This document shows positions 1-64,000 of a stretch of 64,000 nucleotides of DNA, piece by piece (within the stretch, counting starts at the first letter, position 1; each line of letters opens with the position of its first letter). This DNA is from Sulfurisphaera javensis (GTDB lineage Archaea; Thermoproteota; Thermoprotei_A; Sulfolobales; Sulfolobaceae). Both the position numbers and the translations under genes were made by a program. Under the pieces are notes generated by a model that did not search any database, was not told the origin of the DNA, and was given only the letters and a program-made list of their open reading frames with translations. The stretch lies in NCBI RefSeq assembly GCF_041154675.1, contig NZ_AP031322.1:1797812-1861811 (forward strand), read 5' to 3'.

Positions 1-117
1 TGCTGTGGTTCCAAATAATGCTACTGCAGCAAATCCTATAAAAAAAGCTAGTGTACCAGTTATTAAAGCTTGAGATGGGGAACCTTTTACTTCTTTTAAA
101 GCTTTATTTCTCTTCAT
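1..117 (-). CDS. Partial nitrate/nitrite transporter (NarK-type MFS), N-terminus only
   Basis: Only the first 39 residues lie in the window; the gene runs off the left edge. The ATG overlaps the last 14 bases of the nitrite reductase gene, so the two are translationally coupled. After a basic leader the protein enters a hydrophobic segment containing LAFFIGFAAVALFG, which resembles the first membrane helix of NarK/NasA nitrate transporters. A nitrate or nitrite transporter also fits its place as the last seen gene of a nitrate assimilation operon. The family call rests on this short segment and on context, so another MFS transporter is possible. Confidence 0.6.
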   Translation of the reverse strand, partial: MKRNKALKEVKGSPSQALITGTLAFFIGFAAVALFGTTA

Positions 118-1477
118 TAACATCTCCTCTAAAGGATTTAATTTCTTTAATTTTCTCAGTAAGTGCTTGTTCATCAAAATTCTTAATATCACTTATTTTA
201 TCTACTAACTCAACATAATCCTCCGCATCAATCTCACCTATCATTTTTCCAATTTTATAATTACCTCCCCCTACATACACTTTAAACACCTTTTTACCAT
301 TTTTCATTGCAGCCCCTAAACCTATATCAGCTATTTGATGCCTACCGCAAGAATGAGAACAACCACTTATATATACTCTTAGCTTTGACCCCTTCTCTTT
401 TAATATCTTTTCTATATTTTCAGCAACTGTAGTAGTTGATAAAACTGCGGGGGGACAATAATCGTCTCCAATACAAGCTTCTACTAACCTAATTTTTGGT
501 GGAAATGAATCTAAAACTTCATAATCAACACCTTTTATTTCAAACTCATTTTTCTTTAATGGAATGAATATAGTTTGCATATTGAAAAGTACGACAAAAT
601 CATAGTTTTCCTTAGCAACTTTTATTATTTCGTTAACTTGATCAGTTGTTAACCAACCCCCAGTTGTCCTTACCATTATTATCTTGACATAGTTTAAATA
701 ATCTGGATTTTCACCCTTTATCTCTAACTTGTTTTCAAGTTCCTTGATTTTTTCGTTAATTAATTCTTTAGTCTTTTCTTCCCCATACTTATTAAGTACC
801 CACTTAAATCCCCTCTTCTCATTCTCTTGTTTAAGTAAGTCAGCTACTGCAATTGAAATGGCCATTGCTTCTCTTGCGCTAACATTTTCAAATAATTTAA
901 CTGATTGAAATTCATGGTCTCCAATTCCTCCACCAATATAAACGTCAAATTTATCCTCTCCTTTTGCGACAATCCCAACATCCATTATTCCGGGTGTTGC
1001 ACAACCTATCTCGCAAGCTGATACTGTTATTTTTACTCTTTTTGGAAGTTTAGGATATTCATACTCTTGGTTATGCCTAAATAACTCGGCAATACTCATA
1101 GCTACTTTAACTGCGTTAGTTTTAGCAAATGGACATAAATAAGAAGGACAAGGCATAACATTTCTTACGGAGGCCCCACAAGAGTCTTGAGGATCTAGGT
1201 CAGCCTCTTTTAGTATTTCTAAAACTTTATTTAAGTTAGACGCGCTAATTCCGTAAAGTTCTACATCACCCCTAGTTGTGAAATGTATTTTGCCATTACC
1301 CATTGTTGATGCTATCTTAACTAAAGCTTCTAGTTGATAAGTATACCACTTTGATGGATCTCTTCTATTAGCTTGCCTTATTCTTACTGAAACTAAATCG
1401 TTGTCTCCTCTACTTGTGTAAATACCTTTAAATCTTATGGGATAGTATTGTTTAAATTTTTCGGAATATTTCATCAA
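104..1477 (-). CDS. Siroheme nitrite/sulfite reductase
   Basis: This 457-residue protein has the two-fold repeat of ferredoxin-type nitrite and sulfite reductases. The reaction would be six-electron reduction of nitrite to ammonium (or sulfite to sulfide) on siroheme coupled to a [4Fe-4S] cluster. The second half has the classical cluster ligands C335-x5-C341 and C373-x3-C377 (SGCSHSCGRHQIADIG). Unusually the first half also carries four cysteines in the equivalent places, C110-x4-C115 and C155-x3-C159, where plant and bacterial homologues have none. It follows the nitrate reductase gene by 79 bases and overlaps the transporter gene, so nitrite is the likelier substrate. It is a cytoplasmic enzyme. 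Confidence 0.88.
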   Translation of the reverse strand: MMKYSEKFKQYYPIRFKGIYTSRGDNDLVSVRIRQANRRDPSKWYTYQLEALVKIASTMGNGKIHFTTRGDVELYGISASNLNKVLEILKEADLDPQDSCGASVRNVMPCPSYLCPFAKTNAVKVAMSIAELFRHNQEYEYPKLPKRVKITVSACEIGCATPGIMDVGIVAKGEDKFDVYIGGGIGDHEFQSVKLFENVSAREAMAISIAVADLLKQENEKRGFKWVLNKYGEEKTKELINEKIKELENKLEIKGENPDYLNYVKIIMVRTTGGWLTTDQVNEIIKVAKENYDFVVLFNMQTIFIPLKKNEFEIKGVDYEVLDSFPPKIRLVEACIGDDYCPPAVLSTTTVAENIEKILKEKGSKLRVYISGCSHSCGRHQIADIGLGAAMKNGKKVFKVYVGGGNYKIGKMIGEIDAEDYVELVDKISDIKNFDEQALTEKIKEIKSFRGDVNEEK

Positions 1478-1556
1478 AAATCCTTCATTATTTTATACAT
1501 TTTATATATTTCGAAAATGAAATGTGATAAGTGTTTAATTATAATGATAGATTTCA

Positions 1557-3485
1557 TTAACTCATAAAGGGTTCTATCCTCGCTTTTAAATGCTTATATG
1601 CTGGTTCTTTACTCTCTCTATCTATTTTCCAATCCATTATTTTATTTGTATGTCCCCAGTGGAAAGGCATAAATGCTATATTACCTTTTATCCAATCTAC
1701 ACATTTTGCTGGGACTACTGTGTAACCCTCACCAGTTATGATTTTCACATCATTTCCGTCTTTTATGTGTAATTTATTACAGATCTCTATATCAAGGAAA
1801 ATGTAGTCATCATCGCTAATTACGTTTAGTGACCAACTTTTAGAAGACCTAGTTCTAGTATTCCAATGCCCTTTTGTTCTTCCCGTAATTACTATAAATT
1901 CATTATCCTCAATTAAATCATACTTCTCAAACTCAACTGGTCTTGTCCTAAAAATTTTTGGTTTCACAGGCCACCTATATCCTTTCTCTAATTCTTTGTA
2001 TGTTAAATTTGATATATCGTCTATTCTATTCTTCGTTAATAACTTAAATTCATTGAATATATCTTCTATGTTTGTATATTTAAACTCAAAACCTAAATAA
2101 TTAGCAACATCTTGAATTATCATCCAGTCGGGTCTTGCTTCTCCTTTTCCTTCTAATATTTTACTTAAATATCCTACAGTCCTATCACCTGCTGTATGAA
2201 TTCCCTCTCTTTCACCCCATGAGAGTGCAGGAAATATGACATCAGCAAATTTCGTTGTCTCTGTAAAATAAGCATCTTGTACTATAACTAGGTCTAAGTA
2301 AGATAAGAGATCAGCAAATTTTCTTGCTTGAGGCAAAGAGACAACTGGATTAGTACCTATAATCCATAGTGCCTTAATTTTCCTTTCCTCTATTAACTTA
2401 TACATTTCAGTAATTGTATAATAATGTCTTGGAATGGAATACTTCGGTAAATTCCAAAACCTCTCTACTTCCTCTACCTCTTCTTCATTGTCAACATATC
2501 TTAACCCGGGAAGCATACCGGCTAAAGCCCCAGCCTCTCTTGCTCCCATAGAATTATGTTGTCCAGTTAATGGTAGTACTCCAGAACCTTCAATATCAAC
2601 GTTGCCAGTCAGCATTGCCAAAGTTGAAATTAGTATTCCAGTATCTACAGCCCTTTCTGTTTGATTTACTCCCATACCCCACATGAATAAGGTTTTAGAT
2701 TGAGCTATTCTATCTGCAATATATGAAATAGTATCTTCTTTCACATTAATAATTTTTGAAATTCTCTCTGGCTGATATTTCATAACTACTTCTTTAAATT
2801 CTTTGAAATTCTCTGGTTCTATTCTTATAATGTTTTTCTTAATTAGTAAGTATGCTATTGAGTTAAGCAATAATATGTCTTTACCGGGCGGTATTCTAAC
2901 ATATAAATCAGCTTGTTGTGCAGAGTCAGTATATATAGGATCTATTACAATAATTTTAGCTTTTCTCTTTAACTTATTCGAAATCATCCTATTCCATAAG
3001 ACTGGAAAATTTGAAGCTGGATTTACTCCAATTAATAAATATGTTTCAGCCTTATCAATATCGTCATAAGAGGCTGTAGGTGAAGGGTCTCCAAAAGCGT
3101 ATTTTAACGCAAATGCAGCACTAGCCATACATAGTCTTACGTTAGAATCAAATGAGGCTGTGCCTATAAATCCTTTACCCAATTTCACAGCAAGATATTG
3201 ATCTTCTGTAGGTATTTGTGCTCCTATATAAATTCCTAATGAGTCTTTACCCTTTCTTATTATTCTTTTCATTTTTATCGTTGTATATTCCAGTGCTTTT
3301 TTCCATTCTACCTCTTTATTATCCAAGTAAGGGTATAGTATTCTGCCAGAATTAACAGTTTCCAACAATGTTGATCCTTTAATACAAAGCATTCCCTTAT
3401 TAGTAATATAATTTTCAGGCAAAATTTTATCTTTATTTAATTTTAATCTACAACCAACACCACAATAAGGGCATATTGTACTAAT
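1557..3485 (-). CDS. Assimilatory nitrate reductase, molybdopterin-guanine-dinucleotide type; start codon disturbed
   Basis: The protein is a DMSO-reductase-family molybdoenzyme, about 643 residues, reducing nitrate to nitrite in the cytoplasm. The longest conventional start is a TTG at 3422, but that would omit the N-terminal [4Fe-4S] motif. Reading upstream in the same frame gives CPYCGVGC, so the ligands are C5, C8, C12 and C34 of the protein as set here. The likely Mo ligand is the Cys in RLCMASA (about residue 119). In this frame no ATG or GTG precedes the motif. A perfect GGTGAT Shine-Dalgarno site lies 5 bases before an ATT codon at 3485, which I use as start. Alternatively an ATG at 3492 is put out of frame by one extra A in a five-A run. 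Globin lies upstream and nitrite reductase downstream. Confidence 0.85.
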   Translation of the reverse strand: MSTICPYCGVGCRLKLNKDKILPENYITNKGMLCIKGSTLLETVNSGRILYPYLDNKEVEWKKALEYTTIKMKRIIRKGKDSLGIYIGAQIPTEDQYLAVKLGKGFIGTASFDSNVRLCMASAAFALKYAFGDPSPTASYDDIDKAETYLLIGVNPASNFPVLWNRMISNKLKRKAKIIVIDPIYTDSAQQADLYVRIPPGKDILLLNSIAYLLIKKNIIRIEPENFKEFKEVVMKYQPERISKIINVKEDTISYIADRIAQSKTLFMWGMGVNQTERAVDTGILISTLAMLTGNVDIEGSGVLPLTGQHNSMGAREAGALAGMLPGLRYVDNEEEVEEVERFWNLPKYSIPRHYYTITEMYKLIEERKIKALWIIGTNPVVSLPQARKFADLLSYLDLVIVQDAYFTETTKFADVIFPALSWGEREGIHTAGDRTVGYLSKILEGKGEARPDWMIIQDVANYLGFEFKYTNIEDIFNEFKLLTKNRIDDISNLTYKELEKGYRWPVKPKIFRTRPVEFEKYDLIEDNEFIVITGRTKGHWNTRTRSSKSWSLNVISDDDYIFLDIEICNKLHIKDGNDVKIITGEGYTVVPAKCVDWIKGNIAFMPFHWGHTNKIMDWKIDRESKEPAYKHLKARIEPFMS

Positions 3486-3490
3486 TTTTC

Positions 3491-3496
3491 ATCACC
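3491..3496 (-). promoter_or_regulatory. Shine-Dalgarno site GGTGAT before nitrate reductase
   Basis: GGTGAT matches the anti-SD end of crenarchaeal 16S rRNA. It lies 5 bases before the in-frame ATT codon and overlaps an out-of-frame ATG (GGTGATG). Its position supports initiation at ATT rather than at the overlapping ATG or at the TTG more than 60 bases downstream. Confidence 0.5.
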
Positions 3497-3513
3497 ATAA
3501 AAAAAGGTAAAAA

Positions 3514-3960
3514 TTATTCACTTTTATAAAGTTCACACTCTATCTTTATTAACATATCAGCTAAAAACCAGTAGGCCTTTTCCCATGTCTCTATTATTTC
3601 TCTTTTATTAGTTAGATTTAATTTATCTAAATATTCATCTAAAGAATCTTTTAAGCATTCCCATACTAGTTTATAATGTTCTGGTCTTACACCCCTATTC
3701 ACATGACTTCTCGCTATGGATTGTAAAATTGGCATTAAGGAATCTAACTTTTCAATATTCTCTGCATAAATTAACAATGCCGAAGCCAGACCTTTAGAAA
3801 CATCCTTAGTGAACATTTGTTTAGTAAATGGATATCTTTCGAATAATAATTGGTACATCCTAGAAGTTATTTGCACTCCGTACTCTTTAAGTACTGGTAT
3901 GGTAGACTTTATAATTTGTATATCTTTCTCACTTAGATCTCCTACTTTTTCTTTCAACAT
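3514..3960 (-). CDS. Single-domain globin (flavohaemoglobin-type globin without reductase)
   Basis: The 148 residues align along their whole length with the globin domain of bacterial flavohaemoglobins. The proximal haem ligand is H86 (in IARSHVNRG) and the distal B10 tyrosine is Y36. The distal E7 position, Gln in E. coli Hmp, appears to be Val54. The FAD/NAD reductase domain is absent. The probable role is nitric oxide or oxygen binding, and NO dioxygenation if a reductase partner exists. It is the first gene of the nitrate operon, 28 bases before the nitrate reductase start, which fits protection from NO formed during nitrite turnover. A TATA-like TTTTTAAAT about 25 bases before the ATG indicates a leaderless transcript for the operon. 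Confidence 0.88.
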   Translation of the reverse strand: MLKEKVGDLSEKDIQIIKSTIPVLKEYGVQITSRMYQLLFERYPFTKQMFTKDVSKGLASALLIYAENIEKLDSLMPILQSIARSHVNRGVRPEHYKLVWECLKDSLDEYLDKLNLTNKREIIETWEKAYWFLADMLIKIECELYKSE

Positions 3961-3980
3961 TTTTGTTCAGCATATATTTC

Positions 3981-3989
3981 ATTTAAAAA
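3981..3989 (-). promoter_or_regulatory. TATA box of the globin-nitrate reductase operon
   Basis: TTTTTAAAT on the minus strand is centred about 25 bases before the globin ATG. This is the usual distance between TATA box and transcription start for leaderless genes in Sulfolobales. Confidence 0.5.
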
Positions 3990-4059
3990 ATTAATAAGTA
4001 TGTTCATCTTTACTGTTTAAAACCATATAAATATAATTATAATTAAAAAGAAACATAGT

Positions 4060-5262
4060 CTACACTATTTTACCAGGGTTAAATAAATCCTCTTTATCAT
4101 ACATTCTTTTATAAGTCTTTATCTTTTGAAGATGTTCTGGTCTTAATCTATTATTTATTGTAATACTATGTAAGTCGAATCTAAAAACTTGATAAGTTGA
4201 GAGTAAATTATTCAAATAATCTATCTTGCTCTTCTCTTCGTTTATAAAAAATGGATGAACTAACTTACCTTGTATGAATTCAAATTCCGTAACATACTCC
4301 TTGTAGTTTATTCTATCTAAAAATTTATATAACTCATCTATATAGACGTCAAAAGTAATGTAAAAAGTTGTGTTAGGGTTTTTATCATAAAAGGTTTTTA
4401 TTAAACCACCATAAAATGTATCTCTTCTATTCCAAAGCTCACTACCATTAATTCCATCAAAATCTAAAAAGTCTGGATAAGCAATTAATAAATTCCATTT
4501 AGAAAAGGGCATAACGTTAGTTAATTTTGATGCCTCTGGAGATCTTAAAGTCACATGATATACTGGCAATGCTTCATCGTATAAAGTTGAAACAAAATCT
4601 ATTGCCTTTTCAAGAGTATCAAAGAGAATTATTTTCGATTTTATTTTACCTTCATTGTAAGTTAGCATTTTTAATTTAGTAATTATTCCCGTAGTCCCTT
4701 CAGCATGAGCTGCTATTAAAACATCTCCACCCTTTAATCTAGTTAATTTTCCTTTAGGATTTACCATATCAACTTCTGTAGCTTGATACCAAACCCTACC
4801 AAATCTAAATGCACCAATACCTCCGCAACCGCCTTCATAATTTCCTCCAACAGTTACACCATCCTTATAAGTTGAAGGATAAACTCTTAACTTATTATAA
4901 ACATCAATAATTTTAACACCAGATCCTAAGGTAATTTCCTCACCTTCATCCTTTATTTCATAAAGTTTTTCAGTCTCAACTATTATCCCTTTCTTTAATG
5001 GAAGAACACCACCTATATTATTCTTTCCGGCACCCCTAGGAATTAAGGGAACATGTTCCTCAATAGCTATTTCAACTAGTTTCACGACTTCCTCTTCATT
5101 TTTAGGAAAGGCAATGCAAATAGGTTCTTCTTCCTTTATTTTTATTAATGGAGACATATAAGTTAAATCACTTGATTTCTCCTTAATTACCTCTGGTTCT
5201 GTTGAACAATATATTCCTTCTTTTCTAATTTTATCAATTACGTTAATTTTTCTCCCCTCCAA
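4060..5262 (-). CDS. FAD-linked oxidase (PCMH-type FAD domain, GlcD-like), paralogue 1
   Basis: The N-terminal half is a PCMH-type FAD-binding domain (IPRGAGKNN, then [13 protein letters not shown] and a second glycine-rich loop near [13 protein letters not shown]). The C-terminus ends with the family signature around [12 protein letters not shown]. At 400 residues it is near the size of glycolate-oxidase GlcD-type flavoproteins, which oxidise 2-hydroxy acids or similar substrates. It is one of three paralogues in this island. Its start overlaps the end of the nucleoside phosphorylase gene by 20 bases, so it is the third gene of a tight three-gene operon. The substrate cannot be told; context suggests an intermediate of nucleobase or amino-acid-like compound breakdown. 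Confidence 0.82.
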
Positions 5263-5893
5263 TTAACGTACTTAATATTATTGGAAAGTCTGCTTTATAA
5301 ATTTCCTCATAATTTATCCAATTTTTACCTTTATAATTAGCAATTATCAAAGCTGAAGCACTCTTTATTCCATAATTTGAAGATAATAGAAAAAGAGTTC
5401 CAGTCTCCATATCAATAATTTGATTTATATCTTCTTCAGCATAAAAATCATCACTTTGAAAAATCTCACCATAATAAACTTCTTTTCCATTATCTTTCAA
5501 AGCCTTATAAAGATTGTAAGCTAACTCTAGGTCGGGGAAAAGAGAATGTATAACATCACCTCTAACTCTTTGGTAAAGAGAGCTCGAGAAATATCTAGCA
5601 ACGCCAATAGGAATAAAATAACTTCCAACTTTGTATTTTTCATTTGGCGAACCACAAGTTCCATATCTTATTGCCTTCTTAACTCCTTGCCTAATTAACT
5701 CATCAAGGATTAAAGCTAATGAAGGACCTCCAACCCCATGAGTTGATATTACAACTTCATCTGAAATATATAAGTGATAACCCCTTTTAACTATCTTCTT
5801 TTTAACGCTTATAAAAGAGGAAAGAAGTTCAGCAATCTCTGGTTCTTCAACAAGAATAGCATTTTCCGGTAATTTTTCATCAACTACTAACAT
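5243..5893 (-). CDS. Nucleoside phosphorylase (PNP/UDP family)
   Basis: The protein belongs to the purine nucleoside/uridine phosphorylase superfamily, which splits nucleosides with phosphate into a free base and (deoxy)ribose-1-phosphate. The phosphate- and base-site segments [12 protein letters not shown] and RYGTCGS are present, as is an MExG-like ribose-binding segment (IDMETGTLF). At 216 residues it is shorter than typical members (about 235-260), and the C-terminal half is the reduced part. It overlaps both its upstream and downstream genes. In this setting it would release free bases for the deaminases and hydrolases of the island. Specificity for purine or pyrimidine cannot be decided. 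Confidence 0.75.
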
Positions 5894-6944
5894 TACTTAA
5901 CTCCCTCTCGTAAATTATAAATCCTCTCTTTTTAAGCTCTTCAAAGAAAACATCCTGGTTAACTACTTTTTCTGGTGGCAAAACTCCTTCACCCTTTACC
6001 TTCATTTGAACCGCTATACTAGCTGGAACACCAGCACCATATTGAGTACCATCAAAACCATCTTTTGGCGGAATTAACACTTCAATTTCCCTGACTTTCT
6101 TTTCATATTCAAAAATTACCTTTGCTGATTCCCACTCATCACCCTGACTTCCTAAAAATCCCTTTATTTTAAGCAATTCTTTTAAATAATCCCTCGATTT
6201 CACTCCCATGACCTCAACATTATCACCAAAAAGTTTTCCTAAAACTATAACTCCATCAAAGCCATCTCCTCCTTCCATCCAATCAACATATTTAACTCCA
6301 TCAAATGAATATGGAAATGTTGCTAATTCACTATGAATAGTTAAATATGTTTTTACTACTCCAACCGGTTTAGAAAACTCTATAATTTCACTTTTACTTA
6401 ACGGCTCATAATAGACGTAATTACCATTTTCCCAAACTGGAGCTTTCATTGTAATTTCATCCATTTGAGTATCAACACTCCAATTGAATTTAAACCCAGA
6501 AGACCTCCACCCATTCCTTATCTTTATTTTTTCTGGCAAACTGTACTTCTCGTACAAATACTTTGCTGATACATTAGTTATTCCAGGCTCAGCACCCATA
6601 CCTATAAGAGCCAATAAACCCTCTCTTTCAAAATCTTTATTCATCTCCAATTGCTTTCTAGTCATCCAAAACAATCCACCTAAATCTACATAGTTAACAC
6701 CAGCTTTTAATGATGCTTGCATTGCTTTCAAATTGAAATAGTATTGGGCTGTATTTATAACGTAATCACATTCCTTAATTTTACTAACAATATCTTCAAC
6801 ATTGTTTAAATCACCTTGAACATATTCAACGTCAAACTTTGGTTTCCTTAAATCAATAACTTTTACATTAACATTATTTTGTATTAAGTCAAAAACTGTA
6901 GCTGAACCCACTTGCCCAGAACCACCAATGACGCAAACTTTCAT
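5880..6944 (-). CDS. Saccharopine dehydrogenase-like NAD(P)-binding oxidoreductase
   Basis: The N-terminus is a clear Rossmann fold (VCVIGGSGQVGSATV) and the first 140 residues follow the saccharopine/homospermidine/carboxynorspermidine dehydrogenase superfamily (DYVINTAQYYFNLKAMQA, then GVNYVDLGG and GMGAEPGITN). These enzymes reduce or oxidise C-N bonds between an amino acid and an oxo acid. At 354 residues it is close to family length. It is the first gene of an operon with a nucleoside phosphorylase and an FAD-linked oxidase, overlapping the former by 14 bases. A role in lysine metabolism is not suggested by the neighbours. An imine/amine oxidoreductase acting on a nitrogen compound is the reasonable inference. 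Confidence 0.72.
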   Translation of the reverse strand: MKVCVIGGSGQVGSATVFDLIQNNVNVKVIDLRKPKFDVEYVQGDLNNVEDIVSKIKECDYVINTAQYYFNLKAMQASLKAGVNYVDLGGLFWMTRKQLEMNKDFEREGLLALIGMGAEPGITNVSAKYLYEKYSLPEKIKIRNGWRSSGFKFNWSVDTQMDEITMKAPVWENGNYVYYEPLSKSEIIEFSKPVGVVKTYLTIHSELATFPYSFDGVKYVDWMEGGDGFDGVIVLGKLFGDNVEVMGVKSRDYLKELLKIKGFLGSQGDEWESAKVIFEYEKKVREIEVLIPPKDGFDGTQYGAGVPASIAVQMKVKGEGVLPPEKVVNQDVFFEELKKRGFIIYERELSNVSS

Positions 6945-7141
6945 ATGATAAATTCTTTGGAAAATTTTATATTATTTTCTTAGCTCTAGTTTGTATAAAA
7001 TTTAACAAAGAGGGAAGACTTAGGTTGATACATCTAACCATCCGTGCTTTCCCAAGTAATATCCATCTTGTCCCTTAATAAAGTATTACCAAATTAATTT
7101 AAATTAATAAAAATATTATTGAACACACAAAAGACAAAAGA

Positions 7142-8389
7142 TTAAAAATCACTGTCTAGCAAATTCTCTATCTCGCCAGTAACATCTTTGTCATTTATCT
7201 TAAATTCTATCTCATTCTCTGCTATATTTTCACCAGAAACAACTAAAGCTGGAGGTAAAATATTCCTAATTGCTTCATATTCATTTTTAGCATTTAGAAC
7301 AACGAACTCAGCCTTTCTCCCGGGTTTTATACCATAATCATCTAACATAAGTATCTTTGCTGGGTTGTAAGTTACTAGTTTTAACATTCCCTCAATATCC
7401 TTACTTGTGAAGTGATCTACTAAGAAAGCTTCTTGTAATACTCTTAACATATTACCATCTCCTAGAGGATAAATTAGATCTCCTATGTTGTCTGTCCCTA
7501 AAGCAACATTTATCCCACTTTTTAACATATCCCTAATTCTAGCTATTCCTCTTCTTTTTGGATAATTATCATATCTTCCTTGAAGATGTGTACTAACCAC
7601 TGGATTTGATATTACATTAACTTTAGCTAATTTCATTAAATCTACAAGCTTTCCAAAATAATCAGATGGATAAGAGTGAGAGGCTGTCATATGACTAATA
7701 GTTGTCTTTTCTCCCCACTTTCTCTTTAACGCTTCATAAGTAACATATTCAACAAACCTTGAGTTAGGATCATCATTTTCATCTATATGACCATCAACCA
7801 TTTTATTATATTTTAAGGCTAAATCGAAGGCAATTTTAACTGACTCTATTCCTAACTCTACTGTAGGTTCTTGATTTGGAATTAATCCTACTACTTCAGC
7901 TCCTTCACTTAAGGCTTTTTCCATTTTTTCGATTGTGTCTTCAAAGTAAAATATTCCCGGAGATGGAAATGCGACAATTTGCAAATTTATTAACTCTAAC
8001 TTTTTCCTAGCTTCTAAAACATAAAATATTAATGGCATTATCTCGTGACTCCTAACATAAAGTACACCATTAACAAAAAATAGTTTCTCTAACTTTTTAA
8101 GCCTCTTCTCTATGTCATCAAATGTAATCTTAGGCGTTATTTCTTCCCTTGTTTTAATAACTCCTTCCCTTAATGTTCCACTTTCATTTACGCTTCCATA
8201 ATTTAAAGTTAAAGCATATCCTAAATGGGAATGAGGATTTACAAAAGGTGGGATTAACAATCTTTTCTTACCATAAAAAACGTAATCATCTTTCTTACCT
8301 TGACAATCTATACATCGAATAATTCCGTTTTCAACATATATATCATGAACTTTATTATCATCATAAAATCTAACTTCCTTAATCAACAT
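7142..8389 (-). CDS. Cytosine deaminase-like amidohydrolase, paralogue 1
   Basis: This 415-residue TIM-barrel amidohydrolase carries the CodA/TrzA-type metal site: HSH at strand 1 ([10 protein letters not shown]), HIDE at strand 5, [11 protein letters not shown], and the GTDN aspartate at strand 8. The HIDE glutamate, equivalent to the catalytic Glu217 of E. coli CodA, is present; the second Asp of the CodA GHDD motif is Asn here. Family members deaminate cytosine, isocytosine, creatinine or triazines, or hydrolyse related rings. Its ATG overlaps the end of paralogue 2 by 11 bases, and both follow an NCS1 permease, so it acts on an imported nucleobase-like compound in the cytoplasm. Confidence 0.82.
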
Positions 8390-9596
8390 TTACCTTCAAC
8401 TCCTCATTTATATTACTTTCATAAACTATTTTACCTTTACTTATAACCATTCTTCTAGGCTTTATTTCTCTTAAAGCATCTAAAGGATTTGTAGAGTTGT
8501 AAATAACTAGGTTTGCATCTGCTCCTTCATAAATACCATAATTTTTGATTAACTGCGCTTTTGCCCCATTATAAGTCATTAAGTCAAAAATTGTTTTTGC
8601 ATAAGAAGAGAAATACATATAAGAGGATATTGCTAAGATAAAACCTGATTGTAACATATCACCAACACCATAGGGATTTAAATGATTCTGTATATCATCA
8701 TGACCTAAAGCGACATTTACACCTTCTGAAATTAAATCCAAAACTCTAGCTATACCCCTTCTCTTAGGATAATTCTCGAAAGCCCCAGATTCTTCAAGTG
8801 CAGTTATTGGTGCAACAATTACATTTATTTTACTTTCCTTTAACCATTTTAAATACCTCCTAAAATAGTCTTCGTTGTATGAATGCATTGCAGTAACGTG
8901 AGATAAAGAAACTTTACCTTGCATTTTTCTTTTTAAAGTTTCTGAGATTATTACCTCACTAAACTTTGTTTCAGGATCATCAGCAAAATCTGCATGAAAG
9001 TCAAGTAACTTATCTTTTCCTTCAACACTATCAAAAATTTTCTTTATCATTCCTATTCCATCTTCTCTTGATGGTTGTAAATGTGGTTGTCCTCCTACAC
9101 CGTCAGCAATTTCTAGAGATTTATAAATATTTTCTTCAACGTTATCATCAAAATAAGAGTAACTTTGAACAAAACCAATTATTTGTATCTGAAGAATATC
9201 CTTAAATTCTTCCTTTAATCTTGCAATATATTTTAACCTATCTAAAGTGTCATCAATCATTATGTGAGTTCTTATGTAGAGAGTTCCGTGAGAAATGTAA
9301 TAATAAAGAGATTTTTTAGCTAGTTTATAAATCTCGTCTGCTGATAATTTAGATTTACACTCTAATAAAGCTTTAAGAGCTTCAATAAATTTTGGCGTTT
9401 CAGCTTCTTTACAAACATCTAAAAGAAAATTACTATCTAAGTGTGCATGAGAGTCAACTAATGCTGGGGTTACTAATTTTCCTTCCATATTTTCCCCTTC
9501 TGATGTTATTCCATCATAAACCTTTGCAATTTTACTTCCATTAATTTCTATACTTATAATTTTTCCTTCAACAGTCTTAAGGTTTTTCAAAATCAT
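8379..9596 (-). CDS. Cytosine deaminase-like amidohydrolase, paralogue 2 (catalytic Glu replaced)
   Basis: The protein has the CodA-type barrel: DSHAHLDSN at strand 1, a histidine in [14 protein letters not shown], the [14 protein letters not shown] segment and [18 protein letters not shown] at strand 8. The last segment is very close to E. coli CodA. However, the HxDE motif reads HADF, so the glutamate that shuttles protons in CodA is replaced by phenylalanine while the metal ligands remain. This suggests a substrate or chemistry different from simple cytosine deamination. It starts 4 bases after the NCS1 permease stop and overlaps paralogue 1, so transport and two hydrolases form one operon. 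Confidence 0.82.
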
Positions 9597-9600
9597 TATA

Positions 9601-11049
9601 TCACCAATATTTAAACAATTTCATAAACAATAAATATAACAATATCCCTAAAGGTAAACTTAACATTGGTCCTAATGAATATAAAGGAGAAGACACACTT
9701 AAGCCTAAAACGTACGAATATCCTGGCAGTATCGAAAGAGTAAAGGCTAGTATCGAAGCTAAGTTTATACCATGATAGTATTTATAACTCCCATTTCTAA
9801 CGTATAATGATTCAACGTCTATGGTAAATTTCCTGACAAACACATAATCAGCAACATTAATTCCTACTATTCCACCTAGAGCTATTCCATAAGTGTTTAA
9901 CCAATTTATCATAAACCCATATGCACTACCTAAAAAGCTCCATGCACCAATTAATAAACCTATTATTGTAGCTATTATAACCCCAGTAAACCAGTTTATT
10001 CTCTTAGGATAGAAATTGCTTATATCATAACCAGGAGGTAAAAGGTTTGCTAATGTATTTACTCCGAATGTTTCCATTAATATTGGTATTAAAATTATTA
10101 AAGAAAGATAAGATGGAGTAGTTAAGAGAGTTAATAGGACTGGGTCTATTACAGTGGCATGAACGTTTGAAATTGCCATAGTTGTACCTAAAACCCCTAA
10201 AAGCCCAGCAAAGGAATAAATAAATGGTAAAATTATTTGTCCTAACATTTGTGACCTTTGAGATTTAGCAAAACGAGTTAGATCTGGCATAGATATTGCC
10301 ATGGTTAACCAACTGGACATATTTCCAGCTAAGAAGGCTAATAACAGAAAGATATTGGAAGTTGATACTGTGAATTTTCCCAAATTTGATAAGTTCCATC
10401 CTGAAGTTTCTCCTTCATAAAGGAAAAGGATTAATAAACTAATAATTGATAAAGGTCCAACTATTTTACTCATTTTCCTTAACGGCTCTTGGCCTTTCAA
10501 TATGGGAGATATATATAATAGTAGAAGCTCTGAGATTATCACAATAGCAAATGTTATCCAAAATAGTTGAGGCACTGCTAAGGAAATTGTGAAAGAATTT
10601 GCTGAACCATTTGAAAGTAATGGTATAATTACTTTATTCAACTGACCAGAGAATTTCAAATATAGTCCTACTATTATCTCAGTTATTATAAAAACATTAA
10701 TTCCCCACCATCCAGCACCAATTATAGCCCTTACTGCTGAAGGAAAGAAAGCACCCCATATTCCCCATCTACTTCTCGTTATTTGCGGCTCAGCAATACC
10801 ATATTTTGCACCAGCATGAGATTGAATTAACATTGGAATTAGAGTAATTAAATTTCCTAAAAATACTAGAGAAACTGAAAGATACCATGGAATACCTAAA
10901 AATATTCCAAACCATGGATATTCCCAAGCTAAGACTCCTACGGTCATAGTTACCCATGCCATGGAATAATCTAATGCACTCCATTTCTTAATTTCTTTAG
11001 GAATAGGTAAAATCTCCTCATTACTTAATATATCGTCTTTACTTTTCAT
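9601..11049 (-). CDS. NCS1 family nucleobase/hydantoin/allantoin permease
   Basis: The 482-residue protein has about 12 hydrophobic segments and the N-terminal NCS1 pattern: a short polar start, a Trp-rich first helix region ([16 protein letters not shown]), then [13 protein letters not shown] followed by [12 protein letters not shown]1 transporters import cytosine, uracil, purines, hydantoins or allantoin with sodium or protons. It heads the operon with the two cytosine-deaminase-like hydrolases, which supports a cyclic amide or nucleobase cargo. A 266-base divergent region separates it from the FAD oxidase on the plus strand and probably holds both promoters. Confidence 0.86.
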
Positions 11050-11315
11050 AAATAGATCTCTCCTAAGGAATTTAAAAATTTTGCAAATGAATATTTTAAA
11101 TTACGTTTAATTGATAAATTTTTATATGAAGGAAGATGCTTATAAACATAGTTCAATATAATATTAATGTAAAGTTTTGCAAAACTAGTTTATAATGATA
11201 AAAATTCATGATAAAATGAAAAAGTATTTGTTATCTGTCACAACTTAACGTTTTTTGAACATTATACAATAGGGAATTGGGAAAAGCTTAAATTAAAATA
11301 CTTTATTAATTAATC
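11050..11315. promoter_or_regulatory. Divergent promoter region between NCS1 permease and FAD-linked oxidase operons
   Basis: This gene-free stretch separates two divergent operons of the catabolic island. On the plus strand GAAAAGCTTAAATT ends about 22 bases before the GTG start of the oxidase, consistent with a BRE/TATA pair and a leaderless transcript. On the minus strand an AT-rich TTTAAAATATT lies roughly 45 bases before the permease ATG. I see no clear palindromic operator. Confidence 0.4.
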
Positions 11316-12560
11316 GTGTTATTAAATAAATTAGAGAAAGAATTTGGATCAAAGTTTGTTTATGATGAAGAAGTGTCTAAAAGACATATTCAGCAATTAA
11401 AATGTTATCTTATCGATCCTTCAGTAATCAGCTTAAGTAAGAATCCTATAGGTCTATTGAAAGTAAAAGACAAGGAAGATATAAAATATCTTTTAGAAAT
11501 TTGTGACCTTCATAGAATTCCAATAGTCCCTAAAGGTGCTGGAACAACAAATTTTGGCCAACTTATACTCTTTTACCCTTCAATATTGATAGATATGCAA
11601 TACTTTGAGAAAAAAGTTGAGTTACTTGACAACAATTATGTAAGATTTTCAGCAGGGATGAAAGTAAATGAGGTATTAAGTTATTTAAGAAAGAAAGGAA
11701 AGGACTTAAGGGTATATCCCAGTAGTTTTTACTTCTCAACATTGACTGGGTTTATTTCTGGGGGAAGCGGGGGTACTGGGTCATATCAATATGGTTATTA
11801 TTTTGAAAATAAGGGTTTTAGATGGGCTAAAATAATAGGTCCAAAGGGTGAATACGAGCTAGAAGGTAAAAGAGCTTTAGCCGTTTCTCAAGCATCTGGT
11901 ACTAATGGAATAATTCTTGAAGCAGAATTAGCTGTTATAGATTATGAAGATTGGAGGGATCAATTAGTCAAATTTAAGGATCTTGAGAGTGCTATAAGAT
12001 TTATTAAAGAAGTTGAGAAAGATAAAAAGTATGTAAGAAGAATAGCAATTGAAGATAAAGACACATTGTCAATAGTAATGAAAGGAAAGATTGAGACCGA
12101 TAACTGGAATGTAATAATTTCAAGTACTAAAAGTTATGGAGAGGAGATTGATTCCTTAAAGGTAATAGAAACCTTAGCTGGTTCTGGTATTTATGTAATG
12201 ATTAGAAATATGAAAATATTCTATAATTATTCTCATGATGCATTAATGCACATCCCTATAAATAAGTTCTATAATGTTATTCAACCTATAAAGAAAAGAT
12301 TAGGAGATAAGGTTTTAATTCATGGAGATGTAGAAACGATAAAAGGAGAAGTAATAATAGATACAACAATTATGTCAGAAAAAGAGAATTTTGACTTTAT
12401 TGATTCTATTTTGCAAAAAGAGGGTATAAAAGTGCCTTTTAAACCGCCAACAATAGTGATTAATGAATGGCTAAACGATAAGGAAAAACTTGAGTTAATG
12501 AGAGAGTTGAAGAAAATGATAGATCCGCATAATATACTAAACCCTGGAAAATTAATATAG
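11316..12560 (+). CDS. FAD-linked oxidase (PCMH-type), paralogue 2
   Basis: This 414-residue flavoprotein parallels the other two FAD oxidases of the island: [12 protein letters not shown] for the FAD pyrophosphate loop, [16 protein letters not shown], an [13 protein letters not shown] loop, and an ending with [13 protein letters not shown]. The GTG start is chosen because it sits about 25 bases after a TATA-like sequence and nothing longer is open. It starts the plus-strand operon with the Rieske oxygenase, the dihydropyrimidinase-like hydrolase and the third FAD oxidase. The electron acceptor and substrate are unknown; GlcD-like enzymes commonly oxidise 2-hydroxy acids. Confidence 0.82.
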
Positions 12561-12694
12561 TGAAAAATGTTTATTTTTATCATTCTTCTAATATACAGTT
12601 TAGGTATTCAAAATGATAAATAAGCGATGATAAAATAAAAAGAAAGATGAATAGTACCGCAACCCTTATATTGTTAAAAAGAACTATTTAAACT

Positions 12695-13633
12695 ATGTAT
12701 AAGGAATGGTTACCCGTTGCTTTTTCTGATGAAATTAAAGAAATTTACGAAACAAATCTCTTAGGACATGAGATTTTAATAATTAAAAGAGATAACAAGC
12801 TTTACGCTTTAAGTAATAGATGTCCTCACAGATTGGCAAAACTTTCAAAGGGTAAAATAACTGATAATGAAATACAGTGTCCTTATCACGGCTGGAAATT
12901 TGACCTTGAAGGAAAATTGACTCTTATTCCCTCTTTAGGGAAAACGTTAAGTGTAAGGCTAAGAAAGTATTATGTTAAAGAGAAATATGGGATAGTCTGG
13001 GTTTCGATAGATGAGCCAGAGAAAGATTTACCAGAAATTAAAGAGTGGGAAAACTTTAGAAGAATAAAATGTGGTCCTTATTACATTAACGCTAATCCAT
13101 TTAGAGTATTGGAAAACTTACTTGATGTTTCTCATTTTCCTTACGTTCATGAGGGTTATTTAGGTGATCCAAAATATTCGATTATCCCAGAATATGAGGC
13201 CGAACTTACTGACGATTACGTAATAGCAAAAAACATAAAAGTTTACCAACCTAATCCAGATGGTAGTAATAGTGGAAAATATGAAACTTACACTTATATT
13301 ATTTACAGACCTTTATTTCTTTATTTCACAAAAAGCAATGAAAAAGGAGAGACTTTTTCTATGATATTCTCTATAAAGCCTGAGAGTAAAAGTAAAAGCA
13401 TTGTTTTTGCATGGATTTTTATGAATTATGGTTATGATGTTAAAGATGAAGTTATCAGAAAATTTGAGGATACAATTATAATGCAAGATAAAGAAGTACT
13501 AGAAACTCAACCTGACTTTTATTATCTAGATTTATCTAAAGAGATTCATGTGAAAGCTGATAAAGCTTCAATTCTTTATAGACATTATTTGAAGAGAAAA
13601 ATTGGAAAATTTGAGGAATTGGGGTTAATATAA
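12695..13633 (+). CDS. Rieske non-haem iron oxygenase (aromatic-ring or N/O-demethylase type)
   Basis: The Rieske [2Fe-2S] site is complete: C43-x-H45 (RCPHRLA) and C62-x2-H65 (QCPYHGWKF). The mononuclear iron site is also present, with D144, H147 and H152 in NLLDVSHFPYVHEG, and D265 in MQDKEVLE as the likely carboxylate ligand. At 312 residues it resembles short alpha-only oxygenases of the vanillate O-demethylase and methylxanthine N-demethylase group. No reductase gene is seen nearby, so electrons must come from a ferredoxin or reductase elsewhere. The stop overlaps the ATG of the following hydrolase, so the two probably act in sequence on the same compound. Confidence 0.86.
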   Translation: MYKEWLPVAFSDEIKEIYETNLLGHEILIIKRDNKLYALSNRCPHRLAKLSKGKITDNEIQCPYHGWKFDLEGKLTLIPSLGKTLSVRLRKYYVKEKYGIVWVSIDEPEKDLPEIKEWENFRRIKCGPYYINANPFRVLENLLDVSHFPYVHEGYLGDPKYSIIPEYEAELTDDYVIAKNIKVYQPNPDGSNSGKYETYTYIIYRPLFLYFTKSNEKGETFSMIFSIKPESKSKSIVFAWIFMNYGYDVKDEVIRKFEDTIIMQDKEVLETQPDFYYLDLSKEIHVKADKASILYRHYLKRKIGKFEELGLI

Positions 13634-14874
13634 TGATCATTAAGAACGTTAAGATTGCAACAAAAGACGGAATTACAGAAGCCGAAGTACAAATTGAAGA
13701 AGACAAAATAGTAAAGGTGAAAAAGGATATTCCTTCTTTAGATAAAATAATAGATGGAGAGGGAAAGTTACTTTTACCCGGTGGAGTTGATAATCATGTA
13801 CACATATATAAAAGATACTTAAGAGTACCAACATCAGATACTGTTGAAAAGAGTACTTTAGCATCTGCATTTGGAGGAACTACTACGGTTATCGATTTTG
13901 CCTTTTCTGATAGATCGCCAAACATTGATGAAAGAATAAGCCAATTTTCAACCTCTTACGTAAATTATACATTCCATATATTTGCAAATGATTTAACTGA
14001 AAACTTAAAAAGAGCTTTTGACATGGGATTTAAGTCAGTCAAATTTATGATGGTTGAATATGCTGGGATGAAAAGTAATTTATTAGGCTTAAAGAGGATT
14101 AACGATTTTGTAAGAGAGAAAGAAGGATATATTATGATCCATGCTGAAGACGAGGAATTAATTAATACATTAGCCTATAATCTTAAAGGTGCTCCAAAAC
14201 TTCATTTATTAACCCGACCAGAAGAGAGTGAACTTTCTGCAGTAATTAGAATTTTACCAATAGTAAGTAAGGGTTTAATTGCCCATGTAAGCTGTGGAAA
14301 GACATTGGATTTATTACCAGAAAATATTAAGGCTGAAGCTGTTCTTCATCACTTAATATTAAGCAAGGAAGTATATGACAGAAAAGACTCATATCTTTAC
14401 GTTACATCACCTCCAGTAAGAGAACCAGAAGAACTATGGAAGAGAATTGATAAAATTTTCGTCATAGGAACTGATCATAATTGGTTTGATAAAGAGATAA
14501 AGGAAGAACATCAAGAATTCCCAGACCTAGTTCCTGGTTTACCTGGTGTTGAATTACGTGTCCCTATGATAATTACTGAATTTATAAAGAGAAATTTACC
14601 TTTATATAATGCTATAAAATTGCTATCAGAAAATCCAGCTACTTTAAACAATCTTAACGTAGGTAAGATAGAAGAAGGGTATAGGGCTGACCTAGTTATT
14701 TATAATTTTAAGGAAAAATGGAGAGTATCAGTTAATAATATTCATATGGCTGATTGGACACCTTATGAAGGTTATGAAATTATAGGAAAGCCAGAAACTG
14801 TGATAATCAATGGCGAGATGGTAATAGATAAAGGAGAGTTAGTTTCCACTCCTAAGGGAAAGCTTTTAAAATAG
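13633..14874 (+). CDS. Dihydropyrimidinase/hydantoinase-like cyclic amidohydrolase, paralogue 1
   Basis: The 413-residue protein is a dihydroorotase/dihydropyrimidinase-type amidohydrolase. Metal ligands visible are the HVH motif in GVDNHVHIY, a lysine in FKSVKFMMVEYAG that would be the carboxylated bridge, histidines in IHAEDEE and IAHVSCG, and the strand-8 aspartate in GTDHNW. Such enzymes open cyclic amides, for example dihydrouracil, hydantoin or dihydroorotate, to carbamoyl compounds. It overlaps the Rieske oxygenase gene by one base and is followed 17 bases later by an FAD oxidase. It is clearly diverged from the second dihydropyrimidinase paralogue at 24669, so the two probably have different ring substrates. 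Confidence 0.82.
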   Translation: MIIKNVKIATKDGITEAEVQIEEDKIVKVKKDIPSLDKIIDGEGKLLLPGGVDNHVHIYKRYLRVPTSDTVEKSTLASAFGGTTTVIDFAFSDRSPNIDERISQFSTSYVNYTFHIFANDLTENLKRAFDMGFKSVKFMMVEYAGMKSNLLGLKRINDFVREKEGYIMIHAEDEELINTLAYNLKGAPKLHLLTRPEESELSAVIRILPIVSKGLIAHVSCGKTLDLLPENIKAEAVLHHLILSKEVYDRKDSYLYVTSPPVREPEELWKRIDKIFVIGTDHNWFDKEIKEEHQEFPDLVPGLPGVELRVPMIITEFIKRNLPLYNAIKLLSENPATLNNLNVGKIEEGYRADLVIYNFKEKWRVSVNNIHMADWTPYEGYEIIGKPETVIINGEMVIDKGELVSTPKGKLLK

Positions 14875-14891
14875 TTTTACAATATATTTTT

Positions 14892-16010
14892 ATGGAGTTC
14901 CTTTCAAAATACTTTAAAGAATTTTATACTTCCAGAGATATTCTTGAAAAATATTCTATAGACTATGCTTATCTTTCGCCAATATTATCATCGAAGAGAA
15001 AATTGCCAAAGGCCGTGGTAAAAATAAAGAACGAGGAAGACGTTAAAAAGATAATAGAATTAATGAAAGAATACCATTTCCCAATTATAGTAAGAGGAAA
15101 TGGAACAAACACTTTAGGGGCGACAATTCCTATTAAAGAAGACACTATTGTCCTAGATATAACTTCTTTTAAGGGATTTGAAAGAAAGGGTGAAAGTATA
15201 ACAGTATTTCCCGGGACAGAATTTAATGAAGTTGGAATTAATGATTTACCTTTAATTCCAACAAGTTTCTACATGGCAACAATAGGTGGTTTTGTTGAAG
15301 GAGGTTCATTAGGTTTTGGTTCTTTAAAGAACGGTGCAGTTTGGGATAATGTTTTAGAAGTTGAAGTTTATACTTTAAAGGGAAAATATACCTTGAACGG
15401 AAGTGATGTTTACTCAGTTGTTCAGTCAGCTGGTACAACTGGAATTCTAACAAAGGTCAAAATTAAGTTAGTAAGAAAGAGGGAGGGCATAGAGATATTA
15501 AAGAAATCGTTCAATTCTCTTTCTGAGGCATTAGATTTTTCCTTAGATCTTTTAGGAGAAGCAGAATTTATAAGCATAAGAAATTACCCCATGGCTAAAG
15601 AAATTGAACCTGAAACTACATGGGGTAAATGGAATGTAATTTATGGAATTGATAGTGAAAAAGGTTTTCAGTTAAGAGACATTGTGACTACATTTGCTGG
15701 AGCTTATTTTACAGTAGTAAGTAAAACTAAATTGCCTTATAATTCTGTTGATATACCCTTGGAGAATTTAAACAAAATTGATACACAAGAGTGTTATATT
15801 GATGCTGAATTGTCAAAAAGTTCTGGTCAATACTTCTCTCACACTTACTTTATTGGCTGTTCAAATATTCCTATGATAGGTAAACAATTTAATTTACATA
15901 CGTATAAGATAAATGATAGGGTAGAAGAAAAAAGACTAAAATACATATTAGATTTCAAAAGAAAAGTTGATCCAGATGATCTCTTTAACCCTGGCAAAGT
16001 AGATTTTTAA
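14892..16010 (+). CDS. FAD-linked oxidase (PCMH-type), paralogue 3
   Basis: This is the shortest of the three FAD oxidases (372 residues) but keeps the family landmarks: IIVRGNGTNTLGA, GGFVEGGSLGFGS, QSAGTTGILTKVK and the terminal VDPDDLFNPGKVDF. It closes the plus-strand operon. Its last four bases overlap the stop of the convergent nitrilase-family gene, leaving no terminator space between them. The presence of three related oxidases within 12 kb suggests duplication and specialisation for successive or alternative intermediates. Confidence 0.8.
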   Translation: MEFLSKYFKEFYTSRDILEKYSIDYAYLSPILSSKRKLPKAVVKIKNEEDVKKIIELMKEYHFPIIVRGNGTNTLGATIPIKEDTIVLDITSFKGFERKGESITVFPGTEFNEVGINDLPLIPTSFYMATIGGFVEGGSLGFGSLKNGAVWDNVLEVEVYTLKGKYTLNGSDVYSVVQSAGTTGILTKVKIKLVRKREGIEILKKSFNSLSEALDFSLDLLGEAEFISIRNYPMAKEIEPETTWGKWNVIYGIDSEKGFQLRDIVTTFAGAYFTVVSKTKLPYNSVDIPLENLNKIDTQECYIDAELSKSSGQYFSHTYFIGCSNIPMIGKQFNLHTYKINDRVEEKRLKYILDFKRKVDPDDLFNPGKVDF

Positions 16011-16801
16011 AGACCATAACTTTGAAGCCTCTTTTTCAAGAACGGTCTTTTTATCCTTGCATTCATTACTTCATCCTCTGAAATATCTGCATAAAGTATT
16101 TCTTCACTCTTTCCAGCTTTACTAATTATTTCTCCCATAGGTGATATTATCATACTTTCTCCAAAGTATTCTTCTTTTTGTTGAGGATACTCCTTTCCAA
16201 TTCTATTTATCCCAACTACGTAGACAGTGTTAAATACCGCATGAGCCCTTAGTTCTAATTCCCATATCTCTTTAAATGCCGCTACTGAAGGAATGAAAAT
16301 TAACCAAGCACCTTTTACTACTTCACTTCTAACAGTTTCTGGGAAATGTCTATCGTGACATATTACAATACCAGTATTTACACCTTTCAAGTTAAATGTG
16401 GGAAAACCTAAATCACCAACTTTGAAGTAATAGTATTCATTAAACCATTCCTCTTGAGGTAAATGAGTTTTCCTATATTTACCTATAACCTTACCGTTGT
16501 CAATAACAAATGCAGTATTGTAAAAGAAGTTGTTGTCTCTCTCAAAAATAGGTACTATTAAACTAACTTCCCTTTCTTTGCTTATCTCTTTAAATCTCCT
16601 TATTGTCTCATCTTTCTCAGTTTCAGCCCATGCAAAGTATTTAGGATTTTGCTCAAAGGGAAAATATATTGTGTTACTGAGCTCATCTAAAGAAATTATT
16701 TCAGCTTTATTATCTATTGCTTTATGAACTAATTCTATTTGCCTTTCTATATTATCCTTTTTATCCCAACTCATATACGTCTGAATAATAGCTATACGCA
16801 T
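16007..16801 (-). CDS. Carbon-nitrogen hydrolase (nitrilase superfamily; N-carbamoyl amino acid or beta-ureidopropionase-like)
   Basis: The catalytic triad of the nitrilase superfamily is complete: E40 (ISLDELSN), K111 (YRKTHLP) and C148 (VICHDRHFPE). The 264-residue length fits single-domain members. Beta-ureidopropionases and N-carbamoyl-D-amino acid hydrolases of this family release ammonia and carbon dioxide from the product of dihydropyrimidinase, and two such hydrolases are encoded nearby, which makes this the best functional guess. Other amides are possible. It lies 31 bases downstream of an APC permease on the same strand. Confidence 0.82.
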   Translation of the reverse strand: MRIAIIQTYMSWDKKDNIERQIELVHKAIDNKAEIISLDELSNTIYFPFEQNPKYFAWAETEKDETIRRFKEISKEREVSLIVPIFERDNNFFYNTAFVIDNGKVIGKYRKTHLPQEEWFNEYYYFKVGDLGFPTFNLKGVNTGIVICHDRHFPETVRSEVVKGAWLIFIPSVAAFKEIWELELRAHAVFNTVYVVGINRIGKEYPQQKEEYFGESMIISPMGEIISKAGKSEEILYADISEDEVMNARIKRPFLKKRLQSYGL

Positions 16802-16832
16802 AATATATAATCTTAAAAAAAGTAAATATATC

Positions 16833-18428
16833 TTACTCAGGAGGAATCATCTTAAAGGCTAAGTTTATGTCTATACCTTGCTTAAGCCTATATTGTCTTG
16901 CCAAGAAGTAAAGTAAAAGTCCAACTGGTGGTATAACCCCAATTATTATGTAGTCAGTTAATAAGTTGCCAATTACCATAGATGCATAAAGACTATTTAT
17001 ACTAGCATACCATATTGAAAAGAATACTGAAATTACTAAGACTATTGAAGCTAAAGAACCATAAATTAAGAACTCCTTCTTGTCTTTATCACTTAATTCT
17101 TCACCAGAAATGCCCTTTATTCCAGCAACAACTGCTGAAATAGCAGCTAACAAGAACTGATAAAGGAAAAGTATTCCTATTAATACAATTGTTGAAACTA
17201 CCAAATAACCATTTATAGTAACATACTCAAAAATTAATGCTAATGCTAATACGAAGATTGAACTTACTAAAGGTGTCTTTAGTTTAGGATTTACATAAGC
17301 AAATTTTTCTGGAATCAATCTGTCAAATGCCATTGCTAATAACACTCTGCTTGGAATTGCTAACGATAAAGGTGTAGCAACAAATTGTAAACCTAAATTA
17401 AGTATTGCAACAAAGAATGCTAATATTGGTGAGCTTATTGCCAATATTCCAGCCCAGGCTATAAAACCGGAACCAGCTTGTAATGGTATATTTGATCCCC
17501 ATCCATTTAATGAAACGTAATTAAAGAATGGTATACCCATGGAATATTCAGTAGCAAATACTAATCCAAATATTATTGCTGAAGCAATAGCATAACCAGC
17601 TATCATACCAAGCTTTATAGACTTACCAGGCATTTTATATTCACCAGCAAAGTATGATGGGGCAAAGAACCAAATAAACATCCACATTATCATCAAAATC
17701 ATCCATATTAACGTTTGTAAAGGATTTACTATTGGTGAGTAGTATGCTAATCCAGAAGAGTAAAGTGAAGCATAAGTTGGTCCTTTATACATTGCTGAAA
17801 GAGAATTAAAAGCTAATTCAAATGCTTTAGGTCCTTGAGCAAGTAATGCTAGAATTAGTAATCCTCCAATTACTTGCATAGTAGCAATCCCAAAAAGGAA
17901 GTTTGCCATATACCTTGGTGGAAAAATACTAATTATCCACATTGCAATTAAGTCTATGAAAGCTGAAATTTCAAAGACAGTTGGATTTACTAGCATTGCA
18001 GTTCCCAAATTTAATAAAGCTGAATTGTGGAATGCTAAACCCAAAAGCTGAAATGCAGGAGCAATACCAGCTGAAATCTCTATTTGAGAAAGTATTGCCG
18101 CTAATAATGGTGTTGAGAATACATTTGCAACAGCTTGTATTCCGCCTAATGCTGGATGTAATATTCTAGTAATATAAATGTATTCTCCAGAAGATCTTGG
18201 AATATGTTCAGCTAATTTTAGATAAGTTAAGAAGATTGGTAATGCAACTATTGCCGCTAAAACTATTCCTAAGCTCCAATCAGCACCGGGTAGAGCTGGA
18301 GAATAAACCATTGTATAATATACTGAAATTGGTACTATCATTGCTAATACTTTTGCAAATGCATGTCTACTACTCATTTGCCTTACAAGCCCAGAGGATT
18401 CTCTAATGAATATTTTCTTTTCACTCAT
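16833..18428 (-). CDS. APC superfamily amino acid/amine permease, paralogue 1
   Basis: The 531-residue protein has about 12 membrane segments. The cytoplasmic N-terminus carries FIRESSGLVRQ, a sequence shared with the other two permeases of this window. The first helix region and the SGEYIYITRI segment match the amino acid/polyamine/organocation transporters. It precedes the nitrilase-family hydrolase by 31 bases, so it probably brings in the nitrogen compound that the hydrolase acts on. The exact cargo cannot be inferred. Confidence 0.8.
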   Translation of the reverse strand: MSEKKIFIRESSGLVRQMSSRHAFAKVLAMIVPISVYYTMVYSPALPGADWSLGIVLAAIVALPIFLTYLKLAEHIPRSSGEYIYITRILHPALGGIQAVANVFSTPLLAAILSQIEISAGIAPAFQLLGLAFHNSALLNLGTAMLVNPTVFEISAFIDLIAMWIISIFPPRYMANFLFGIATMQVIGGLLILALLAQGPKAFELAFNSLSAMYKGPTYASLYSSGLAYYSPIVNPLQTLIWMILMIMWMFIWFFAPSYFAGEYKMPGKSIKLGMIAGYAIASAIIFGLVFATEYSMGIPFFNYVSLNGWGSNIPLQAGSGFIAWAGILAISSPILAFFVAILNLGLQFVATPLSLAIPSRVLLAMAFDRLIPEKFAYVNPKLKTPLVSSIFVLALALIFEYVTINGYLVVSTIVLIGILFLYQFLLAAISAVVAGIKGISGEELSDKDKKEFLIYGSLASIVLVISVFFSIWYASINSLYASMVIGNLLTDYIIIGVIPPVGLLLYFLARQYRLKQGIDINLAFKMIPPE

Positions 18429-18487
18429 ATGAGGTATTTAAATAAAAGGAAATATAAAAGTTTTAATGCAAAAAAGAAAAGTTTTTA

Positions 18488-18952
18488 TTATGAATCATAA
18501 GTTTTTATTCCTAGCGAAGCAAGAAATGGCTCTATGTGATCATTAATTACGTGACTCATCAATTCTGATTGTGTTCTTCTTCCCAATAATCCCTTTTTAA
18601 TTGTAATATTATCTATAAACACTATACTCCTTTCTTGTATTAAAATTTCAAGATCTCCTTGAACAGTGTTATCAAAAGTCTCTATATGATAAAGAATGCC
18701 AGAAAATTTTGGAGTAACGGTCATTGTTCCCCTATTAAATTCAGCAGTTTCATGATCTAAGACTATAAAAATTTGAAATTTTGATAGGTCAGGCTCTCTA
18801 GCTTGAGTATATACTGTATAAGACCTCGTAGATCTGTCATAAACTTTACTTATTAAAATATGTCCAGTTATTCCAGTGAAGATGAATGGATTAAAAATAT
18901 ACTGCTTTAAATCTACTTGTTTAGTTAAAGTTAATTGATAGCTGTTAACCAT
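18488..18952 (-). CDS. Uncharacterised SRPBCC/START-like protein (DUF3211-type)
   Basis: The 154-residue protein alternates beta-strand-like segments and ends in a long amphipathic helix (residues about 128-150), the layout of the SRPBCC ligand-binding fold. Its composition reminds me of the Sulfolobales DUF3211 family, but I cannot verify that by search. No catalytic motif is visible. It starts one base after the metallophosphoesterase stop and is therefore in that operon. A role as a binding protein for a small hydrophobic or cyclic ligand is only a guess. Confidence 0.5.
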   Translation of the reverse strand: MVNSYQLTLTKQVDLKQYIFNPFIFTGITGHILISKVYDRSTRSYTVYTQAREPDLSKFQIFIVLDHETAEFNRGTMTVTPKFSGILYHIETFDNTVQGDLEILIQERSIVFIDNITIKKGLLGRRTQSELMSHVINDHIEPFLASLGIKTYDS

Positions 18953-18953
18953 T

Positions 18954-19904
18954 TTAACCCTTCCCTAAAAGAATACTCTTAACCTCAAACTTCTTTATAT
19001 AAGCTTTACCAAAACCTTTTGCTTCTTTTTTGATAATTACATAAGCATAATTTAATATGCCATCTTTATAGTTACTTCCCGGATTAATAACTTTAGTATT
19101 TCCTATTTTATCACTTGCTGGAGATTCATGAATATGACCATGTAGACCTAATACTGGTTGGTATTTCTCTATTAGTTCTCTAACCGTTTGAGAGCCAACA
19201 TGAATATTTTCGTCTTTTATTCTAGCTATATCAAGTTTAGTATTATAAGGAGGAGCATGAAAGTTAAATATTGTATACTCTGGTCTTTCAAGCTTCTTTA
19301 TTTTATCCTCTAGTTTGTTATATAACGTAGATTCTGGTAATTCCCTATAGGTATTCCATGGAGTCGGATTTACATAACCAGAACTCACGAGAATAAGATC
19401 GCCTATTTCTATGTATTCATTTTCGGCAACCTTTATCCCGTGACTTTCTAAATAATTATCAACCTCTAAGGGATCATCATTACCAGTATTCCAAATAGTA
19501 ATAAATTTAGCGTCTTTGGTTTTCTCTTCAAATATTTTAACCCATGAGTCAATCTGACCTTGAATAAATTCAAGAATTTTTTCCTTCCTAAAATGAGGAT
19601 TAGAATTAAATTCCTCTAACTCATCTTTTGAATCAAAAAATAAGGGAGCTAAACCAGATGTCTTATATATTTTTTCTATTTCATCAAGAGAGACCTCTTC
19701 TTCACCTTGATAGATAGAATTGCCTTTCTTAAGATATAAAGCGAAATCTTTAGATACTAAATCCCCTCCTAAAATGAGATAATGAACACCAAACATTTTA
19801 CTTGCATTTAAAGCTTTTCTAAATACTACCTCTGAACCATGAATGTCCGAAACGAACAACAATTTTATTTCAATTCCCATGACATTAGCATCTATGATTT
19901 TCAT
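18954..19904 (-). CDS. Calcineurin-like metallophosphoesterase
   Basis: The five metal-binding motifs of the family are seen in order: SDIHG (Asp and His), GGDLVS (Asp), a GNDD segment (Asn), the histidine in FNFHAPPY and GHIHES (His pair). These bind two metal ions and hydrolyse phosphomono- or diesters. The 316-residue size allows an insertion of about 60 residues between the second and third motifs. It is cotranscribed with the small SRPBCC-like protein. Substrate is unknown; a nucleotide or cyclic nucleotide would fit the island but is inference. Confidence 0.8.
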   Translation of the reverse strand: MKIIDANVMGIEIKLLFVSDIHGSEVVFRKALNASKMFGVHYLILGGDLVSKDFALYLKKGNSIYQGEEEVSLDEIEKIYKTSGLAPLFFDSKDELEEFNSNPHFRKEKILEFIQGQIDSWVKIFEEKTKDAKFITIWNTGNDDPLEVDNYLESHGIKVAENEYIEIGDLILVSSGYVNPTPWNTYRELPESTLYNKLEDKIKKLERPEYTIFNFHAPPYNTKLDIARIKDENIHVGSQTVRELIEKYQPVLGLHGHIHESPASDKIGNTKVINPGSNYKDGILNYAYVIIKKEAKGFGKAYIKKFEVKSILLGKG

Positions 19905-19979
19905 TATAAGCTTAAATTACGAAAAAGAGAATTAAAGTTTATATTTGTCATACTATATATATTTGAGTTTAAATTAATA

Positions 19980-21038
<1,059 letters not shown>

Positions 21039-21039
21039 C

Positions 21040-22950
21040 TTAATCTCTCCTCAATGGTATTTCATAGACTGGTATAAAATCAGATATTGCATTTGCTATT
21101 GATGCATAAGCCCCGGAAATGCTGTTTTCCCCAATTCCTCTAAACCCACCTGGAGTATTAGATGGTGTGTGAAGCAACTCAACCTCAATTTTTGGTACCT
21201 CTTTTGCTGTTGGAATTAAGTAGTTATAAGGATCATTAACGTCTTCATAAAGTACACCTCCAAGTGCCTGAATTATTCCTCCTATTATTTGGCCTCTAAC
21301 TTTTTCTTCATCTCCAGCAACCCCAATATCTACAATCGTATAATTCTCTATAACTTTGAAGTTTACTCCATCATAACCAACCACGGTAACTTGACCACTC
21401 ACTGCACCTACAGAGTCCTCTGGCTCATAGCACTTTATTGAATAAATTTCCTTATCTTTAATTTCCCATGGGAACTCATTAAGCAATTGTAATACTCTGT
21501 TTATTCCTCCTAAACTCTCAATCTTTTCTTTTAACTCTTTTACAGCTAAAAGCGTAGCATTCCCAGCAGTTAAGACACTTCTGCTTGCCCAACTTCCAAA
21601 CCCATTTACATCTTGAGAACCAGTATAAACTACTACCTTGTCATAATTTAGTTCTTTAGCTACAATCTTTTTTAAGACATCAGATATCCCTTGTCCCATA
21701 TCAACAGTAGTGGTCTTTACTTCAATTATCCCACTTTTGTTTAATCTTACTGAAACGCACTCATAACCTCCAACAAAAGATTTTTCTTCTCCGATTAAGA
21801 TTTTTGATGTTGGAGAGGCATAATGAACGTATAAGGAAACACCTATTCCTATCTTGTATTTCTCTTTGAATTCTTCATACTTCTTCCTCACTTTTTCAAT
21901 CACTTTCTTTACATTACCTATATCTTCAATGTTTGCTAAATTCTTTTCTCTTATATCTATTGGAGAAAACTTTAATTTTCTAGCTACTTCATCCATTATC
22001 CTTTCTATTACAAAGAAAGCTTCTGGCCTACCAAAACCTCTAAAAGCACCTTGTGGTGGATTATTACTCGCGATAACTTTAATATTAGTTCTTATTTTAA
22101 TATCATATATGTTCCTTAGGTTTATTAAAGTTACGTAAAGTGGAGAAATGCCAGTCCATGGTAATGGGTAAGCTCCCATGTCATATGTTATATCATCTAT
22201 TATCCCAGTGATCTTTCCGTTATTATTGAAATATACTTTAACATCATGCTCTTGGCCTCTTCCTTGAGATGTCATTATATGTTCAGATTTTCTTTCGATC
22301 CATTTTAAATTCTCTCCAGTAACATAAGAAAGAGCTATAACAGCAAGTTCCTCGCTTACTATATCCTGTTTTGCCCCAAATCCACCACCAACCCTAGGAA
22401 CTCGTACCTCAACTTTATCTTCTGATACATCTAACATGTCTGCAACAATTTTTTTAACTACAGTAGGTGCTTGAGTTGAAATTCTTATTACTATCTTCCC
22501 ATCTTCATGAGTAACTATTACTGCTCTTCCTTCTAAGGGAGCCGGAGATTGCCTATTAAACTTTAATTTTAATGAGAGTGAATCTTCTCCTATCTCATAT
22601 TCTCCTTTAGAAAAAGAAAAAATAACGTTATCAGGCTCATATATTGGCCCTTCTAAGTCTTCATATTCTACCTCAACTTCATCTTTTTTATCTTCAGCAT
22701 CATATTCATCTTCACCTATAACCATTCCTATTGGTTGCCCTACATAAAGTGCTTTATCTTTTGCTAATAATGGTATTTCAATATCCTTTAGTTTTCCTTC
22801 ACTTTCAAAAATCTTTGGTACTCTAAAATCTATATCTTCCCATGTAAATGCCTTACCACTAATCTTAAACCTAGCGTACGGTTTGGTAGATCGTATAAAT
22901 GAAACTACTTTATATTTTCCTTTGATATCGTCTACATAGTGATAAAACAT
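21040..22950 (-). CDS. Xanthine dehydrogenase/CO dehydrogenase family molybdenum-binding large subunit
   Basis: The protein has the aldehyde oxidase/xanthine dehydrogenase large-subunit domains: an N-terminal a/b hammerhead (residues about 1-110, with KALYVGQPIGMVI) and the molybdopterin-binding part. In the latter I see GGGFGAKQDI, GAFRGFGRPEAF, DMGQGISDV, a GSWASRS segment and the C-terminal catalytic glutamate in GFRGIGENSISGA. These enzymes hydroxylate carbon next to ring nitrogen. At 636 residues it is shorter than most large subunits (about 750). No FAD (CoxM) or [2Fe-2S] (CoxS) subunit gene lies nearby, so it must borrow partners. It is followed by a CodA-like hydrolase one base downstream. 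Confidence 0.84.
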   Translation of the reverse strand: MFYHYVDDIKGKYKVVSFIRSTKPYARFKISGKAFTWEDIDFRVPKIFESEGKLKDIEIPLLAKDKALYVGQPIGMVIGEDEYDAEDKKDEVEVEYEDLEGPIYEPDNVIFSFSKGEYEIGEDSLSLKLKFNRQSPAPLEGRAVIVTHEDGKIVIRISTQAPTVVKKIVADMLDVSEDKVEVRVPRVGGGFGAKQDIVSEELAVIALSYVTGENLKWIERKSEHIMTSQGRGQEHDVKVYFNNNGKITGIIDDITYDMGAYPLPWTGISPLYVTLINLRNIYDIKIRTNIKVIASNNPPQGAFRGFGRPEAFFVIERIMDEVARKLKFSPIDIREKNLANIEDIGNVKKVIEKVRKKYEEFKEKYKIGIGVSLYVHYASPTSKILIGEEKSFVGGYECVSVRLNKSGIIEVKTTTVDMGQGISDVLKKIVAKELNYDKVVVYTGSQDVNGFGSWASRSVLTAGNATLLAVKELKEKIESLGGINRVLQLLNEFPWEIKDKEIYSIKCYEPEDSVGAVSGQVTVVGYDGVNFKVIENYTIVDIGVAGDEEKVRGQIIGGIIQALGGVLYEDVNDPYNYLIPTAKEVPKIEVELLHTPSNTPGGFRGIGENSISGAYASIANAISDFIPVYEIPLRRD

Positions 22951-23045
22951 TAAATAAATAAAGGAGGCGAATTTTTATATCTTTTTATTAACTTAATTAA
23001 ATAACTTAAGAGGAATGAAAGAAGGAAAAAATTTACTTACTTAAG

Positions 23046-24563
23046 TTAATCTGGAGGTATTTCTTTATAAATCATGTTTATATCTATTCCTTTACCTAAA
23101 TTAATTTGCCTAGCTACTATGTATATTATTGCTCCAACAACAAAACTACCTATTACAAACCCTAAAGTTATTGGATTAGGCACCCCATTTGGTTGAGCAA
23201 AACTAAACACTGGATTTGTTACAGATTCATATGTCAAAAATACAAAGTAGCCAGCTTCAAATATACCAGCACCTATTAATGGAATTATTTTGTTCTTTAT
23301 TCCATAAATTACTCCCGCTACACTTACTGTAAAGAAATAAACCATTCCAATTACTATTGCTCCATAAAGTGCTAAGGCACCGTTAAATGATATTACTGGT
23401 AAGGCTAAAAATGCTAAGGTTAAAATTAAGTCAAATAAATGAGTATAAACTGGAGATCCATATCTATTTAATCTAGTAAATATTTCTGGAAATACTCTGT
23501 CAAAAGCCATTGCAAATATGTATCTAGAAAAGACAATAACACCATAAGCTAAAACTGCAAACTCCCAAGTCATTAACCCAATTCCTATAATCCACTGTAA
23601 AACTGGATTACTTGTTAATCCAATTGCAACAGTCCAGAAAGTGTAAACGAAAGAGCTTGCAGAGTTTGTAAACATGTAAGTTGTGAAAGTATAACCTCCT
23701 GCCAAATACATTAAACCAAATCCTAAAGTCACCAAAATTCCAGTAGCTAATAATGGAATAATAACTCCGTATTGAACATATTTAACTTTCTTTGCCTCAG
23801 ATGCAATAGCTGGAGTTGCTTGCATCCACGGATAAGTAAATATTGCAAGTAACGGGAGTATGCCAGTTAATGAAACTATTAAGTTAGGCGGAGGAACTGT
23901 AGATGCATAATTAGATGGTGGAACTATTCCTTCTCTTTCTAGGAAAGGAATTATAGCAGTATGAAAATCTGGGATATTAATTCCAATGACTATCATAGCT
24001 ATTATTGTTGTAATAAGAGAGACTAATGTACTTACAGTTACTAAAGTATAACCCCATTTAGCTCTAAATATGTTAAAAGCTATTATTACTCCAAAAAGTA
24101 CTGCTCCTAATATGTAGGAAGGAATTGGGGCTGAAAGAGATGATGACAAAGATACTAATGAGGATATTCCATCCATAGTTCCTATAGTTCCTACAACTGT
24201 TCCAACAGCTGAAGAAAAGAAATATGCTACTAATGCAAAAAATGCAGTAGATTCTATCATTAAAGCAAAAGCCATCGTTACTCCTACACTCCCATGCAAA
24301 ATTCTAGATAACCAAATATAATCACCCCCTGTCTTTGGAATCTTACCAGCTAGAACCATGTAAATATATGCTTGTGGCAAAGTTAGTATTAATCCTATTA
24401 ATGAAGCTATCCATATTACTCCACCAGGTGGAATATAAGGTGATATTGAATTAAATAATGCTACTCCAGCTGACATATTGCCTAAATTTAGCATTATAGA
24501 GTCTAATGCACTTACATTTTTAACTAACCCAGAACTTTCTCTAACGAATAAACTTTTACTCAT
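23046..24563 (-). CDS. APC superfamily permease, paralogue 2
   Basis: About 12 membrane helices and the N-terminus MSKSLFVRESSGLVK match the other APC permeases here. A start 12 bases further upstream is open, but I prefer the ATG that begins MSKSLF because both paralogues begin this way and because TTTAAAT on the minus strand lies about 25 bases before it. The protein has the early GGDYIWLSRI segment typical of the family. It diverges from a dihydropyrimidinase gene across a 105-base promoter region, so cargo and hydrolase substrate may be linked. Confidence 0.8.
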   Translation of the reverse strand: MSKSLFVRESSGLVKNVSALDSIMLNLGNMSAGVALFNSISPYIPPGGVIWIASLIGLILTLPQAYIYMVLAGKIPKTGGDYIWLSRILHGSVGVTMAFALMIESTAFFALVAYFFSSAVGTVVGTIGTMDGISSLVSLSSSLSAPIPSYILGAVLFGVIIAFNIFRAKWGYTLVTVSTLVSLITTIIAMIVIGINIPDFHTAIIPFLEREGIVPPSNYASTVPPPNLIVSLTGILPLLAIFTYPWMQATPAIASEAKKVKYVQYGVIIPLLATGILVTLGFGLMYLAGGYTFTTYMFTNSASSFVYTFWTVAIGLTSNPVLQWIIGIGLMTWEFAVLAYGVIVFSRYIFAMAFDRVFPEIFTRLNRYGSPVYTHLFDLILTLAFLALPVISFNGALALYGAIVIGMVYFFTVSVAGVIYGIKNKIIPLIGAGIFEAGYFVFLTYESVTNPVFSFAQPNGVPNPITLGFVIGSFVVGAIIYIVARQINLGKGIDINMIYKEIPPD

Positions 24564-24570
24564 AAAGTAA

Positions 24571-24641
24571 AGCATTGTATAAGAATTTAAATATATTTTG
24601 TTATATTATACTAATTCTATAACTTAGAAATTCACAATGCT
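24571..24641. promoter_or_regulatory. Divergent promoter with an inverted AGCATTGT/ACAATGCT pair
   Basis: AGCATTGT at 24571-24578 and ACAATGCT at 24634-24641 are inverted copies flanking the space between the permease and dihydropyrimidinase genes. The right copy overlaps the TATA region (CTTATATTT) of the plus-strand gene and the left copy sits just upstream of the permease ATG. The arrangement could be an operator that controls both genes, or chance in AT-rich DNA. Confidence 0.35.
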
Positions 24642-24668
24642 TATATTTCTCCAGTACTACATTTTATT

Positions 24669-25982
24669 ATGATTTTTAAAAACGCAAGAGTCATAACTCC
24701 TCAAGGAATTATTGAAACAGACTTTGAAGTAGAAGAAGGAAAAATTGTTAAAATAAAGAAAGAAATAACTGGGGATGGAAAAGATTTATCCGGTTATTAT
24801 ATTCTACCTAGCGTCATAGATGGACATACGCATTTTAATTCTAGGTATTTAGGAAGTAAAGAAATTATTCCTACAGCTGATGATTATAAAAGTGGTAGTG
24901 AAGTTGCATTAGCTGGTGGGGTTACTACAGTTATTAATTTTATTGATCCATTAAATAGAGGAGTTATTGAAGCTGTTAAAGAGGAGATCGAAAAAGCTAA
25001 GACTACTGCTGGCTTTGATTTTTCTTTTCATTTAATAGTAAAGAGAAAGGAGCAAATTAATTACCTTGATGAAGTGTTCAAGCTTGGAGTAAAAAGTGTA
25101 AAGATGTTTATGGCTTATAAAGGAAGTATGCAAGCTGATGATGAAACTATTTACTTGACTATGAGAAAAGTTAAAGAACTTGGTGGCACTGTAGCTATTC
25201 ACGCAGAAAATGGTGACGTTATTGAAGCTTTACAAGAAGAATATAAAGATAAAAAAGAGGCAATTTATCATGCAATAACTAGGCCTATTGAAGTTGAAGA
25301 AGAAGCTGTAAATAGAGCATCTATGCTAGCCTATTTAACTGGAGTCAAAGCTTATATAGTTCACATTTCTTCACCAACCTCACTTGATATAATAAATTTC
25401 TGGAGAAAGAAAGGGGCAAACATTTATGGAGAAACTTGTCCTCATTACTTAATATTTGATGAAAGTTACTATGAAAGACCGGACGGGTATAGATTTATAA
25501 TGTCACCTCCATTGAGGAAGAAAGAGATGAGAGAGGAATTAGTAAGGAAAATCAACATGGTTGATACTTTAGGCAGTGATTATTCCGGTTTCATGTCAGT
25601 GTATAAGGATAAGGCTTTAAGTTACATTGAAGTTCCTAATGGTGTTTCATCTACAGAATTTCTTGTACCAACGATTATCAGCTTTATGTTTCAAGGCTTA
25701 ATAACTCCAGAAAATGTTGCTAAAATAACATCTGAAAATCAAATAAAACTATATAATATAAAAGAAAAGGGTTTTAAAGTTGGTAGCGATGCTGATTTTG
25801 CTGTAATAAAAAGGGAGGAATGGCAAGTTAAGGATTGGCATGGAAAAATGGATTATTCTATCTATGAGGGAGTAAAGTTTAATGCAAGAGTTGTACAAAC
25901 TTACTTAAGGGGCGAATTAGTGTTTGATGAAGATTATAAGGGAAGTAAAGGATATATGATAAAGAGAGAAGAAATTACATAA
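24669..25982 (+). CDS. Dihydropyrimidinase/hydantoinase, paralogue 2
   Basis: The 437-residue protein is a canonical cyclic amidohydrolase. It has GHTHFN at strand 1, the carboxylatable lysine in VKMFMAYKGSMQ, histidines in AIHAENGD and VHISSPTS, the GETCPHYL segment and the strand-8 aspartate in GSDYSGF. This pattern is closer to dihydropyrimidinases and hydantoinases than paralogue 1 is. It would open 5,6-dihydrouracil or a hydantoin to an N-carbamoyl amino acid, the expected substrate of the nitrilase-family amidase at 16007. A TATA-like CTTATATTT about 25 bases before the ATG indicates a leaderless transcript. Confidence 0.86.
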   Translation: MIFKNARVITPQGIIETDFEVEEGKIVKIKKEITGDGKDLSGYYILPSVIDGHTHFNSRYLGSKEIIPTADDYKSGSEVALAGGVTTVINFIDPLNRGVIEAVKEEIEKAKTTAGFDFSFHLIVKRKEQINYLDEVFKLGVKSVKMFMAYKGSMQADDETIYLTMRKVKELGGTVAIHAENGDVIEALQEEYKDKKEAIYHAITRPIEVEEEAVNRASMLAYLTGVKAYIVHISSPTSLDIINFWRKKGANIYGETCPHYLIFDESYYERPDGYRFIMSPPLRKKEMREELVRKINMVDTLGSDYSGFMSVYKDKALSYIEVPNGVSSTEFLVPTIISFMFQGLITPENVAKITSENQIKLYNIKEKGFKVGSDADFAVIKREEWQVKDWHGKMDYSIYEGVKFNARVVQTYLRGELVFDEDYKGSKGYMIKREEIT

Positions 25983-26300
25983 CGTTTTGCTCATTTAATA
26001 ATCTCGCTAAAAACTTCATAAAAGATTTAATCATTATAGTTAAGATTATACATTATTCATGTTATACACGTTATAATTAAATAATGTTAATACTAACAAC
26101 AAGAGATATTTTCTCTCCTCTCTTTTGAAATGATAAATTACACTGACAAAATAAACAAATTTTGATAAACGGTAACGGCTTACTATGACCAAGCTACGAT
26201 ATTTACTTTTTACTTATTGGCTTATTATCTTACAGTAATGTTTACATATATTCGTAAATGTATGAAATTAGGATTAAAATTTTGCTTAAAATTTTGTAAA
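25983..26300. other. Gene-free stretch at the end of the catabolic island
   Basis: This AT-rich spacer lies between two convergent genes. I see no open reading frame of note, no repeat and no RNA-like structure beyond short T-runs that could end transcription. Confidence 0.4.
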
Positions 26301-27629
26301 CTATTCGTTACTTATTTTAAGATCCCTAACTATTTTTCCTACTAAATTGTTTCTAGCATCTATGTCTCCATTTAATATCTTCTTTATTGTATAATTATCA
26401 ATATAAATTAATATGAAACCCTTTAGATCAACATTCGGTGTATTTGTTATAATAAATTTTACTACTTTAAAGCTGCCTTCTTTTTCATAATCTTCCAATT
26501 TTTTCATATTTCCAACGTTATCAAGTACGTCTTTATTTGAAAGTTTTACATCACCGATATAGACTGTTTCTCCCTTTCTAAAGTATAAGTCAACTATGAC
26601 AGACTTTTCATCAATTCTTCTTCCCCTATCATGAACATATTCTATGCCATATACTCCTTTCAGTTCAATTAATCCTTCGCGTATTTTCTTTTCTAGCTCT
26701 TTCGAAGCTTCTTCTATATTTTCTATATAGAAAGCACTCCTAATGTAATCTCTTATGCAATTAATTTGCTTGTAATCGTTTTTGCAATATTGAAAGGCTT
26801 GTAAATATGCATATCTGGCTAAATCTAATACTGCACTTAAAGTTCTAGCTTCCTGAATTTCCTTAATTTTATATATTTCTTCAGCAAAATCATCACAATA
26901 TGTTTTAAGTATATCTAATTTATCATCATTAGATAATTTAAGTTCTATCTTAATTTCAGAAAGTCTCCTTATTAATGCCCTATCTTTTATCTCACTTACA
27001 ACATCTGGAACCATTGTTACAATAATTGGAATATTTGTTTCATTGATTACCTTATGAAGCTCGGTTAAGTGTCCATCCTTAGCTTTAATTTCATCTATTA
27101 GAAGTGCTACAGTGTCTAATTTAGAAAGGTCATTTAAGAATTCAATTAATCCTTCTACGTTTTCCTCATAAGACATACAATAAAGTTTTTCAGCGTAGGA
27201 GAAATTATTATTCCAATTCTTCTTTTCACAAATATGCCTTAAGAAATTACTAAACTCCTTGGAAAACTTAGTTAGTCCTTTATAGCCAATATCTTTTTGG
27301 TGTTGTAAAAGTATTTCAAACGCTTTTTCTCTTATCTTTTCATATACTGAAGTGTTCTTTATTACATACCATGCAGAGTAGGATAGGCTAGGACTATTCA
27401 CTAAATCTAGGTAGAGTATAAAGCTATATTCCTTTAAATCTTTCTTAACTACATTAAGAAGAGTTGTTTTCCCCATGCCCGGTTCTCCTATAATTGATAT
27501 TACAGTATTCTTTCTAGCTAGTATAGCTTCTTTAATCTTATTTGACGTCTCTATCCAAAGTCTTCCAGCGATTTTAACGTTCTCGTCTTGGTATTTTGAT
27601 ACTGTATACTCTGGAAAGTTACAAACCAT
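26301..27629 (-). CDS. AAA+ ATPase with C-terminal PD-(D/E)xK nuclease-like domain
   Basis: The N-terminal part is an Orc1/archaeal-ATPase-like AAA+ module. Walker A is GEPGMGKT (about residues 48-55 from this start), Walker B is ALLIDEIK near residue 190, and RRLSEI near residue 230 may be the arginine finger. The last 110 residues form a separate domain with VIVDLYF followed by YIGDVKLSN, the spacing of a PD-(D/E)xK active site. I choose the ATG giving MVCNFPEYTV because a perfect GAGGTGA site precedes it by 4 bases; a start 30 bases upstream would overlap the wHTH gene. With the wHTH protein it forms a two-gene unit of unknown role, possibly defence or plasmid-derived. Confidence 0.62.
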   Translation of the reverse strand: MVCNFPEYTVSKYQDENVKIAGRLWIETSNKIKEAILARKNTVISIIGEPGMGKTTLLNVVKKDLKEYSFILYLDLVNSPSLSYSAWYVIKNTSVYEKIREKAFEILLQHQKDIGYKGLTKFSKEFSNFLRHICEKKNWNNNFSYAEKLYCMSYEENVEGLIEFLNDLSKLDTVALLIDEIKAKDGHLTELHKVINETNIPIIVTMVPDVVSEIKDRALIRRLSEIKIELKLSNDDKLDILKTYCDDFAEEIYKIKEIQEARTLSAVLDLARYAYLQAFQYCKNDYKQINCIRDYIRSAFYIENIEEASKELEKKIREGLIELKGVYGIEYVHDRGRRIDEKSVIVDLYFRKGETVYIGDVKLSNKDVLDNVGNMKKLEDYEKEGSFKVVKFIITNTPNVDLKGFILIYIDNYTIKKILNGDIDARNNLVGKIVRDLKISNE

Positions 27630-27633
27630 TGTT

Positions 27634-27640
27634 TCACCTC
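27634..27640 (-). promoter_or_regulatory. Shine-Dalgarno site GAGGTGA deciding the start of the AAA+ gene
   Basis: GAGGTGA lies 4 bases before the chosen ATG, and its final TGA is the stop codon of the upstream wHTH gene. This gives tight translational coupling and argues against the upstream in-frame ATG. Confidence 0.7.
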
Positions 27641-28170
27641 TTCTTACGAACAATTCCATATAAAGCCCCTCGAATTACAAAGCCCTCTTTTCCTCCAGAA
27701 ATTAATTCATAATTCTGTAATATATAGTCAGAAAATTTTCCCATAAACTGTTCAAGACTCATGCCTAACTGTTCTCTTAAGTCTTTTATTGAAGCATAAC
27801 CCAAATCATCCTTTACTCTTTCATAAACTTTATCAAGGTCTTCAAAACTCTTTGGTCTTCCAAAATATTCAGCTAGAACCTCACGTAAGGCTTCTTTTAT
27901 ATCTTCTAAGTCCTTACTTTTAGTTACTTCTTCTCTTTTAGTTTCCTCTTTTATTTCTATCTTTTTAGCTAATACATAATATTTACTTCTACCAACTGTC
28001 CTATTAAGCTTTATAAACCCTTCTTTTTCTAGTTCATCAAAGATTTTATCAATTGTTTTACTACCTTTTGCACTTAAGAACTCTCTAACTTTACTTCGTG
28101 TAAACTCTTTTGAAGTATCCCCTGCAGTAAATTTGATTATAACATTTATTACATCATCTTTAGTAACCAT
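27634..28170 (-). CDS. Winged-helix DNA-binding protein paired with the AAA+ nuclease
   Basis: Residues 1-70 form a probable winged helix (FTRSKVREFLSAKG, FDELEKEGFIKLNR, then the wing SKYYVLAKK). A charged linker (residues about 70-100, rich in Lys and Glu) leads to a second helical domain of about 70 residues. It is not a recognised named regulator. It is translated just before the AAA+ ATPase gene, so it may recruit that ATPase to a DNA site or regulate it. Similar wHTH plus ATPase pairs occur in plasmids and defence loci, but no specific homologue is claimed. Confidence 0.55.
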   Translation of the reverse strand: MVTKDDVINVIIKFTAGDTSKEFTRSKVREFLSAKGSKTIDKIFDELEKEGFIKLNRTVGRSKYYVLAKKIEIKEETKREEVTKSKDLEDIKEALREVLAEYFGRPKSFEDLDKVYERVKDDLGYASIKDLREQLGMSLEQFMGKFSDYILQNYELISGGKEGFVIRGALYGIVRKKR

Positions 28171-28261
28171 ATAAACTTTTTATCATTATGAATATTTAAA
28201 TTTTAAGCATAGAAGATGAAAAATAATTAGTAGTTTTAAAAATAAAATTCTACCTTAACTT

Positions 28262-28513
28262 TTATCCTCCCCACGAATATCCACTTGAAGAAGAGGACGT
28301 AGTGGAACTACTAGATGAACTACCACCCATCATACTCCCAGATGATGTATTACTCATTCCGCTCCCAGTGGAAGTGTTACTCATTCCAGAGTTCATTGAA
28401 GTCATTCCTGTTGATGAGTTGTGAGGAGTTAATGCTACTACAACAACTACTCCTATTATTACTATAGCTATTACTCCGCTTATTATTGCTATCAACTTTT
28501 TATCTAGTCTCAT
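28262..28513 (-). CDS. Small membrane-anchored Ser/Thr-rich surface protein A
   Basis: The 83-residue protein has a short basic N-terminus, one strongly hydrophobic helix (residues about 8-28) and then an outward tail made almost only of Ser, Thr, Gly, Met and Asn, with repeated GMSNTS-like units. It ends with GYSWGG. The tail is probably O-glycosylated. A second protein of the same design lies at 61500 and the two share a long promoter element. It diverges from a Tat-exported molybdoenzyme. The function is unknown; a pilus- or envelope-related peptide is possible. Confidence 0.65.
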   Translation of the reverse strand: MRLDKKLIAIISGVIAIVIIGVVVVVALTPHNSSTGMTSMNSGMSNTSTGSGMSNTSSGSMMGGSSSSSSTTSSSSSGYSWGG

Positions 28514-28550
28514 CGTAAAAACCTAGATTATATCCTAATTTAAACTTTTT

Positions 28551-28584
28551 CCCAAAATAAAGTAATTCAATGTAACTTTTGATT
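28551..28584 (-). promoter_or_regulatory. Conserved upstream element, copy A (AATCAAAAGTTACATTGAA plus GGGAAAAA)
   Basis: Read on the minus strand, AATCAAAAGTTACATTGAA (28584-28566) is followed after 12 bases by GGGAAAAA. The same 19 bases, the same 12-base spacing and the same GGGAAAAA occur at 61430-61463 upstream of the similar small protein. It lies about 40 bases before the ATG of protein A and inside the divergent spacer shared with the molybdoenzyme gene, so it may serve both directions. Confidence 0.6.
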
Positions 28585-28624
28585 CGGGTAAAATTTTTTA
28601 AAACATAAAGATGAGTAGGGCAAT

Positions 28625-29251
28625 GTGAAGAGAAGGGATTTCCTTAAAGCAATGATAATTTCAACGTCGATTCTAGTCATAGGAAGACTTTCTGCTTACG
28701 AATATCAACAGTACCAACATGCACAAAATTCAATAACACCTTTTGGTTCATGGTATGTTGTTCAAATTTCTTATACTCCAGACGTGTTAATAAATAACTA
28801 CGTTCTTACTGTTGATGGAGAAGTGGAAAACCCGATGACATTTACATATCAAGATTTAGTTAAATTACCTTCTATTGAGATTAAGGATACGATACAATGC
28901 GTTTCAGACCCTTATTTCCTAAAAGCAAATGTTGTATGGACTGGTGTCCCTTTAAAATATATTATTGATATGGTTAAACCAAAGTCAAATGTAATAAAGG
29001 TAGTTGGTTATGGGGCAGAAGGATATACTGCTGATTTACCTGTTTATAAAGCTATGGAACCAAATGTTATTTTGGCTTACATGGTTGATGGCAAACCTTT
29101 ACCCCAAGTTCATGGATACCCAGTGAGGCTAGCAGTTCCAGGTTGGTGGGGATATACTTACGTTAAATGGTTAGTTAGGCTTTATTTTACTTCTAAAAAC
29201 ATTTTAGGTTACTGGGAGTCTAGGGGATATCCAGATGTTGCGAAGAAGTGA
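28625..29251 (+). CDS. Tat-exported molybdopterin oxidoreductase, sulfite oxidase/MsrP-like fold
   Basis: The N-terminus is a Tat signal (KRRDFLK followed by a hydrophobic stretch to about residue 24), so the enzyme acts outside the membrane. The rest is a sulfite-oxidase-type molybdopterin domain with the Mo-ligand cysteine C92 in TIQCVSDP, followed by VWTGVPLKYII and a VHGYPVRLAVPGWWGY segment near the end. At 208 residues it is a minimal catalytic domain, like MsrP (YedY). The GTG start is used because it directly precedes the twin-arginine leader. The next gene, overlapping by 17 bases, is a membrane protein that may be its electron partner. Confidence 0.84.
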   Translation: MKRRDFLKAMIISTSILVIGRLSAYEYQQYQHAQNSITPFGSWYVVQISYTPDVLINNYVLTVDGEVENPMTFTYQDLVKLPSIEIKDTIQCVSDPYFLKANVVWTGVPLKYIIDMVKPKSNVIKVVGYGAEGYTADLPVYKAMEPNVILAYMVDGKPLPQVHGYPVRLAVPGWWGYTYVKWLVRLYFTSKNILGYWESRGYPDVAKK

Positions 29252-29711
29252 TTTACTCAGTTTTTCAGCATTTCTTCCTTTCTTTTCCTTTATATTTCAG
29301 CCAATCTGGGTATTTGGAATACCAATTATGGTCACTTCAATAAAGACTTTTGACCCAACTTTTAAAGACTCAATTTACACCCCGCATTTCAGAAAGAAAA
29401 CGTCATTAGTCCTCTTAGTCCTTTCAATATTAGAAGGAATAACAGGGTTTGGAGCAGGTCCAACAACATCAAACTTCATAACTGAAATAACTCTTGGGTT
29501 ATTAAATAGGGGTTTATCACTAGAACTACATTTAGCCTTAATAACTCCATTAGCCTTATTCTTTGTCTTACATACTGTTTCTGGCTTTGGGTCTATGTTG
29601 ATCTCCAAAGGGATAAAAAATCAGATAGTGTATAAATATGTAATTCCGGTGACATGGCTAGCCATGTATTTAGTTGCAATATACTTAGACTTAAGTTATT
29701 TTATACCTTAG
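29235..29711 (+). CDS. Membrane protein, probable partner of the molybdoenzyme
   Basis: The 158-residue protein has four hydrophobic segments. Histidines in ELHLALITP and FFVLHTVSGFG lie in membrane segments at a spacing that could bind haem b, as in MsrQ or cytochrome-b-like anchors, but only these two are obvious. Its ATG lies inside the end of the molybdoenzyme gene, which strongly suggests that the two proteins work together in electron transfer to or from the quinone pool. I do not recognise a named family. Confidence 0.6.
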   Translation: MLRRSDLLSFSAFLPFFSFIFQPIWVFGIPIMVTSIKTFDPTFKDSIYTPHFRKKTSLVLLVLSILEGITGFGAGPTTSNFITEITLGLLNRGLSLELHLALITPLALFFVLHTVSGFGSMLISKGIKNQIVYKYVIPVTWLAMYLVAIYLDLSYFIP

Positions 29712-29766
29712 ATTTCTTGTCTTTATAAGATTAAAGAATTTTAAATCAAACTTACAGTTATTAATT

Positions 29767-30945
29767 GTGGCACAATCACTTTATGAAATTAAGAGGAGAA
29801 TCCAACTCTTAGGAGATCAAATTAGAAAATCAAAAGATAAACTTACGGAGGCAATAGATAATGTAGGAAACCCAGATCATCCTCAAACAGAAAACGAAAT
29901 TAAAATACACGTAGAAAGTATTGAAAATAAAATAATTGCCGAAGAACCTTCCCCTAAAAAGGAAAGGATAAGTATTGCCTCCTTAGACTCTTCATCCAGA
30001 TACTTGAGGGATCCTAGTATTAACATAGTAATTGTAGGCTTAGGAATTTACAGCAATAAACTAGGAATAAAAGTTGGTCCTTTTGATATTTCCACAAACT
30101 TTATGAGTGTAGGAACTTTTGAGGACATTTTAAAAAGCATGAACCCAATTCCAGGAGTTAGAGTAAAGAACTATGTAGATAAATACTTTAGAGAGGATTA
30201 TAAAATAGACGATATTGCTGATGAGTTAAGGTTAGAGAACGAGAACATTGGATTAAAGGAATTTAGAGATCTTCATGAACTAGTTATTGTTGATGGACCT
30301 CTTTACCCTACACCATTAGAGTTAAGTGAATTTGAGTTACAATCTGAAGGAAGAAAGAGGCATCAAGAGGCTTACATTGAGTTAGCTAAAAAGAGGATTA
30401 GTTTGTTGACAGATAATGTAATAGGAGTTGTAAAGAGGTTAGAAACTTCACAAAAGCTGTATAGAGAGAATAAAATAAAGGAAATGCTAAAAATAAACTT
30501 TCCAATAAACGATGCTGAAGTATTAAATCAAATTAGAATGAAGATGTGTAAAGAAGGAAAGTGTAACAAAAATCTTTTAGTAGGCCCTTTCAAAATAGAA
30601 TTTTCTTCTCAGTACTTTTCAGCCCCATCACGCTATGCTTACTATCTTATCATAACTAATCCCTTAGGAATGGCTAGTTTCTTTAGAATAGAGAGCTTAT
30701 CATTGGATAAGCTAAATGACTTTTTGCCTTACGTTATAGAAAGAGTTTCTGAGAGACTTATTCCTACGTATATTGAAATTGCAGATAATTTAAGCAAAAG
30801 GGCTTCAGCCTCACTATTTGTTTTAGCTTTTCAAGTACTGAGTACAATGCTATCAATAAATCACGATGATAAATTAAGTTATTACAATATTCAAAATGAG
30901 CTTACGGGAGCAATGTCCTCATTACAACATCTGAGAACTTTATAG
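29767..30945 (+). CDS. NurA-like 5'-3' nuclease (paralogue)
   Basis: The 392-residue protein has the NurA layout: an N-terminal coiled region (residues 1-60), then the first acidic motif ASLDSSSRYL, a central helical region, a second acidic segment IVDGPLYP, and a C-terminal helical part. NurA is a Mn-dependent nuclease that works with HerA in DNA end resection. A HerA-like gene converges on it and the two overlap by 44 bases at their 3' ends. Mre11 and Rad50 are absent, so this is probably not the housekeeping NurA but a second set. GTG start. Confidence 0.72.
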   Translation: MAQSLYEIKRRIQLLGDQIRKSKDKLTEAIDNVGNPDHPQTENEIKIHVESIENKIIAEEPSPKKERISIASLDSSSRYLRDPSINIVIVGLGIYSNKLGIKVGPFDISTNFMSVGTFEDILKSMNPIPGVRVKNYVDKYFREDYKIDDIADELRLENENIGLKEFRDLHELVIVDGPLYPTPLELSEFELQSEGRKRHQEAYIELAKKRISLLTDNVIGVVKRLETSQKLYRENKIKEMLKINFPINDAEVLNQIRMKMCKEGKCNKNLLVGPFKIEFSSQYFSAPSRYAYYLIITNPLGMASFFRIESLSLDKLNDFLPYVIERVSERLIPTYIEIADNLSKRASASLFVLAFQVLSTMLSINHDDKLSYYNIQNELTGAMSSLQHLRTL

Positions 30946-32734
30946 ACCTTATTACCCCTAAACCAGCCTGTGCTGTTAGTAAAATATCGGCATAATCTTC
31001 AAATCCTAATTTTTCTAAAACGTTTTCCTCATTTCTCATAACTATTTTTGTGTTTGAAAGTTGAAGTATAAGGGGATTAAGATCCTCTGGCATATGTGTT
31101 GCTAGAACTACAGCCACTTTTCTAACTCTTCCAAGCCTCATTAATCTATTAATTAGTCCTTCAATTGTAGACTTAGCTTCTTCATCCTTAGTTTGTGGGA
31201 AATATTCGTGAGCCTCATCTAAGGCTAAAATAGTTAGCTCCAGATTTCCTCCTTTCTTGTATATACTATCTTTATAATTGTAGAAATCAGTTAGCAAAGA
31301 ATAAGCTATAATTGCAATTGCATCTATTGAGGCTGTAGCCTCTAATACCCAGCTCAAGTCTACAATAGTTTTCTTGCCTAGTTTTTCAAAATTAACATCA
31401 AAAGTACCTTTTACGTTGAAAATTCCAAACTCACTTAGACTTCTCAAATTCCTAATTATTGCCTCCTTAGTTTGAGGTGCAAGATTTAATTTATTAGAAA
31501 GAATATTATTCTCAAAGATTGAATGAATATTGATTGAGAGTATATGCTCATTTTTAATTGGTGTTATATATGTAGGAAGTCCAGTAAGTTTAGCCATATC
31601 AATATCTTCATTAACTTCTAACTTTATAGTCTCTCCAAGAAGCGATGAAGGAGTGATCTGATCAAATATCTTACTATATGTTAATGTGGACTTTAACTGA
31701 GGATATTTATTAGAAATATTAATTAAATTCTTTATTTCTTTTCTTAAATTCACTACTATGACAGGCCAAAAAGTTCTAGCTTGTGCAGACATATTTGGCA
31801 ATATCTTATGGAGAGAATCAATTACTTTACTAAATTTTATTGAATAAGGAACTAAATGAACTATCGTACCATTACAATCTAAAATTACCTCACCATCCTT
31901 TATATCATCAGATATAGGTTCTTGACAACCATACCTATGAGAAAACTCAGAAGCTAAAATTAATGTGGCTTGTTTCCCTCCTTGCACATCTTCAATATCT
32001 TCAACCATCATTCTCACACTAGGCATCACAACACTAAATTCATCCCCTTTAGATATCAAATAGCGAACAAAATCGCCTTGTCTATCAAAGTAAAGTGCTG
32101 AAGGAGCTTGAGAAAGAATATTTTTAAGTAAAGTAGTTTTACCAGAGCCAGTAGTGCCAATAATTAATGTATGATGCACTAAGGTATCTTCATCAAGTCT
32201 AACATCTGCATCTATTGTCCTACCACCAGAGTAAATTTTACCAATAACTATTCCTTCTTCTGGAATACCTAAAACCTCTTGTAAGAGCTTAGCTTTTGGT
32301 CTAAACACTGGTGATTGAGGATCTATTGGAGAAACAGCTGGTCTCTTTTCGTTTCCTTCAATTTCAGCTATAGGTTTTAATTCAAGAAAAGTCTGAGTCA
32401 TAATAGTAGTTGGATCTCTAGGATAACTAACCTCTCTAATGTTAAACTCTGCTAACATATCAGATCTTGTTATAGAAACTACCTGCCCAACAACTACTAC
32501 TGGCTGAACTATGGTTCTAATCGCTAAATACTCTCCATTCTTAATATTACTTGAATAATAATCAGAAAAAGCAATATCAATACCTATGTAATTCCTTTCA
32601 CCTAATTTAATCGTCTCAAATCTCGTAACTCTACCTATAATTTTTCCATCAGAACTATTCTCATAAGCAAAATTTTCGGCTTCCTCTAGTTTTTTAGATA
32701 AATCTTGAATTATTGTTTCAGCATCTTCGTTCAT
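30902..32734 (-). CDS. HerA-like hexameric DNA translocase (paralogue)
   Basis: The N-terminal 110 residues resemble the HAS barrel of HerA (IGRVTRFETIKLG, GQVVSITRSDML). The ATPase core has Walker A GTTGSGKT at residues 193-200, Walker B LALDEAHEYF near residue 510, and a C-terminal sensor segment VVLATHMPEDLNP. At 610 residues it is longer than canonical HerA (about 500) because of an insertion between the two Walker motifs. It converges on and overlaps a NurA-like gene rather than sharing an operon with it, unlike the housekeeping herA-mre11-rad50-nurA order. A function in resection of special substrates or in defence is plausible. Confidence 0.8.
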   Translation of the reverse strand: MNEDAETIIQDLSKKLEEAENFAYENSSDGKIIGRVTRFETIKLGERNYIGIDIAFSDYYSSNIKNGEYLAIRTIVQPVVVVGQVVSITRSDMLAEFNIREVSYPRDPTTIMTQTFLELKPIAEIEGNEKRPAVSPIDPQSPVFRPKAKLLQEVLGIPEEGIVIGKIYSGGRTIDADVRLDEDTLVHHTLIIGTTGSGKTTLLKNILSQAPSALYFDRQGDFVRYLISKGDEFSVVMPSVRMMVEDIEDVQGGKQATLILASEFSHRYGCQEPISDDIKDGEVILDCNGTIVHLVPYSIKFSKVIDSLHKILPNMSAQARTFWPVIVVNLRKEIKNLINISNKYPQLKSTLTYSKIFDQITPSSLLGETIKLEVNEDIDMAKLTGLPTYITPIKNEHILSINIHSIFENNILSNKLNLAPQTKEAIIRNLRSLSEFGIFNVKGTFDVNFEKLGKKTIVDLSWVLEATASIDAIAIIAYSLLTDFYNYKDSIYKKGGNLELTILALDEAHEYFPQTKDEEAKSTIEGLINRLMRLGRVRKVAVVLATHMPEDLNPLILQLSNTKIVMRNEENVLEKLGFEDYADILLTAQAGLGVIRSIKFSDVVMRTLLP

Positions 32735-33049
32735 ATAAAAAATGTAGGTTTAAAAATATTTAAATCTTGAAGAGTACATTCGTCCCTAGTATTGCCTAAA
32801 TGGCTAGATAAAAATCTGTTCTAGCATTGTTCCTTGAGTCAATTAATTTCTTTTTCCAACACTGGAATCCGTGCAATTAACTTTTGGGGTTTGCATCTAA
32901 TATGAATAAAATACTTAACCTAGTAATATTCGACATGTCATAAAAAATATACATAATTGCATTTATATGGAAAAGTCTGTCTATTAGTTATATTTTTCTC
33001 CATTGCATGAAAAGAAAAATATTTAATCACTAACATAGAGATTCTAGCA
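32735..33049. promoter_or_regulatory. Divergent spacer between HerA-like and kinase genes
   Basis: No reading frame, repeat or structured RNA stands out. On the plus strand an AT-rich AAATATTTAATC lies about 25 bases before the kinase ATG and is the probable TATA region. On the minus strand a similar AAATATTTTTAAACC lies close to the HerA ATG. Confidence 0.4.
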
Positions 33050-35059
33050 ATGAAAATTAATGTTAATATGCTTTACGATTTTATTATATATTCAATTATT
33101 TTCACAATAATATATAAACACGATCCCACATTACCAATATTTCCTAATCTCTCTTTCCTCACAATAGCTCTTCCTTTAGCTTCTTTACTTATTAATGGAC
33201 TTTACCCCAACTTAAAGACTTTCAGTATTGGTATAGTTATTACTTTGTTAAGCATAATATATTTCTGGCCTGCTTTATCTACTGCTGCTGAAATAACTGG
33301 AATATTAGTTTTTCTTGAAATTATTGGTTTATTCATATTTGGTCTTATTCCATTCGTAGTCGAATTAATTTTAGCTTATGCCCTTTATCTTTCACCTCCA
33401 CCTTCTTCTACTTACGCTGTAGATAATATTCCAATAATTCTCATATTCATCTTATTTACAGCATATATTAGGGGAATTGCCCTTTCTAGGAAAGGAAAAC
33501 TTTTCTTTGAAATCAAAATAAGAGTAAGAAATTCTCCTACTTCGAAACATAAACCAAAAAGCTCCATGATAAGAGGCTTAATAAAAAGCTCTTCTTCATC
33601 ACAAAAAAGTCAATACAAAAAAGTCTTAATAACTGGTTTGCCTACGCAAAATATAAAAGTTCAGGTTGATAGTTATCTTGTGGATTTACCAATAGGGCAA
33701 GAAGTTTCTATTAAAGCCCAACAATTAATCTTTTGCCCACAAGAGATCAATGGAATTACTTATGTTCCAAACATACACATTACGACTAGTGACAAGGTTA
33801 GAGTAACTTATAGCATAGGAAATCCAAGCCCCTCAAATTTTAGAAAATGTTATATAAGATTTCGAATAAATAACTACAACAGCGATTGGTTATTAAACGT
33901 AGATGGAGTAGTTTATAAGCTTCAAGGGAATGATACTTATTTTCCTTTATTTGATAAAATGATGATTAATTGGAAAGCTAGTCCTTTGGGTAACTTCAAA
34001 TTTAATCCTAGCGGGGGGCAAGCGTTTAGAGGAGATTATATAGTTATTGATACTTTACCAACACTTCAACCTGTTACATTTTCTCAAGCTACTCCACAGC
34101 AATGGAATGCTAATTTATGGGTTGGTAAGAATTTGTATGGGTATAAGATAGTTGATTTTATTGGCGAGGGTGGTAATGGTTATGTATTAAAAGGAGAAAG
34201 TGGTGGTACTTATTACGCTTTAAAAATTCTTAAACTTGAACAGACTATTGGTGGTACTAGAACTCAAGCTAGTTTATCCTCATTTGACGTTTTATTCTCA
34301 GAAGGTGAAAATTTGAAAAAATTATCTCAAAATCCACGGTTTGTTGAAATTTATGGAATTTATGTAGATAGAAATAATATTAAGAGAATTTTAGACGGAG
34401 ATTCTTCAATATATTTGCAATTTCCTCCAGCAATTGTAATGGAATTCATGGAGGGAGGAAACCTTGAATCCTTAATTCAAGATAGATTCGTTTATTCTCA
34501 GTACTGGTACGATATAGTTAAAGAAATAATTAAGGAAGTTGCTGAAGGACTTGCATATTTGCATTCTTCTGGATACGTTCATCTTGACATAAAACCAGCA
34601 AATATCTTCTTTTCCTCTAAGCTAGGAAATTCTCCTTATGAAGTCTATCAAAATGTAAAGGGAAAAGTGAAAATTGGTGATTTAGGCTCGGCAGTTAAAG
34701 TTGGTTCTCAAGTTACACAAATAACTCCAGCTTACGCTTCACCAGATCAATTAGAAGCTTTAATAACAGGAAAAGGGGCTTCACCATCAATGGATATATT
34801 TTCTCTTGGTGTTACTTTATACAAGATGTTAACAATGAGTTATAGCCCTATTGGTGACTTATTAGATCAAGCCTTTACTCTTTATGCTAATGGTGATATT
34901 CAAGGAGCATTAAATTTAATTAACCAAGCAAAAAGCCAACTTCCTATAATCCCACCATCAAATATTCCCAGAGAATTCCAAGAAACCATAATAAGAGCTA
35001 CTGATCCTAATCCCTTAAAGAGAATCACTGCAAAAGATATACTTGCGATTTTACAATAG
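33050..35059 (+). CDS. Membrane-bound eukaryotic-type Ser/Thr protein kinase
   Basis: Four or five hydrophobic segments occupy residues about 8-145, followed by a Ser/Lys-rich linker, a beta-rich region (about 190-340) and the kinase domain (about 362-669). The kinase has a glycine loop GEGGNGYV, ATP-binding K392 (YYALKILK), a catalytic loop HLDIKPAN (511-518, with the HRD Arg replaced by Leu), the metal-binding DLG at 544-546 in place of DFG, and PAYASPDQLE in the activation segment. The middle region would lie on the same side as the kinase. Non-RD catalytic loops like this often do not need activation-loop phosphorylation. It is likely a signalling kinase with an unknown input. Confidence 0.86.
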   Translation: MKINVNMLYDFIIYSIIFTIIYKHDPTLPIFPNLSFLTIALPLASLLINGLYPNLKTFSIGIVITLLSIIYFWPALSTAAEITGILVFLEIIGLFIFGLIPFVVELILAYALYLSPPPSSTYAVDNIPIILIFILFTAYIRGIALSRKGKLFFEIKIRVRNSPTSKHKPKSSMIRGLIKSSSSSQKSQYKKVLITGLPTQNIKVQVDSYLVDLPIGQEVSIKAQQLIFCPQEINGITYVPNIHITTSDKVRVTYSIGNPSPSNFRKCYIRFRINNYNSDWLLNVDGVVYKLQGNDTYFPLFDKMMINWKASPLGNFKFNPSGGQAFRGDYIVIDTLPTLQPVTFSQATPQQWNANLWVGKNLYGYKIVDFIGEGGNGYVLKGESGGTYYALKILKLEQTIGGTRTQASLSSFDVLFSEGENLKKLSQNPRFVEIYGIYVDRNNIKRILDGDSSIYLQFPPAIVMEFMEGGNLESLIQDRFVYSQYWYDIVKEIIKEVAEGLAYLHSSGYVHLDIKPANIFFSSKLGNSPYEVYQNVKGKVKIGDLGSAVKVGSQVTQITPAYASPDQLEALITGKGASPSMDIFSLGVTLYKMLTMSYSPIGDLLDQAFTLYANGDIQGALNLINQAKSQLPIIPPSNIPREFQETIIRATDPNPLKRITAKDILAILQ

Positions 35060-35092
35060 TGGTAGATGTAACAAAACGGAAGGATAAAAATT

Positions 35093-35743
35093 TTAAAAAT
35101 CGAAAGGAAATTTTTCCATTTTATATGCCATATCCCAGAACATATATTCAAACATAGAAGCTAGTCTGAAATGCTTCTTTACAGCTTCTTTTTGTTCTTC
35201 AGTTAATCTAAAGGAGTTAAGAATTTTAATGACAGACTTTACTCCTTTTTCGTATTCTTCCCCACCGTAAGTTTCAATCCAACGTCTATATAAGGGGTTT
35301 GGAGAACTCTTTTTAAGCAGTTCTTTTCCAACTTCCATATAAATCCAGTAACAAGGTAAAACTGCTGAAACGCCTTCATAAAAAGGTCTAGAATATACTA
35401 CAGAAAGAAGATAAGAAGTATAAAGAAGATTTGTAGGAGATGGCTTAGCTTTACTTGGATCAATTTTCCACAAAGAGATAAAATATTGATGAAGACTTCT
35501 TTCAACTTCTAGAACATGAGAAACATGAGTAGCAAAAAGTAATGAGTCTTCTTGCCTTTCAGCCTTTGCGGAAAGGATTGCTAAGGACTTACTAAATTCT
35601 CTCAAATACAAAAAGTCTTGTATGATATAGTATTGAAACTTAATTTCCTCTAAACTTCCATCGGTTAAACCCCTAATAAAAGGATGTGAAAGAATTGCAG
35701 AATATATATCTGAAATTGAATCCCAAAGTTCATCAGAGAGCAT
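35093..35743 (-). CDS. tenA: TenA family protein (aminopyrimidine aminohydrolase/thiaminase II-like)
   Basis: The 216-residue all-helical protein matches TenA. The catalytic cysteine is C131 ([12 protein letters not shown]), with D43 and Y47 in [10 protein letters not shown] and the conserved C-terminal [10 protein letters not shown]. TenA hydrolyses the amino group of aminomethyl-HMP, salvaging degraded thiamine. No other thiamine gene lies next to it. The upstream spacer to the divergent transporter carries a structured-looking sequence that I checked for a thiamine riboswitch without success. Confidence 0.88.
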
Positions 35744-36234
35744 AAGAGTAATTATTCTTGTAAATTAAATTTTTGACTATCTAAAACTCTTCTTATTCAC
35801 TTTATCGTTATATAACTTCTGAGGTTAAGGGGTGAGAGCCCCCATCCTTAGGTTGGATAACCCCTTATATAAGGGATAAATAGCAAGTTATCTCAGAGTA
35901 GTCATATAGGAAAGTTTTGGAACTATTTTAGGTCTTTCACGATCTAATAATGATTAAAAACTTACTGGACTTAATAAGGAAAACTAAGGCTGGTCAATCC
36001 TTAAGGGCGGAATAGTTCACTTAGACGATGGATAACAAGTTATACCATGTTTTTACTTTTTTGTTTTATAGTTGAAATCAGAAGCTAGCTATAGTATCCT
36101 TATTTAATGAAAATATAGTAAGGTACTCATAAATAAAATATTTAGTGGAAATCTCTATCAAGAGACTTAAAACCTAAAAGGAAGAATTAGATATATCGAA
36201 AACTTTAATAGCTTTAAACTATGTTTATGTGATC
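35744..36234. other. Spacer with a GC-richer hairpin-rich segment, possible ncRNA or element remnant
   Basis: Within this gene-free region, 35820-35900 is richer in G and C than its surroundings and folds on paper into nested hairpins. AAGGGG (35828-35833) can pair with CCCCTT (35861-35866), and inside it ATCC (35849-35852) can pair with GGAT. CTTATATAAG (35864-35873) is a perfect palindrome, and ATAACTT (35812-35818) can pair with AAGTTAT. I find no open frame. It could be the right end and guide RNA of a lost IS200/IS605-type element, or an independent RNA. Position 36210-36220 holds the probable TATA box of the exporter. Confidence 0.35.
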
Positions 36235-37656
36235 ATGGATTATAAATCAAAGACGTTGCTTATACTTTCGGCAATGTTATTAATTGTAAATTATGTTGAA
36301 ACAATGGTTATTCCAGCTTTACCTACAATAGAGAATGATTTTTCAATATCTTCAACCTTAGCTGGTTGGATCACTTCAGCCTATATGCTAGTAGCTGCAG
36401 CTACTTCACCATTAATGGGAAAATTAGCTGATACTTATGGTAAAACTAGGATGTACATAATTTCAATTGCTTTCTATATAGTTGCGGTTGCGTTAGCTGG
36501 TTTTTCTCCTAATATTTGGGTTTTAATTGCTGCTAGGGCTATTCAAGGAGTTGGTTTCTCTATGTTCCCTATAGCAATAGCAATAATAACTGATATTTAT
36601 CCGAAAGAGAGAGTTGCATTTGCCCAATCAATTTTAAGTGCAACAATAGGTATTGGGCCAGCTTTAGGTTTACTTATAGGCTCTTACATAGTTGAAGATT
36701 TAGGATGGCCTTATGCTTTTCATACTGCAGCAATACTTTCTCTTATTATCTTTTTCATTTCACTTAAATACCTACCTCATACTGGAACTAGATTAAAAGA
36801 AAAGGTGGACTATATAGGTGCAACATTAATTGGCGTTGCTACAGCCTTAGTTTTAGTTTACGTTACTGAAGGTCCAACATTAGGTTGGTTAGCTTTAGAT
36901 AATTTATGGATGTTAGTCGTTGGCCTTGTACTTTATGGCGTTTTTATCGCTTATGAAAGAGTTATATCGGAACCATTAATGAAATTAAGTTTGTTTAAGA
37001 TAAGGAACTTTGCTGTTGCTAATATTGTAGGTTTAATTTCTGGAATAGGAATGTTTGCAAATTTCATTTTCTTAGTTTATTATTCTCAGTTACCAAAACC
37101 TTATGGTTTAGGTCTTTCAATTATTCAGTCTGGTTTATTAATGTCCCCAGTAGCATTAGGAATGATAATATTTGGTCCAATATTAGGTAGACTTATGCCT
37201 AGAATAGGACCAAAGCCTATAATGATATTAGGCGGTATCCTAACTGATCTTTCTTACCTTCTTTTACTTATATACAGAAGTACACCTTTTGATGTTTTAT
37301 TAGATGGCTTTATTTCGTCTGTTGGTTTAGTGGCATTTATTATACCTTTAGTAAATATGGTCGCATTGTCTTTACCAGACCAATATAGGACTACTGGAAT
37401 GGGAATGAACACTCTTTTAAGAACTCTAGGTGGTTCAGTGGGTCCAGTTGTTGCAACAGTATTTATGCAAACTTATCAAGATCCCATAATTACTATGCTA
37501 AATAATCAGATTTACGTCATGGGGTTTATCCCATCAGCGACAGCATTTAATTATATAGCGATATTTGGAATGATAATGATGACATTAGCGTTAATTGTTG
37601 CTTTATGGACTAAGAACTATAAGTTTAATGTAAGAATGAGAGTTTCAGCACACTAA
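36235..37656 (+). CDS. MFS drug/solute exporter, DHA2 (14-helix) type
   Basis: The protein has about 14 hydrophobic segments and the DHA2/EmrB-QacA motifs: an early [13 protein letters not shown] segment, [14 protein letters not shown] in the first cytoplasmic loop, and motif-C-like [16 protein letters not shown]. Such proteins export drugs or organic anions in exchange for protons. I use the ATG starting MDYKSKTLL; a GTG two codons upstream is possible. A TTTAAA about 20 bases before suggests a leaderless message. No efflux partner or regulator lies adjacent, so the cargo is open. Confidence 0.82.
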
Positions 37657-37757
37657 TAACTTAAAATTGATAAATTCCAATTAAGCTTAAACCTCAATAA
37701 TATACGAACACATTCTATCCTTATTATTACAATTTCTTTTTTAAAAAAGAAATATAT

Positions 37758-39542
37758 TTATCTTTTTCTTCTTAATAAGACTACACTAATAGCAATTACT
37801 ATTATTACTATTACTATACCCACAATAATTAATGGATTCATTGAAGATGAAGGAGTAGTTGAAGAGAGAACTGAGGAAGATGGTGTAGTAGAGGTTTGCT
37901 TTGTGGTTGTTGTTACTGGGGTAGTTTGTTTAATAATCATCAGGTTTATCGAAGTAGAGTTAGAACTTTTAACTACATATGTAACATAATAAGTACCACT
38001 CACATTAGTAACAAGAACCAGTGGAACTCCTCTAAATGGGCCTCCCCCACTAATTATAAAAGCCTTGGGTATAATAGAGGAATAAATTATGGTTCCATTA
38101 GATCCAAATAAAGCAAAGCTAACCGTCCCATTTTCTAATGAAATTTAATACGAATTAAATAAGGCAGTAGATACGCCAACACCTAATAATGCAGCAGAAA
38201 GTGATTGTGATACTACTGAAGCATAAGCAGCTGAAGAGAAATTAAAATTAGATAAATAACTATAAGCCTTATTTATCATATAAACTGATACGTTATACGT
38301 TGTACTATTTAATGGATTAACAACTAATATGTAATTATCATTGCTTGCTTCAAAGAATAAAGTCGCTAAAACAGTGACATTCCTTTTTTTCCATTTCTAT
38401 TCCTTGAGGAGTAGGTACTGGCTCCATACGAGTTATTGTCTTATATTTTAAAGGTATCTTATACAATAAAGTCATGTTGTTACCCATTCCTATACTATAA
38501 AGAGATAATGTGTTATTCTCACTCTTTATTATTACTAAATTGTTATCAAGAGGTAAAAGTGAAATGTGCGAATTATTTGAAATGTTCAGAACTGAAGAAA
38601 TTTCTCCATTAGGTATATAAATCTTTACTAACTCACTAGTATATTCATTAGGATAAGTTATACCAGTATAAGATAAATTGATTACATAAAAGTAATTACC
38701 AACTATAGCATATACAGAACCTATTGGAGGACTTGACGAGAAGCCAAAACTACTTGTCTCAAAATCAAAAGGTGCAATGGCTAAGTTTAATGTTTTGTTG
38801 TATACTACATTCCCATTCCAATTTATTAAAATCAATGATGAATTGCTTGAAGAGGTTTTCAAAGTGGAAGATACAGTATTAGAAGGAGTAGTTGGTGTAA
38901 TAAGATTATATACTATATTATGAATTTCTGCTACTAATACTCCTAGATGTGTTGGTTTTATAATGGGTACATAATTAATAGAAGAGACATTAAAACTTAC
39001 CGATTTTCCATTGGTAAATAATAACGTGATATTTTCGGTAGAATATGATTGCGAAAAAGATTCCATTAGTAATGCTGAGTTATTATTATAACTAATTGAA
39101 TAAAAAAGCGTAAATTCGTTAAATACTTTCTCGCCTACGATCGTACTTCCATTATACTCATAAAGATAAATATGGAATGCTGGTGAATAAGCTGATGTAG
39201 CACTAGGGTTCACAAATGAGAATAATTCTATATATAGAGTATTATTAAAAGTAAACATTTCTGGGATATAGATGGTTTTTCTTGGGCTGATTCTTCAAAT
39301 ACTGTATATGTTGAATTTGATGAATACTTTACTATGTATGTTGATGAAGAATTTGTAGTAACGTTAATTACATCATATGCAATATAAAGTGAGCCTTTAT
39401 ACCAGATCATGGAAAGTGGAAAAACTTAAGCATTACTTACTTTAACTATTGTAGACGTTGATACAATAAAAGTAGCTGTAGATAATAATGCTGAAATAGA
39501 AAATAAAAACATTACCACTAGTACAATTAATTTATTTTTCAT
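37758..39542 (-). pseudogene. Broken gene for a large N-anchored/C-anchored surface protein
   Basis: The pieces line up with the intact surface protein at 58391-60043: an N-terminal signal (MKNKLIVLVVMFLF), WYKGSLYIAYDV (compare WYKGGLYISYIT), a long Ser/Thr/Asn-rich beta domain, and a C-terminal Thr/Ser stalk with one membrane helix ending LLRRKR. I see at least four lesions: in-frame TAA at 39426-39428, a frameshift near 39263-39280, a frameshift at a seven-T run at 38384-38390, and in-frame TAA at 38145-38147. The reading frames on either side of each lesion continue the same protein. The complete protein would be about 590 residues. Confidence 0.75.
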
Positions 39543-39982
39543 ATGAGTTGGTCAGAAAATTCCTATAAAAGTTTTATCATAATAGTTAAGCATGAGGAAA
39601 CTATTAGTAGTTAACTTTATGAAGTGATAGATTCTACAATGAATACTATAAAATTTGGATTTATTTCTCTTCAAATATATCATAGAAATTAAATTTATGT
39701 TAGATTAGAATTTTAATGAGAATGCTCTATAAATATAATTTATTACTATCACTTTATTTGAATAATGCTTACTAACATTACTTGATTTTATCGTAATAAG
39801 CTAAAAACCAACTAAACTATAGCGTTATTATGTAAATTAAAAGTAATTATGCCTCTATGGAGAGACTATAAGATGATAGTTGTATGAGCCAAACAACTAA
39901 ATAAATGGAAAAAGATACGGAAATAATTTATTGTTTAACGATGATATAAGAAATAAAGTAACAAGAAGTAAATAAAAAAGAT
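39543..39982. other. Gene-free AT-rich spacer
   Basis: This stretch lies between two minus-strand surface protein genes. I see only short, unconvincing frames and no repeat or stable hairpin. It probably includes the promoter of the broken surface gene at its left edge. Confidence 0.35.
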
Positions 39983-40540
39983 TTAATATGTATAGGTTAC
40001 TGTTACGGTCTCAGTAGCTCCATTAAAGAAGTTACTATTACCAACCTCAACCTCAATTTCTCCTGGCAAAACTGGAAATACCACAGTCCCAGAAGTCCCC
40101 ACATTATAAGTCTGACTTGTAATAGTTTGCCCCATGTTAGTATATTCTACAATTGTAACTGTTGTTTTTGTTGTAGTTGATGATAAAACGTTAACAGTAA
40201 CGTAACCAGCATAATTTGCTGTGAACGAGATAGTAGAGTATTGACCAGCAGGTTGATTAACAGTATAATCATTTGCTATTGTTCGGGTATTTTGTAAATT
40301 TACAATAGATTGCAAATTATTAACTTCAGATTGTAAAGCTTGATTTTCAGAAGTTAAATTACTTATTTGAGCTTTAAGACTTGCAATTTCTTGTAGCAAT
40401 ACGGTAGTATTAGAATTACTTGAAGCTACAACATTTGGATTATTTTGGTTTCCGTGTATAAGAATAAAATACATTACACTTGGCACAGTTATAGCTACTA
40501 CTACAGCAACTATTATGCCAATTAAAATAGGTGTTTTCAT
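39983..40540 (-). CDS. Extracytoplasmic coiled-coil protein with N-terminal membrane anchor
   Basis: A membrane helix (residues about 5-29) is followed by a polar linker and a regular heptad coiled coil at about 45-85 (SLKAQISNLTSENQALQSEV). The last 100 residues are beta-rich with many Thr, Val and Asn. This is an anchored stalk with a distal beta domain, probably oligomeric on the cell surface. No enzyme motif is visible. Sulfolobales cells carry many such proteins and the function of this one is unknown. Confidence 0.65.
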   Translation of the reverse strand: MKTPILIGIIVAVVVAITVPSVMYFILIHGNQNNPNVVASSNSNTTVLLQEIASLKAQISNLTSENQALQSEVNNLQSIVNLQNTRTIANDYTVNQPAGQYSTISFTANYAGYVTVNVLSSTTTKTTVTIVEYTNMGQTITSQTYNVGTSGTVVFPVLPGEIEVEVGNSNFFNGATETVTVTYTY

Positions 40541-40714
40541 CTCATTTTAGTTTTCCAGTGAATTTGTTTTATAAATATTTGTACTTTTTCAAACTTACTA
40601 AAAGATCTCTTTCAATAAGTAGAACGTTTTCGTTAAAATCAGAAAATTAAAGTTAGTTTATATGATCTTTCATCTTGTGACAAGATTTATAAATTATTTT
40701 CCTTAAGGCAATAT

Positions 40715-42343
40715 GTGGAAAAACGATACAATTTAGCTATTCGCTCAAACTTCATTCAGTTGTTTCTTGCTGTACTTTATTACTTATCTGGACTATACTA
40801 CTATTACACAAATATTACTTTTGACATTATAAACATCATTTTATTATTGCTTATTGGATTACTATTTTTCATCAAAATCAACATAAAATATGCTAAACTA
40901 ATCATATTGACTGAAGTATTAATAGCACCATTAGAGTATTTTTACTTCTTTGGGAGATTGTATCTTCTAATAATTCCTTATATAATATTATTATTAGGAT
41001 ACAAAAGAAACGAGAACCTAACTTACCTACTGATATTCTTCGTTTTATCTACCGCAGTATTACCAATAACTACGTATTTCGGCACAGACGAAATAATAAT
41101 TGCTTATTATTCGGATCATCTTCTTCTTCATGGTCTAAACCCCTATAATCCTCAACTTACTAAAAATGTATTTTCTGTTTACCCGGAAAATACTTCCATA
41201 TGTGGAACTCCGTATACTACGGGAGGTGTAGTAACAAATCTGAATTATCCAGCTTTATATATTCTCTTATATTTACCTTCTTATATTTTTAGTTTCTCGC
41301 CAAACTATATAGTCTTTTTCTTCTATTTGTTATTGCCAGTTATAGTTTATTTAAGATTAAAAGAAGCATTTCCCTTTTTTATTTCTGGATATATGTTATC
41401 TTATTATTATCTTATCTTCTCAGTTCATGGAGTTGATGACATTATCTGGGTTACATTTCTTTTGTTAAGTTTCTTAATCAAGAACAAGTATTTAAAAGGA
41501 GTTTTTTATGGTCTTTCAGTATCCTATAAGCAAGATCCTTTAATATTTCTGCCTTTTTACTTAATACAACTAAAAAAAGATTCTTACCATTTTCTTTTAG
41601 CATCTTTTCTCACATTTGTATTAATTAATGGATATTTCATTTTCCTTTCACCATATTATTTCTTTTACGATATACTAACGCCTGTTACAGCAAACATAAT
41701 ACAAATAGGTAGTGGAATTGATCTACTTTCTATCATAGGAGTATTTTACGAATATCCTCTTTTTTATATATCTTCACAAGCTATTATTCTTCTTGTTGGC
41801 TTATACTTTACTTGGAAAAAAGAGCTGAAAAGTGAATCGACAGGATTCGTTTATTATATCATGCTATTCATGTATAGAATGCTATACAATTATATCTCAT
41901 ATCTCCCTATATTCACTTACGTAGAAGAAGGGGGAAACGAGAGACGCATTAAGAGAAACCAAAAAATAATAATACCAATTGCTATTCTGTTAATCCTATC
42001 TCTCGCACTGTTTTTCCATTATGGATTCTCACAGTATTATAATACGTTGCATATTCAATTACTTAAAATATATAGCAAAGATGGAAAAGTTTATGCCATG
42101 CTATTTAACGTTAGTTTTAATGGTGAAGGAAAAATAAAACCATTTTTCAGAATATTTTCCAGCGGAGGATTATATACTGGAAATGGACTTTTATGGGAGT
42201 CAAATTCCACATGGCTAGAAAAAGGAGAATCAGAAATAGTATTAGTTTATACCAATTATTCTTATCTCACATTCACTTACAACTCTTACACAATTATTAA
42301 TGCTTATTATAGTTATTATAATGCTTATTTTACGATACATTAA
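40715..42343 (+). CDS. Polytopic membrane protein, probable GT-C glycosyltransferase, copy 1
   Basis: The 542-residue protein has about 11 membrane segments followed by a soluble beta-rich C-terminus of about 110 residues. A GTDE motif after the second helix pair (acidic, outside facing), then HGLNPYNP and the conserved YGLSVSYKQDPLIFLPF loop, are typical of archaeal GT-C type transferases that use lipid-linked sugars. It converges with a paralogue sharing these motifs almost word for word, and the two overlap by 14 bases. A role in glycosylating surface proteins is inferred from the fold and from the glycoprotein-like neighbours. The GTG start is chosen because the nearby ATG is out of frame. 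Confidence 0.55.
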   Translation: MEKRYNLAIRSNFIQLFLAVLYYLSGLYYYYTNITFDIINIILLLLIGLLFFIKINIKYAKLIILTEVLIAPLEYFYFFGRLYLLIIPYIILLLGYKRNENLTYLLIFFVLSTAVLPITTYFGTDEIIIAYYSDHLLLHGLNPYNPQLTKNVFSVYPENTSICGTPYTTGGVVTNLNYPALYILLYLPSYIFSFSPNYIVFFFYLLLPVIVYLRLKEAFPFFISGYMLSYYYLIFSVHGVDDIIWVTFLLLSFLIKNKYLKGVFYGLSVSYKQDPLIFLPFYLIQLKKDSYHFLLASFLTFVLINGYFIFLSPYYFFYDILTPVTANIIQIGSGIDLLSIIGVFYEYPLFYISSQAIILLVGLYFTWKKELKSESTGFVYYIMLFMYRMLYNYISYLPIFTYVEEGGNERRIKRNQKIIIPIAILLILSLALFFHYGFSQYYNTLHIQLLKIYSKDGKVYAMLFNVSFNGEGKIKPFFRIFSSGGLYTGNGLLWESNSTWLEKGESEIVLVYTNYSYLTFTYNSYTIINAYYSYYNAYFTIH

Positions 42344-43976
42344 CATATAAAAAACCATTTACATCTTCATAATAAGCGTTTATTATTATATATCCTCCCC
42401 CTGCAATACCAAGAATATTTAAAGGAGACTTTATCATTACTATCTCCCATTCACCTCTTTCTAACCAAGTAGAATTAGATATCCACAATAAACCATTACC
42501 ACCATGATAACTATTAATAGCAAAAAGTCTAAACATGGGTTTTATCTTATTTAAAGGACCTTCGTAAGATACGTTAACTAACATTGCAGTTATGTTACCA
42601 TCTGTTTTGAACACATGTAAAACTTCAATCTTAATGCTATTATAATAAGAGAAATAAGCATAATGGAATATCAAAGCAAATGAAAATATAACAAGAGAAA
42701 CTAAGAAGAGTGGTTTAATAACATCCTTCCTTAAGCTTATTTTATTTTCAACCTTATTATCAAGGTAATTAAATATAGGAATGTACATAACATAATTCCA
42801 CAACATCCTATACATGAAAAACATGAAAAAATAAATTGAACCTATGTAGTTTGAGATCTTACGTTTAATGAATAAGTATAAAGAGACAGAAAAAATAAAC
42901 AACTGTGTAAAAAAGAAAAAGTCCTTAAATTCATAAAAGAAACCATTAACCGAAAAAATGTCAAGACCGAATCCAATTTCTAATAAGTTACTAAATAATG
43001 GGGTCAATAAGTCAGTAAAATAATAATGTGGCGAAATAGCAATAAAATATCCGTTTAGAATAAAAAAAGTTACAATAGCTCCAATTAAGAACTTACTCAA
43101 ATTCTTTTTCTCTCTATAAAGTTCAATCATATAAAAAGGTAGGAAAATCAAAGGATCTTGCTTATAGGATACTGAAAGACCATAAAAAACTCCTTTTAAC
43201 CACTCATCCTTAACTAGAAAAGAAATTATGAGAAATGTTACCCACACAATATTATCAATTCCACCAGTTGAATAAAGAAAATAATAGACGTTAAAGAAAT
43301 AAGCAGATATAAAAAGAAGAAATGAGCTATTATCTAGTTTAAATTTCATTATCAAAGGCAAAATTACGTAGAAAAACAGAAGAATATAATTGGGATTAAA
43401 ATGAAAAAGAACAGCTGGTATAAGAAGAAGAAACGATAGAGAAGGGTAATTTAAATTTGTCACAAAACCTCCAGTTGTATAAGGAGTTCCATAAATATAT
43501 GGTGAAACATGATAAACAAAGAATACATTATTTGTGACATTTGGATTATAAGGATTTAACCCATGGAGAAATTGATAAGCTGAATAATAATCAATCATAA
43601 GTTCGTCAGTACCAAAAGAATTATACACAGGTTTAAAAATCCCAACAACGAAAAGGTTTACTAATGATGCAATATCTAATCTCTTGGTAAGAATACCAAT
43701 AATAAGAATCAGATAAAGGATAGGTATGATGAGCATCTTATGAAATAAATAATAATAGAAGATTGGAGAAATGAAGAGTTCCGAATAAACTATAATTTTA
43801 AAGAATTTAAGATCACCTTTAATAAAAAGAAGAATACCAGAAATTAAAAGAAGAGAAACTATTAATATATCACTCCAAAATGATGTATAATAAAATTCTG
43901 AAAATAGAAGCATTGATGCCCAAATCAAAACTATAGAAATATTAGTAGTAACTGAAAACGTATATAGTTTTTGCAT
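42330..43976 (-). CDS. Polytopic membrane protein, probable GT-C glycosyltransferase, copy 2
   Basis: This 548-residue paralogue of the gene at 40715 has the same order of features: about 11 hydrophobic segments, GTDE, HGLNPYNPN, GLSVSYKQDPLIFLPFYM and a C-terminal beta-rich domain ending in a WISNSTWLERGEWEIV segment (compare WESNSTWLEKGESEIV in copy 1). The amino-acid likeness is strong in the motifs but moderate elsewhere, so the duplication is not recent. The inverted, tail-to-tail placement with 14 shared bases is unusual for duplicates. Confidence 0.55.
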   Translation of the reverse strand: MQKLYTFSVTTNISIVLIWASMLLFSEFYYTSFWSDILIVSLLLISGILLFIKGDLKFFKIIVYSELFISPIFYYYLFHKMLIIPILYLILIIGILTKRLDIASLVNLFVVGIFKPVYNSFGTDELMIDYYSAYQFLHGLNPYNPNVTNNVFFVYHVSPYIYGTPYTTGGFVTNLNYPSLSFLLLIPAVLFHFNPNYILLFFYVILPLIMKFKLDNSSFLLFISAYFFNVYYFLYSTGGIDNIVWVTFLIISFLVKDEWLKGVFYGLSVSYKQDPLIFLPFYMIELYREKKNLSKFLIGAIVTFFILNGYFIAISPHYYFTDLLTPLFSNLLEIGFGLDIFSVNGFFYEFKDFFFFTQLFIFSVSLYLFIKRKISNYIGSIYFFMFFMYRMLWNYVMYIPIFNYLDNKVENKISLRKDVIKPLFLVSLVIFSFALIFHYAYFSYYNSIKIEVLHVFKTDGNITAMLVNVSYEGPLNKIKPMFRLFAINSYHGGNGLLWISNSTWLERGEWEIVMIKSPLNILGIAGGGYIIINAYYEDVNGFLYVNVS

Positions 43977-44470
43977 CGTAGAATTTGATTACTAAAGCAA
44001 CGTTTTAAAACTATTCATTACACTAATGATCGTGTTTAGCAATTTCGTTTTCCCCTATTTAGAAGAAGAAAGAAAACTATCATTAAAATATTGCTCTAAG
44101 AAGTTGAACAATAATATAAGAAAAGGAGAAGCTCATGCAGAACTTTGAGAAATGTTTGAAATTAAAGTAGATATGTATTATATTTGCGTCTCAGCCTATT
44201 CTAAATCTTTTCCTTCTTACCATGAAAATAATGAGACTTCAGTAAGTACACCAGTAAATATAACAGTATACTTCTATACTTTTACATAAGGTATTACGAT
44301 AATAAGTATTACCCCTAGAGTTTAAAGCATATGAGATAGCCCAAAACTGATAAGTTTTTGTAGGAATAAAAATTAATAAGAAAGAAAAATCATAGCCAGT
44401 TTCAATCACTACAAGAAAAAATTCCAAGTGCAATTTTAAAACTGATAAGAAAATACAGTCTAATCAAAAA
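43977..44470. other. Gene-free spacer, possibly with a decayed reading frame
   Basis: Short frames on both strands are broken by stops. On the plus strand 44035-44150 reads as an EEERKLSLKYCSKKL-like piece and then stops; on the minus strand 44239-44433 is open but has no recognisable protein features. A transposase remnant is possible but I cannot support it by a motif. Confidence 0.3.
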
Positions 44471-45049
44471 TTATGGCGTAGAATTTGTTATATTGTCTTG
44501 TATTCTCTTTAAGAATTCTTTATGATCTAATGTTCTTATAGGAGAAGTTTTCAAATGAGAATAAAATTGACTTACTTCAAGCATTAATCTACCGCATATC
44601 GGACATCTATATCCGTTTTCCTCAAGAATTTTCTCTAATTCTGGATATATAACTTGCCTCAAAAATTGCCTTTCTATTGATTTTAAGTTTCTATCTCTTT
44701 TTTCGCCTTCTAAGGATTTTAGATATTCTCTTATTGCTCTTTGCCCTCCAGCTTCAATTCTCTTCATCGTTTTCTCATAATTTTCCAGTTCTTCCTTTGC
44801 ATATTCAAGACCTAAGGAAGCTAAATACTCTAACTCTTCCTTACTTATTGCTAACCTTAAAACTAGACCATGCAATGCTGCTTTTTGACTGTGGTAAGTT
44901 GCAGATCCAAAAGGAGTAAATATTTCCCATTTAACATCATATCCTTTATAATGTACAATTATTGTAACTTCTCCCCTTTGCAATGTTCTAGGTGCAACAT
45001 GCTCGAAACCAATCATCATCAAAGCTTTAAATAAACTGACCATAACCAT
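44471..45049 (-). CDS. Hypothetical protein with C-terminal C2H2-type zinc finger
   Basis: The 192-residue protein has a beta-rich N-terminus (GEVTIIVHYKGYDVKWEI), a long charged helical middle (about residues 75-145), and a zinc-finger-like end: CPICGRLMLEVSQFYSHLKT followed by a second His in RTLDH. This suggests nucleic acid or protein binding. It is monocistronic. No named family is recognised. An internal ATG two codons in could also be the start. Confidence 0.55.
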   Translation of the reverse strand: MVMVSLFKALMMIGFEHVAPRTLQRGEVTIIVHYKGYDVKWEIFTPFGSATYHSQKAALHGLVLRLAISKEELEYLASLGLEYAKEELENYEKTMKRIEAGGQRAIREYLKSLEGEKRDRNLKSIERQFLRQVIYPELEKILEENGYRCPICGRLMLEVSQFYSHLKTSPIRTLDHKEFLKRIQDNITNSTP

Positions 45050-45220
45050 TAAAAGAAGTTTATAATTAAATACTTATGCGCCGTTATATCCTTCTGCCTT
45101 TAAAAGCTAATATTAATGATGTTGTAGTTCTCAAGACGACATTAATACTGGAATCATAAGAGAAAGAGTTATTAAAAGAGTGCAGTTAAACTTTATTATC
45201 TCGTTTAACAAGTTTAACTT

Positions 45221-45580
45221 ATGGAAGTTCTAATAAAAAACATGAATGAAGAACTATATAAAGAACTTAAGGCAAAGTCAGCACTGTTAGGTATTACAGT
45301 ATCTGAAGCAATCCAAATAGCAATACGATTTTGGCTTTCCTCACTTGATTCTTTAGTTGACGAGAACAACATTGTATTGAAGACTGATAAGAGAGCTATT
45401 GAGAGTTACGAGGAGGGAAAGTATGTTTTAGTCTGTGATGGAAAGTTCATAGGAGGTTTTGAGAGTGAAGAAGAAGTAATAAGAATTGCAAAGAACTATA
45501 AGAAATGTACTATAAGTAGTAAAAACTATCCTATAAATCCACAAGGAGAATGGCTTTGGTCCTCAATTGCTTCAGAATAA
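45221..45580 (+). CDS. Ribbon-helix-helix protein with DUF5678-like C-terminal part (antitoxin-like)
   Basis: Residues 1-48 form a probable ribbon-helix-helix DNA-binding unit (MEVLIKNMNEELYKELK, then GITVSEAIQIAI). Residues about 60-95 (YEEGKYVLVCDGKFIGGFES) resemble the small DUF5678 domain. The gene overlaps the following aspartic protease gene by 31 bases. An RHH protein ahead of a small enzyme is the classic layout of a type II toxin-antitoxin pair, but the partner here is not a known toxin. Self-regulation of the pair is likely. Confidence 0.6.
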   Translation: MEVLIKNMNEELYKELKAKSALLGITVSEAIQIAIRFWLSSLDSLVDENNIVLKTDKRAIESYEEGKYVLVCDGKFIGGFESEEEVIRIAKNYKKCTISSKNYPINPQGEWLWSSIASE

Positions 45581-45936
45581 ATAATAGACCAGAAGTTGAA
45601 GTTGAACTTATTGACCCAGTAAAGGAAATTTCTGAGAAAATTAAGGCGATAATCGATACAGGTTTTTCCGGATGGGTTTTAGTACCTGGTAGTATTTATT
45701 CTCGCTTAGCTTCTCTTGAATTGGCGGAAGATAATTGGAGAACATATTCTACTCTTTCTGGAAATATTAAAATGAGAACTGCAAAGTGTATCATTAAAAT
45801 TGGGGATGTAAGAATAATGGGATATATTGAATCACCTACTTTTGGTAGAGAAATGACTCTACTAGAGAGAGAAGTATTAAAAAAGCTTAAAGTCGAAATT
45901 AAAAAAGGAGAAGAAATTTGCATAGAAGATCCTTAA
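45550..45936 (+). CDS. Retropepsin-like (clan AA) aspartic protease
   Basis: The 128-residue protein has a single catalytic motif IIDTGFSG (D36-T37-G38), the hallmark of retroviral-type and archaeal single-lobe aspartic proteases that act as homodimers. A second hydrophobic-Gly segment (IGDVRIMGYIESPTFG) supplies the flap and dimer region. It overlaps the RHH/DUF5678-like gene, so the two are made together. Whether it cuts its partner, cuts other proteins or is a toxin cannot be said. An ATG start inside the previous gene is used. Confidence 0.7.
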   Translation: MALVLNCFRINNRPEVEVELIDPVKEISEKIKAIIDTGFSGWVLVPGSIYSRLASLELAEDNWRTYSTLSGNIKMRTAKCIIKIGDVRIMGYIESPTFGREMTLLEREVLKKLKVEIKKGEEICIEDP

Positions 45937-45959
45937 ATTAGTAATAGGCTGAATTAGAT

Positions 45960-46742
45960 TTATGAAATTACTTCTACTTTAAAGGAAAACTTCATTTCTT
46001 CCCCCGGGTTAATTATCTTTAAGCCTAAACCGTTGTGATAAGCATCTGGTGCTCCACTCATTGGCTCTATCGCTAAAGCACCTTTAACACCACTGTATAT
46101 TTGAATAAATGGTAAATTTTCCCTCTTTATTAATATAGAAGAATGAGAAGAAACTAACTTTACATCTTCCTCAACTAAAAAACAGTCATCATAATCTTTG
46201 TGAGATAGAGTGGAGTTAATAATTTCACCAGTAGGTATATTGTTTTTCATTATACACTGCTTAACCTCCTTAGGATAAATATCCCAATCGTTAGAAACTA
46301 TAAAGTAAGGATGAGCCCCAACTGTTAATGGGGCTTTTCTATCTCCTATATTCTTTACTAAGAATGTAGTCATAAGACTAGATTCATTCACTTCATATTT
46401 AATCTCTATATGAAGTTTTGTAGGATAACCATTATGAGATAAGTCATAAGAAAGAGTAACAAAATCCTCACCTATTTCTTTAATAGTGAAGATCTTATCT
46501 AGTACAAGACCATGAATTGCATTACCCTCCTTATTTTTAGGCAAAGTGTATTTTACCCCTTCAAATTCATATTCTCCTCCTTTTACTCTATTAGCAAAAG
46601 GTATTAGAATTGCCATTCCTCCTCTAGTTAATCTGTAAAGATTACCACGAAGAAGAATATCTTTCCCATTTACGGAAAAAGAGTATAAATAAGCACCCTT
46701 TGTTAATACGTCAATTTCCATATTACCTTTTCTTAACTTCAT
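45960..46742 (-). CDS. Aldose 1-epimerase (galactose mutarotase family)
   Basis: The 260-residue beta-sandwich protein has the catalytic histidines in AIHGLV and GAHPYFIV and the glutamate in LAIEPMSGAPDA. It interconverts alpha and beta anomers of aldoses in the cytoplasm. The length is shorter than bacterial GalM (about 340) but fits the compact archaeal group. It has no sugar-metabolism neighbours. Confidence 0.82.
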   Translation of the reverse strand: MKLRKGNMEIDVLTKGAYLYSFSVNGKDILLRGNLYRLTRGGMAILIPFANRVKGGEYEFEGVKYTLPKNKEGNAIHGLVLDKIFTIKEIGEDFVTLSYDLSHNGYPTKLHIEIKYEVNESSLMTTFLVKNIGDRKAPLTVGAHPYFIVSNDWDIYPKEVKQCIMKNNIPTGEIINSTLSHKDYDDCFLVEEDVKLVSSHSSILIKRENLPFIQIYSGVKGALAIEPMSGAPDAYHNGLGLKIINPGEEMKFSFKVEVIS

Positions 46743-46773
46743 AAAGAGATTACGAGTAACAAGAATATATTTT

Positions 46774-47214
46774 TTATGATGATACAGCCTGTCGAACTAA
46801 ATTATTAATTTCTTTCTCAAATTCTTTTTCCAACCTCCTATAATACCCTTCAGCTAAGAATTCTACTAAAGTACCTAAAGATCCTTCATATACAAATAAA
46901 GATTTGATAACGTACTTTTTGAGGATCCTATTAGGTAAAATTATAAACCTAATATAAGAGGAACCTTTTATTTTACCGTCTTGCTTTTCAATAAAATAAA
47001 TCACCTCATCATATTTTAGTATTCTCCTCAGAGTTAACCTTGCTTTATAAAATAACCATTTAGCTTCTAATTCCCAACTATTATCGTCAAGTTGTTTAAC
47101 GCTTTTAATAGCCTTCATACTCTCAACTAGCTTGACTGGATCGGCAAAGTATCTCATAATAATAAATCTAGGAACTTCACAATTACATTCTAAGTCATAT
47201 TGTAATTCTTTCAT
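46774..47214 (-). CDS. SRPBCC/START-like protein
   Basis: The 146-residue protein starts with two beta strands and a helix-containing PRFIIMRYFADPVKLVESM segment, continues with a curled beta sheet and ends with a long amphipathic helix (about residues 115-142). This is the CoxG/START-like SRPBCC fold that binds hydrophobic ligands. No catalytic motif is evident. It lies 31 bases upstream of the epimerase on the same strand, so they may share a transcript. Confidence 0.5.
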   Translation of the reverse strand: MKELQYDLECNCEVPRFIIMRYFADPVKLVESMKAIKSVKQLDDNSWELEAKWLFYKARLTLRRILKYDEVIYFIEKQDGKIKGSSYIRFIILPNRILKKYVIKSLFVYEGSLGTLVEFLAEGYYRRLEKEFEKEINNLVRQAVSS

Positions 47215-47328
47215 TGTGGTATATTATGTAAATAAGTCTATATTAGATTTTCCCTCCATTTCACAAATATTAAAGATAGAATCACATGAATTTAAAGTCT
47301 TTAATATGAATCATAAATGATAAATCAT

Positions 47329-47696
47329 TCACTTCCTTAATAATTTCTCATCAGCAGTATATACTTTATCATTCAACACTTTTCCTAAAGCTATATATGA
47401 TGCATCATAAATTGTTATCCCATATTTACTCGAAAGATAAGATACTTCATCAGATATCTCATCAAAAGGATGCAAAGTTATTTGAAAATCTGAAAGAATT
47501 TTACTTACCTCTTTTAACTCATTCTCACCTAGACTGTAAGTGTATTTAAGTCCATTAAGAACTTCAAAAGGTAAAATGCATGGAGCATGAAGATCTTCTA
47601 TCCCTTTAACATATGCCTCCTTTAAGAGTAAAGCTTGCTCACTGTAATTCTCCTTAGCAAACCATTTTATCACAACGGAAGCATTACAATTGCCAA
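47329..47696 (-). pseudogene. vapC: vapC toxin (PIN domain) with a one-base deletion at its N-terminus
   Basis: The PIN-domain nuclease is complete from IKWFAKENYSEQ on and ends with ITIYDASYIALG and VYTADEKLLRK. At the start, TTG GCA ATT GTA would give LAIV and then, with one G restored, GAT GCT TCC gives the conserved VDASVVIKWF. The G is missing between 47684 and 47685, so the first catalytic aspartate and the normal start are out of frame. The related locus at 61750 keeps VVDASVVIK, which supports the deletion. As it stands only an N-terminally shortened product without the first Asp could be made. Confidence 0.7.
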
Positions 47697-47938
47697 TTTT
47701 TATCCCTAAATTCCCTTATTGTCTCTTCACTTCTTTTACCACCATAAATTTGATAGAACTCCAGCGATCTAAGGGATGCTTCAGCAATCCTTTTATAATC
47801 TTTCTTTTCCTTTTTCCTTTCTTCTTCCTCAATTACCTCTTTAATTTTACTCCTAATTACTTCACTCCAATTAATATAACTTAACTCATCCATCTTCTTT
47901 TTCAAATCATCATCAACTCTAATACTTATTATAGCCAT
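47684..47938 (-). CDS. vapB: VapB-type antitoxin
   Basis: The 84-residue protein has an N-terminal ribbon-helix-helix-like segment (MAIISIRVDDDLKKKMDELS, then WSEVIRSKI) and a charged C-terminal tail that would wrap the PIN toxin. The stop overlaps the natural start region of vapC, the usual coupling of vapBC pairs. With the toxin damaged, the antitoxin may be kept only for its own regulation or against the paralogous system. Confidence 0.8.
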   Translation of the reverse strand: MAIISIRVDDDLKKKMDELSYINWSEVIRSKIKEVIEEEERKKEKKDYKRIAEASLRSLEFYQIYGGKRSEETIREFRDKNWQL

Positions 47939-48063
47939 ATGTTATTTTTCACGTGAAAATTTAAAAATATTTACGCAGACGTATTACATGTATTAACGTG
48001 AGGAAGGCAAATCGAGTTAAGAGAAAAGCATAGAAACTACTTCAATTAGCTAGTTGACTATCA

Positions 48064-48417
48064 TTATGCAATTTCAATCATTTTCTTAGCATGAGCGAAA
48101 TAACTTTTTGCCCTTTCCTCATCAACAACGTGAAGCTCAACTGGAGCATCAAAAGGTAAACCATATTTATCCATAGCCCTTATCATTATTTCTTGTTTTA
48201 GAAAAAGTCTTTCCTTACTAGTTAACGGTCTTGAAATTAGAACTAAAATGTCAATATCGCTAAGCACTGTCACCCTATCTTCAGCAACTCCACCAAAAAC
48301 GTAAACCTTAGCTTGTGGGTCTAACTCTTTAGAAGCCTTGGCAATAATCTCAGCATATTCCCTCCATCTTCTTAAGTGAGCAAATTTATCCTTTACCCAA
48401 CTTGACATCTTTAGCAA
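48064..48417 (-). CDS. MNT-type minimal nucleotidyltransferase (antitoxin of HEPN/MNT)
   Basis: The 117-residue protein is a DNA-polymerase-beta-like nucleotidyltransferase with the motif GGVAEDRVTVLSDID, giving D54 and D56 as metal ligands (the usual GS is GG here), and a later VELHVVDEE with a third acidic residue. Such MNT proteins add AMP to HEPN toxins and neutralise them. It overlaps the HEPN gene by 32 bases at its start. Confidence 0.82.
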   Translation of the reverse strand: MLKMSSWVKDKFAHLRRWREYAEIIAKASKELDPQAKVYVFGGVAEDRVTVLSDIDILVLISRPLTSKERLFLKQEIMIRAMDKYGLPFDAPVELHVVDEERAKSYFAHAKKMIEIA

Positions 48418-48838
48418 TCTCCTCTAACTCATTTATAATCTTTTCTACAACATCTACTGCTTCTTCAGCTTGTGATTTATCATATTCCTCTTCTCCATAT
48501 CTAGCTTCACTATAAGAGTCTTCAAGGTTTATTAGAATTCTTCGATATTCAACAGAAAGGGAATCTATCTTGTCAGCAAGAGTAGAAAATTCGTTTTCTC
48601 TCAGAAGCTGAGATAAGCGGGAAAGTAAAGTTCTGACATCGTAAGACCTAAACTCAATTCCAAAAAGCTCAAAAATTACAGCCTTGGTATATAGTTGTAA
48701 AGCTTCCTCAGCATGAAAAATTGCAATATCATAAGAACCTCTGTTTATATCATTTTTAGCATCTGTTAGAAAATCTAAAGCTCTCCTTTTCTGTCTTTGT
48801 ACTTTAATTCCACTCACACTTTTAACTTTCTCTCCCAT
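48386..48838 (-). CDS. HEPN domain protein (toxin partner of MNT)
   Basis: The 150-residue helical protein has the HEPN pattern: RRALDFLTDAKND, then SYDIAIFHAEEALQLYTKA and a C-terminal SEARYGEEEYD segment. I do not find the classical Rx4-6H RNase motif, so its activity may be reduced or use other residues. The Tyr after SEAR in such proteins is a candidate for AMPylation by the partner. It is the first gene of the pair and its ATG is only 20 bases from the divergent gene at 48859. Confidence 0.78.
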   Translation of the reverse strand: MGEKVKSVSGIKVQRQKRRALDFLTDAKNDINRGSYDIAIFHAEEALQLYTKAVIFELFGIEFRSYDVRTLLSRLSQLLRENEFSTLADKIDSLSVEYRRILINLEDSYSEARYGEEEYDKSQAEEAVDVVEKIINELEEIAKDVKLGKG

Positions 48839-48858
48839 TTTTAAAATTTGATAAGGTA

Positions 48859-49914
48859 ATGAGAAATGAAAATGAAATTTGGAAAATTATTAACTCTTAC
48901 CCCCTTGTTATGTACTTAATAGAGGAAGGAGAATACAAAAGTAACGAACTTTATGAGAAATTACAAGAAATTGAGAAATTAGTTTATCCTTCAAGAGAGA
49001 ACGATTATGTTAGAGTTTATTCCTATCTGTTTTGCCCAGTAAAAGTTAAGAAAGAAATAAAGTATGTTCCAATCGTTTTGATTTATCTTAAATGTTTTGA
49101 TGAATACGAGATTAGAATACTTGATAAAAAGATAGTTATAAAGAAAGGAGAGAGTGATGAACTAGATAAAAAAGTAAAGTCATTAGTATACAGGCTTTAT
49201 GAATTTGTTAAGCTTCAACATGATAACCCCGTTCTTATCGATATAGAATTAATTGACAAGCATTACGCAACTGGTTGGGTAAAAAGGAAATACGTGGTAA
49301 AACCAGAAATTACAAAAGAAGAAGCTAGGGAAGTTTGGAATGCGTACAAAGACAATCTAAAGAATACTTTACCGTCTGAGGAAATAACGTTAAGAGATTA
49401 TTTAGAGGTAACAAAAATAATTTATGAAGCATTAGGATTAGATACTTCGGCCGATTTAAAATCTCTTTACTTAAAGTATGCTGATGGAAGAGATTGTGGA
49501 ATGATGGATTTGCCTCTTGATGATGCAAAGGCATTTAAAGAATGGTTACATACAGAATCTAATTGCGGAGGGCATTCTTTTGAAATAACTAGGGGAGGAT
49601 TACACACATATGGAATTCATTTATACCCACCAGATGAGAGGAAAAGGTATATCGTTTCTGCTGGTGATTACTACGTTAGTTATTATAAAGCTGTAAAAGA
49701 ATTGATAAAGAGGAAAATACCATTTATTGCTTCTGATTTAAAATTTACGTTAAAGTACTTAACTGGTGAAGTTAAGTTAAGAGTAAATGAGTTAGATAAT
49801 CTTTTCCTTTGGGTATCTTACTATGACGTCATACGTAAAGATAAGATTGAGTGGGATGAGTTTAGGGAAGTTGAATATAGAAGAGGAAATAGTTGCAGAC
49901 ATTTGCATGCGTAA
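48859..49914 (+). CDS. Hypothetical protein in the defence-like region
   Basis: The 351-residue protein has no recognised domain. It has a mixed alpha/beta N-terminus, a charged centre, and a distinctive segment about residues 212-260 (GRDCGMMDLPLDDAKAF, then SNCGGHSFEITRGGLHTYG) with conserved-looking Cys, His, Asp and Glu that might bind metal. It ends SCRHLHA. It sits between the HEPN/MNT pair and the first ATPase module and is divergent from the former. It could belong to the defence cluster, but nothing shows this directly. Confidence 0.55.
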   Translation: MRNENEIWKIINSYPLVMYLIEEGEYKSNELYEKLQEIEKLVYPSRENDYVRVYSYLFCPVKVKKEIKYVPIVLIYLKCFDEYEIRILDKKIVIKKGESDELDKKVKSLVYRLYEFVKLQHDNPVLIDIELIDKHYATGWVKRKYVVKPEITKEEAREVWNAYKDNLKNTLPSEEITLRDYLEVTKIIYEALGLDTSADLKSLYLKYADGRDCGMMDLPLDDAKAFKEWLHTESNCGGHSFEITRGGLHTYGIHLYPPDERKRYIVSAGDYYVSYYKAVKELIKRKIPFIASDLKFTLKYLTGEVKLRVNELDNLFLWVSYYDVIRKDKIEWDEFREVEYRRGNSCRHLHA

Positions 49915-50016
49915 GAACTCATATTTTGCTAACTAGTGGTTTGTCTTATGCTATTATATTCAGACGAGATCCATGAGACTAGTAATGAAACTTATAACTC
50001 TTGAAAAGTAATAAAG

Positions 50017-51264
50017 ATGATGAAACTTATAGTTCATAAACTTGGTCCTTTAAAAGAGACTGAAATTGAGATTAATACACCAATTACTATCCTATTTGGA
50101 AGATCTAATACAGGGAAATCTTACGTTTTAAAGGCTTTATACTCACTACTTAGCTTTCTTGATAAAAGTAATGAAGAAAGGATAATTGACTCTATCTTAG
50201 GTAATATTAATTTTCTTGAAAATAAAATGTTAGAAATAGATTTTGCTACTCACATCAGAACAGTTATTGATTTTCTAAGGAATAGTTTGGTTGGAGAATC
50301 TAATGTTGAATTGTATTTAAACGGAAAAAGAAGCGAGGATTTGATAAAAGAATTGGGAGAAAAAATAAGAAAAATTGATTTTAAAGAGGAAACTTATGAA
50401 GAGAAGGATATATACTCATCTTTTCCTCAACCACAGAGAGTCAGTGTGAAATTACGCGATGGAAAGCTTTTGTTAAACAAAGCGACAACGCAAGCGAGCT
50501 ATTCCTTAATAAGTTTTCTTGCAAATAGCGTTAGAAACTACTTGTCAGATGTAGTACTTCCTATTATAGAGAAAAAAGCCAAAGATTTATTTGAAATTCC
50601 TAGTGTAAGGTATTTAAATTATGGTAGATTTGTAGCATTGTATGGTAATTTAGATGACCCTTATTTCAGTAGTTCTTCATATTGGATAAAGAATGGTAAG
50701 AATCTAGTAAAGCAAGGTAAAATAAATAGTGAGATTGAAAAACTTTTCAATTTATCTATCAAGATTAAGAAAGAAGAACTTACTATAAATGGGTATTCTC
50801 CAGCTCATTCATCTGCAAGTCTTGTTGAATTAAGCTCATTATTCTTAGCTGTAGCTGATGGTGAAGGAGGATTACTGCTTATTGAAGAACCAGAGACGCA
50901 GTTAGATGTTTATTCACAAATAAAAATTGGAGTTATACTTTACTTACTTTCAAAAAGATTTAAGATCGTATTTTCCACTCATAGTGAAATACTATTACTT
51001 ACAATGGCTATGTTATCAAGATTTTCAGAATGTGCAAAAGACGTTCTTATATCAAGGATAAAGGAACTTGTAGATATTGAAAATTTGGACAATTTAGATC
51101 ATGTAGATGTTAACTTTTACTTCTTTGACAAAGGAAAAGTAGAAAAACGTAGTGCTAAAGAAATATTAGCTAATGCTGAAATCTTTACTGATTTAAATAA
51201 TAAGTTACTTGATAGTATAACGGAATTAGTATTAGCGTGGGAAGAAAAATGCCAACAGAGATAG
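50017..51264 (+). CDS. ABC/OLD-type AAA ATPase of module 1
   Basis: The 415-residue protein is an SMC/OLD-like ATPase. Walker A is GRSNTGKS (residues 28-35), an ABC-signature-like HSSASLVELSS lies near 270, Walker B is LLLIEEPETQLD near 286-297 and the switch histidine is in STHSEI near 322. The middle (about 60-250) is helical and lacks the long SMC coiled coil. The partner gene starts 16 bases before its end. Such ATPases in defence systems (for example Septu PtuA) sense invasion and drive a nuclease. The same arrangement is repeated in the next two genes. Confidence 0.78.
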   Translation: MMKLIVHKLGPLKETEIEINTPITILFGRSNTGKSYVLKALYSLLSFLDKSNEERIIDSILGNINFLENKMLEIDFATHIRTVIDFLRNSLVGESNVELYLNGKRSEDLIKELGEKIRKIDFKEETYEEKDIYSSFPQPQRVSVKLRDGKLLLNKATTQASYSLISFLANSVRNYLSDVVLPIIEKKAKDLFEIPSVRYLNYGRFVALYGNLDDPYFSSSSYWIKNGKNLVKQGKINSEIEKLFNLSIKIKKEELTINGYSPAHSSASLVELSSLFLAVADGEGGLLLIEEPETQLDVYSQIKIGVILYLLSKRFKIVFSTHSEILLLTMAMLSRFSECAKDVLISRIKELVDIENLDNLDHVDVNFYFFDKGKVEKRSAKEILANAEIFTDLNNKLLDSITELVLAWEEKCQQR

Positions 51265-51719
51265 TCATCAGAGAAAATAATTGCTGTCTTAAAACTGATT
51301 GCGTGTTAATCATATCATTCGAGAACAGGAATATCCTCACTGGTTCTCACCCAGAAGGCATGTGCATTAGATTTAATAGAAATGATTTAGAAATTGCCTA
51401 TATTGAACTTAAAAACGTGAAACAATTAACGCAAAATATTATTGATGATATTCGAGCAAAGATAAACAATCTTATACTTTCTAAAGATGGTTATTCACCT
51501 AATCTAGTTAAATGCCGGCAGTTTGCTAATCTTTTTAAGTTCATTTCAGACTTAAGATTACGATATCAGAACACAAAGTTATCTTTTTACTTAGTCCTAC
51601 CTGAGGGAGTGGCATCAACGTTTTCTAAAAATAACAGCGTCAATAGACGACTAAGAGAACTTATTATGAGAAAAGTAGACGATCTTAAACTTATACCATG
51701 TGGTGATCATATCAGTTAA
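51249..51719 (+). CDS. Small D...ExK nuclease-like partner of module 1
   Basis: The protein is about 156 residues from this ATG; a GTG 12 bases upstream is also open. It carries TDC (Asp) followed about 36 residues later by AYIELKN (Glu-x-Lys), a spacing and context compatible with a PD-(D/E)xK nuclease core. Several cysteines occur near the N-terminus (NNCCLKTDC). It overlaps the ATPase gene by 16 bases, which argues for equal production and a complex. The nuclease call rests on the motif alone. Confidence 0.5.
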   Translation: MPTEIVIRENNCCLKTDCVLIISFENRNILTGSHPEGMCIRFNRNDLEIAYIELKNVKQLTQNIIDDIRAKINNLILSKDGYSPNLVKCRQFANLFKFISDLRLRYQNTKLSFYLVLPEGVASTFSKNNSVNRRLRELIMRKVDDLKLIPCGDHIS

Positions 51720-51760
51720 TCTAGCCTTCGTCACCTTTCGGGAGGTTGGGTGGTCATCAC
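51712..51760 (-). ncRNA. C/D box sRNA (2'-O-methylation guide), minus strand
   Basis: Reading the minus strand there is a C box GTGATGA (51760-51754), 12 bases (CCACCCAACCTC), a D' box CCGA (51741-51738), a 3-base spacer, a C' box GTGACGA (51734-51728), 12 bases (AGGCTAGATTAA) and a D box CTGA (51715-51712). Equal 12-base guides and a 3-base D'-C' spacer are exactly the archaeal architecture. The D guide would target UUAAUCUAGCCU and the D' guide GAGGUUGGGUGG. The 3' end is antisense to the last bases of the module 1 nuclease gene. The true ends extend some bases beyond the boxes. Confidence 0.75.
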
Positions 51761-51847
51761 GACAAAAAGAGTTTTAGAATTTACCTTTTTATATTTTCCC
51801 GCCTCGTTTTATAATGCATTTATTTTCCCTTGACAAAATTTACTCAT

Positions 51848-52996
51848 ATGAAATTTGAGGTTAAAAACGTAGGTCCGATAGTTCACGCTAATTTAGAATT
51901 CAAGGATAAGGTTGTAATTGTCGGGCAAAACTCATCTGGGAAAACTACATTAGCCTCTTTATTTTACTTCGTGATTTACCCCTTTCAACTCGATCCTAAT
52001 TCATTTTTACAACTTATCCAGAGCTTGAAAGTGGATGAAAATGCTATTACCTTAGTTAACGAGCACACAATAACTGTTAATGTTAACAAAATCATAAATG
52101 ATAATAGAGAGGCGTTCACGTCAGCATTAAACAAAAACCTCAAAACAGTAATTGATAGTTCAATGATCAATGAAAACTCTGAAATATCAACTGATAAATT
52201 CGTATACAAAATAGGAAAGAATGAACTTGAAGTAGTTGGTAATGGGGAAGTTTCTTTACACTATGATTATGTTAAAAAAGAAGGAGATAAGATTACTCTA
52301 GTTCACAGGGCGCTAAATATGGAACTTAAAGTTACTAACACACAGCAAGTAACATTCAATGAGCTAGTTTTGGAGGCTATTTCAAAATTTTTCATAAGTG
52401 ACTGGTATCCTGCAGTTTTCTTAAGTACTGAACGTGTTGCAATACCTCATTTACTTCCACTTATATACTATGGCACCTTTTCAGTCACTAACGTTAAGCC
52501 GTTTAAGCCTCAAATATTAGACCCTTTAAGATGGGATATGAGTGGAGAATATGAGGTGTTAGGTCATAAAGTAGTCATAAAATATGATTTACTTGGTCAT
52601 CTGGAGATTTTAGTATACAAAGATGGTAAAGAGCTTGGTAAAGGGGTTGCTAGTGGAATATACCAATACGTGTTTATTAAAGCCTTCTCTACAAAGAGTA
52701 ATATGAGAAGTTTAATAATCGAGGAACCAGAGTTAAATCTACACCCAGATGCACAAATTGAGGTAGCTAAAGAGATTGCTAAATTTAATAAGAAACTCTT
52801 CATAACCACTCATTCAGAATGGATTTCCATGGTTTTGGCTTATTTATTAAGATCTGAAGTGAAAGTTTATGAGATTGTGAATGGAGTTACAGAGGAAAGG
52901 ACTATTGATGAAAATGGCCTTTTAGAAACGCTGAAGACAATTATACCAGTTGAAACGGAAAGTGTGGAAAAGATGATTGAAGGAAAGTTTTTGTGA
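51848..52996 (+). CDS. ABC/OLD-type AAA ATPase of module 2
   Basis: The protein is 382 residues from the ATG giving MKFEVKNVGPIV; a TTG six codons earlier is possible. Walker A is GQNSSGKTT (from about residue 26), Walker B is LIIEEPELNLHPDA near 290 and the switch histidine is in TTHSEW near 321. It resembles the module 1 ATPase in design but not closely in sequence, so the modules are not a recent duplication. Its stop overlaps the next gene's alternative GTG. It probably powers or gates the small nuclease-like partner. Confidence 0.78.
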   Translation: MKFEVKNVGPIVHANLEFKDKVVIVGQNSSGKTTLASLFYFVIYPFQLDPNSFLQLIQSLKVDENAITLVNEHTITVNVNKIINDNREAFTSALNKNLKTVIDSSMINENSEISTDKFVYKIGKNELEVVGNGEVSLHYDYVKKEGDKITLVHRALNMELKVTNTQQVTFNELVLEAISKFFISDWYPAVFLSTERVAIPHLLPLIYYGTFSVTNVKPFKPQILDPLRWDMSGEYEVLGHKVVIKYDLLGHLEILVYKDGKELGKGVASGIYQYVFIKAFSTKSNMRSLIIEEPELNLHPDAQIEVAKEIAKFNKKLFITTHSEWISMVLAYLLRSEVKVYEIVNGVTEERTIDENGLLETLKTIIPVETESVEKMIEGKFL

Positions 52997-53001
52997 TATT
53001 T

Positions 53002-53373
53002 ATGGTATCTCCGATTTTGCAAAATGATCACTATATTTGCGTTAAAGTTGATTGGATATGTGGTAGGGGAGTAGATGCATATTGTGTAAAGAAGGATGAA
53101 AAAGACTCTTTATTAGTTGAAGTGAAAGAAAAAGGAGATCAATCAAAAATTAGAAGAGCAGTAGATCAGATAATAGCTACTTACAAAACAATAAAAGAAG
53201 GAAAGCCGAAAAGAGCAATAATAGTAGTTCGTGAAGAAATGCCTATTCGTACTCAAATTGATAAGTACAAGCAAGGATTAGACGTTAGTCTAAAGATAAA
53301 AGTAGATATACTTAAGGATGACAACCCTAATTTAAATGAACTCAGAGATTTAATAGATGATATTAGCAAATAA
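53002..53373 (+). CDS. Small PD-(D/E)xK nuclease-like partner of module 2
   Basis: The protein is about 123 residues from the ATG preceded by a GTGAT ribosome-binding-like site; a GTG at 52993 overlapping the ATPase stop is the alternative. It has an Asp in GVDAYCV and 15 residues later LLVEVKEKGD (Glu-x-Lys), followed by a helix (IRRAVDQIIATYKTI) and a strand (RAIIVV). This is the core order of PD-(D/E)xK nucleases. It is the better supported of the two small nuclease candidates. It probably forms a complex with the ATPase encoded directly upstream. Confidence 0.58.
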   Translation: MVSPILQNDHYICVKVDWICGRGVDAYCVKKDEKDSLLVEVKEKGDQSKIRRAVDQIIATYKTIKEGKPKRAIIVVREEMPIRTQIDKYKQGLDVSLKIKVDILKDDNPNLNELRDLIDDISK

Positions 53374-53434
53374 ATAAGCAACTTTACTCATGTTATTATG
53401 AAAAACTTATTAGCACTGTTTTTATCTTCCTATT

Positions 53435-55140
53435 ATGGAAAAAACTGTACCAATAGTAATTGGAGTTGCCCTAGCAATAGTTGTCTCAGTTGTAGTAGTA
53501 GCATTTATCTTAGCATCAAGCCCATCAAGTAAACCCCCAATCTCTTCATTACCCCCAATTACAAGTTATTCTGGATCACCAACAGTAACTCCAGTAATTT
53601 ATCCTAAGAACATTGGCGTATCTTTTGCTTCTACTACCTATATAAGTTATAAGAACACTTTTGAATACGCACTCGGTTTATATGATAATTCACCATTACC
53701 CTTGGTTCTAAAGGAGATTTATCCTTATCCTTCACACTACAAATGCCAGCAGTGGAATAATAATTCCCCCTGGAGAAGAAGTAACAATAAGCATAAATGG
53801 TACATTTCCTTATGCTTACAATTTCACAATCTTTCTAGTTTTCCAATATGCTAAAAATCTAAGCCAAATATTCCACGTTAACATAGACTATTTAGTTGAC
53901 GCAAGCTCATTTATTAATAATAATTCCGAAGCACTCTATGTTATATATGCAAATATAACTTACGATTGTGCTTACTCAATGTACCTCTATTACCATAACT
54001 TTTACTTAGTTACTAATGAGGGTAACTATTCCTCAATAACATTCGGAAGTTGGCCTAATGAAATTCCTGGAAAAGAATTAGCTGGTGAATTAAGCAATAG
54101 AGAAACGATTAGTGGATTCGTAACATTTGAAGGTTCCAAAAGGAGCTAAACCCGAATACTTAGTCTATCAATGTAATGAAATTAATTTTGAGGGAACACT
54201 TTTCACACAAAAATTACCTTCAGTAAATGACTACTTATCATATTTCTCAAGTGTAAATGTTAACTCATTAATACCAAATGTTAATGTAAACGATAATATT
54301 TCATTCTTCTTCCTTGGTAAAGTTGGATTTACAAATCAGCCATTTATACTCGATATTCAGCTTAACAACTATAATCCATTTCCAGTAAAGGTTACTGGCT
54401 TTCTCATTTCTCCACAGACTAGTTATGCTACTAACGTAAGTAAAATTATAATTCCGCCTAATGGTGAGGTTTACGTTTTACTTAAAGTCTATTTCCCAGG
54501 CTATAGTTACAGCGGAAGTTTAACAATAGACGTTTTGGGCAATTTCAGTGTTCCTATATATCCATTTATTGAAAGTACTGGTTGGTTAACAAAGCCTTAT
54601 TACTTAAACAATGTGTTAGTAATCAATTCCTCAAATGCTAGCTACTGGGGACAATATATAGCTTGGCATTATGTTCCAAACTCTAGCATAATTAACGTTA
54701 CAATAGTAGTCGATCAATTTCCATTACACGCTCAAGGTACTAATCCCGGGATTGAGTTGTTTTCTTTCGGAGTAGGAAATTACACAACTGATGGTGATGG
54801 AGGCTTTTACTCATTAGTAGTAGACTTCTACGATAATCAAATACTTTACCATAGTTTTAATCATCAAAATGGTAGCGAAGATGACGTTTGCTATAATGAT
54901 CTACCTCAACCAAATCCAAACTATCCATTCACATTTTCAGTTATCTTTATGAATAATAGCGGTTTCGTAGAAATATATGAAATAGGCATAAACGGAACAT
55001 ATTATCAAGTAGACTATACTACACAATTCCCATGGCAGTACATTAGTTACATAGGAATAAGGGGCGATATTAATGACATATTTTATGTTTCTTACTTCGC
55101 TGTGACTTCTAATGGAGAAACCACTGTTTATGTCACTTGA
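53435..55140 (+). pseudogene. Broken gene for an N-anchored surface protein
   Basis: The gene starts with a membrane anchor (residues about 5-27) and a Ser/Pro-rich linker. A frame change near 53730-53745 moves the reading to another frame, which continues as TTNASSGIIIPPGEEV and stays open to about 54130. There one extra G (AAGG) shifts it again to the frame that ends at 55140 with a beta-rich domain of about 330 residues. The joined protein would be about 565 residues with many Asn-x-Ser/Thr sites. No C-terminal anchor is seen. Two separate shifts point to decay rather than programmed shifting. Confidence 0.7.
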
Positions 55141-55673
55141 TTTTTTAACTTTTCATTTTTTATTCCTAAATTTTCTTACCTCTTTTGGTATAGCTCTTTC
55201 CTTTTTTCTCTTTCGCGTATTACTAATGAGGGTATTACTTTCAATTTCTCTCATGATATCAGTAACCCGTGCTTCAGCTAAACTTTACGTGTTTTATTTC
55301 TCTTTCTAGGAACTAAGTATTACTTTGTACAGTTAACTCCGACTTAACTTGTCAATTTTACGAGTTTTTAACTTAACGTAAAAATTAAAGGGAGAAAACG
55401 TATAAGCCTTATTCCCCATAAAAAGTAGGGAAAAGAAGAGTTCAAGTGGAGGTTTTGTTTTGACAACGTGAAACGAGTAATAATCAAAAAATCTCTGGTA
55501 AAGAAGAAATAACGAATAAAAAGCTTAATCTCAAGAAATAATGAAATAACAAAAAATACATGAAAATAAAGCCCTAAAATTAACGTAAGAAGAGTCTAGA
55601 GATAATTGTGTAACAGATTTTATTCTATTGAAGAAAGAAAATGATTCATTTAATTTCAGTGAATAGAGATTAT
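55141..55673. other. Gene-free spacer between convergent units
   Basis: The stretch is AT-rich with short frames only. I see no repeats longer than about 10 bases, no insertion-sequence ends and no RNA boxes. It separates the broken surface gene from the three-gene minus-strand set. Confidence 0.35.
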
Positions 55674-55949
55674 TTAACAAAACTTTTCAATTGTACTACG
55701 CTTGTTTGTAGGGAAAAGAGTAATTACCTTAATTACGTCTACCTCTATTTTGAATATTATGACTAGGTAAAGTTCATCAATACTTAATTTCATACATGAA
55801 GAATATGTACAGTCTGGTCTTTTCTTTCCATCCGGATTATTTGCAAACTCTTCTAATTTTCTATCTATTTCACCGTATATTTGAACTCCATATTTTATTG
55901 CTAACGTTTGTTCTCTAAGTAACTTTTGTTCTTCAGCGTGCTTAGTCAA
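55674..55949 (-). CDS. Small protein, possibly RelE/DUF4258-like toxin
   Basis: The 91-residue protein has a helical start (IYGEIDRKLEEFANNPD) and a strand-rich end with ELYLVIIFKIEVDVIKVITLF, the arrangement of small RelE/ParE or DUF4258-like toxins. This likeness is weak. It starts at a TTG 7 bases after the preceding gene and is last in a three-gene set whose first member looks like a DUF2283-type antitoxin. Confidence 0.4.
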   Translation of the reverse strand: MTKHAEEQKLLREQTLAIKYGVQIYGEIDRKLEEFANNPDGKKRPDCTYSSCMKLSIDELYLVIIFKIEVDVIKVITLFPTNKRSTIEKFC

Positions 55950-55956
55950 AACAAGT

Positions 55957-56346
55957 TTAATACATAGTCACCGTGCTTATTACTATGCAAGGAGAGCCAA
56001 AATTATCCCTATAACTGTCGTAGATAGAAATATTAGTAACAAGAATTTGCACATTTACCTCTTTCTCTTGAATCTTTAACACTAGTGAGGGTTTTCTAAT
56101 TTCTTTTATTTCTATAACATTTGCAGAACGGGAGTTCAACATAGAAGGATTACATAAAGGTCCAAAGGATGGTTTATCCGTAGTAGTAGCTATTACATTA
56201 TTTACTACAATTCCTAACTTATTATCTTCTTTATACACCTTTGTGACTATTGGGATAATCTTGATAGTAAGAGTTTCCTTTTCAGTTTTAATCTGATAAA
56301 CTCCTTCATGAGATTCAATAACTTGGTAATCAGTAACCTCAAGCAT
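55957..56346 (-). CDS. Hypothetical beta-rich protein of the three-gene set
   Basis: The 129-residue protein is predicted to be mostly beta strands with no membrane segment and no known motif. Its ATG overlaps the end of the first gene by 8 bases and its stop lies 7 bases before the third gene, so it is part of one transcript. No function can be given. Confidence 0.5.
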   Translation of the reverse strand: MLEVTDYQVIESHEGVYQIKTEKETLTIKIIPIVTKVYKEDNKLGIVVNNVIATTTDKPSFGPLCNPSMLNSRSANVIEIKEIRKPSLVLKIQEKEVNVQILVTNISIYDSYRDNFGSPCIVISTVTMY

Positions 56347-56605
56347 TTTTAATCTCCTTAATGAGATTCTTTAAATCTTCATCGTCTGGAATTATTGAAA
56401 TATAAGAAAGCCTTCCTTCTTCATCTACCCCTATTATTACAAATGCTTCTCCTTCCGCATCCTTAACTGGCTTCCTATCTTTAAATTCAACTAACAAATT
56501 ACCAAACTCATGATCAGCGATAACTTGAACTGGGTAATTCATGTACATATTACTAGAGATTACAAGAGTAGAGCTGTATGACATATTGAAATAAGTTTGT
56601 TCCAT
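56339..56605 (-). CDS. Small DUF2283-like protein (antitoxin-like)
   Basis: In the 88-residue protein the segment HEFGNLLVEF, then GEAFVIIGVDEEGRLSYISI resembles the DUF2283 pattern (strand, acidic turn, DEDGRIVGI-like strand), which is often found beside DUF4258 toxins. The C-terminal helix IPDDEDLKNLIKEI would be a partner-binding tail. It heads the three-gene set. The likeness is by eye only. Confidence 0.4.
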   Translation of the reverse strand: MEQTYFNMSYSSTLVISSNMYMNYPVQVIADHEFGNLLVEFKDRKPVKDAEGEAFVIIGVDEEGRLSYISIIPDDEDLKNLIKEIKNA

Positions 56606-56816
56606 GTTTACAATATAGTATCCCGAATTTAAATAACTAAATGAAAAATACCATAAACGAGCGTGCTATGATCAAATATTCCTAACAAACAAGGATTGAT
56701 CTCAGGACTTTTCATATGCATTCTAATTACAAAGTTTCGAATATGCTCAGCGTGCATATTAAGAAAAAAGTATAAAACTATTGAGAGACGGCACGTATAA
56801 GAATTGGGGTTTATTC

Positions 56817-57598
56817 TCAAGCTGAGTACCAAGTTATTGTAACATCAAATGCTACAATACTATGCCATGTATCTTGCAGAGAAACTGAATTCCAGAAATT
56901 ACCTTCAGTAGCATATTGAAATGTAAAGCTTCCGCTTGGACTATCAATAACTGCAATAGTTGACCAGATCCACTGTTTTTGAGCCCACGAGCCAGCTCTG
57001 GATTTGTTAAGAGCCCAGTCCCAAATTCTAATAGTATTTAAATTAGAAGAAGGAGCCGTTCTCCCTATTAATATATATGTAGAATAGTATAGTGATATAT
57101 CGGCTGATGTAGTAACTCCGTTAGGACTAGTCAGAACCACTTCCATTGAAATATTAGATTGACCTGTTGGAGGATCTATCCAAATATTCCTTGGACAACT
57201 CTCATAAATAAATGACCCATCTGGCTTAGTTATATTTATGTACTGTACCATTGTTGGTCCATTAGGATCTGTCATTCCACCGTCATCTTCATACCAAGGT
57301 GAACTAGCTTGTACTAAACCTTGGTTTAGTATGAAATACAAATATTTCCAACAAAAGTACCATTAGCTCTATAAACAGTTAGTTTATCCCCGGTAACTGT
57401 TTTACCCGATTTAAAAACCCAGTTTACAGTTAATACGGGTTATAGGTTTTGTACTCTAGTTATGGTTACATCAGCATGTGTTTGTATTGATAGGATGGAT
57501 AAAGGTAATGCTATTATAACAATTAAAAGTAACGTAGTGACAACTTTTTTAATAAATGTTGTCTTCTCACATGATATCGAGTTCATCTTTCTTTTCAT
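56817..57598 (-). pseudogene. Broken gene for a secreted beta-rich protein
   Basis: The beginning encodes a basic N-terminus and a signal-like helix (VVTTLLLIVIIALPLSIL). An in-frame TAA lies at 57440-57442, after which TVNWVFKSGKTVTGDKL continues in the same frame. A frame change near 57345 then leads to the last 174 residues, a beta-rich domain with many Trp, Ser and Asn. At least two lesions are therefore present. The whole would be about 260 residues and secreted or anchored. Confidence 0.65.
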
Positions 57599-57752
57599 AG
57601 AAATCTCTCGATATTACTTATATATAAAATTTTTCAATGTAGAATATTAATAATTGAAATAAAATAGAGTGATAAATAGTTATTTATATTGTTTATACTG
57701 TGAAAATATTTTTATATTAGCTCGAGAGTAGCAGTAACAAGATAGTGATTAT

Positions 57753-58391
57753 ATGAATAAAAAGATAGTTATAATATCTTTAATTTTCCTCATCATTGTA
57801 CTAGCAATAACAATTGGATTCCTAACAAATTTAAGTAAAATGAATAAGTCGTCCCCATCAGCAACTAGTAGTACAACAACTTCTTTTGTAAACTTAACTT
57901 TTGTTCCCACTACAGTATACAATCCACATCCTCTAGTAAACTCTTCCTCATCCTTTATAATAAGTTCTGGAATATTAAATACAAGTGGTATAGTTAAGGC
58001 ATATGTTATCTTAAATTTAAGTAAAACAAAAGTCGGAGACTATTTTTACATTTACATACCAATAAACAAAAGAGCAGAAGTACAAAATGCCTTATACAAA
58101 AATCCCCTTGTTAAAGTAGCAATAACAAATAATACTGTATATACTGATTATGGATCAAAATATCTTTCCTTTGATATCGAAGTTAATCTCATTAGCATAA
58201 ATTCTACTGGAAGTGGAGGAGCTACATCACTTATATCACCCATAAACGTGAATGGAAAAGAATCATATTATATCACTAACGTAAATGCCACTAGTACATT
58301 GACATCTGACGCTACTTTATACGTCACATTTTATTATAATTATGCTGAGAACCCCACGGAATATGAACTAGAATTTTGTGTGGGGCCTTAA
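57753..58391 (+). CDS. N-anchored surface protein with Ser/Thr-rich stalk
   Basis: The 212-residue protein has one membrane helix (residues about 4-26), a Ser/Thr-rich linker (about 31-45) and a beta-rich extracellular domain with many Asn-x-Ser/Thr sites. Its TAA overlaps the ATG of the next gene in TAATG, so the two are coupled and probably form a surface complex. No family is recognised. Confidence 0.6.
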   Translation: MNKKIVIISLIFLIIVLAITIGFLTNLSKMNKSSPSATSSTTTSFVNLTFVPTTVYNPHPLVNSSSSFIISSGILNTSGIVKAYVILNLSKTKVGDYFYIYIPINKRAEVQNALYKNPLVKVAITNNTVYTDYGSKYLSFDIEVNLISINSTGSGGATSLISPINVNGKESYYITNVNATSTLTSDATLYVTFYYNYAENPTEYELEFCVGP

Positions 58392-60043
58392 TGAAAGGGG
58401 TTATTCTCCTATCACTCCTTTTACTTTCTTTAGTAATTGTTTTAAGTTCGACCGTTGTTGTTAATGTGAAGAATGAAAGTATTATCCCAACATCAATCGT
58501 ATGGTATAAGGGTGGCTTATATATTTCTTACATTACTTATAATCCAACAAATCATACTGGTTCTCTATATATGGTAAAATATTATAATGGGGAAACATCT
58601 GAAATAATAGCCAGTATACCACCAGTTGTAAATGAAACAATGATTGGGTTCCTTGAAGTGGCTAATAACACACTATTCTTAGTAGATTGGATATCCCAAG
58701 AACACTATAATCATGGCCATCCATATTTTACATGTAGTTCCGTAATTTATGAATACAATGGAAATAAGGTAATAAAAACAATGAACTCTAATGGAGAACA
58801 AACAATAATTCAACAAGTAAGTTATGGTAATAAATCAATTCCGGTACTAATAACTTCTAAAGCCCCCTTTGCCGACTCTTCTAATTATCAACTTACTTTC
58901 TTATTTCCTAATAAGAAGGATGTTAATATATCAATATATCCAATCAGTTACATTAAGGCTGATAAACAAGGTATAGTTATATTATCACCACATCCCTCAA
59001 TATTTGCAAGTAATGTATATAATTATTCTCTAACGGTAGTATCTTGGAATGGTAGTATAATATTAGATAAGACTATTTTGTTAGGAATAGGTTTTAGGTC
59101 ATTAATTTCAGAAATAAGTTCTCTCAACTATACCGAAGCTATGGAGACCAATAACACACTGTTAGTGGTGAACAGTACGTATATTGTCAAAAATATTAGT
59201 TACTATGGTACGACTTACGAGGAACCTGTATGTACTGGGAAAAAGTTAATTGAGATAAATCTCTCTAACGGGAATATTATATCATCTAGTACAATAAGTA
59301 ATAACACTTTAGGCTTCACATACTTACAAAATACTCCCATTTTACTATTAAAAGAGAATAACACATTAATTGGAGAAACCTTTAGCGGAAAGACGATTTT
59401 TAAGATTCCTCTAATTTATCAAAAATCTCAAACTAGTACTAATAATCATATTATTATAATAAGCTCTACGAGCAGTAATTTAATTTCTCGTATATATTAT
59501 ATAAATGGTAAAATCTTAGTGGTTCAGCCTTATAATTCATCTACCTTCAACGTGACTATTTACACTCTCCATGGTTCTTATTACTATCTAACTGATTATA
59601 ATTATACATCACAAGTTTCATCTTTATTTTCTATTTTTTCACGTTCCGCATTTACCCATTTATCTAACGCTTTTATAGCAAGGGTAAATTCGTCATCTTA
59701 CATTGTAGTTCTTAATAGTAATGGAAGTATAAAGGATGTGTACAATCTTCCACCTTCTCTATATACACAATTTGGATTTGTTAGCGTTTTTGGTACTGAG
59801 GTTAATGGAACTTATTATTTTGTTTATCCAACAGCTAGTAGTGGTTATTATTCAATCAATTTGATTAGTACTGCTACAACGACAAACAATTCAACAACAT
59901 CCATGAGTACACCGAGTACATCAAATAATACGTCTATCAAACCTTCAACTTTAAACTATTCAATACTAATTATAGGTGTAGTTATCTTAGTTATACTGGT
60001 TGGTATAGTGTTCCTATTAATAAAGAGAAAACCTACAAGGTAA
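58391..60043 (+). CDS. Large surface protein with N-terminal signal and C-terminal membrane anchor
   Basis: From the ATG overlapping the previous stop the protein has 550 residues. It has a signal peptide (GVILLSLLLLSLVIVLSS), a long region of repeated beta strands that may be a propeller (WYKGGLYISYITYNP, then repeated short strands), a Ser/Thr/Asn stalk (about 500-520) and a C-terminal helix followed by KRKPTR. It is the intact relative of the broken gene at 37758-39542. It is probably heavily glycosylated and anchored facing outwards. A longer GTG start 15 bases upstream is less likely because it would add polar residues before the signal. Confidence 0.65.
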   Translation: MKGVILLSLLLLSLVIVLSSTVVVNVKNESIIPTSIVWYKGGLYISYITYNPTNHTGSLYMVKYYNGETSEIIASIPPVVNETMIGFLEVANNTLFLVDWISQEHYNHGHPYFTCSSVIYEYNGNKVIKTMNSNGEQTIIQQVSYGNKSIPVLITSKAPFADSSNYQLTFLFPNKKDVNISIYPISYIKADKQGIVILSPHPSIFASNVYNYSLTVVSWNGSIILDKTILLGIGFRSLISEISSLNYTEAMETNNTLLVVNSTYIVKNISYYGTTYEEPVCTGKKLIEINLSNGNIISSSTISNNTLGFTYLQNTPILLLKENNTLIGETFSGKTIFKIPLIYQKSQTSTNNHIIIISSTSSNLISRIYYINGKILVVQPYNSSTFNVTIYTLHGSYYYLTDYNYTSQVSSLFSIFSRSAFTHLSNAFIARVNSSSYIVVLNSNGSIKDVYNLPPSLYTQFGFVSVFGTEVNGTYYFVYPTASSGYYSINLISTATTTNNSTTSMSTPSTSNNTSIKPSTLNYSILIIGVVILVILVGIVFLLIKRKPTR

Positions 60044-60618
60044 ATCCTATTTCTTTCTCACACATTTCAAACTCTGTTATAAATGTACATTGGATTTTTA
60101 TTACCTTTAGCTTAAAATATTTACATAAAACGATAAGAGTTTTACATCATGTTAACATTCAAGAAAGTTAAGACTATCAAGATCTTTAACAAAGTAAGAA
60201 TAGACCAAGACGAAAATTGCATATTAGCTTTTAATACATATCAGCCTAAAACAATTTGTGACTAGTAAGGGGCAAATGAATTTTTGAGAAAGGCTGAAAA
60301 CTATCTTAAGTTAACGAGGATGAAGTAAATGGAATAAAATTAGACATCAAGTAATATGTTACAATAATAGAAACACATTTTTGTTAGAAACGTATTAGCA
60401 AAGAACATGTGGTAATCACTGATGAACTTTCCATAGCTTAATTTTAAGGGCTTCTTTATTAATCTTTTTAAATTTTATTTTAGTCTCTCTAAAGCACGTC
60501 AAACCAATGAATTTAGTCGTTTGTTAAATACTATGTTTATTACTTATCAAAAGTTGATTCTCTTTCTAGGTAAAGATTGAACCTTCACTTTTAAATCTTA
60601 GGAATCTATTCACATAAC
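60044..60618. other. Gene-free spacer with a possible gene remnant
   Basis: At 60149-60262 a short frame (MLTFKKVKTIKIFNKVRI onward, 38 codons) ends at a stop, and a second piece (EFLRKAENYLKLTRMK) follows in another frame. This may be a decayed gene, but no family is recognisable. The rest is AT-rich without visible repeats or structured RNA. Confidence 0.3.
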
Positions 60619-60996
60619 ATGGACTATTACTTATCAAATGTTTCGCAAGTTAAAAAAGACCTAGTTCCTATAAAGGGAAGTAAAGGAGCTTATATCCAAT
60701 GGTTAGTAACAAAGGATCATGGCGCACATTATGCAGTAAGAAAATTCACATTAGAACCTTATGGAATTATTCCTATGCATTATCATAAGTATCAAGAAAC
60801 TGTAGTAATTACTAAAGGAAAATGTAAAGTATGTGTTGCTGATAAAACTTACGAGTTAAAGGAAGGAGACTATATTTTTATAGATGCAAACGTTAAACAT
60901 GCATTTGTAAACTATGAAGGAGAACTAGAGTTCTTTTGTATAATAGACTATCCAGACGATATGAGTATACATACATTAGATGAAAAATGTGAATAA
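60619..60996 (+). CDS. Cupin domain protein
   Basis: The 125-residue single cupin has the first metal motif [13 protein letters not shown] (two His and a Glu), the glycine turn [11 protein letters not shown] and the second-motif histidine in VKHAFVN. Small cupins bind a metal and a small molecule and may be isomerases, dioxygenases or binding proteins. It converges with the small membrane protein on the opposite strand, 1 base apart. No substrate hint is found. Confidence 0.78.
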
Positions 60997-60997
60997 C

Positions 60998-61387
60998 TTA
61001 TTCCCTTATCATTAAATAAAATACAGTGGATAAGATAATTAATAGAATATCTAAAACAAAAGCTATTAATGCTGGTCCAGTTGTTGTGGGCAAGGGTTTT
61101 CCAATTAATGGAGCAGGAAAAACCCTAGTTAATGTTAGTAATAGGTAGTTTATCCACCAATATACGACCTCTAGTAAATATATTATTTTGATGGTAAATA
61201 ATCTGAAGGATAATATAAAAAGTATTCCAGCTACTATTGATAACACTGAATCTAATACAAAGAAAATTCGAATCCCAAATGGCAAGAAACTTAGATTATA
61301 CAAAGGAAAATGGTCTGCACTCCATGCAAAACTTAATATTCCTGTAATTGCACCTAAGCCTATTATTGCTGTTGAAGCTCTTTTCAT
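60998..61387 (-). CDS. Small four-helix membrane protein
   Basis: The 129-residue protein has four hydrophobic helices (about residues 7-22, 36-58, 65-88 and 105-125) and no polar domain. It diverges from the small Ser/Thr-rich protein B, and the conserved upstream element lies in the 112-base spacer between them. The spacer likewise separates the paralogous protein A from a molybdoenzyme at 28625. No family is recognised. Confidence 0.6.
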   Translation of the reverse strand: MKRASTAIIGLGAITGILSFAWSADHFPLYNLSFLPFGIRIFFVLDSVLSIVAGILFILSFRLFTIKIIYLLEVVYWWINYLLLTLTRVFPAPLIGKPLPTTTGPALIAFVLDILLIILSTVFYLMIRE

Positions 61388-61429
61388 AATTTAATAACAT
61401 TTTCTTAGCAATTTATAAATTTTTGCCCA

Positions 61430-61463
61430 AATCAAAAGTTACATTGAAAAATCATTTATTGGG
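61430..61463 (+). promoter_or_regulatory. Conserved upstream element, copy B (AATCAAAAGTTACATTGAA plus GGGAAAAA)
   Basis: The 19 bases at 61430-61448 are identical to those at 28584-28566, and GGGAAAAA follows after the same 12 bases. Upstream of both copies there is also a similar TTTT-CCC segment. The element ends about 37 bases before the ATG of small protein B, which places it over or just upstream of the basal promoter. Confidence 0.6.
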
Positions 61464-61499
61464 AAAAAATTTTTATTCAATAAATAAGATAAGAAAAGT

Positions 61500-61712
61500 A
61501 TGAAGATAGATAAAATAGGTCTTATATTAATTGCCCTCTCAGCAATAATCCTTATAATTGGTGGAATATTTTTTGCCATGGCAGCAATACCTCACACTAC
61601 AGTATCAAGTAGTCATACAAGTATTAGTAGCACTACGACATCAACAACTACATCAACAAGCACCAGTACTTCATCCACAACAACCTCCTCATCTTCACCA
61701 GTATGGGCTTAA
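61500..61712 (+). CDS. Small membrane-anchored Ser/Thr-rich surface protein B
   Basis: The 70-residue protein has the same design as protein A at 28262: a short basic N-terminus, one membrane helix (about residues 7-29), then a tail composed almost only of Ser and Thr and ending SPVWA. The tail is likely exposed and glycosylated. Its upstream region is nearly copied from protein A. The function is unknown. Confidence 0.62.
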   Translation: MKIDKIGLILIALSAIILIIGGIFFAMAAIPHTTVSSSHTSISSTTTSTTTSTSTSTSSTTTSSSSPVWA

Positions 61713-61749
61713 AATCTCTTGCGTTATTTATCTAATTCGTAATCAAATA

Positions 61750-62171
61750 TTAAGTACAGTGTAGTCTTTTATTATGGATACTAAAGTCTAATTCTTTCAC
61801 TTTCCTTAAAAGCTTCTCATCTACTGTATACACTTTTTCTTTCTTTTTCATACCTAATGCTATGTAGGAGGCATCGTATATTGTTATACCATTTTCTGTG
61901 GATAAACCAATAGCTTCTGAAAATATCTCATCAAAAATATGTAGAGTAATTTGAAAATCATTTAATATTTTACATATTTCCTCTATTCCTTTTCCCTAAA
62001 TTATAAATATACTTTAGACCATTTTATGACTTTAAAGGGTAATATGCATAGAGCTGATAAATCTTCAATACCTTTCACATAGCTTTCTTTTAGAAGTAAA
62101 GCCTTATCACTGTATTGTTCATTAGCAAATCATTTAATAACTACTGAAGCATCAACTACTCCTAATTTATA
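61750..62171 (-). pseudogene. Decayed vapC (PIN toxin)
   Basis: The reading frame begins GVVDASVVIK and then has TGA where the intact paralogue has Trp. It continues with FANEQYSDKALLLKESY and ILPFKVIK, after which further stops and a frame change intervene. The end (ITIYDASYIALG, then VYTVDEKLLRKVKE) is in another frame. The pieces match the vapC at 47329 closely. The preserved N-terminal VVDAS shows what the other copy lost. Confidence 0.75.
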
Positions 62172-62656
62172 TCTCTGCATTCTCTTATGTTTTCTTCTGA
62201 TCTTTTACTCAATAATTTAAGAAAAATTAATAAGACTCAACTGACGCTTCGGGGTTTGGGTCTCATTGAATTCCATATATTTTGTATCCATTCTCTTTCC
62301 TTAGATTTCGTTGAAGTCATGGTTATCTAATCATTTTTCTCTATACCCTTCACGGGAACCCTATGAGAGAAATCCGCACACTTGAGTTTCTAATATTATT
62401 CGGGAATTTACCATCCACATCTGGAGTATGGGGTCTAAAAATAATTTGCACTAAGAGTATTTAAATTTCATGCTTTTAGGGAAATTGTTTTCTATGACAA
62501 CTCTTTTGTAATCTTTCTTTCTATTTCTCTTTTTTCTCCTCCTCTTTTTTGACTTTTTCTATTTTCCTCATTATTACCTCGCTCTAATTAATGTAACTTA
62601 GCTCATCCATTTTTATTTTTAATTCATCGTTAATTATTACACTAATACTTAATATA
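62172..62656 (-). pseudogene. Decayed vapB (antitoxin) interrupted by about 248 bases
   Basis: The 5' part (62499-62656) encodes ISVIINDELKIKMDELSYIN followed by TAG where the intact copy has Trp, then a Lys/Glu-rich stretch up to DYKR. The 3' part (62172-62250) resumes with EASVESY and a damaged tail. Between them 62251-62498 is not related to vapB. The arrangement matches the intact vapB at 47684 split after its DYKR residues. Confidence 0.65.
62251..62498. mobile_element. Insertion of about 248 bases of unknown origin within decayed vapB
   Basis: The inserted DNA begins with GGGGTTTGGGTCTC and ends near TTTTCTATGAC. It is somewhat richer in G and C than its surroundings at 62330-62390. 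I see no open frame, no clear terminal inverted repeat and only a doubtful target duplication (CAACT on both sides). It may be a small non-autonomous element or unrelated DNA gained by recombination. Confidence 0.4.
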
Positions 62657-62754
62657 CGAAAATATTTGTTTGCATATATTATAAAATTTACGTACTCGTA
62701 ATAAATGTGTTAGCTCATCTTTAGGAAAATTACACCAATCACTTTTTATCCTCT

Positions 62755-63381
62755 TTGTCCTCTAATCATTTCGTGATATTGGAAATCGCAAACTACATAG
62801 GAATAATAGCTTTTGCAATATCTGGTTCAATGAAAGGAATAAAAAAAGGAATGGATCTACTTGGAATTTTAGTTTTAGGCTTTTCAACTGCATTAGGCGG
62901 GGGAGTAATTGCTGACTTATTGCTCGGTAAAACACCACCAACAAACTTAACTTATTTACCTTATCCTCTAACTGCATTAATATCGAGTTTAATTACATTC
63001 ACCTTTTATAAGATATTTGCAAACGTAGGTAAACCATTATTATATGCTGATGCTATAGGATTAGGTGCATTTGCTGCTTCTGGAGCCTCATTAGCTTATT
63101 CAATAGATCCTTCACCTTTACTTGTTATAATGATTGGTAGTGTAACTGCAGTGGGAGGAGGAGTAATTAGGGATCTTCTTTCGAATGAAATTCCATTAGT
63201 TTTAAGTAGAGAATTTTATGCAACTGCTGCAATTCTTGGCTCATCTATCTATTTTATCTTAAGATTTGAAGGAATAAGTAATTATTATGATATAATAATC
63301 TCCTTTATAGTGACATCATTACTAAGAATAATTGCGATGAAAATGAATTGGGAATTACCTAAAGCTATTAAGAATAAGTAA
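62755..63381 (+). CDS. TRIC family cation channel (UPF0126)
   Basis: The 208-residue protein has seven hydrophobic segments arranged as two three-helix repeats plus one. Each repeat has the family signature: ALGGGVIADLLLG and AVGGGVIRDLLSN. TRIC proteins are trimeric monovalent cation channels in animals and prokaryotes, and Sulfolobales members are known. A TTG start fits the length; a second TTG some residues later is possible. Confidence 0.86.
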   Translation: MSSNHFVILEIANYIGIIAFAISGSMKGIKKGMDLLGILVLGFSTALGGGVIADLLLGKTPPTNLTYLPYPLTALISSLITFTFYKIFANVGKPLLYADAIGLGAFAASGASLAYSIDPSPLLVIMIGSVTAVGGGVIRDLLSNEIPLVLSREFYATAAILGSSIYFILRFEGISNYYDIIISFIVTSLLRIIAMKMNWELPKAIKNK

Positions 63382-63407
63382 TTATTAAAGGAAAGAAAAT
63401 ATCTATT

Positions 63408-63707
63408 TTAATTCTGTTTTATACAAACTAAGAAATTAGACTCAGCTATTTTATCACTAAGTAAAATAGTAATAGAAGCCTTATGTTGGTTTGCTATTTT
63501 TCTTATATGATTGATTAATACATCCCTATCTTCTCTTGATGTTGGTATTATTATGCTTAATTCTTTATTCCTCGCTAATAAAGCCAAAATAAACTTACTC
63601 AAATCATTGACCCATTTAAAATTGTAAAGCCAGCAAGTATTAAAACCAAGCCTATCATTGATCTCAACAATGTTTTCTTCAACTAATCCTTTAAGGCTAA
63701 CTGTCAT
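63408..63707 (-). CDS. Small hypothetical protein
   Basis: The 99-residue protein has an alpha/beta pattern (LSIIIPTSREDRDVLINHI, then ASITILLSD) without a recognisable motif or membrane segment. It converges with the TRIC gene and is monocistronic. The codon use and AT-rich upstream region look like those of real genes here. No function is assigned. Confidence 0.5.
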   Translation of the reverse strand: MTVSLKGLVEENIVEINDRLGFNTCWLYNFKWVNDLSKFILALLARNKELSIIIPTSREDRDVLINHIRKIANQHKASITILLSDKIAESNFLVCIKQN

Positions 63708-63923
63708 TACAAGTCTGTTTTAATTTGTAATTAGAGTATTTAAAAGTTTTTACTACTAAAGTCTAGGTAAGACCAAATTAAACTCTGTTAACGGAATTTA
63801 ATAATTTTTCTAAAATTTCTAGTTTTAGATAATGTTTATACGTTTTATAAAGAGACTGTTTGCTATGGATTAAAAAATTATCTGAAAAATAAGCTTTAAA
63901 AACAAACATTTTTCACTTTATAC

Positions 63924-64000
63924 ATGGCTGAGAAAAAATCATTGTTCATCAGAGAAAGCTCAGGTTTAATTAAGCAAGTAAACCTCCTTGATGCTATAAT
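63924..64000 (+). CDS. Partial APC superfamily permease, paralogue 3 (N-terminus)
   Basis: Only about 25 residues are in the window. They read MAEKKSLFIRESSGLIKQ and continue with VNLLDAI, which matches the N-termini of the two APC permeases at 16833 and 23046. The gene runs off the right edge. An AT-rich promoter region precedes it. Confidence 0.7.
   Translation, partial: MAEKKSLFIRESSGLIKQVNLLDAI

What the first reader, a model, noticed from the sequence alone, without database searches (positions are those of the whole stretch)
4060..25982. A 22-kb nitrogen-heterocycle breakdown island with an unfamiliar enzyme mixture
Seen: NCS1 and two APC permeases, three CodA-like hydrolases, two dihydropyrimidinase-like enzymes, a nitrilase-family amidase, a nucleoside phosphorylase, a Rieske oxygenase, three PCMH-type FAD oxidases, a Mo-hydroxylase large subunit and a saccharopine-dehydrogenase-like enzyme, in at least six tightly packed operons. 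Known: dihydropyrimidinase plus beta-ureidopropionase is the lower half of reductive pyrimidine breakdown, while Mo-hydroxylases and Rieske oxygenases act oxidatively. No dihydropyrimidine dehydrogenase, urease, barbiturase or uricase gene is seen. Inference: a hybrid or new route for purines, methylated bases, hydantoins or similar rings, feeding the nitrogen assimilation operon next door.
Basis: partly seen in the sequence, partly recalled or inferred. Interest (0 to 1): 0.66.

Follow-up and report, generated by a model that had tools for sequence, protein, structure and literature searches.

The report
Archaeal ring-nitrogen breakdown module, probably for purines
A block of genes shared by a few heat- and acid-loving archaea looks like an uncharacterised pathway that takes nitrogen-rich ring compounds (most likely purines) apart for their nitrogen; it matters because these genomes lack the usual enzymes for urate breakdown.

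Summary
The genes are there as described. A six-enzyme core inside the 22 kb (Mo-hydroxylase large subunit, hydantoinase HYD2, CodA2, CodA3, flavoenzyme FAD3, nitrilase) recurs as a set in four Sulfolobaceae genera plus a MAG, and is decaying together in one sister species. PNP, SDH-like, FAD1, FAD2 and NCS1 are not part of that core. The 'missing' dihydropyrimidine dehydrogenase and urease lie 18-40 kb left of the window edge, with a curated-cutoff dihydropyrimidinase. So the island is not a crippled pyrimidine route but a second, distinct set of paralogs. CodA2 and CodA3 have invariantly lost the catalytic Glu of cytosine deaminase. Best explanation: a fused-pyrimidine (purine-type) catabolic module in which Mo-hydroxylase/Rieske and FAD3 oxidise the ring, two amidohydrolases open it, and nitrilase/CodA2 strip ureido groups. 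Support: Rieske relatives in a guanine deaminase/xanthine permease/purine-riboswitch locus; FAD3's nearest structure is a folate-catabolism flavin oxygenase; no uricase, HIU hydrolase or OHCU decarboxylase. The substrate is inferred, not shown.

The parts
4060..5262 (-). FAD1: FAD_binding_4 (GlcD-like) flavoprotein; not core
   Evidence: Pfam PF01565 68 bits; paralogs at 39-46% elsewhere in relatives, often in pairs
5243..5893 (-). nucleoside phosphorylase-like protein; not core
   Evidence: PF01048; among the regions read, only one homolog (59%), outside the cluster
5880..6944 (-). saccharopine-dehydrogenase-like protein; not core
   Evidence: PF16653/PF03435; in relatives sits next to APC44, GSAM47 and agmatinase-like genes
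7142..8389 (-). CodA1: cytosine-deaminase-like hydrolase keeping metal ligands and Glu217 but with Gln156, Asp314 and Trp319 changed
8379..9596 (-). CodA2 (core): CodA-like hydrolase, Glu217 replaced by Phe/Tyr
   Evidence: adjacent to FAD3 in five other genomes and a MAG
9601..11049 (-). NCS1 nucleobase/allantoin-type permease
   Evidence: PF02133 222 bits, TIGR00800 192 bits
11316..12560 (+). FAD2: FAD_binding_4 flavoprotein; usually linked to DUF1177 elsewhere, remnant in the S. tokodaii-sized genome
12695..13633 (+). Rieske non-haem iron oxygenase; nearest structures SxtDIOX/SxtT and NdmA
   Evidence: relative in purine-riboswitch operon
13633..14874 (+). HYD1: divergent hydantoinase-like amidohydrolase with metal ligands kept
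   Evidence: TIGR02033 212 bits, below cut-off; alignment
14892..16010 (+). FAD3 (core): FAD_binding_4 flavoenzyme, nearest structure 6v42 (flavin oxygenase of folate catabolism)
   Evidence: high-scoring homologs only in eight cluster-bearing genomes of 398 in the phylum
16007..16801 (-). nitrilase-superfamily carbamoyl amidase (core)
   Evidence: PF00795, AguB-like 194 bits; 66-87% identity in eight other genomes
16833..18428 (-). APC1 permease
   Evidence: PF13520; 58-84% orthologs near the core or in its genomes
18488..18952 (-). 154-aa protein of unknown family
   Evidence: no family; conserved with next gene in the genus
18954..19904 (-). calcineurin-like metallophosphoesterase
   Evidence: PF00149
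19980..21038 (-). CodA3 (core): CodA-like hydrolase, Glu217 replaced by Gln, Gln156 by Glu
21040..22950 (-). MoL (core): short Mo-hydroxylase large subunit without adjacent [2Fe-2S] or FAD subunits; nearest structure quinoline 2-oxidoreductase
23046..24575 (-). APC2 permease
   Evidence: PF13520
24669..25982 (+). HYD2 (core): hydantoinase/dihydropyrimidinase-like cyclic amidohydrolase
   Evidence: TIGR02033 305 bits, below cut-off 393; metal ligands kept

Best explanation
The functional unit is a six-enzyme catabolic module (MoL, HYD2, CodA3, FAD3, CodA2, nitrilase), in the window's genome joined by a Rieske oxygenase, a second hydantoinase, CodA1 and permeases. It dismantles a fused-pyrimidine ring, most likely a purine of the xanthine/urate type, for nitrogen. 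Proposed order: permease uptake; MoL (and the Rieske enzyme) hydroxylates ring carbons; FAD3, an O2-using flavoenzyme, breaks ring aromaticity in place of uricase; HYD2/HYD1 and CodA3 hydrolyse the two rings as cyclic ureides or amides; the nitrilase and CodA2 remove ureido or formyl groups; ammonia, plus urea or formamide, goes to the nearby urease and (in other genera) formamidase and glutamine-synthetase-like genes. Shown: gene content, co-occurrence, joint decay, active-site changes, neighbouring urease and pyrimidine loci. Inferred: the substrate, the order of steps and every catalytic activity.
For: Core linkage: among 147 genomes of the order, FAD3, CodA3 and HYD2 orthologs fall in exactly the same eight intact genomes, and the nitrilase in those eight plus one. 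The order MoL-HYD2-CodA3 or MoL-HYD2-CodA3-FAD3-CodA2 recurs in other genera and in Sulfolobus sp. UBA167. In G119 CodA3, MoL, HYD2, HYD1, FAD3 and nitrilase are broken or gone, with transposase-like ORFs, while Rieske and both permeases stay intact. Purine type: a Rieske relative (34.5%) in Niallia sits behind an Rfam purine riboswitch (86.6 bits) and a xanthine-type permease, divergent from a guanine deaminase above cut-off. Klebsiella HpxDE, with a Rieske enzyme, oxidises hypoxanthine/xanthine (PMC7373994). FAD3's best solved match by sequence (3.6e-18) and fold is a folate-catabolism flavin oxygenase. MoL's nearest structures hydroxylate N-heteroarenes. Hydantoinase and nitrilase sit side by side in G125 and around PreA elsewhere. 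By enzyme class the core parallels the E. coli/C. difficile urate set XdhD, YgfK, SsnA, HyuA, UacY, YgeY (PMC12507026). Urease is near the cluster in three genera and formamidase in two.
Against: No enzyme has a demonstrated substrate. The Rieske gene is not in the core of genus g6, where only a distant (about 40%) homolog lies elsewhere. CodA2 is missing from two genomes that keep the rest. MoL lacks adjacent electron-transfer subunits; the orphan CoxS/CoxM pair found has orthologs in all Sulfolobaceae searched, so it is not a specific partner. The Niallia relation is only 34% identity, and other Rieske relatives at similar distance lie in loci with no purine signal. The FAD3 model is poor (pLDDT 57). 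No diaminopropionate lyase, allantoicase or ureidoglycolate enzyme was identified beside the core.
Confidence: 0.48

Rival explanations
1. The same module attacks pteridines (folate or archaeal pterin cofactors) rather than purines: MoL hydroxylates the pterin, FAD3 oxygenates it as in bacterial folate catabolism, and the amidohydrolases open the pyrimidine part.
For: FAD3's nearest structure is the folate-catabolism flavin oxygenase 6v42.
Against: The Rieske context points to purines; similarity to 6v42 covers mainly the FAD domain, and the model is weak.
Confidence: 0.15
2. It is a hydantoin/ureide and substituted-base scavenging island with several short routes, not one pathway: HYD2 plus nitrilase convert hydantoins to amino acids, and the CodA-like enzymes handle separate bases or amides.
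For: Hydantoinase-nitrilase pairing without the oxidative genes in G125; several permeases; modules such as FAD2-DUF1177 occur independently; HYD1 sits away from the core in g6 and g2.
Against: Strict co-inheritance and joint decay of oxidative and hydrolytic core genes; MoL-HYD2-CodA3-FAD3-CodA2 on one strand in UBA167.
Confidence: 0.22
3. A xanthinase-like hydrolytic route: xanthine opened by HYD2, the ureido group removed by the nitrilase, then imidazole steps by CodA2/CodA3 to formiminoglycine, glycine and formamide.
For: Enzyme classes fit, and formamidase adjoins the core in g6, g7 and UBA167. Pathway outline from PMC3519856 and PMC12507026.
Confidence: 0.1
4. The reader's hybrid pyrimidine route, in which the island's hydantoinases and nitrilase serve the lower half of reductive uracil breakdown.
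For: Family resemblance.
Against: A separate PreA-dihydropyrimidinase-nitrilase locus lies 17-21 kb outside the window, with PreA and the dihydropyrimidinase above curated cut-offs.
Confidence: 0.05

Closest known systems
Reductive urate pathway of E. coli / C. difficile (XdhD, YgfK or UacX, SsnA, HyuA, YgeW or UacY, YgeY, YgeX; PMC12507026)
   Same: Same classes in one cluster: Mo-hydroxylase, flavoenzyme, two ring-opening amidohydrolases (one hydantoinase), two ureido-removing hydrolases.
   Different: The flavoenzyme is PCMH-type, not Pyr_redox or DHO_dh; CodA-like instead of SsnA; nitrilase instead of a carbamoyltransferase or M20 peptidase; aerobic hosts (general knowledge); no lyase seen.
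hpx purine system of Klebsiella (HpxD Rieske; PMC7373994)
   Same: Rieske oxygenase proposed for purine hydroxylation.
   Different: No reductase HpxE beside it; no HIU hydrolase or OHCU decarboxylase; Mo-hydroxylase also present.
Reductive pyrimidine (Pyd) pathway
   Same: Hydantoinase/dihydropyrimidinase and nitrilase-type carbamoyl amidase.
   Different: The genuine Pyd set is a separate paralogous locus outside the window; the island has no PreA.
Xanthinase purine pathway of Clostridia and Bacilli
   Same: Would use an amidohydrolase, a carbamoylase and a formamide/formate end.
   Different: Flavin and Rieske steps not needed there; sequences not compared.

Membership tests
Reductive pyrimidine (Pyd) pathway | dihydropyrimidine dehydrogenase (PreA/PydA) in the island | tested here: not met
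   None in 4060-25982; PreA lies outside at G000:C1:1778653-1779702, 401.7 bits
Reductive pyrimidine (Pyd) pathway | dihydropyrimidinase above curated cut-off | tested here: not met
   HYD1 212 and HYD2 305 bits against cut-off 393; outside paralog 475.8
Oxidative urate pathway | uricase PF01014 | tested here: not met
   0 of 12 genomes
Oxidative urate pathway | HIU hydrolase PF00576 and OHCU decarboxylase PF09349 | tested here: not met
   0 of 10 genomes each
Oxidative urate pathway | xanthine dehydrogenase activity of MoL | not testable with these tools
   MoL scores below all XDH equivalog cut-offs; activity needs an assay
Reductive urate pathway | Mo-hydroxylase, hydantoinase and further amidohydrolases in one cluster | tested here: met
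Reductive urate pathway | YgfK- or UacX-type reductase and SsnA in the cluster | tested here: not met
   Flavoenzyme is FAD_binding_4 and the amidohydrolases are CodA-like
Cytosine deaminase (CodA) | metal ligands H61, H63, H214, D313 and His246 | tested here: met
   all three paralogs in all orthologs
Cytosine deaminase (CodA) | catalytic Glu217 | tested here: not met
   Kept in CodA1; Phe/Tyr in CodA2, Gln in CodA3, invariant in orthologs
Cyclic amidohydrolase (hydantoinase) superfamily | HxH, Lys, two His and Asp metal ligands | tested here: met
   HYD1 and HYD2 alignments; ligand positions assigned from memory of known hydantoinases
Nitrilase superfamily | Glu-Lys-Cys triad | tested here: met
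   DELS, KYRKTH and ICHDRHFPE motifs conserved
Xanthine dehydrogenase/CO dehydrogenase family holoenzyme | cognate [2Fe-2S] and FAD subunits encoded with the large subunit | tested here: not met
   None adjacent; an orphan CoxS/CoxM pair is elsewhere but has orthologs throughout the family
HpxD-type purine Rieske oxygenases | orthology to HpxD | tested here: inconclusive
   Not compared with HpxD itself; a 34.5% relative is in a purine operon

The most novel reading that the evidence does not exclude
A fourth purine-degradation pathway, confined to Sulfolobaceae archaea, in which a PCMH-type flavoenzyme replaces uricase (or the YgfK-type reductase) for ring dearomatisation, and CodA-fold enzymes that lost the deaminase glutamate open the rings.
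Probability: 0.3. Interest if true: 0.75.

Novelty: new variant of a known kind. Interest (0 to 1): 0.5.

Why it matters
A search of the open-access library found no paper on purine breakdown in Sulfolobales, and these genomes lack the standard urate enzymes. A six-gene module limited to cluster-bearing genomes gives a short, testable gene list, and it pairs a Mo-hydroxylase, a flavoenzyme and deaminase-derived hydrolases in a combination that I do not know from any described purine or pyrimidine route.

Tried and rejected
A genome-contig scan with HYD1 alone found nothing; with the FAD3 alignment it found only Sulfolobus sp. UBA167. Plasmid searches with CodA3, FAD3 and MoL gave only distant generic relatives. 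A shared operator motif was sought in upstream regions; a perfect 14-bp palindrome (AGTTTTGCAAAACT) occurs once, between NCS1 and FAD2, and is not repeated at the other operons. An orphan CoxS/CoxM pair as MoL's dedicated partner was rejected because its CoxM has orthologs in all Sulfolobaceae searched. The FAD3 AlphaFold model is poor (pLDDT 57), so the fold search is only supporting.
Full report
What is there. The 22 kb holds 18 ORFs in at least eight same-strand runs with overlapping or nearly touching genes. The window is part of a complete 2,569,661-base chromosome. Two relatives match by exact size the published chromosomes of Sulfurisphaera tokodaii 7 (G078, 2,694,756) and Sulfolobus acidocaldarius (G042, 2,225,959), as I recall those sizes. 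The window's genome is in the same genus as G078.

Outside the window. Reading 58 kb to the left changes the picture. A urease operon (UreAB, C, E, F, G, H; 1757379-1761982), cyanase, an AsnC-type regulator, a dihydropyrimidinase, PreA and a second nitrilase lie between about 17 and 40 kb outside the window edge, among more permeases and several aminotransferases. PreA, dihydropyrimidinase, UreC and cyanase exceed curated cut-offs. So 'no dihydropyrimidine dehydrogenase, no urease' is an artefact of where the window ends. The canonical reductive pyrimidine pathway is most likely the outside set. HYD1, HYD2 and the island nitrilase are diverged paralogs: HYD2 is about 40% identical to the outside dihydropyrimidinase and 32% to HYD1, and the two nitrilases are 44% identical.

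The conserved unit. Protein searches of 147 genomes of the order give the same eight intact genomes for FAD3 (50-75% identity), CodA3 (50-78%) and HYD2 (57-83%); the nitrilase (66-87%) is in those eight plus G125. There are about 4.5e12 ways to choose eight of 147, but the genomes are related, so this is not a P-value. Gene order was read in these genomes and one MAG. MoL, HYD2 and CodA3 are consecutive in g7, g2, g6 and UBA167, and CodA2 is next to FAD3 in all of these. UBA167 has MoL-HYD2-CodA3-FAD3-CodA2 on one strand, divergent from nitrilase-formamidase-GS-like-amidohydrolase_2. Across 398 genomes of the phylum, high-scoring FAD3 homologs occur only in these eight. In G119, a sister species, CodA3 is frameshifted, MoL is in three pieces with a transposase-like ORF between, HYD2 carries about a dozen stops, HYD1 and nitrilase are stubs and FAD3 is gone, while Rieske, APC1, APC2 and the phosphoesterase are intact. 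Joint loss supports a joint function for the core. FAD2 is a remnant in G078 and G119. CodA1 and CodA2 are absent from G078 and G131, so CodA2 is core in six of eight.

What the enzymes tell. CodA1, CodA2 and CodA3 keep the metal ligands and His246 of E. coli cytosine deaminase. Glu217 is kept only in CodA1, and is Phe/Tyr in every CodA2 and Gln in every CodA3. CodA2 and CodA3 are therefore probably hydrolases other than deaminases (inference). MoL keeps the C-terminal GxGEN motif expected to carry the catalytic Glu, and its nearest structures are quinoline 2-oxidoreductase and 6-hydroxypseudooxynicotine dehydrogenase. It has no adjacent small or medium subunit. The genome has three Fer2_2 proteins: two with their own large subunit, and one in an orphan CoxS/CoxM pair next to CoxG- and MocA-like genes. 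The CoxM of that pair has orthologs in every Sulfolobaceae genome searched, so the pair may serve MoL but is not specific to it. FAD3's best solved relative is 6v42, by sequence (3.6e-18, next best 1e-10) and by fold; its title is a flavin oxygenase involved in folate catabolism. The model is poor, so the sequence match carries the weight. The Rieske enzyme's best structures are SxtDIOX/SxtT and the methylxanthine demethylases NdmA and NdmB.

Substrate clue. In Niallia taxi a 34.5% relative of the Rieske enzyme follows a purine riboswitch (RF00167, 86.6 bits) and a xanthine-type permease, and is divergent from a guanine deaminase above the curated cut-off. In Leptolyngbya a 34.8% relative follows a BMP-family ABC transporter. 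Other relatives at the same distance have no such context. The literature gives a Rieske-type hypoxanthine/xanthine oxidation in Klebsiella (HpxDE; PMC7373994). Uricase, HIU hydrolase and OHCU decarboxylase are absent from the carriers.

Explanation. The core has the same classes of enzyme as the bacterial reductive urate pathway (PMC12507026): Mo-hydroxylase, flavoenzyme, two ring-opening amidohydrolases, and hydrolases for ureido groups. The individual families differ, and the organisms are aerobes (general knowledge). I therefore propose a purine-type ring-dismantling module with FAD3 as the dearomatising step (0.48). That the core is a co-inherited catabolic unit for nitrogen rings is much firmer (about 0.85) than the choice of ring.

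Novelty. Every enzyme belongs to a known superfamily, but I know of no described pathway with this set. I rate it a new variant of a known kind, interest 0.5, with a novel case (a fourth purine pathway) at 0.3.

Noticed in passing
window 3423-3500, minus strand: The nitrate-reductase-like ORF called at 1557-3422 lacks its [4Fe-4S] motif, but ICPYCGVGC is encoded in frame just upstream, between an in-frame TGA and the TTG, with no ATG/GTG/TTG before it. The real start is probably a non-standard codon such as ATT or ATA.
   Followed up: partly
L147:7180-8528 (G000:C1:1432179-1433527): Orphan CoxS/CoxM pair beside CoxG- and MocA-like genes with no large subunit; the CoxM has orthologs in all Sulfolobaceae searched.
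   Followed up: partly
G000:C1:1754287-1797811, left of the window: Some 40 kb of further nitrogen-scavenging genes: urease, cyanase, reductive pyrimidine set, maleate-isomerase-like, polysaccharide-deacetylase (PuuE-like), agmatinase-like, and many APC/MFS/NCS1 permeases.
   Followed up: partly
L105 (G000:C1:2514292-2517560) and L104 (G042:C1:1677929-1680063): FAD2-like flavoproteins are paired with DUF1177 in several Sulfolobaceae regions read, with an M20 peptidase in two of them: a separate conserved module of unknown function.
   Followed up: no
L110:6358-8975: Purine riboswitch, xanthine-type permease and Rieske oxygenase in one Niallia operon, divergent from guanine deaminase: a candidate bacterial Rieske purine oxidation system.
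   Followed up: partly
window 11173-11186: Perfect 14-bp palindrome AGTTTTGCAAAACT in the NCS1/FAD2 divergent intergenic region; no other exact copy in the window or fetched loci.
   Followed up: yes
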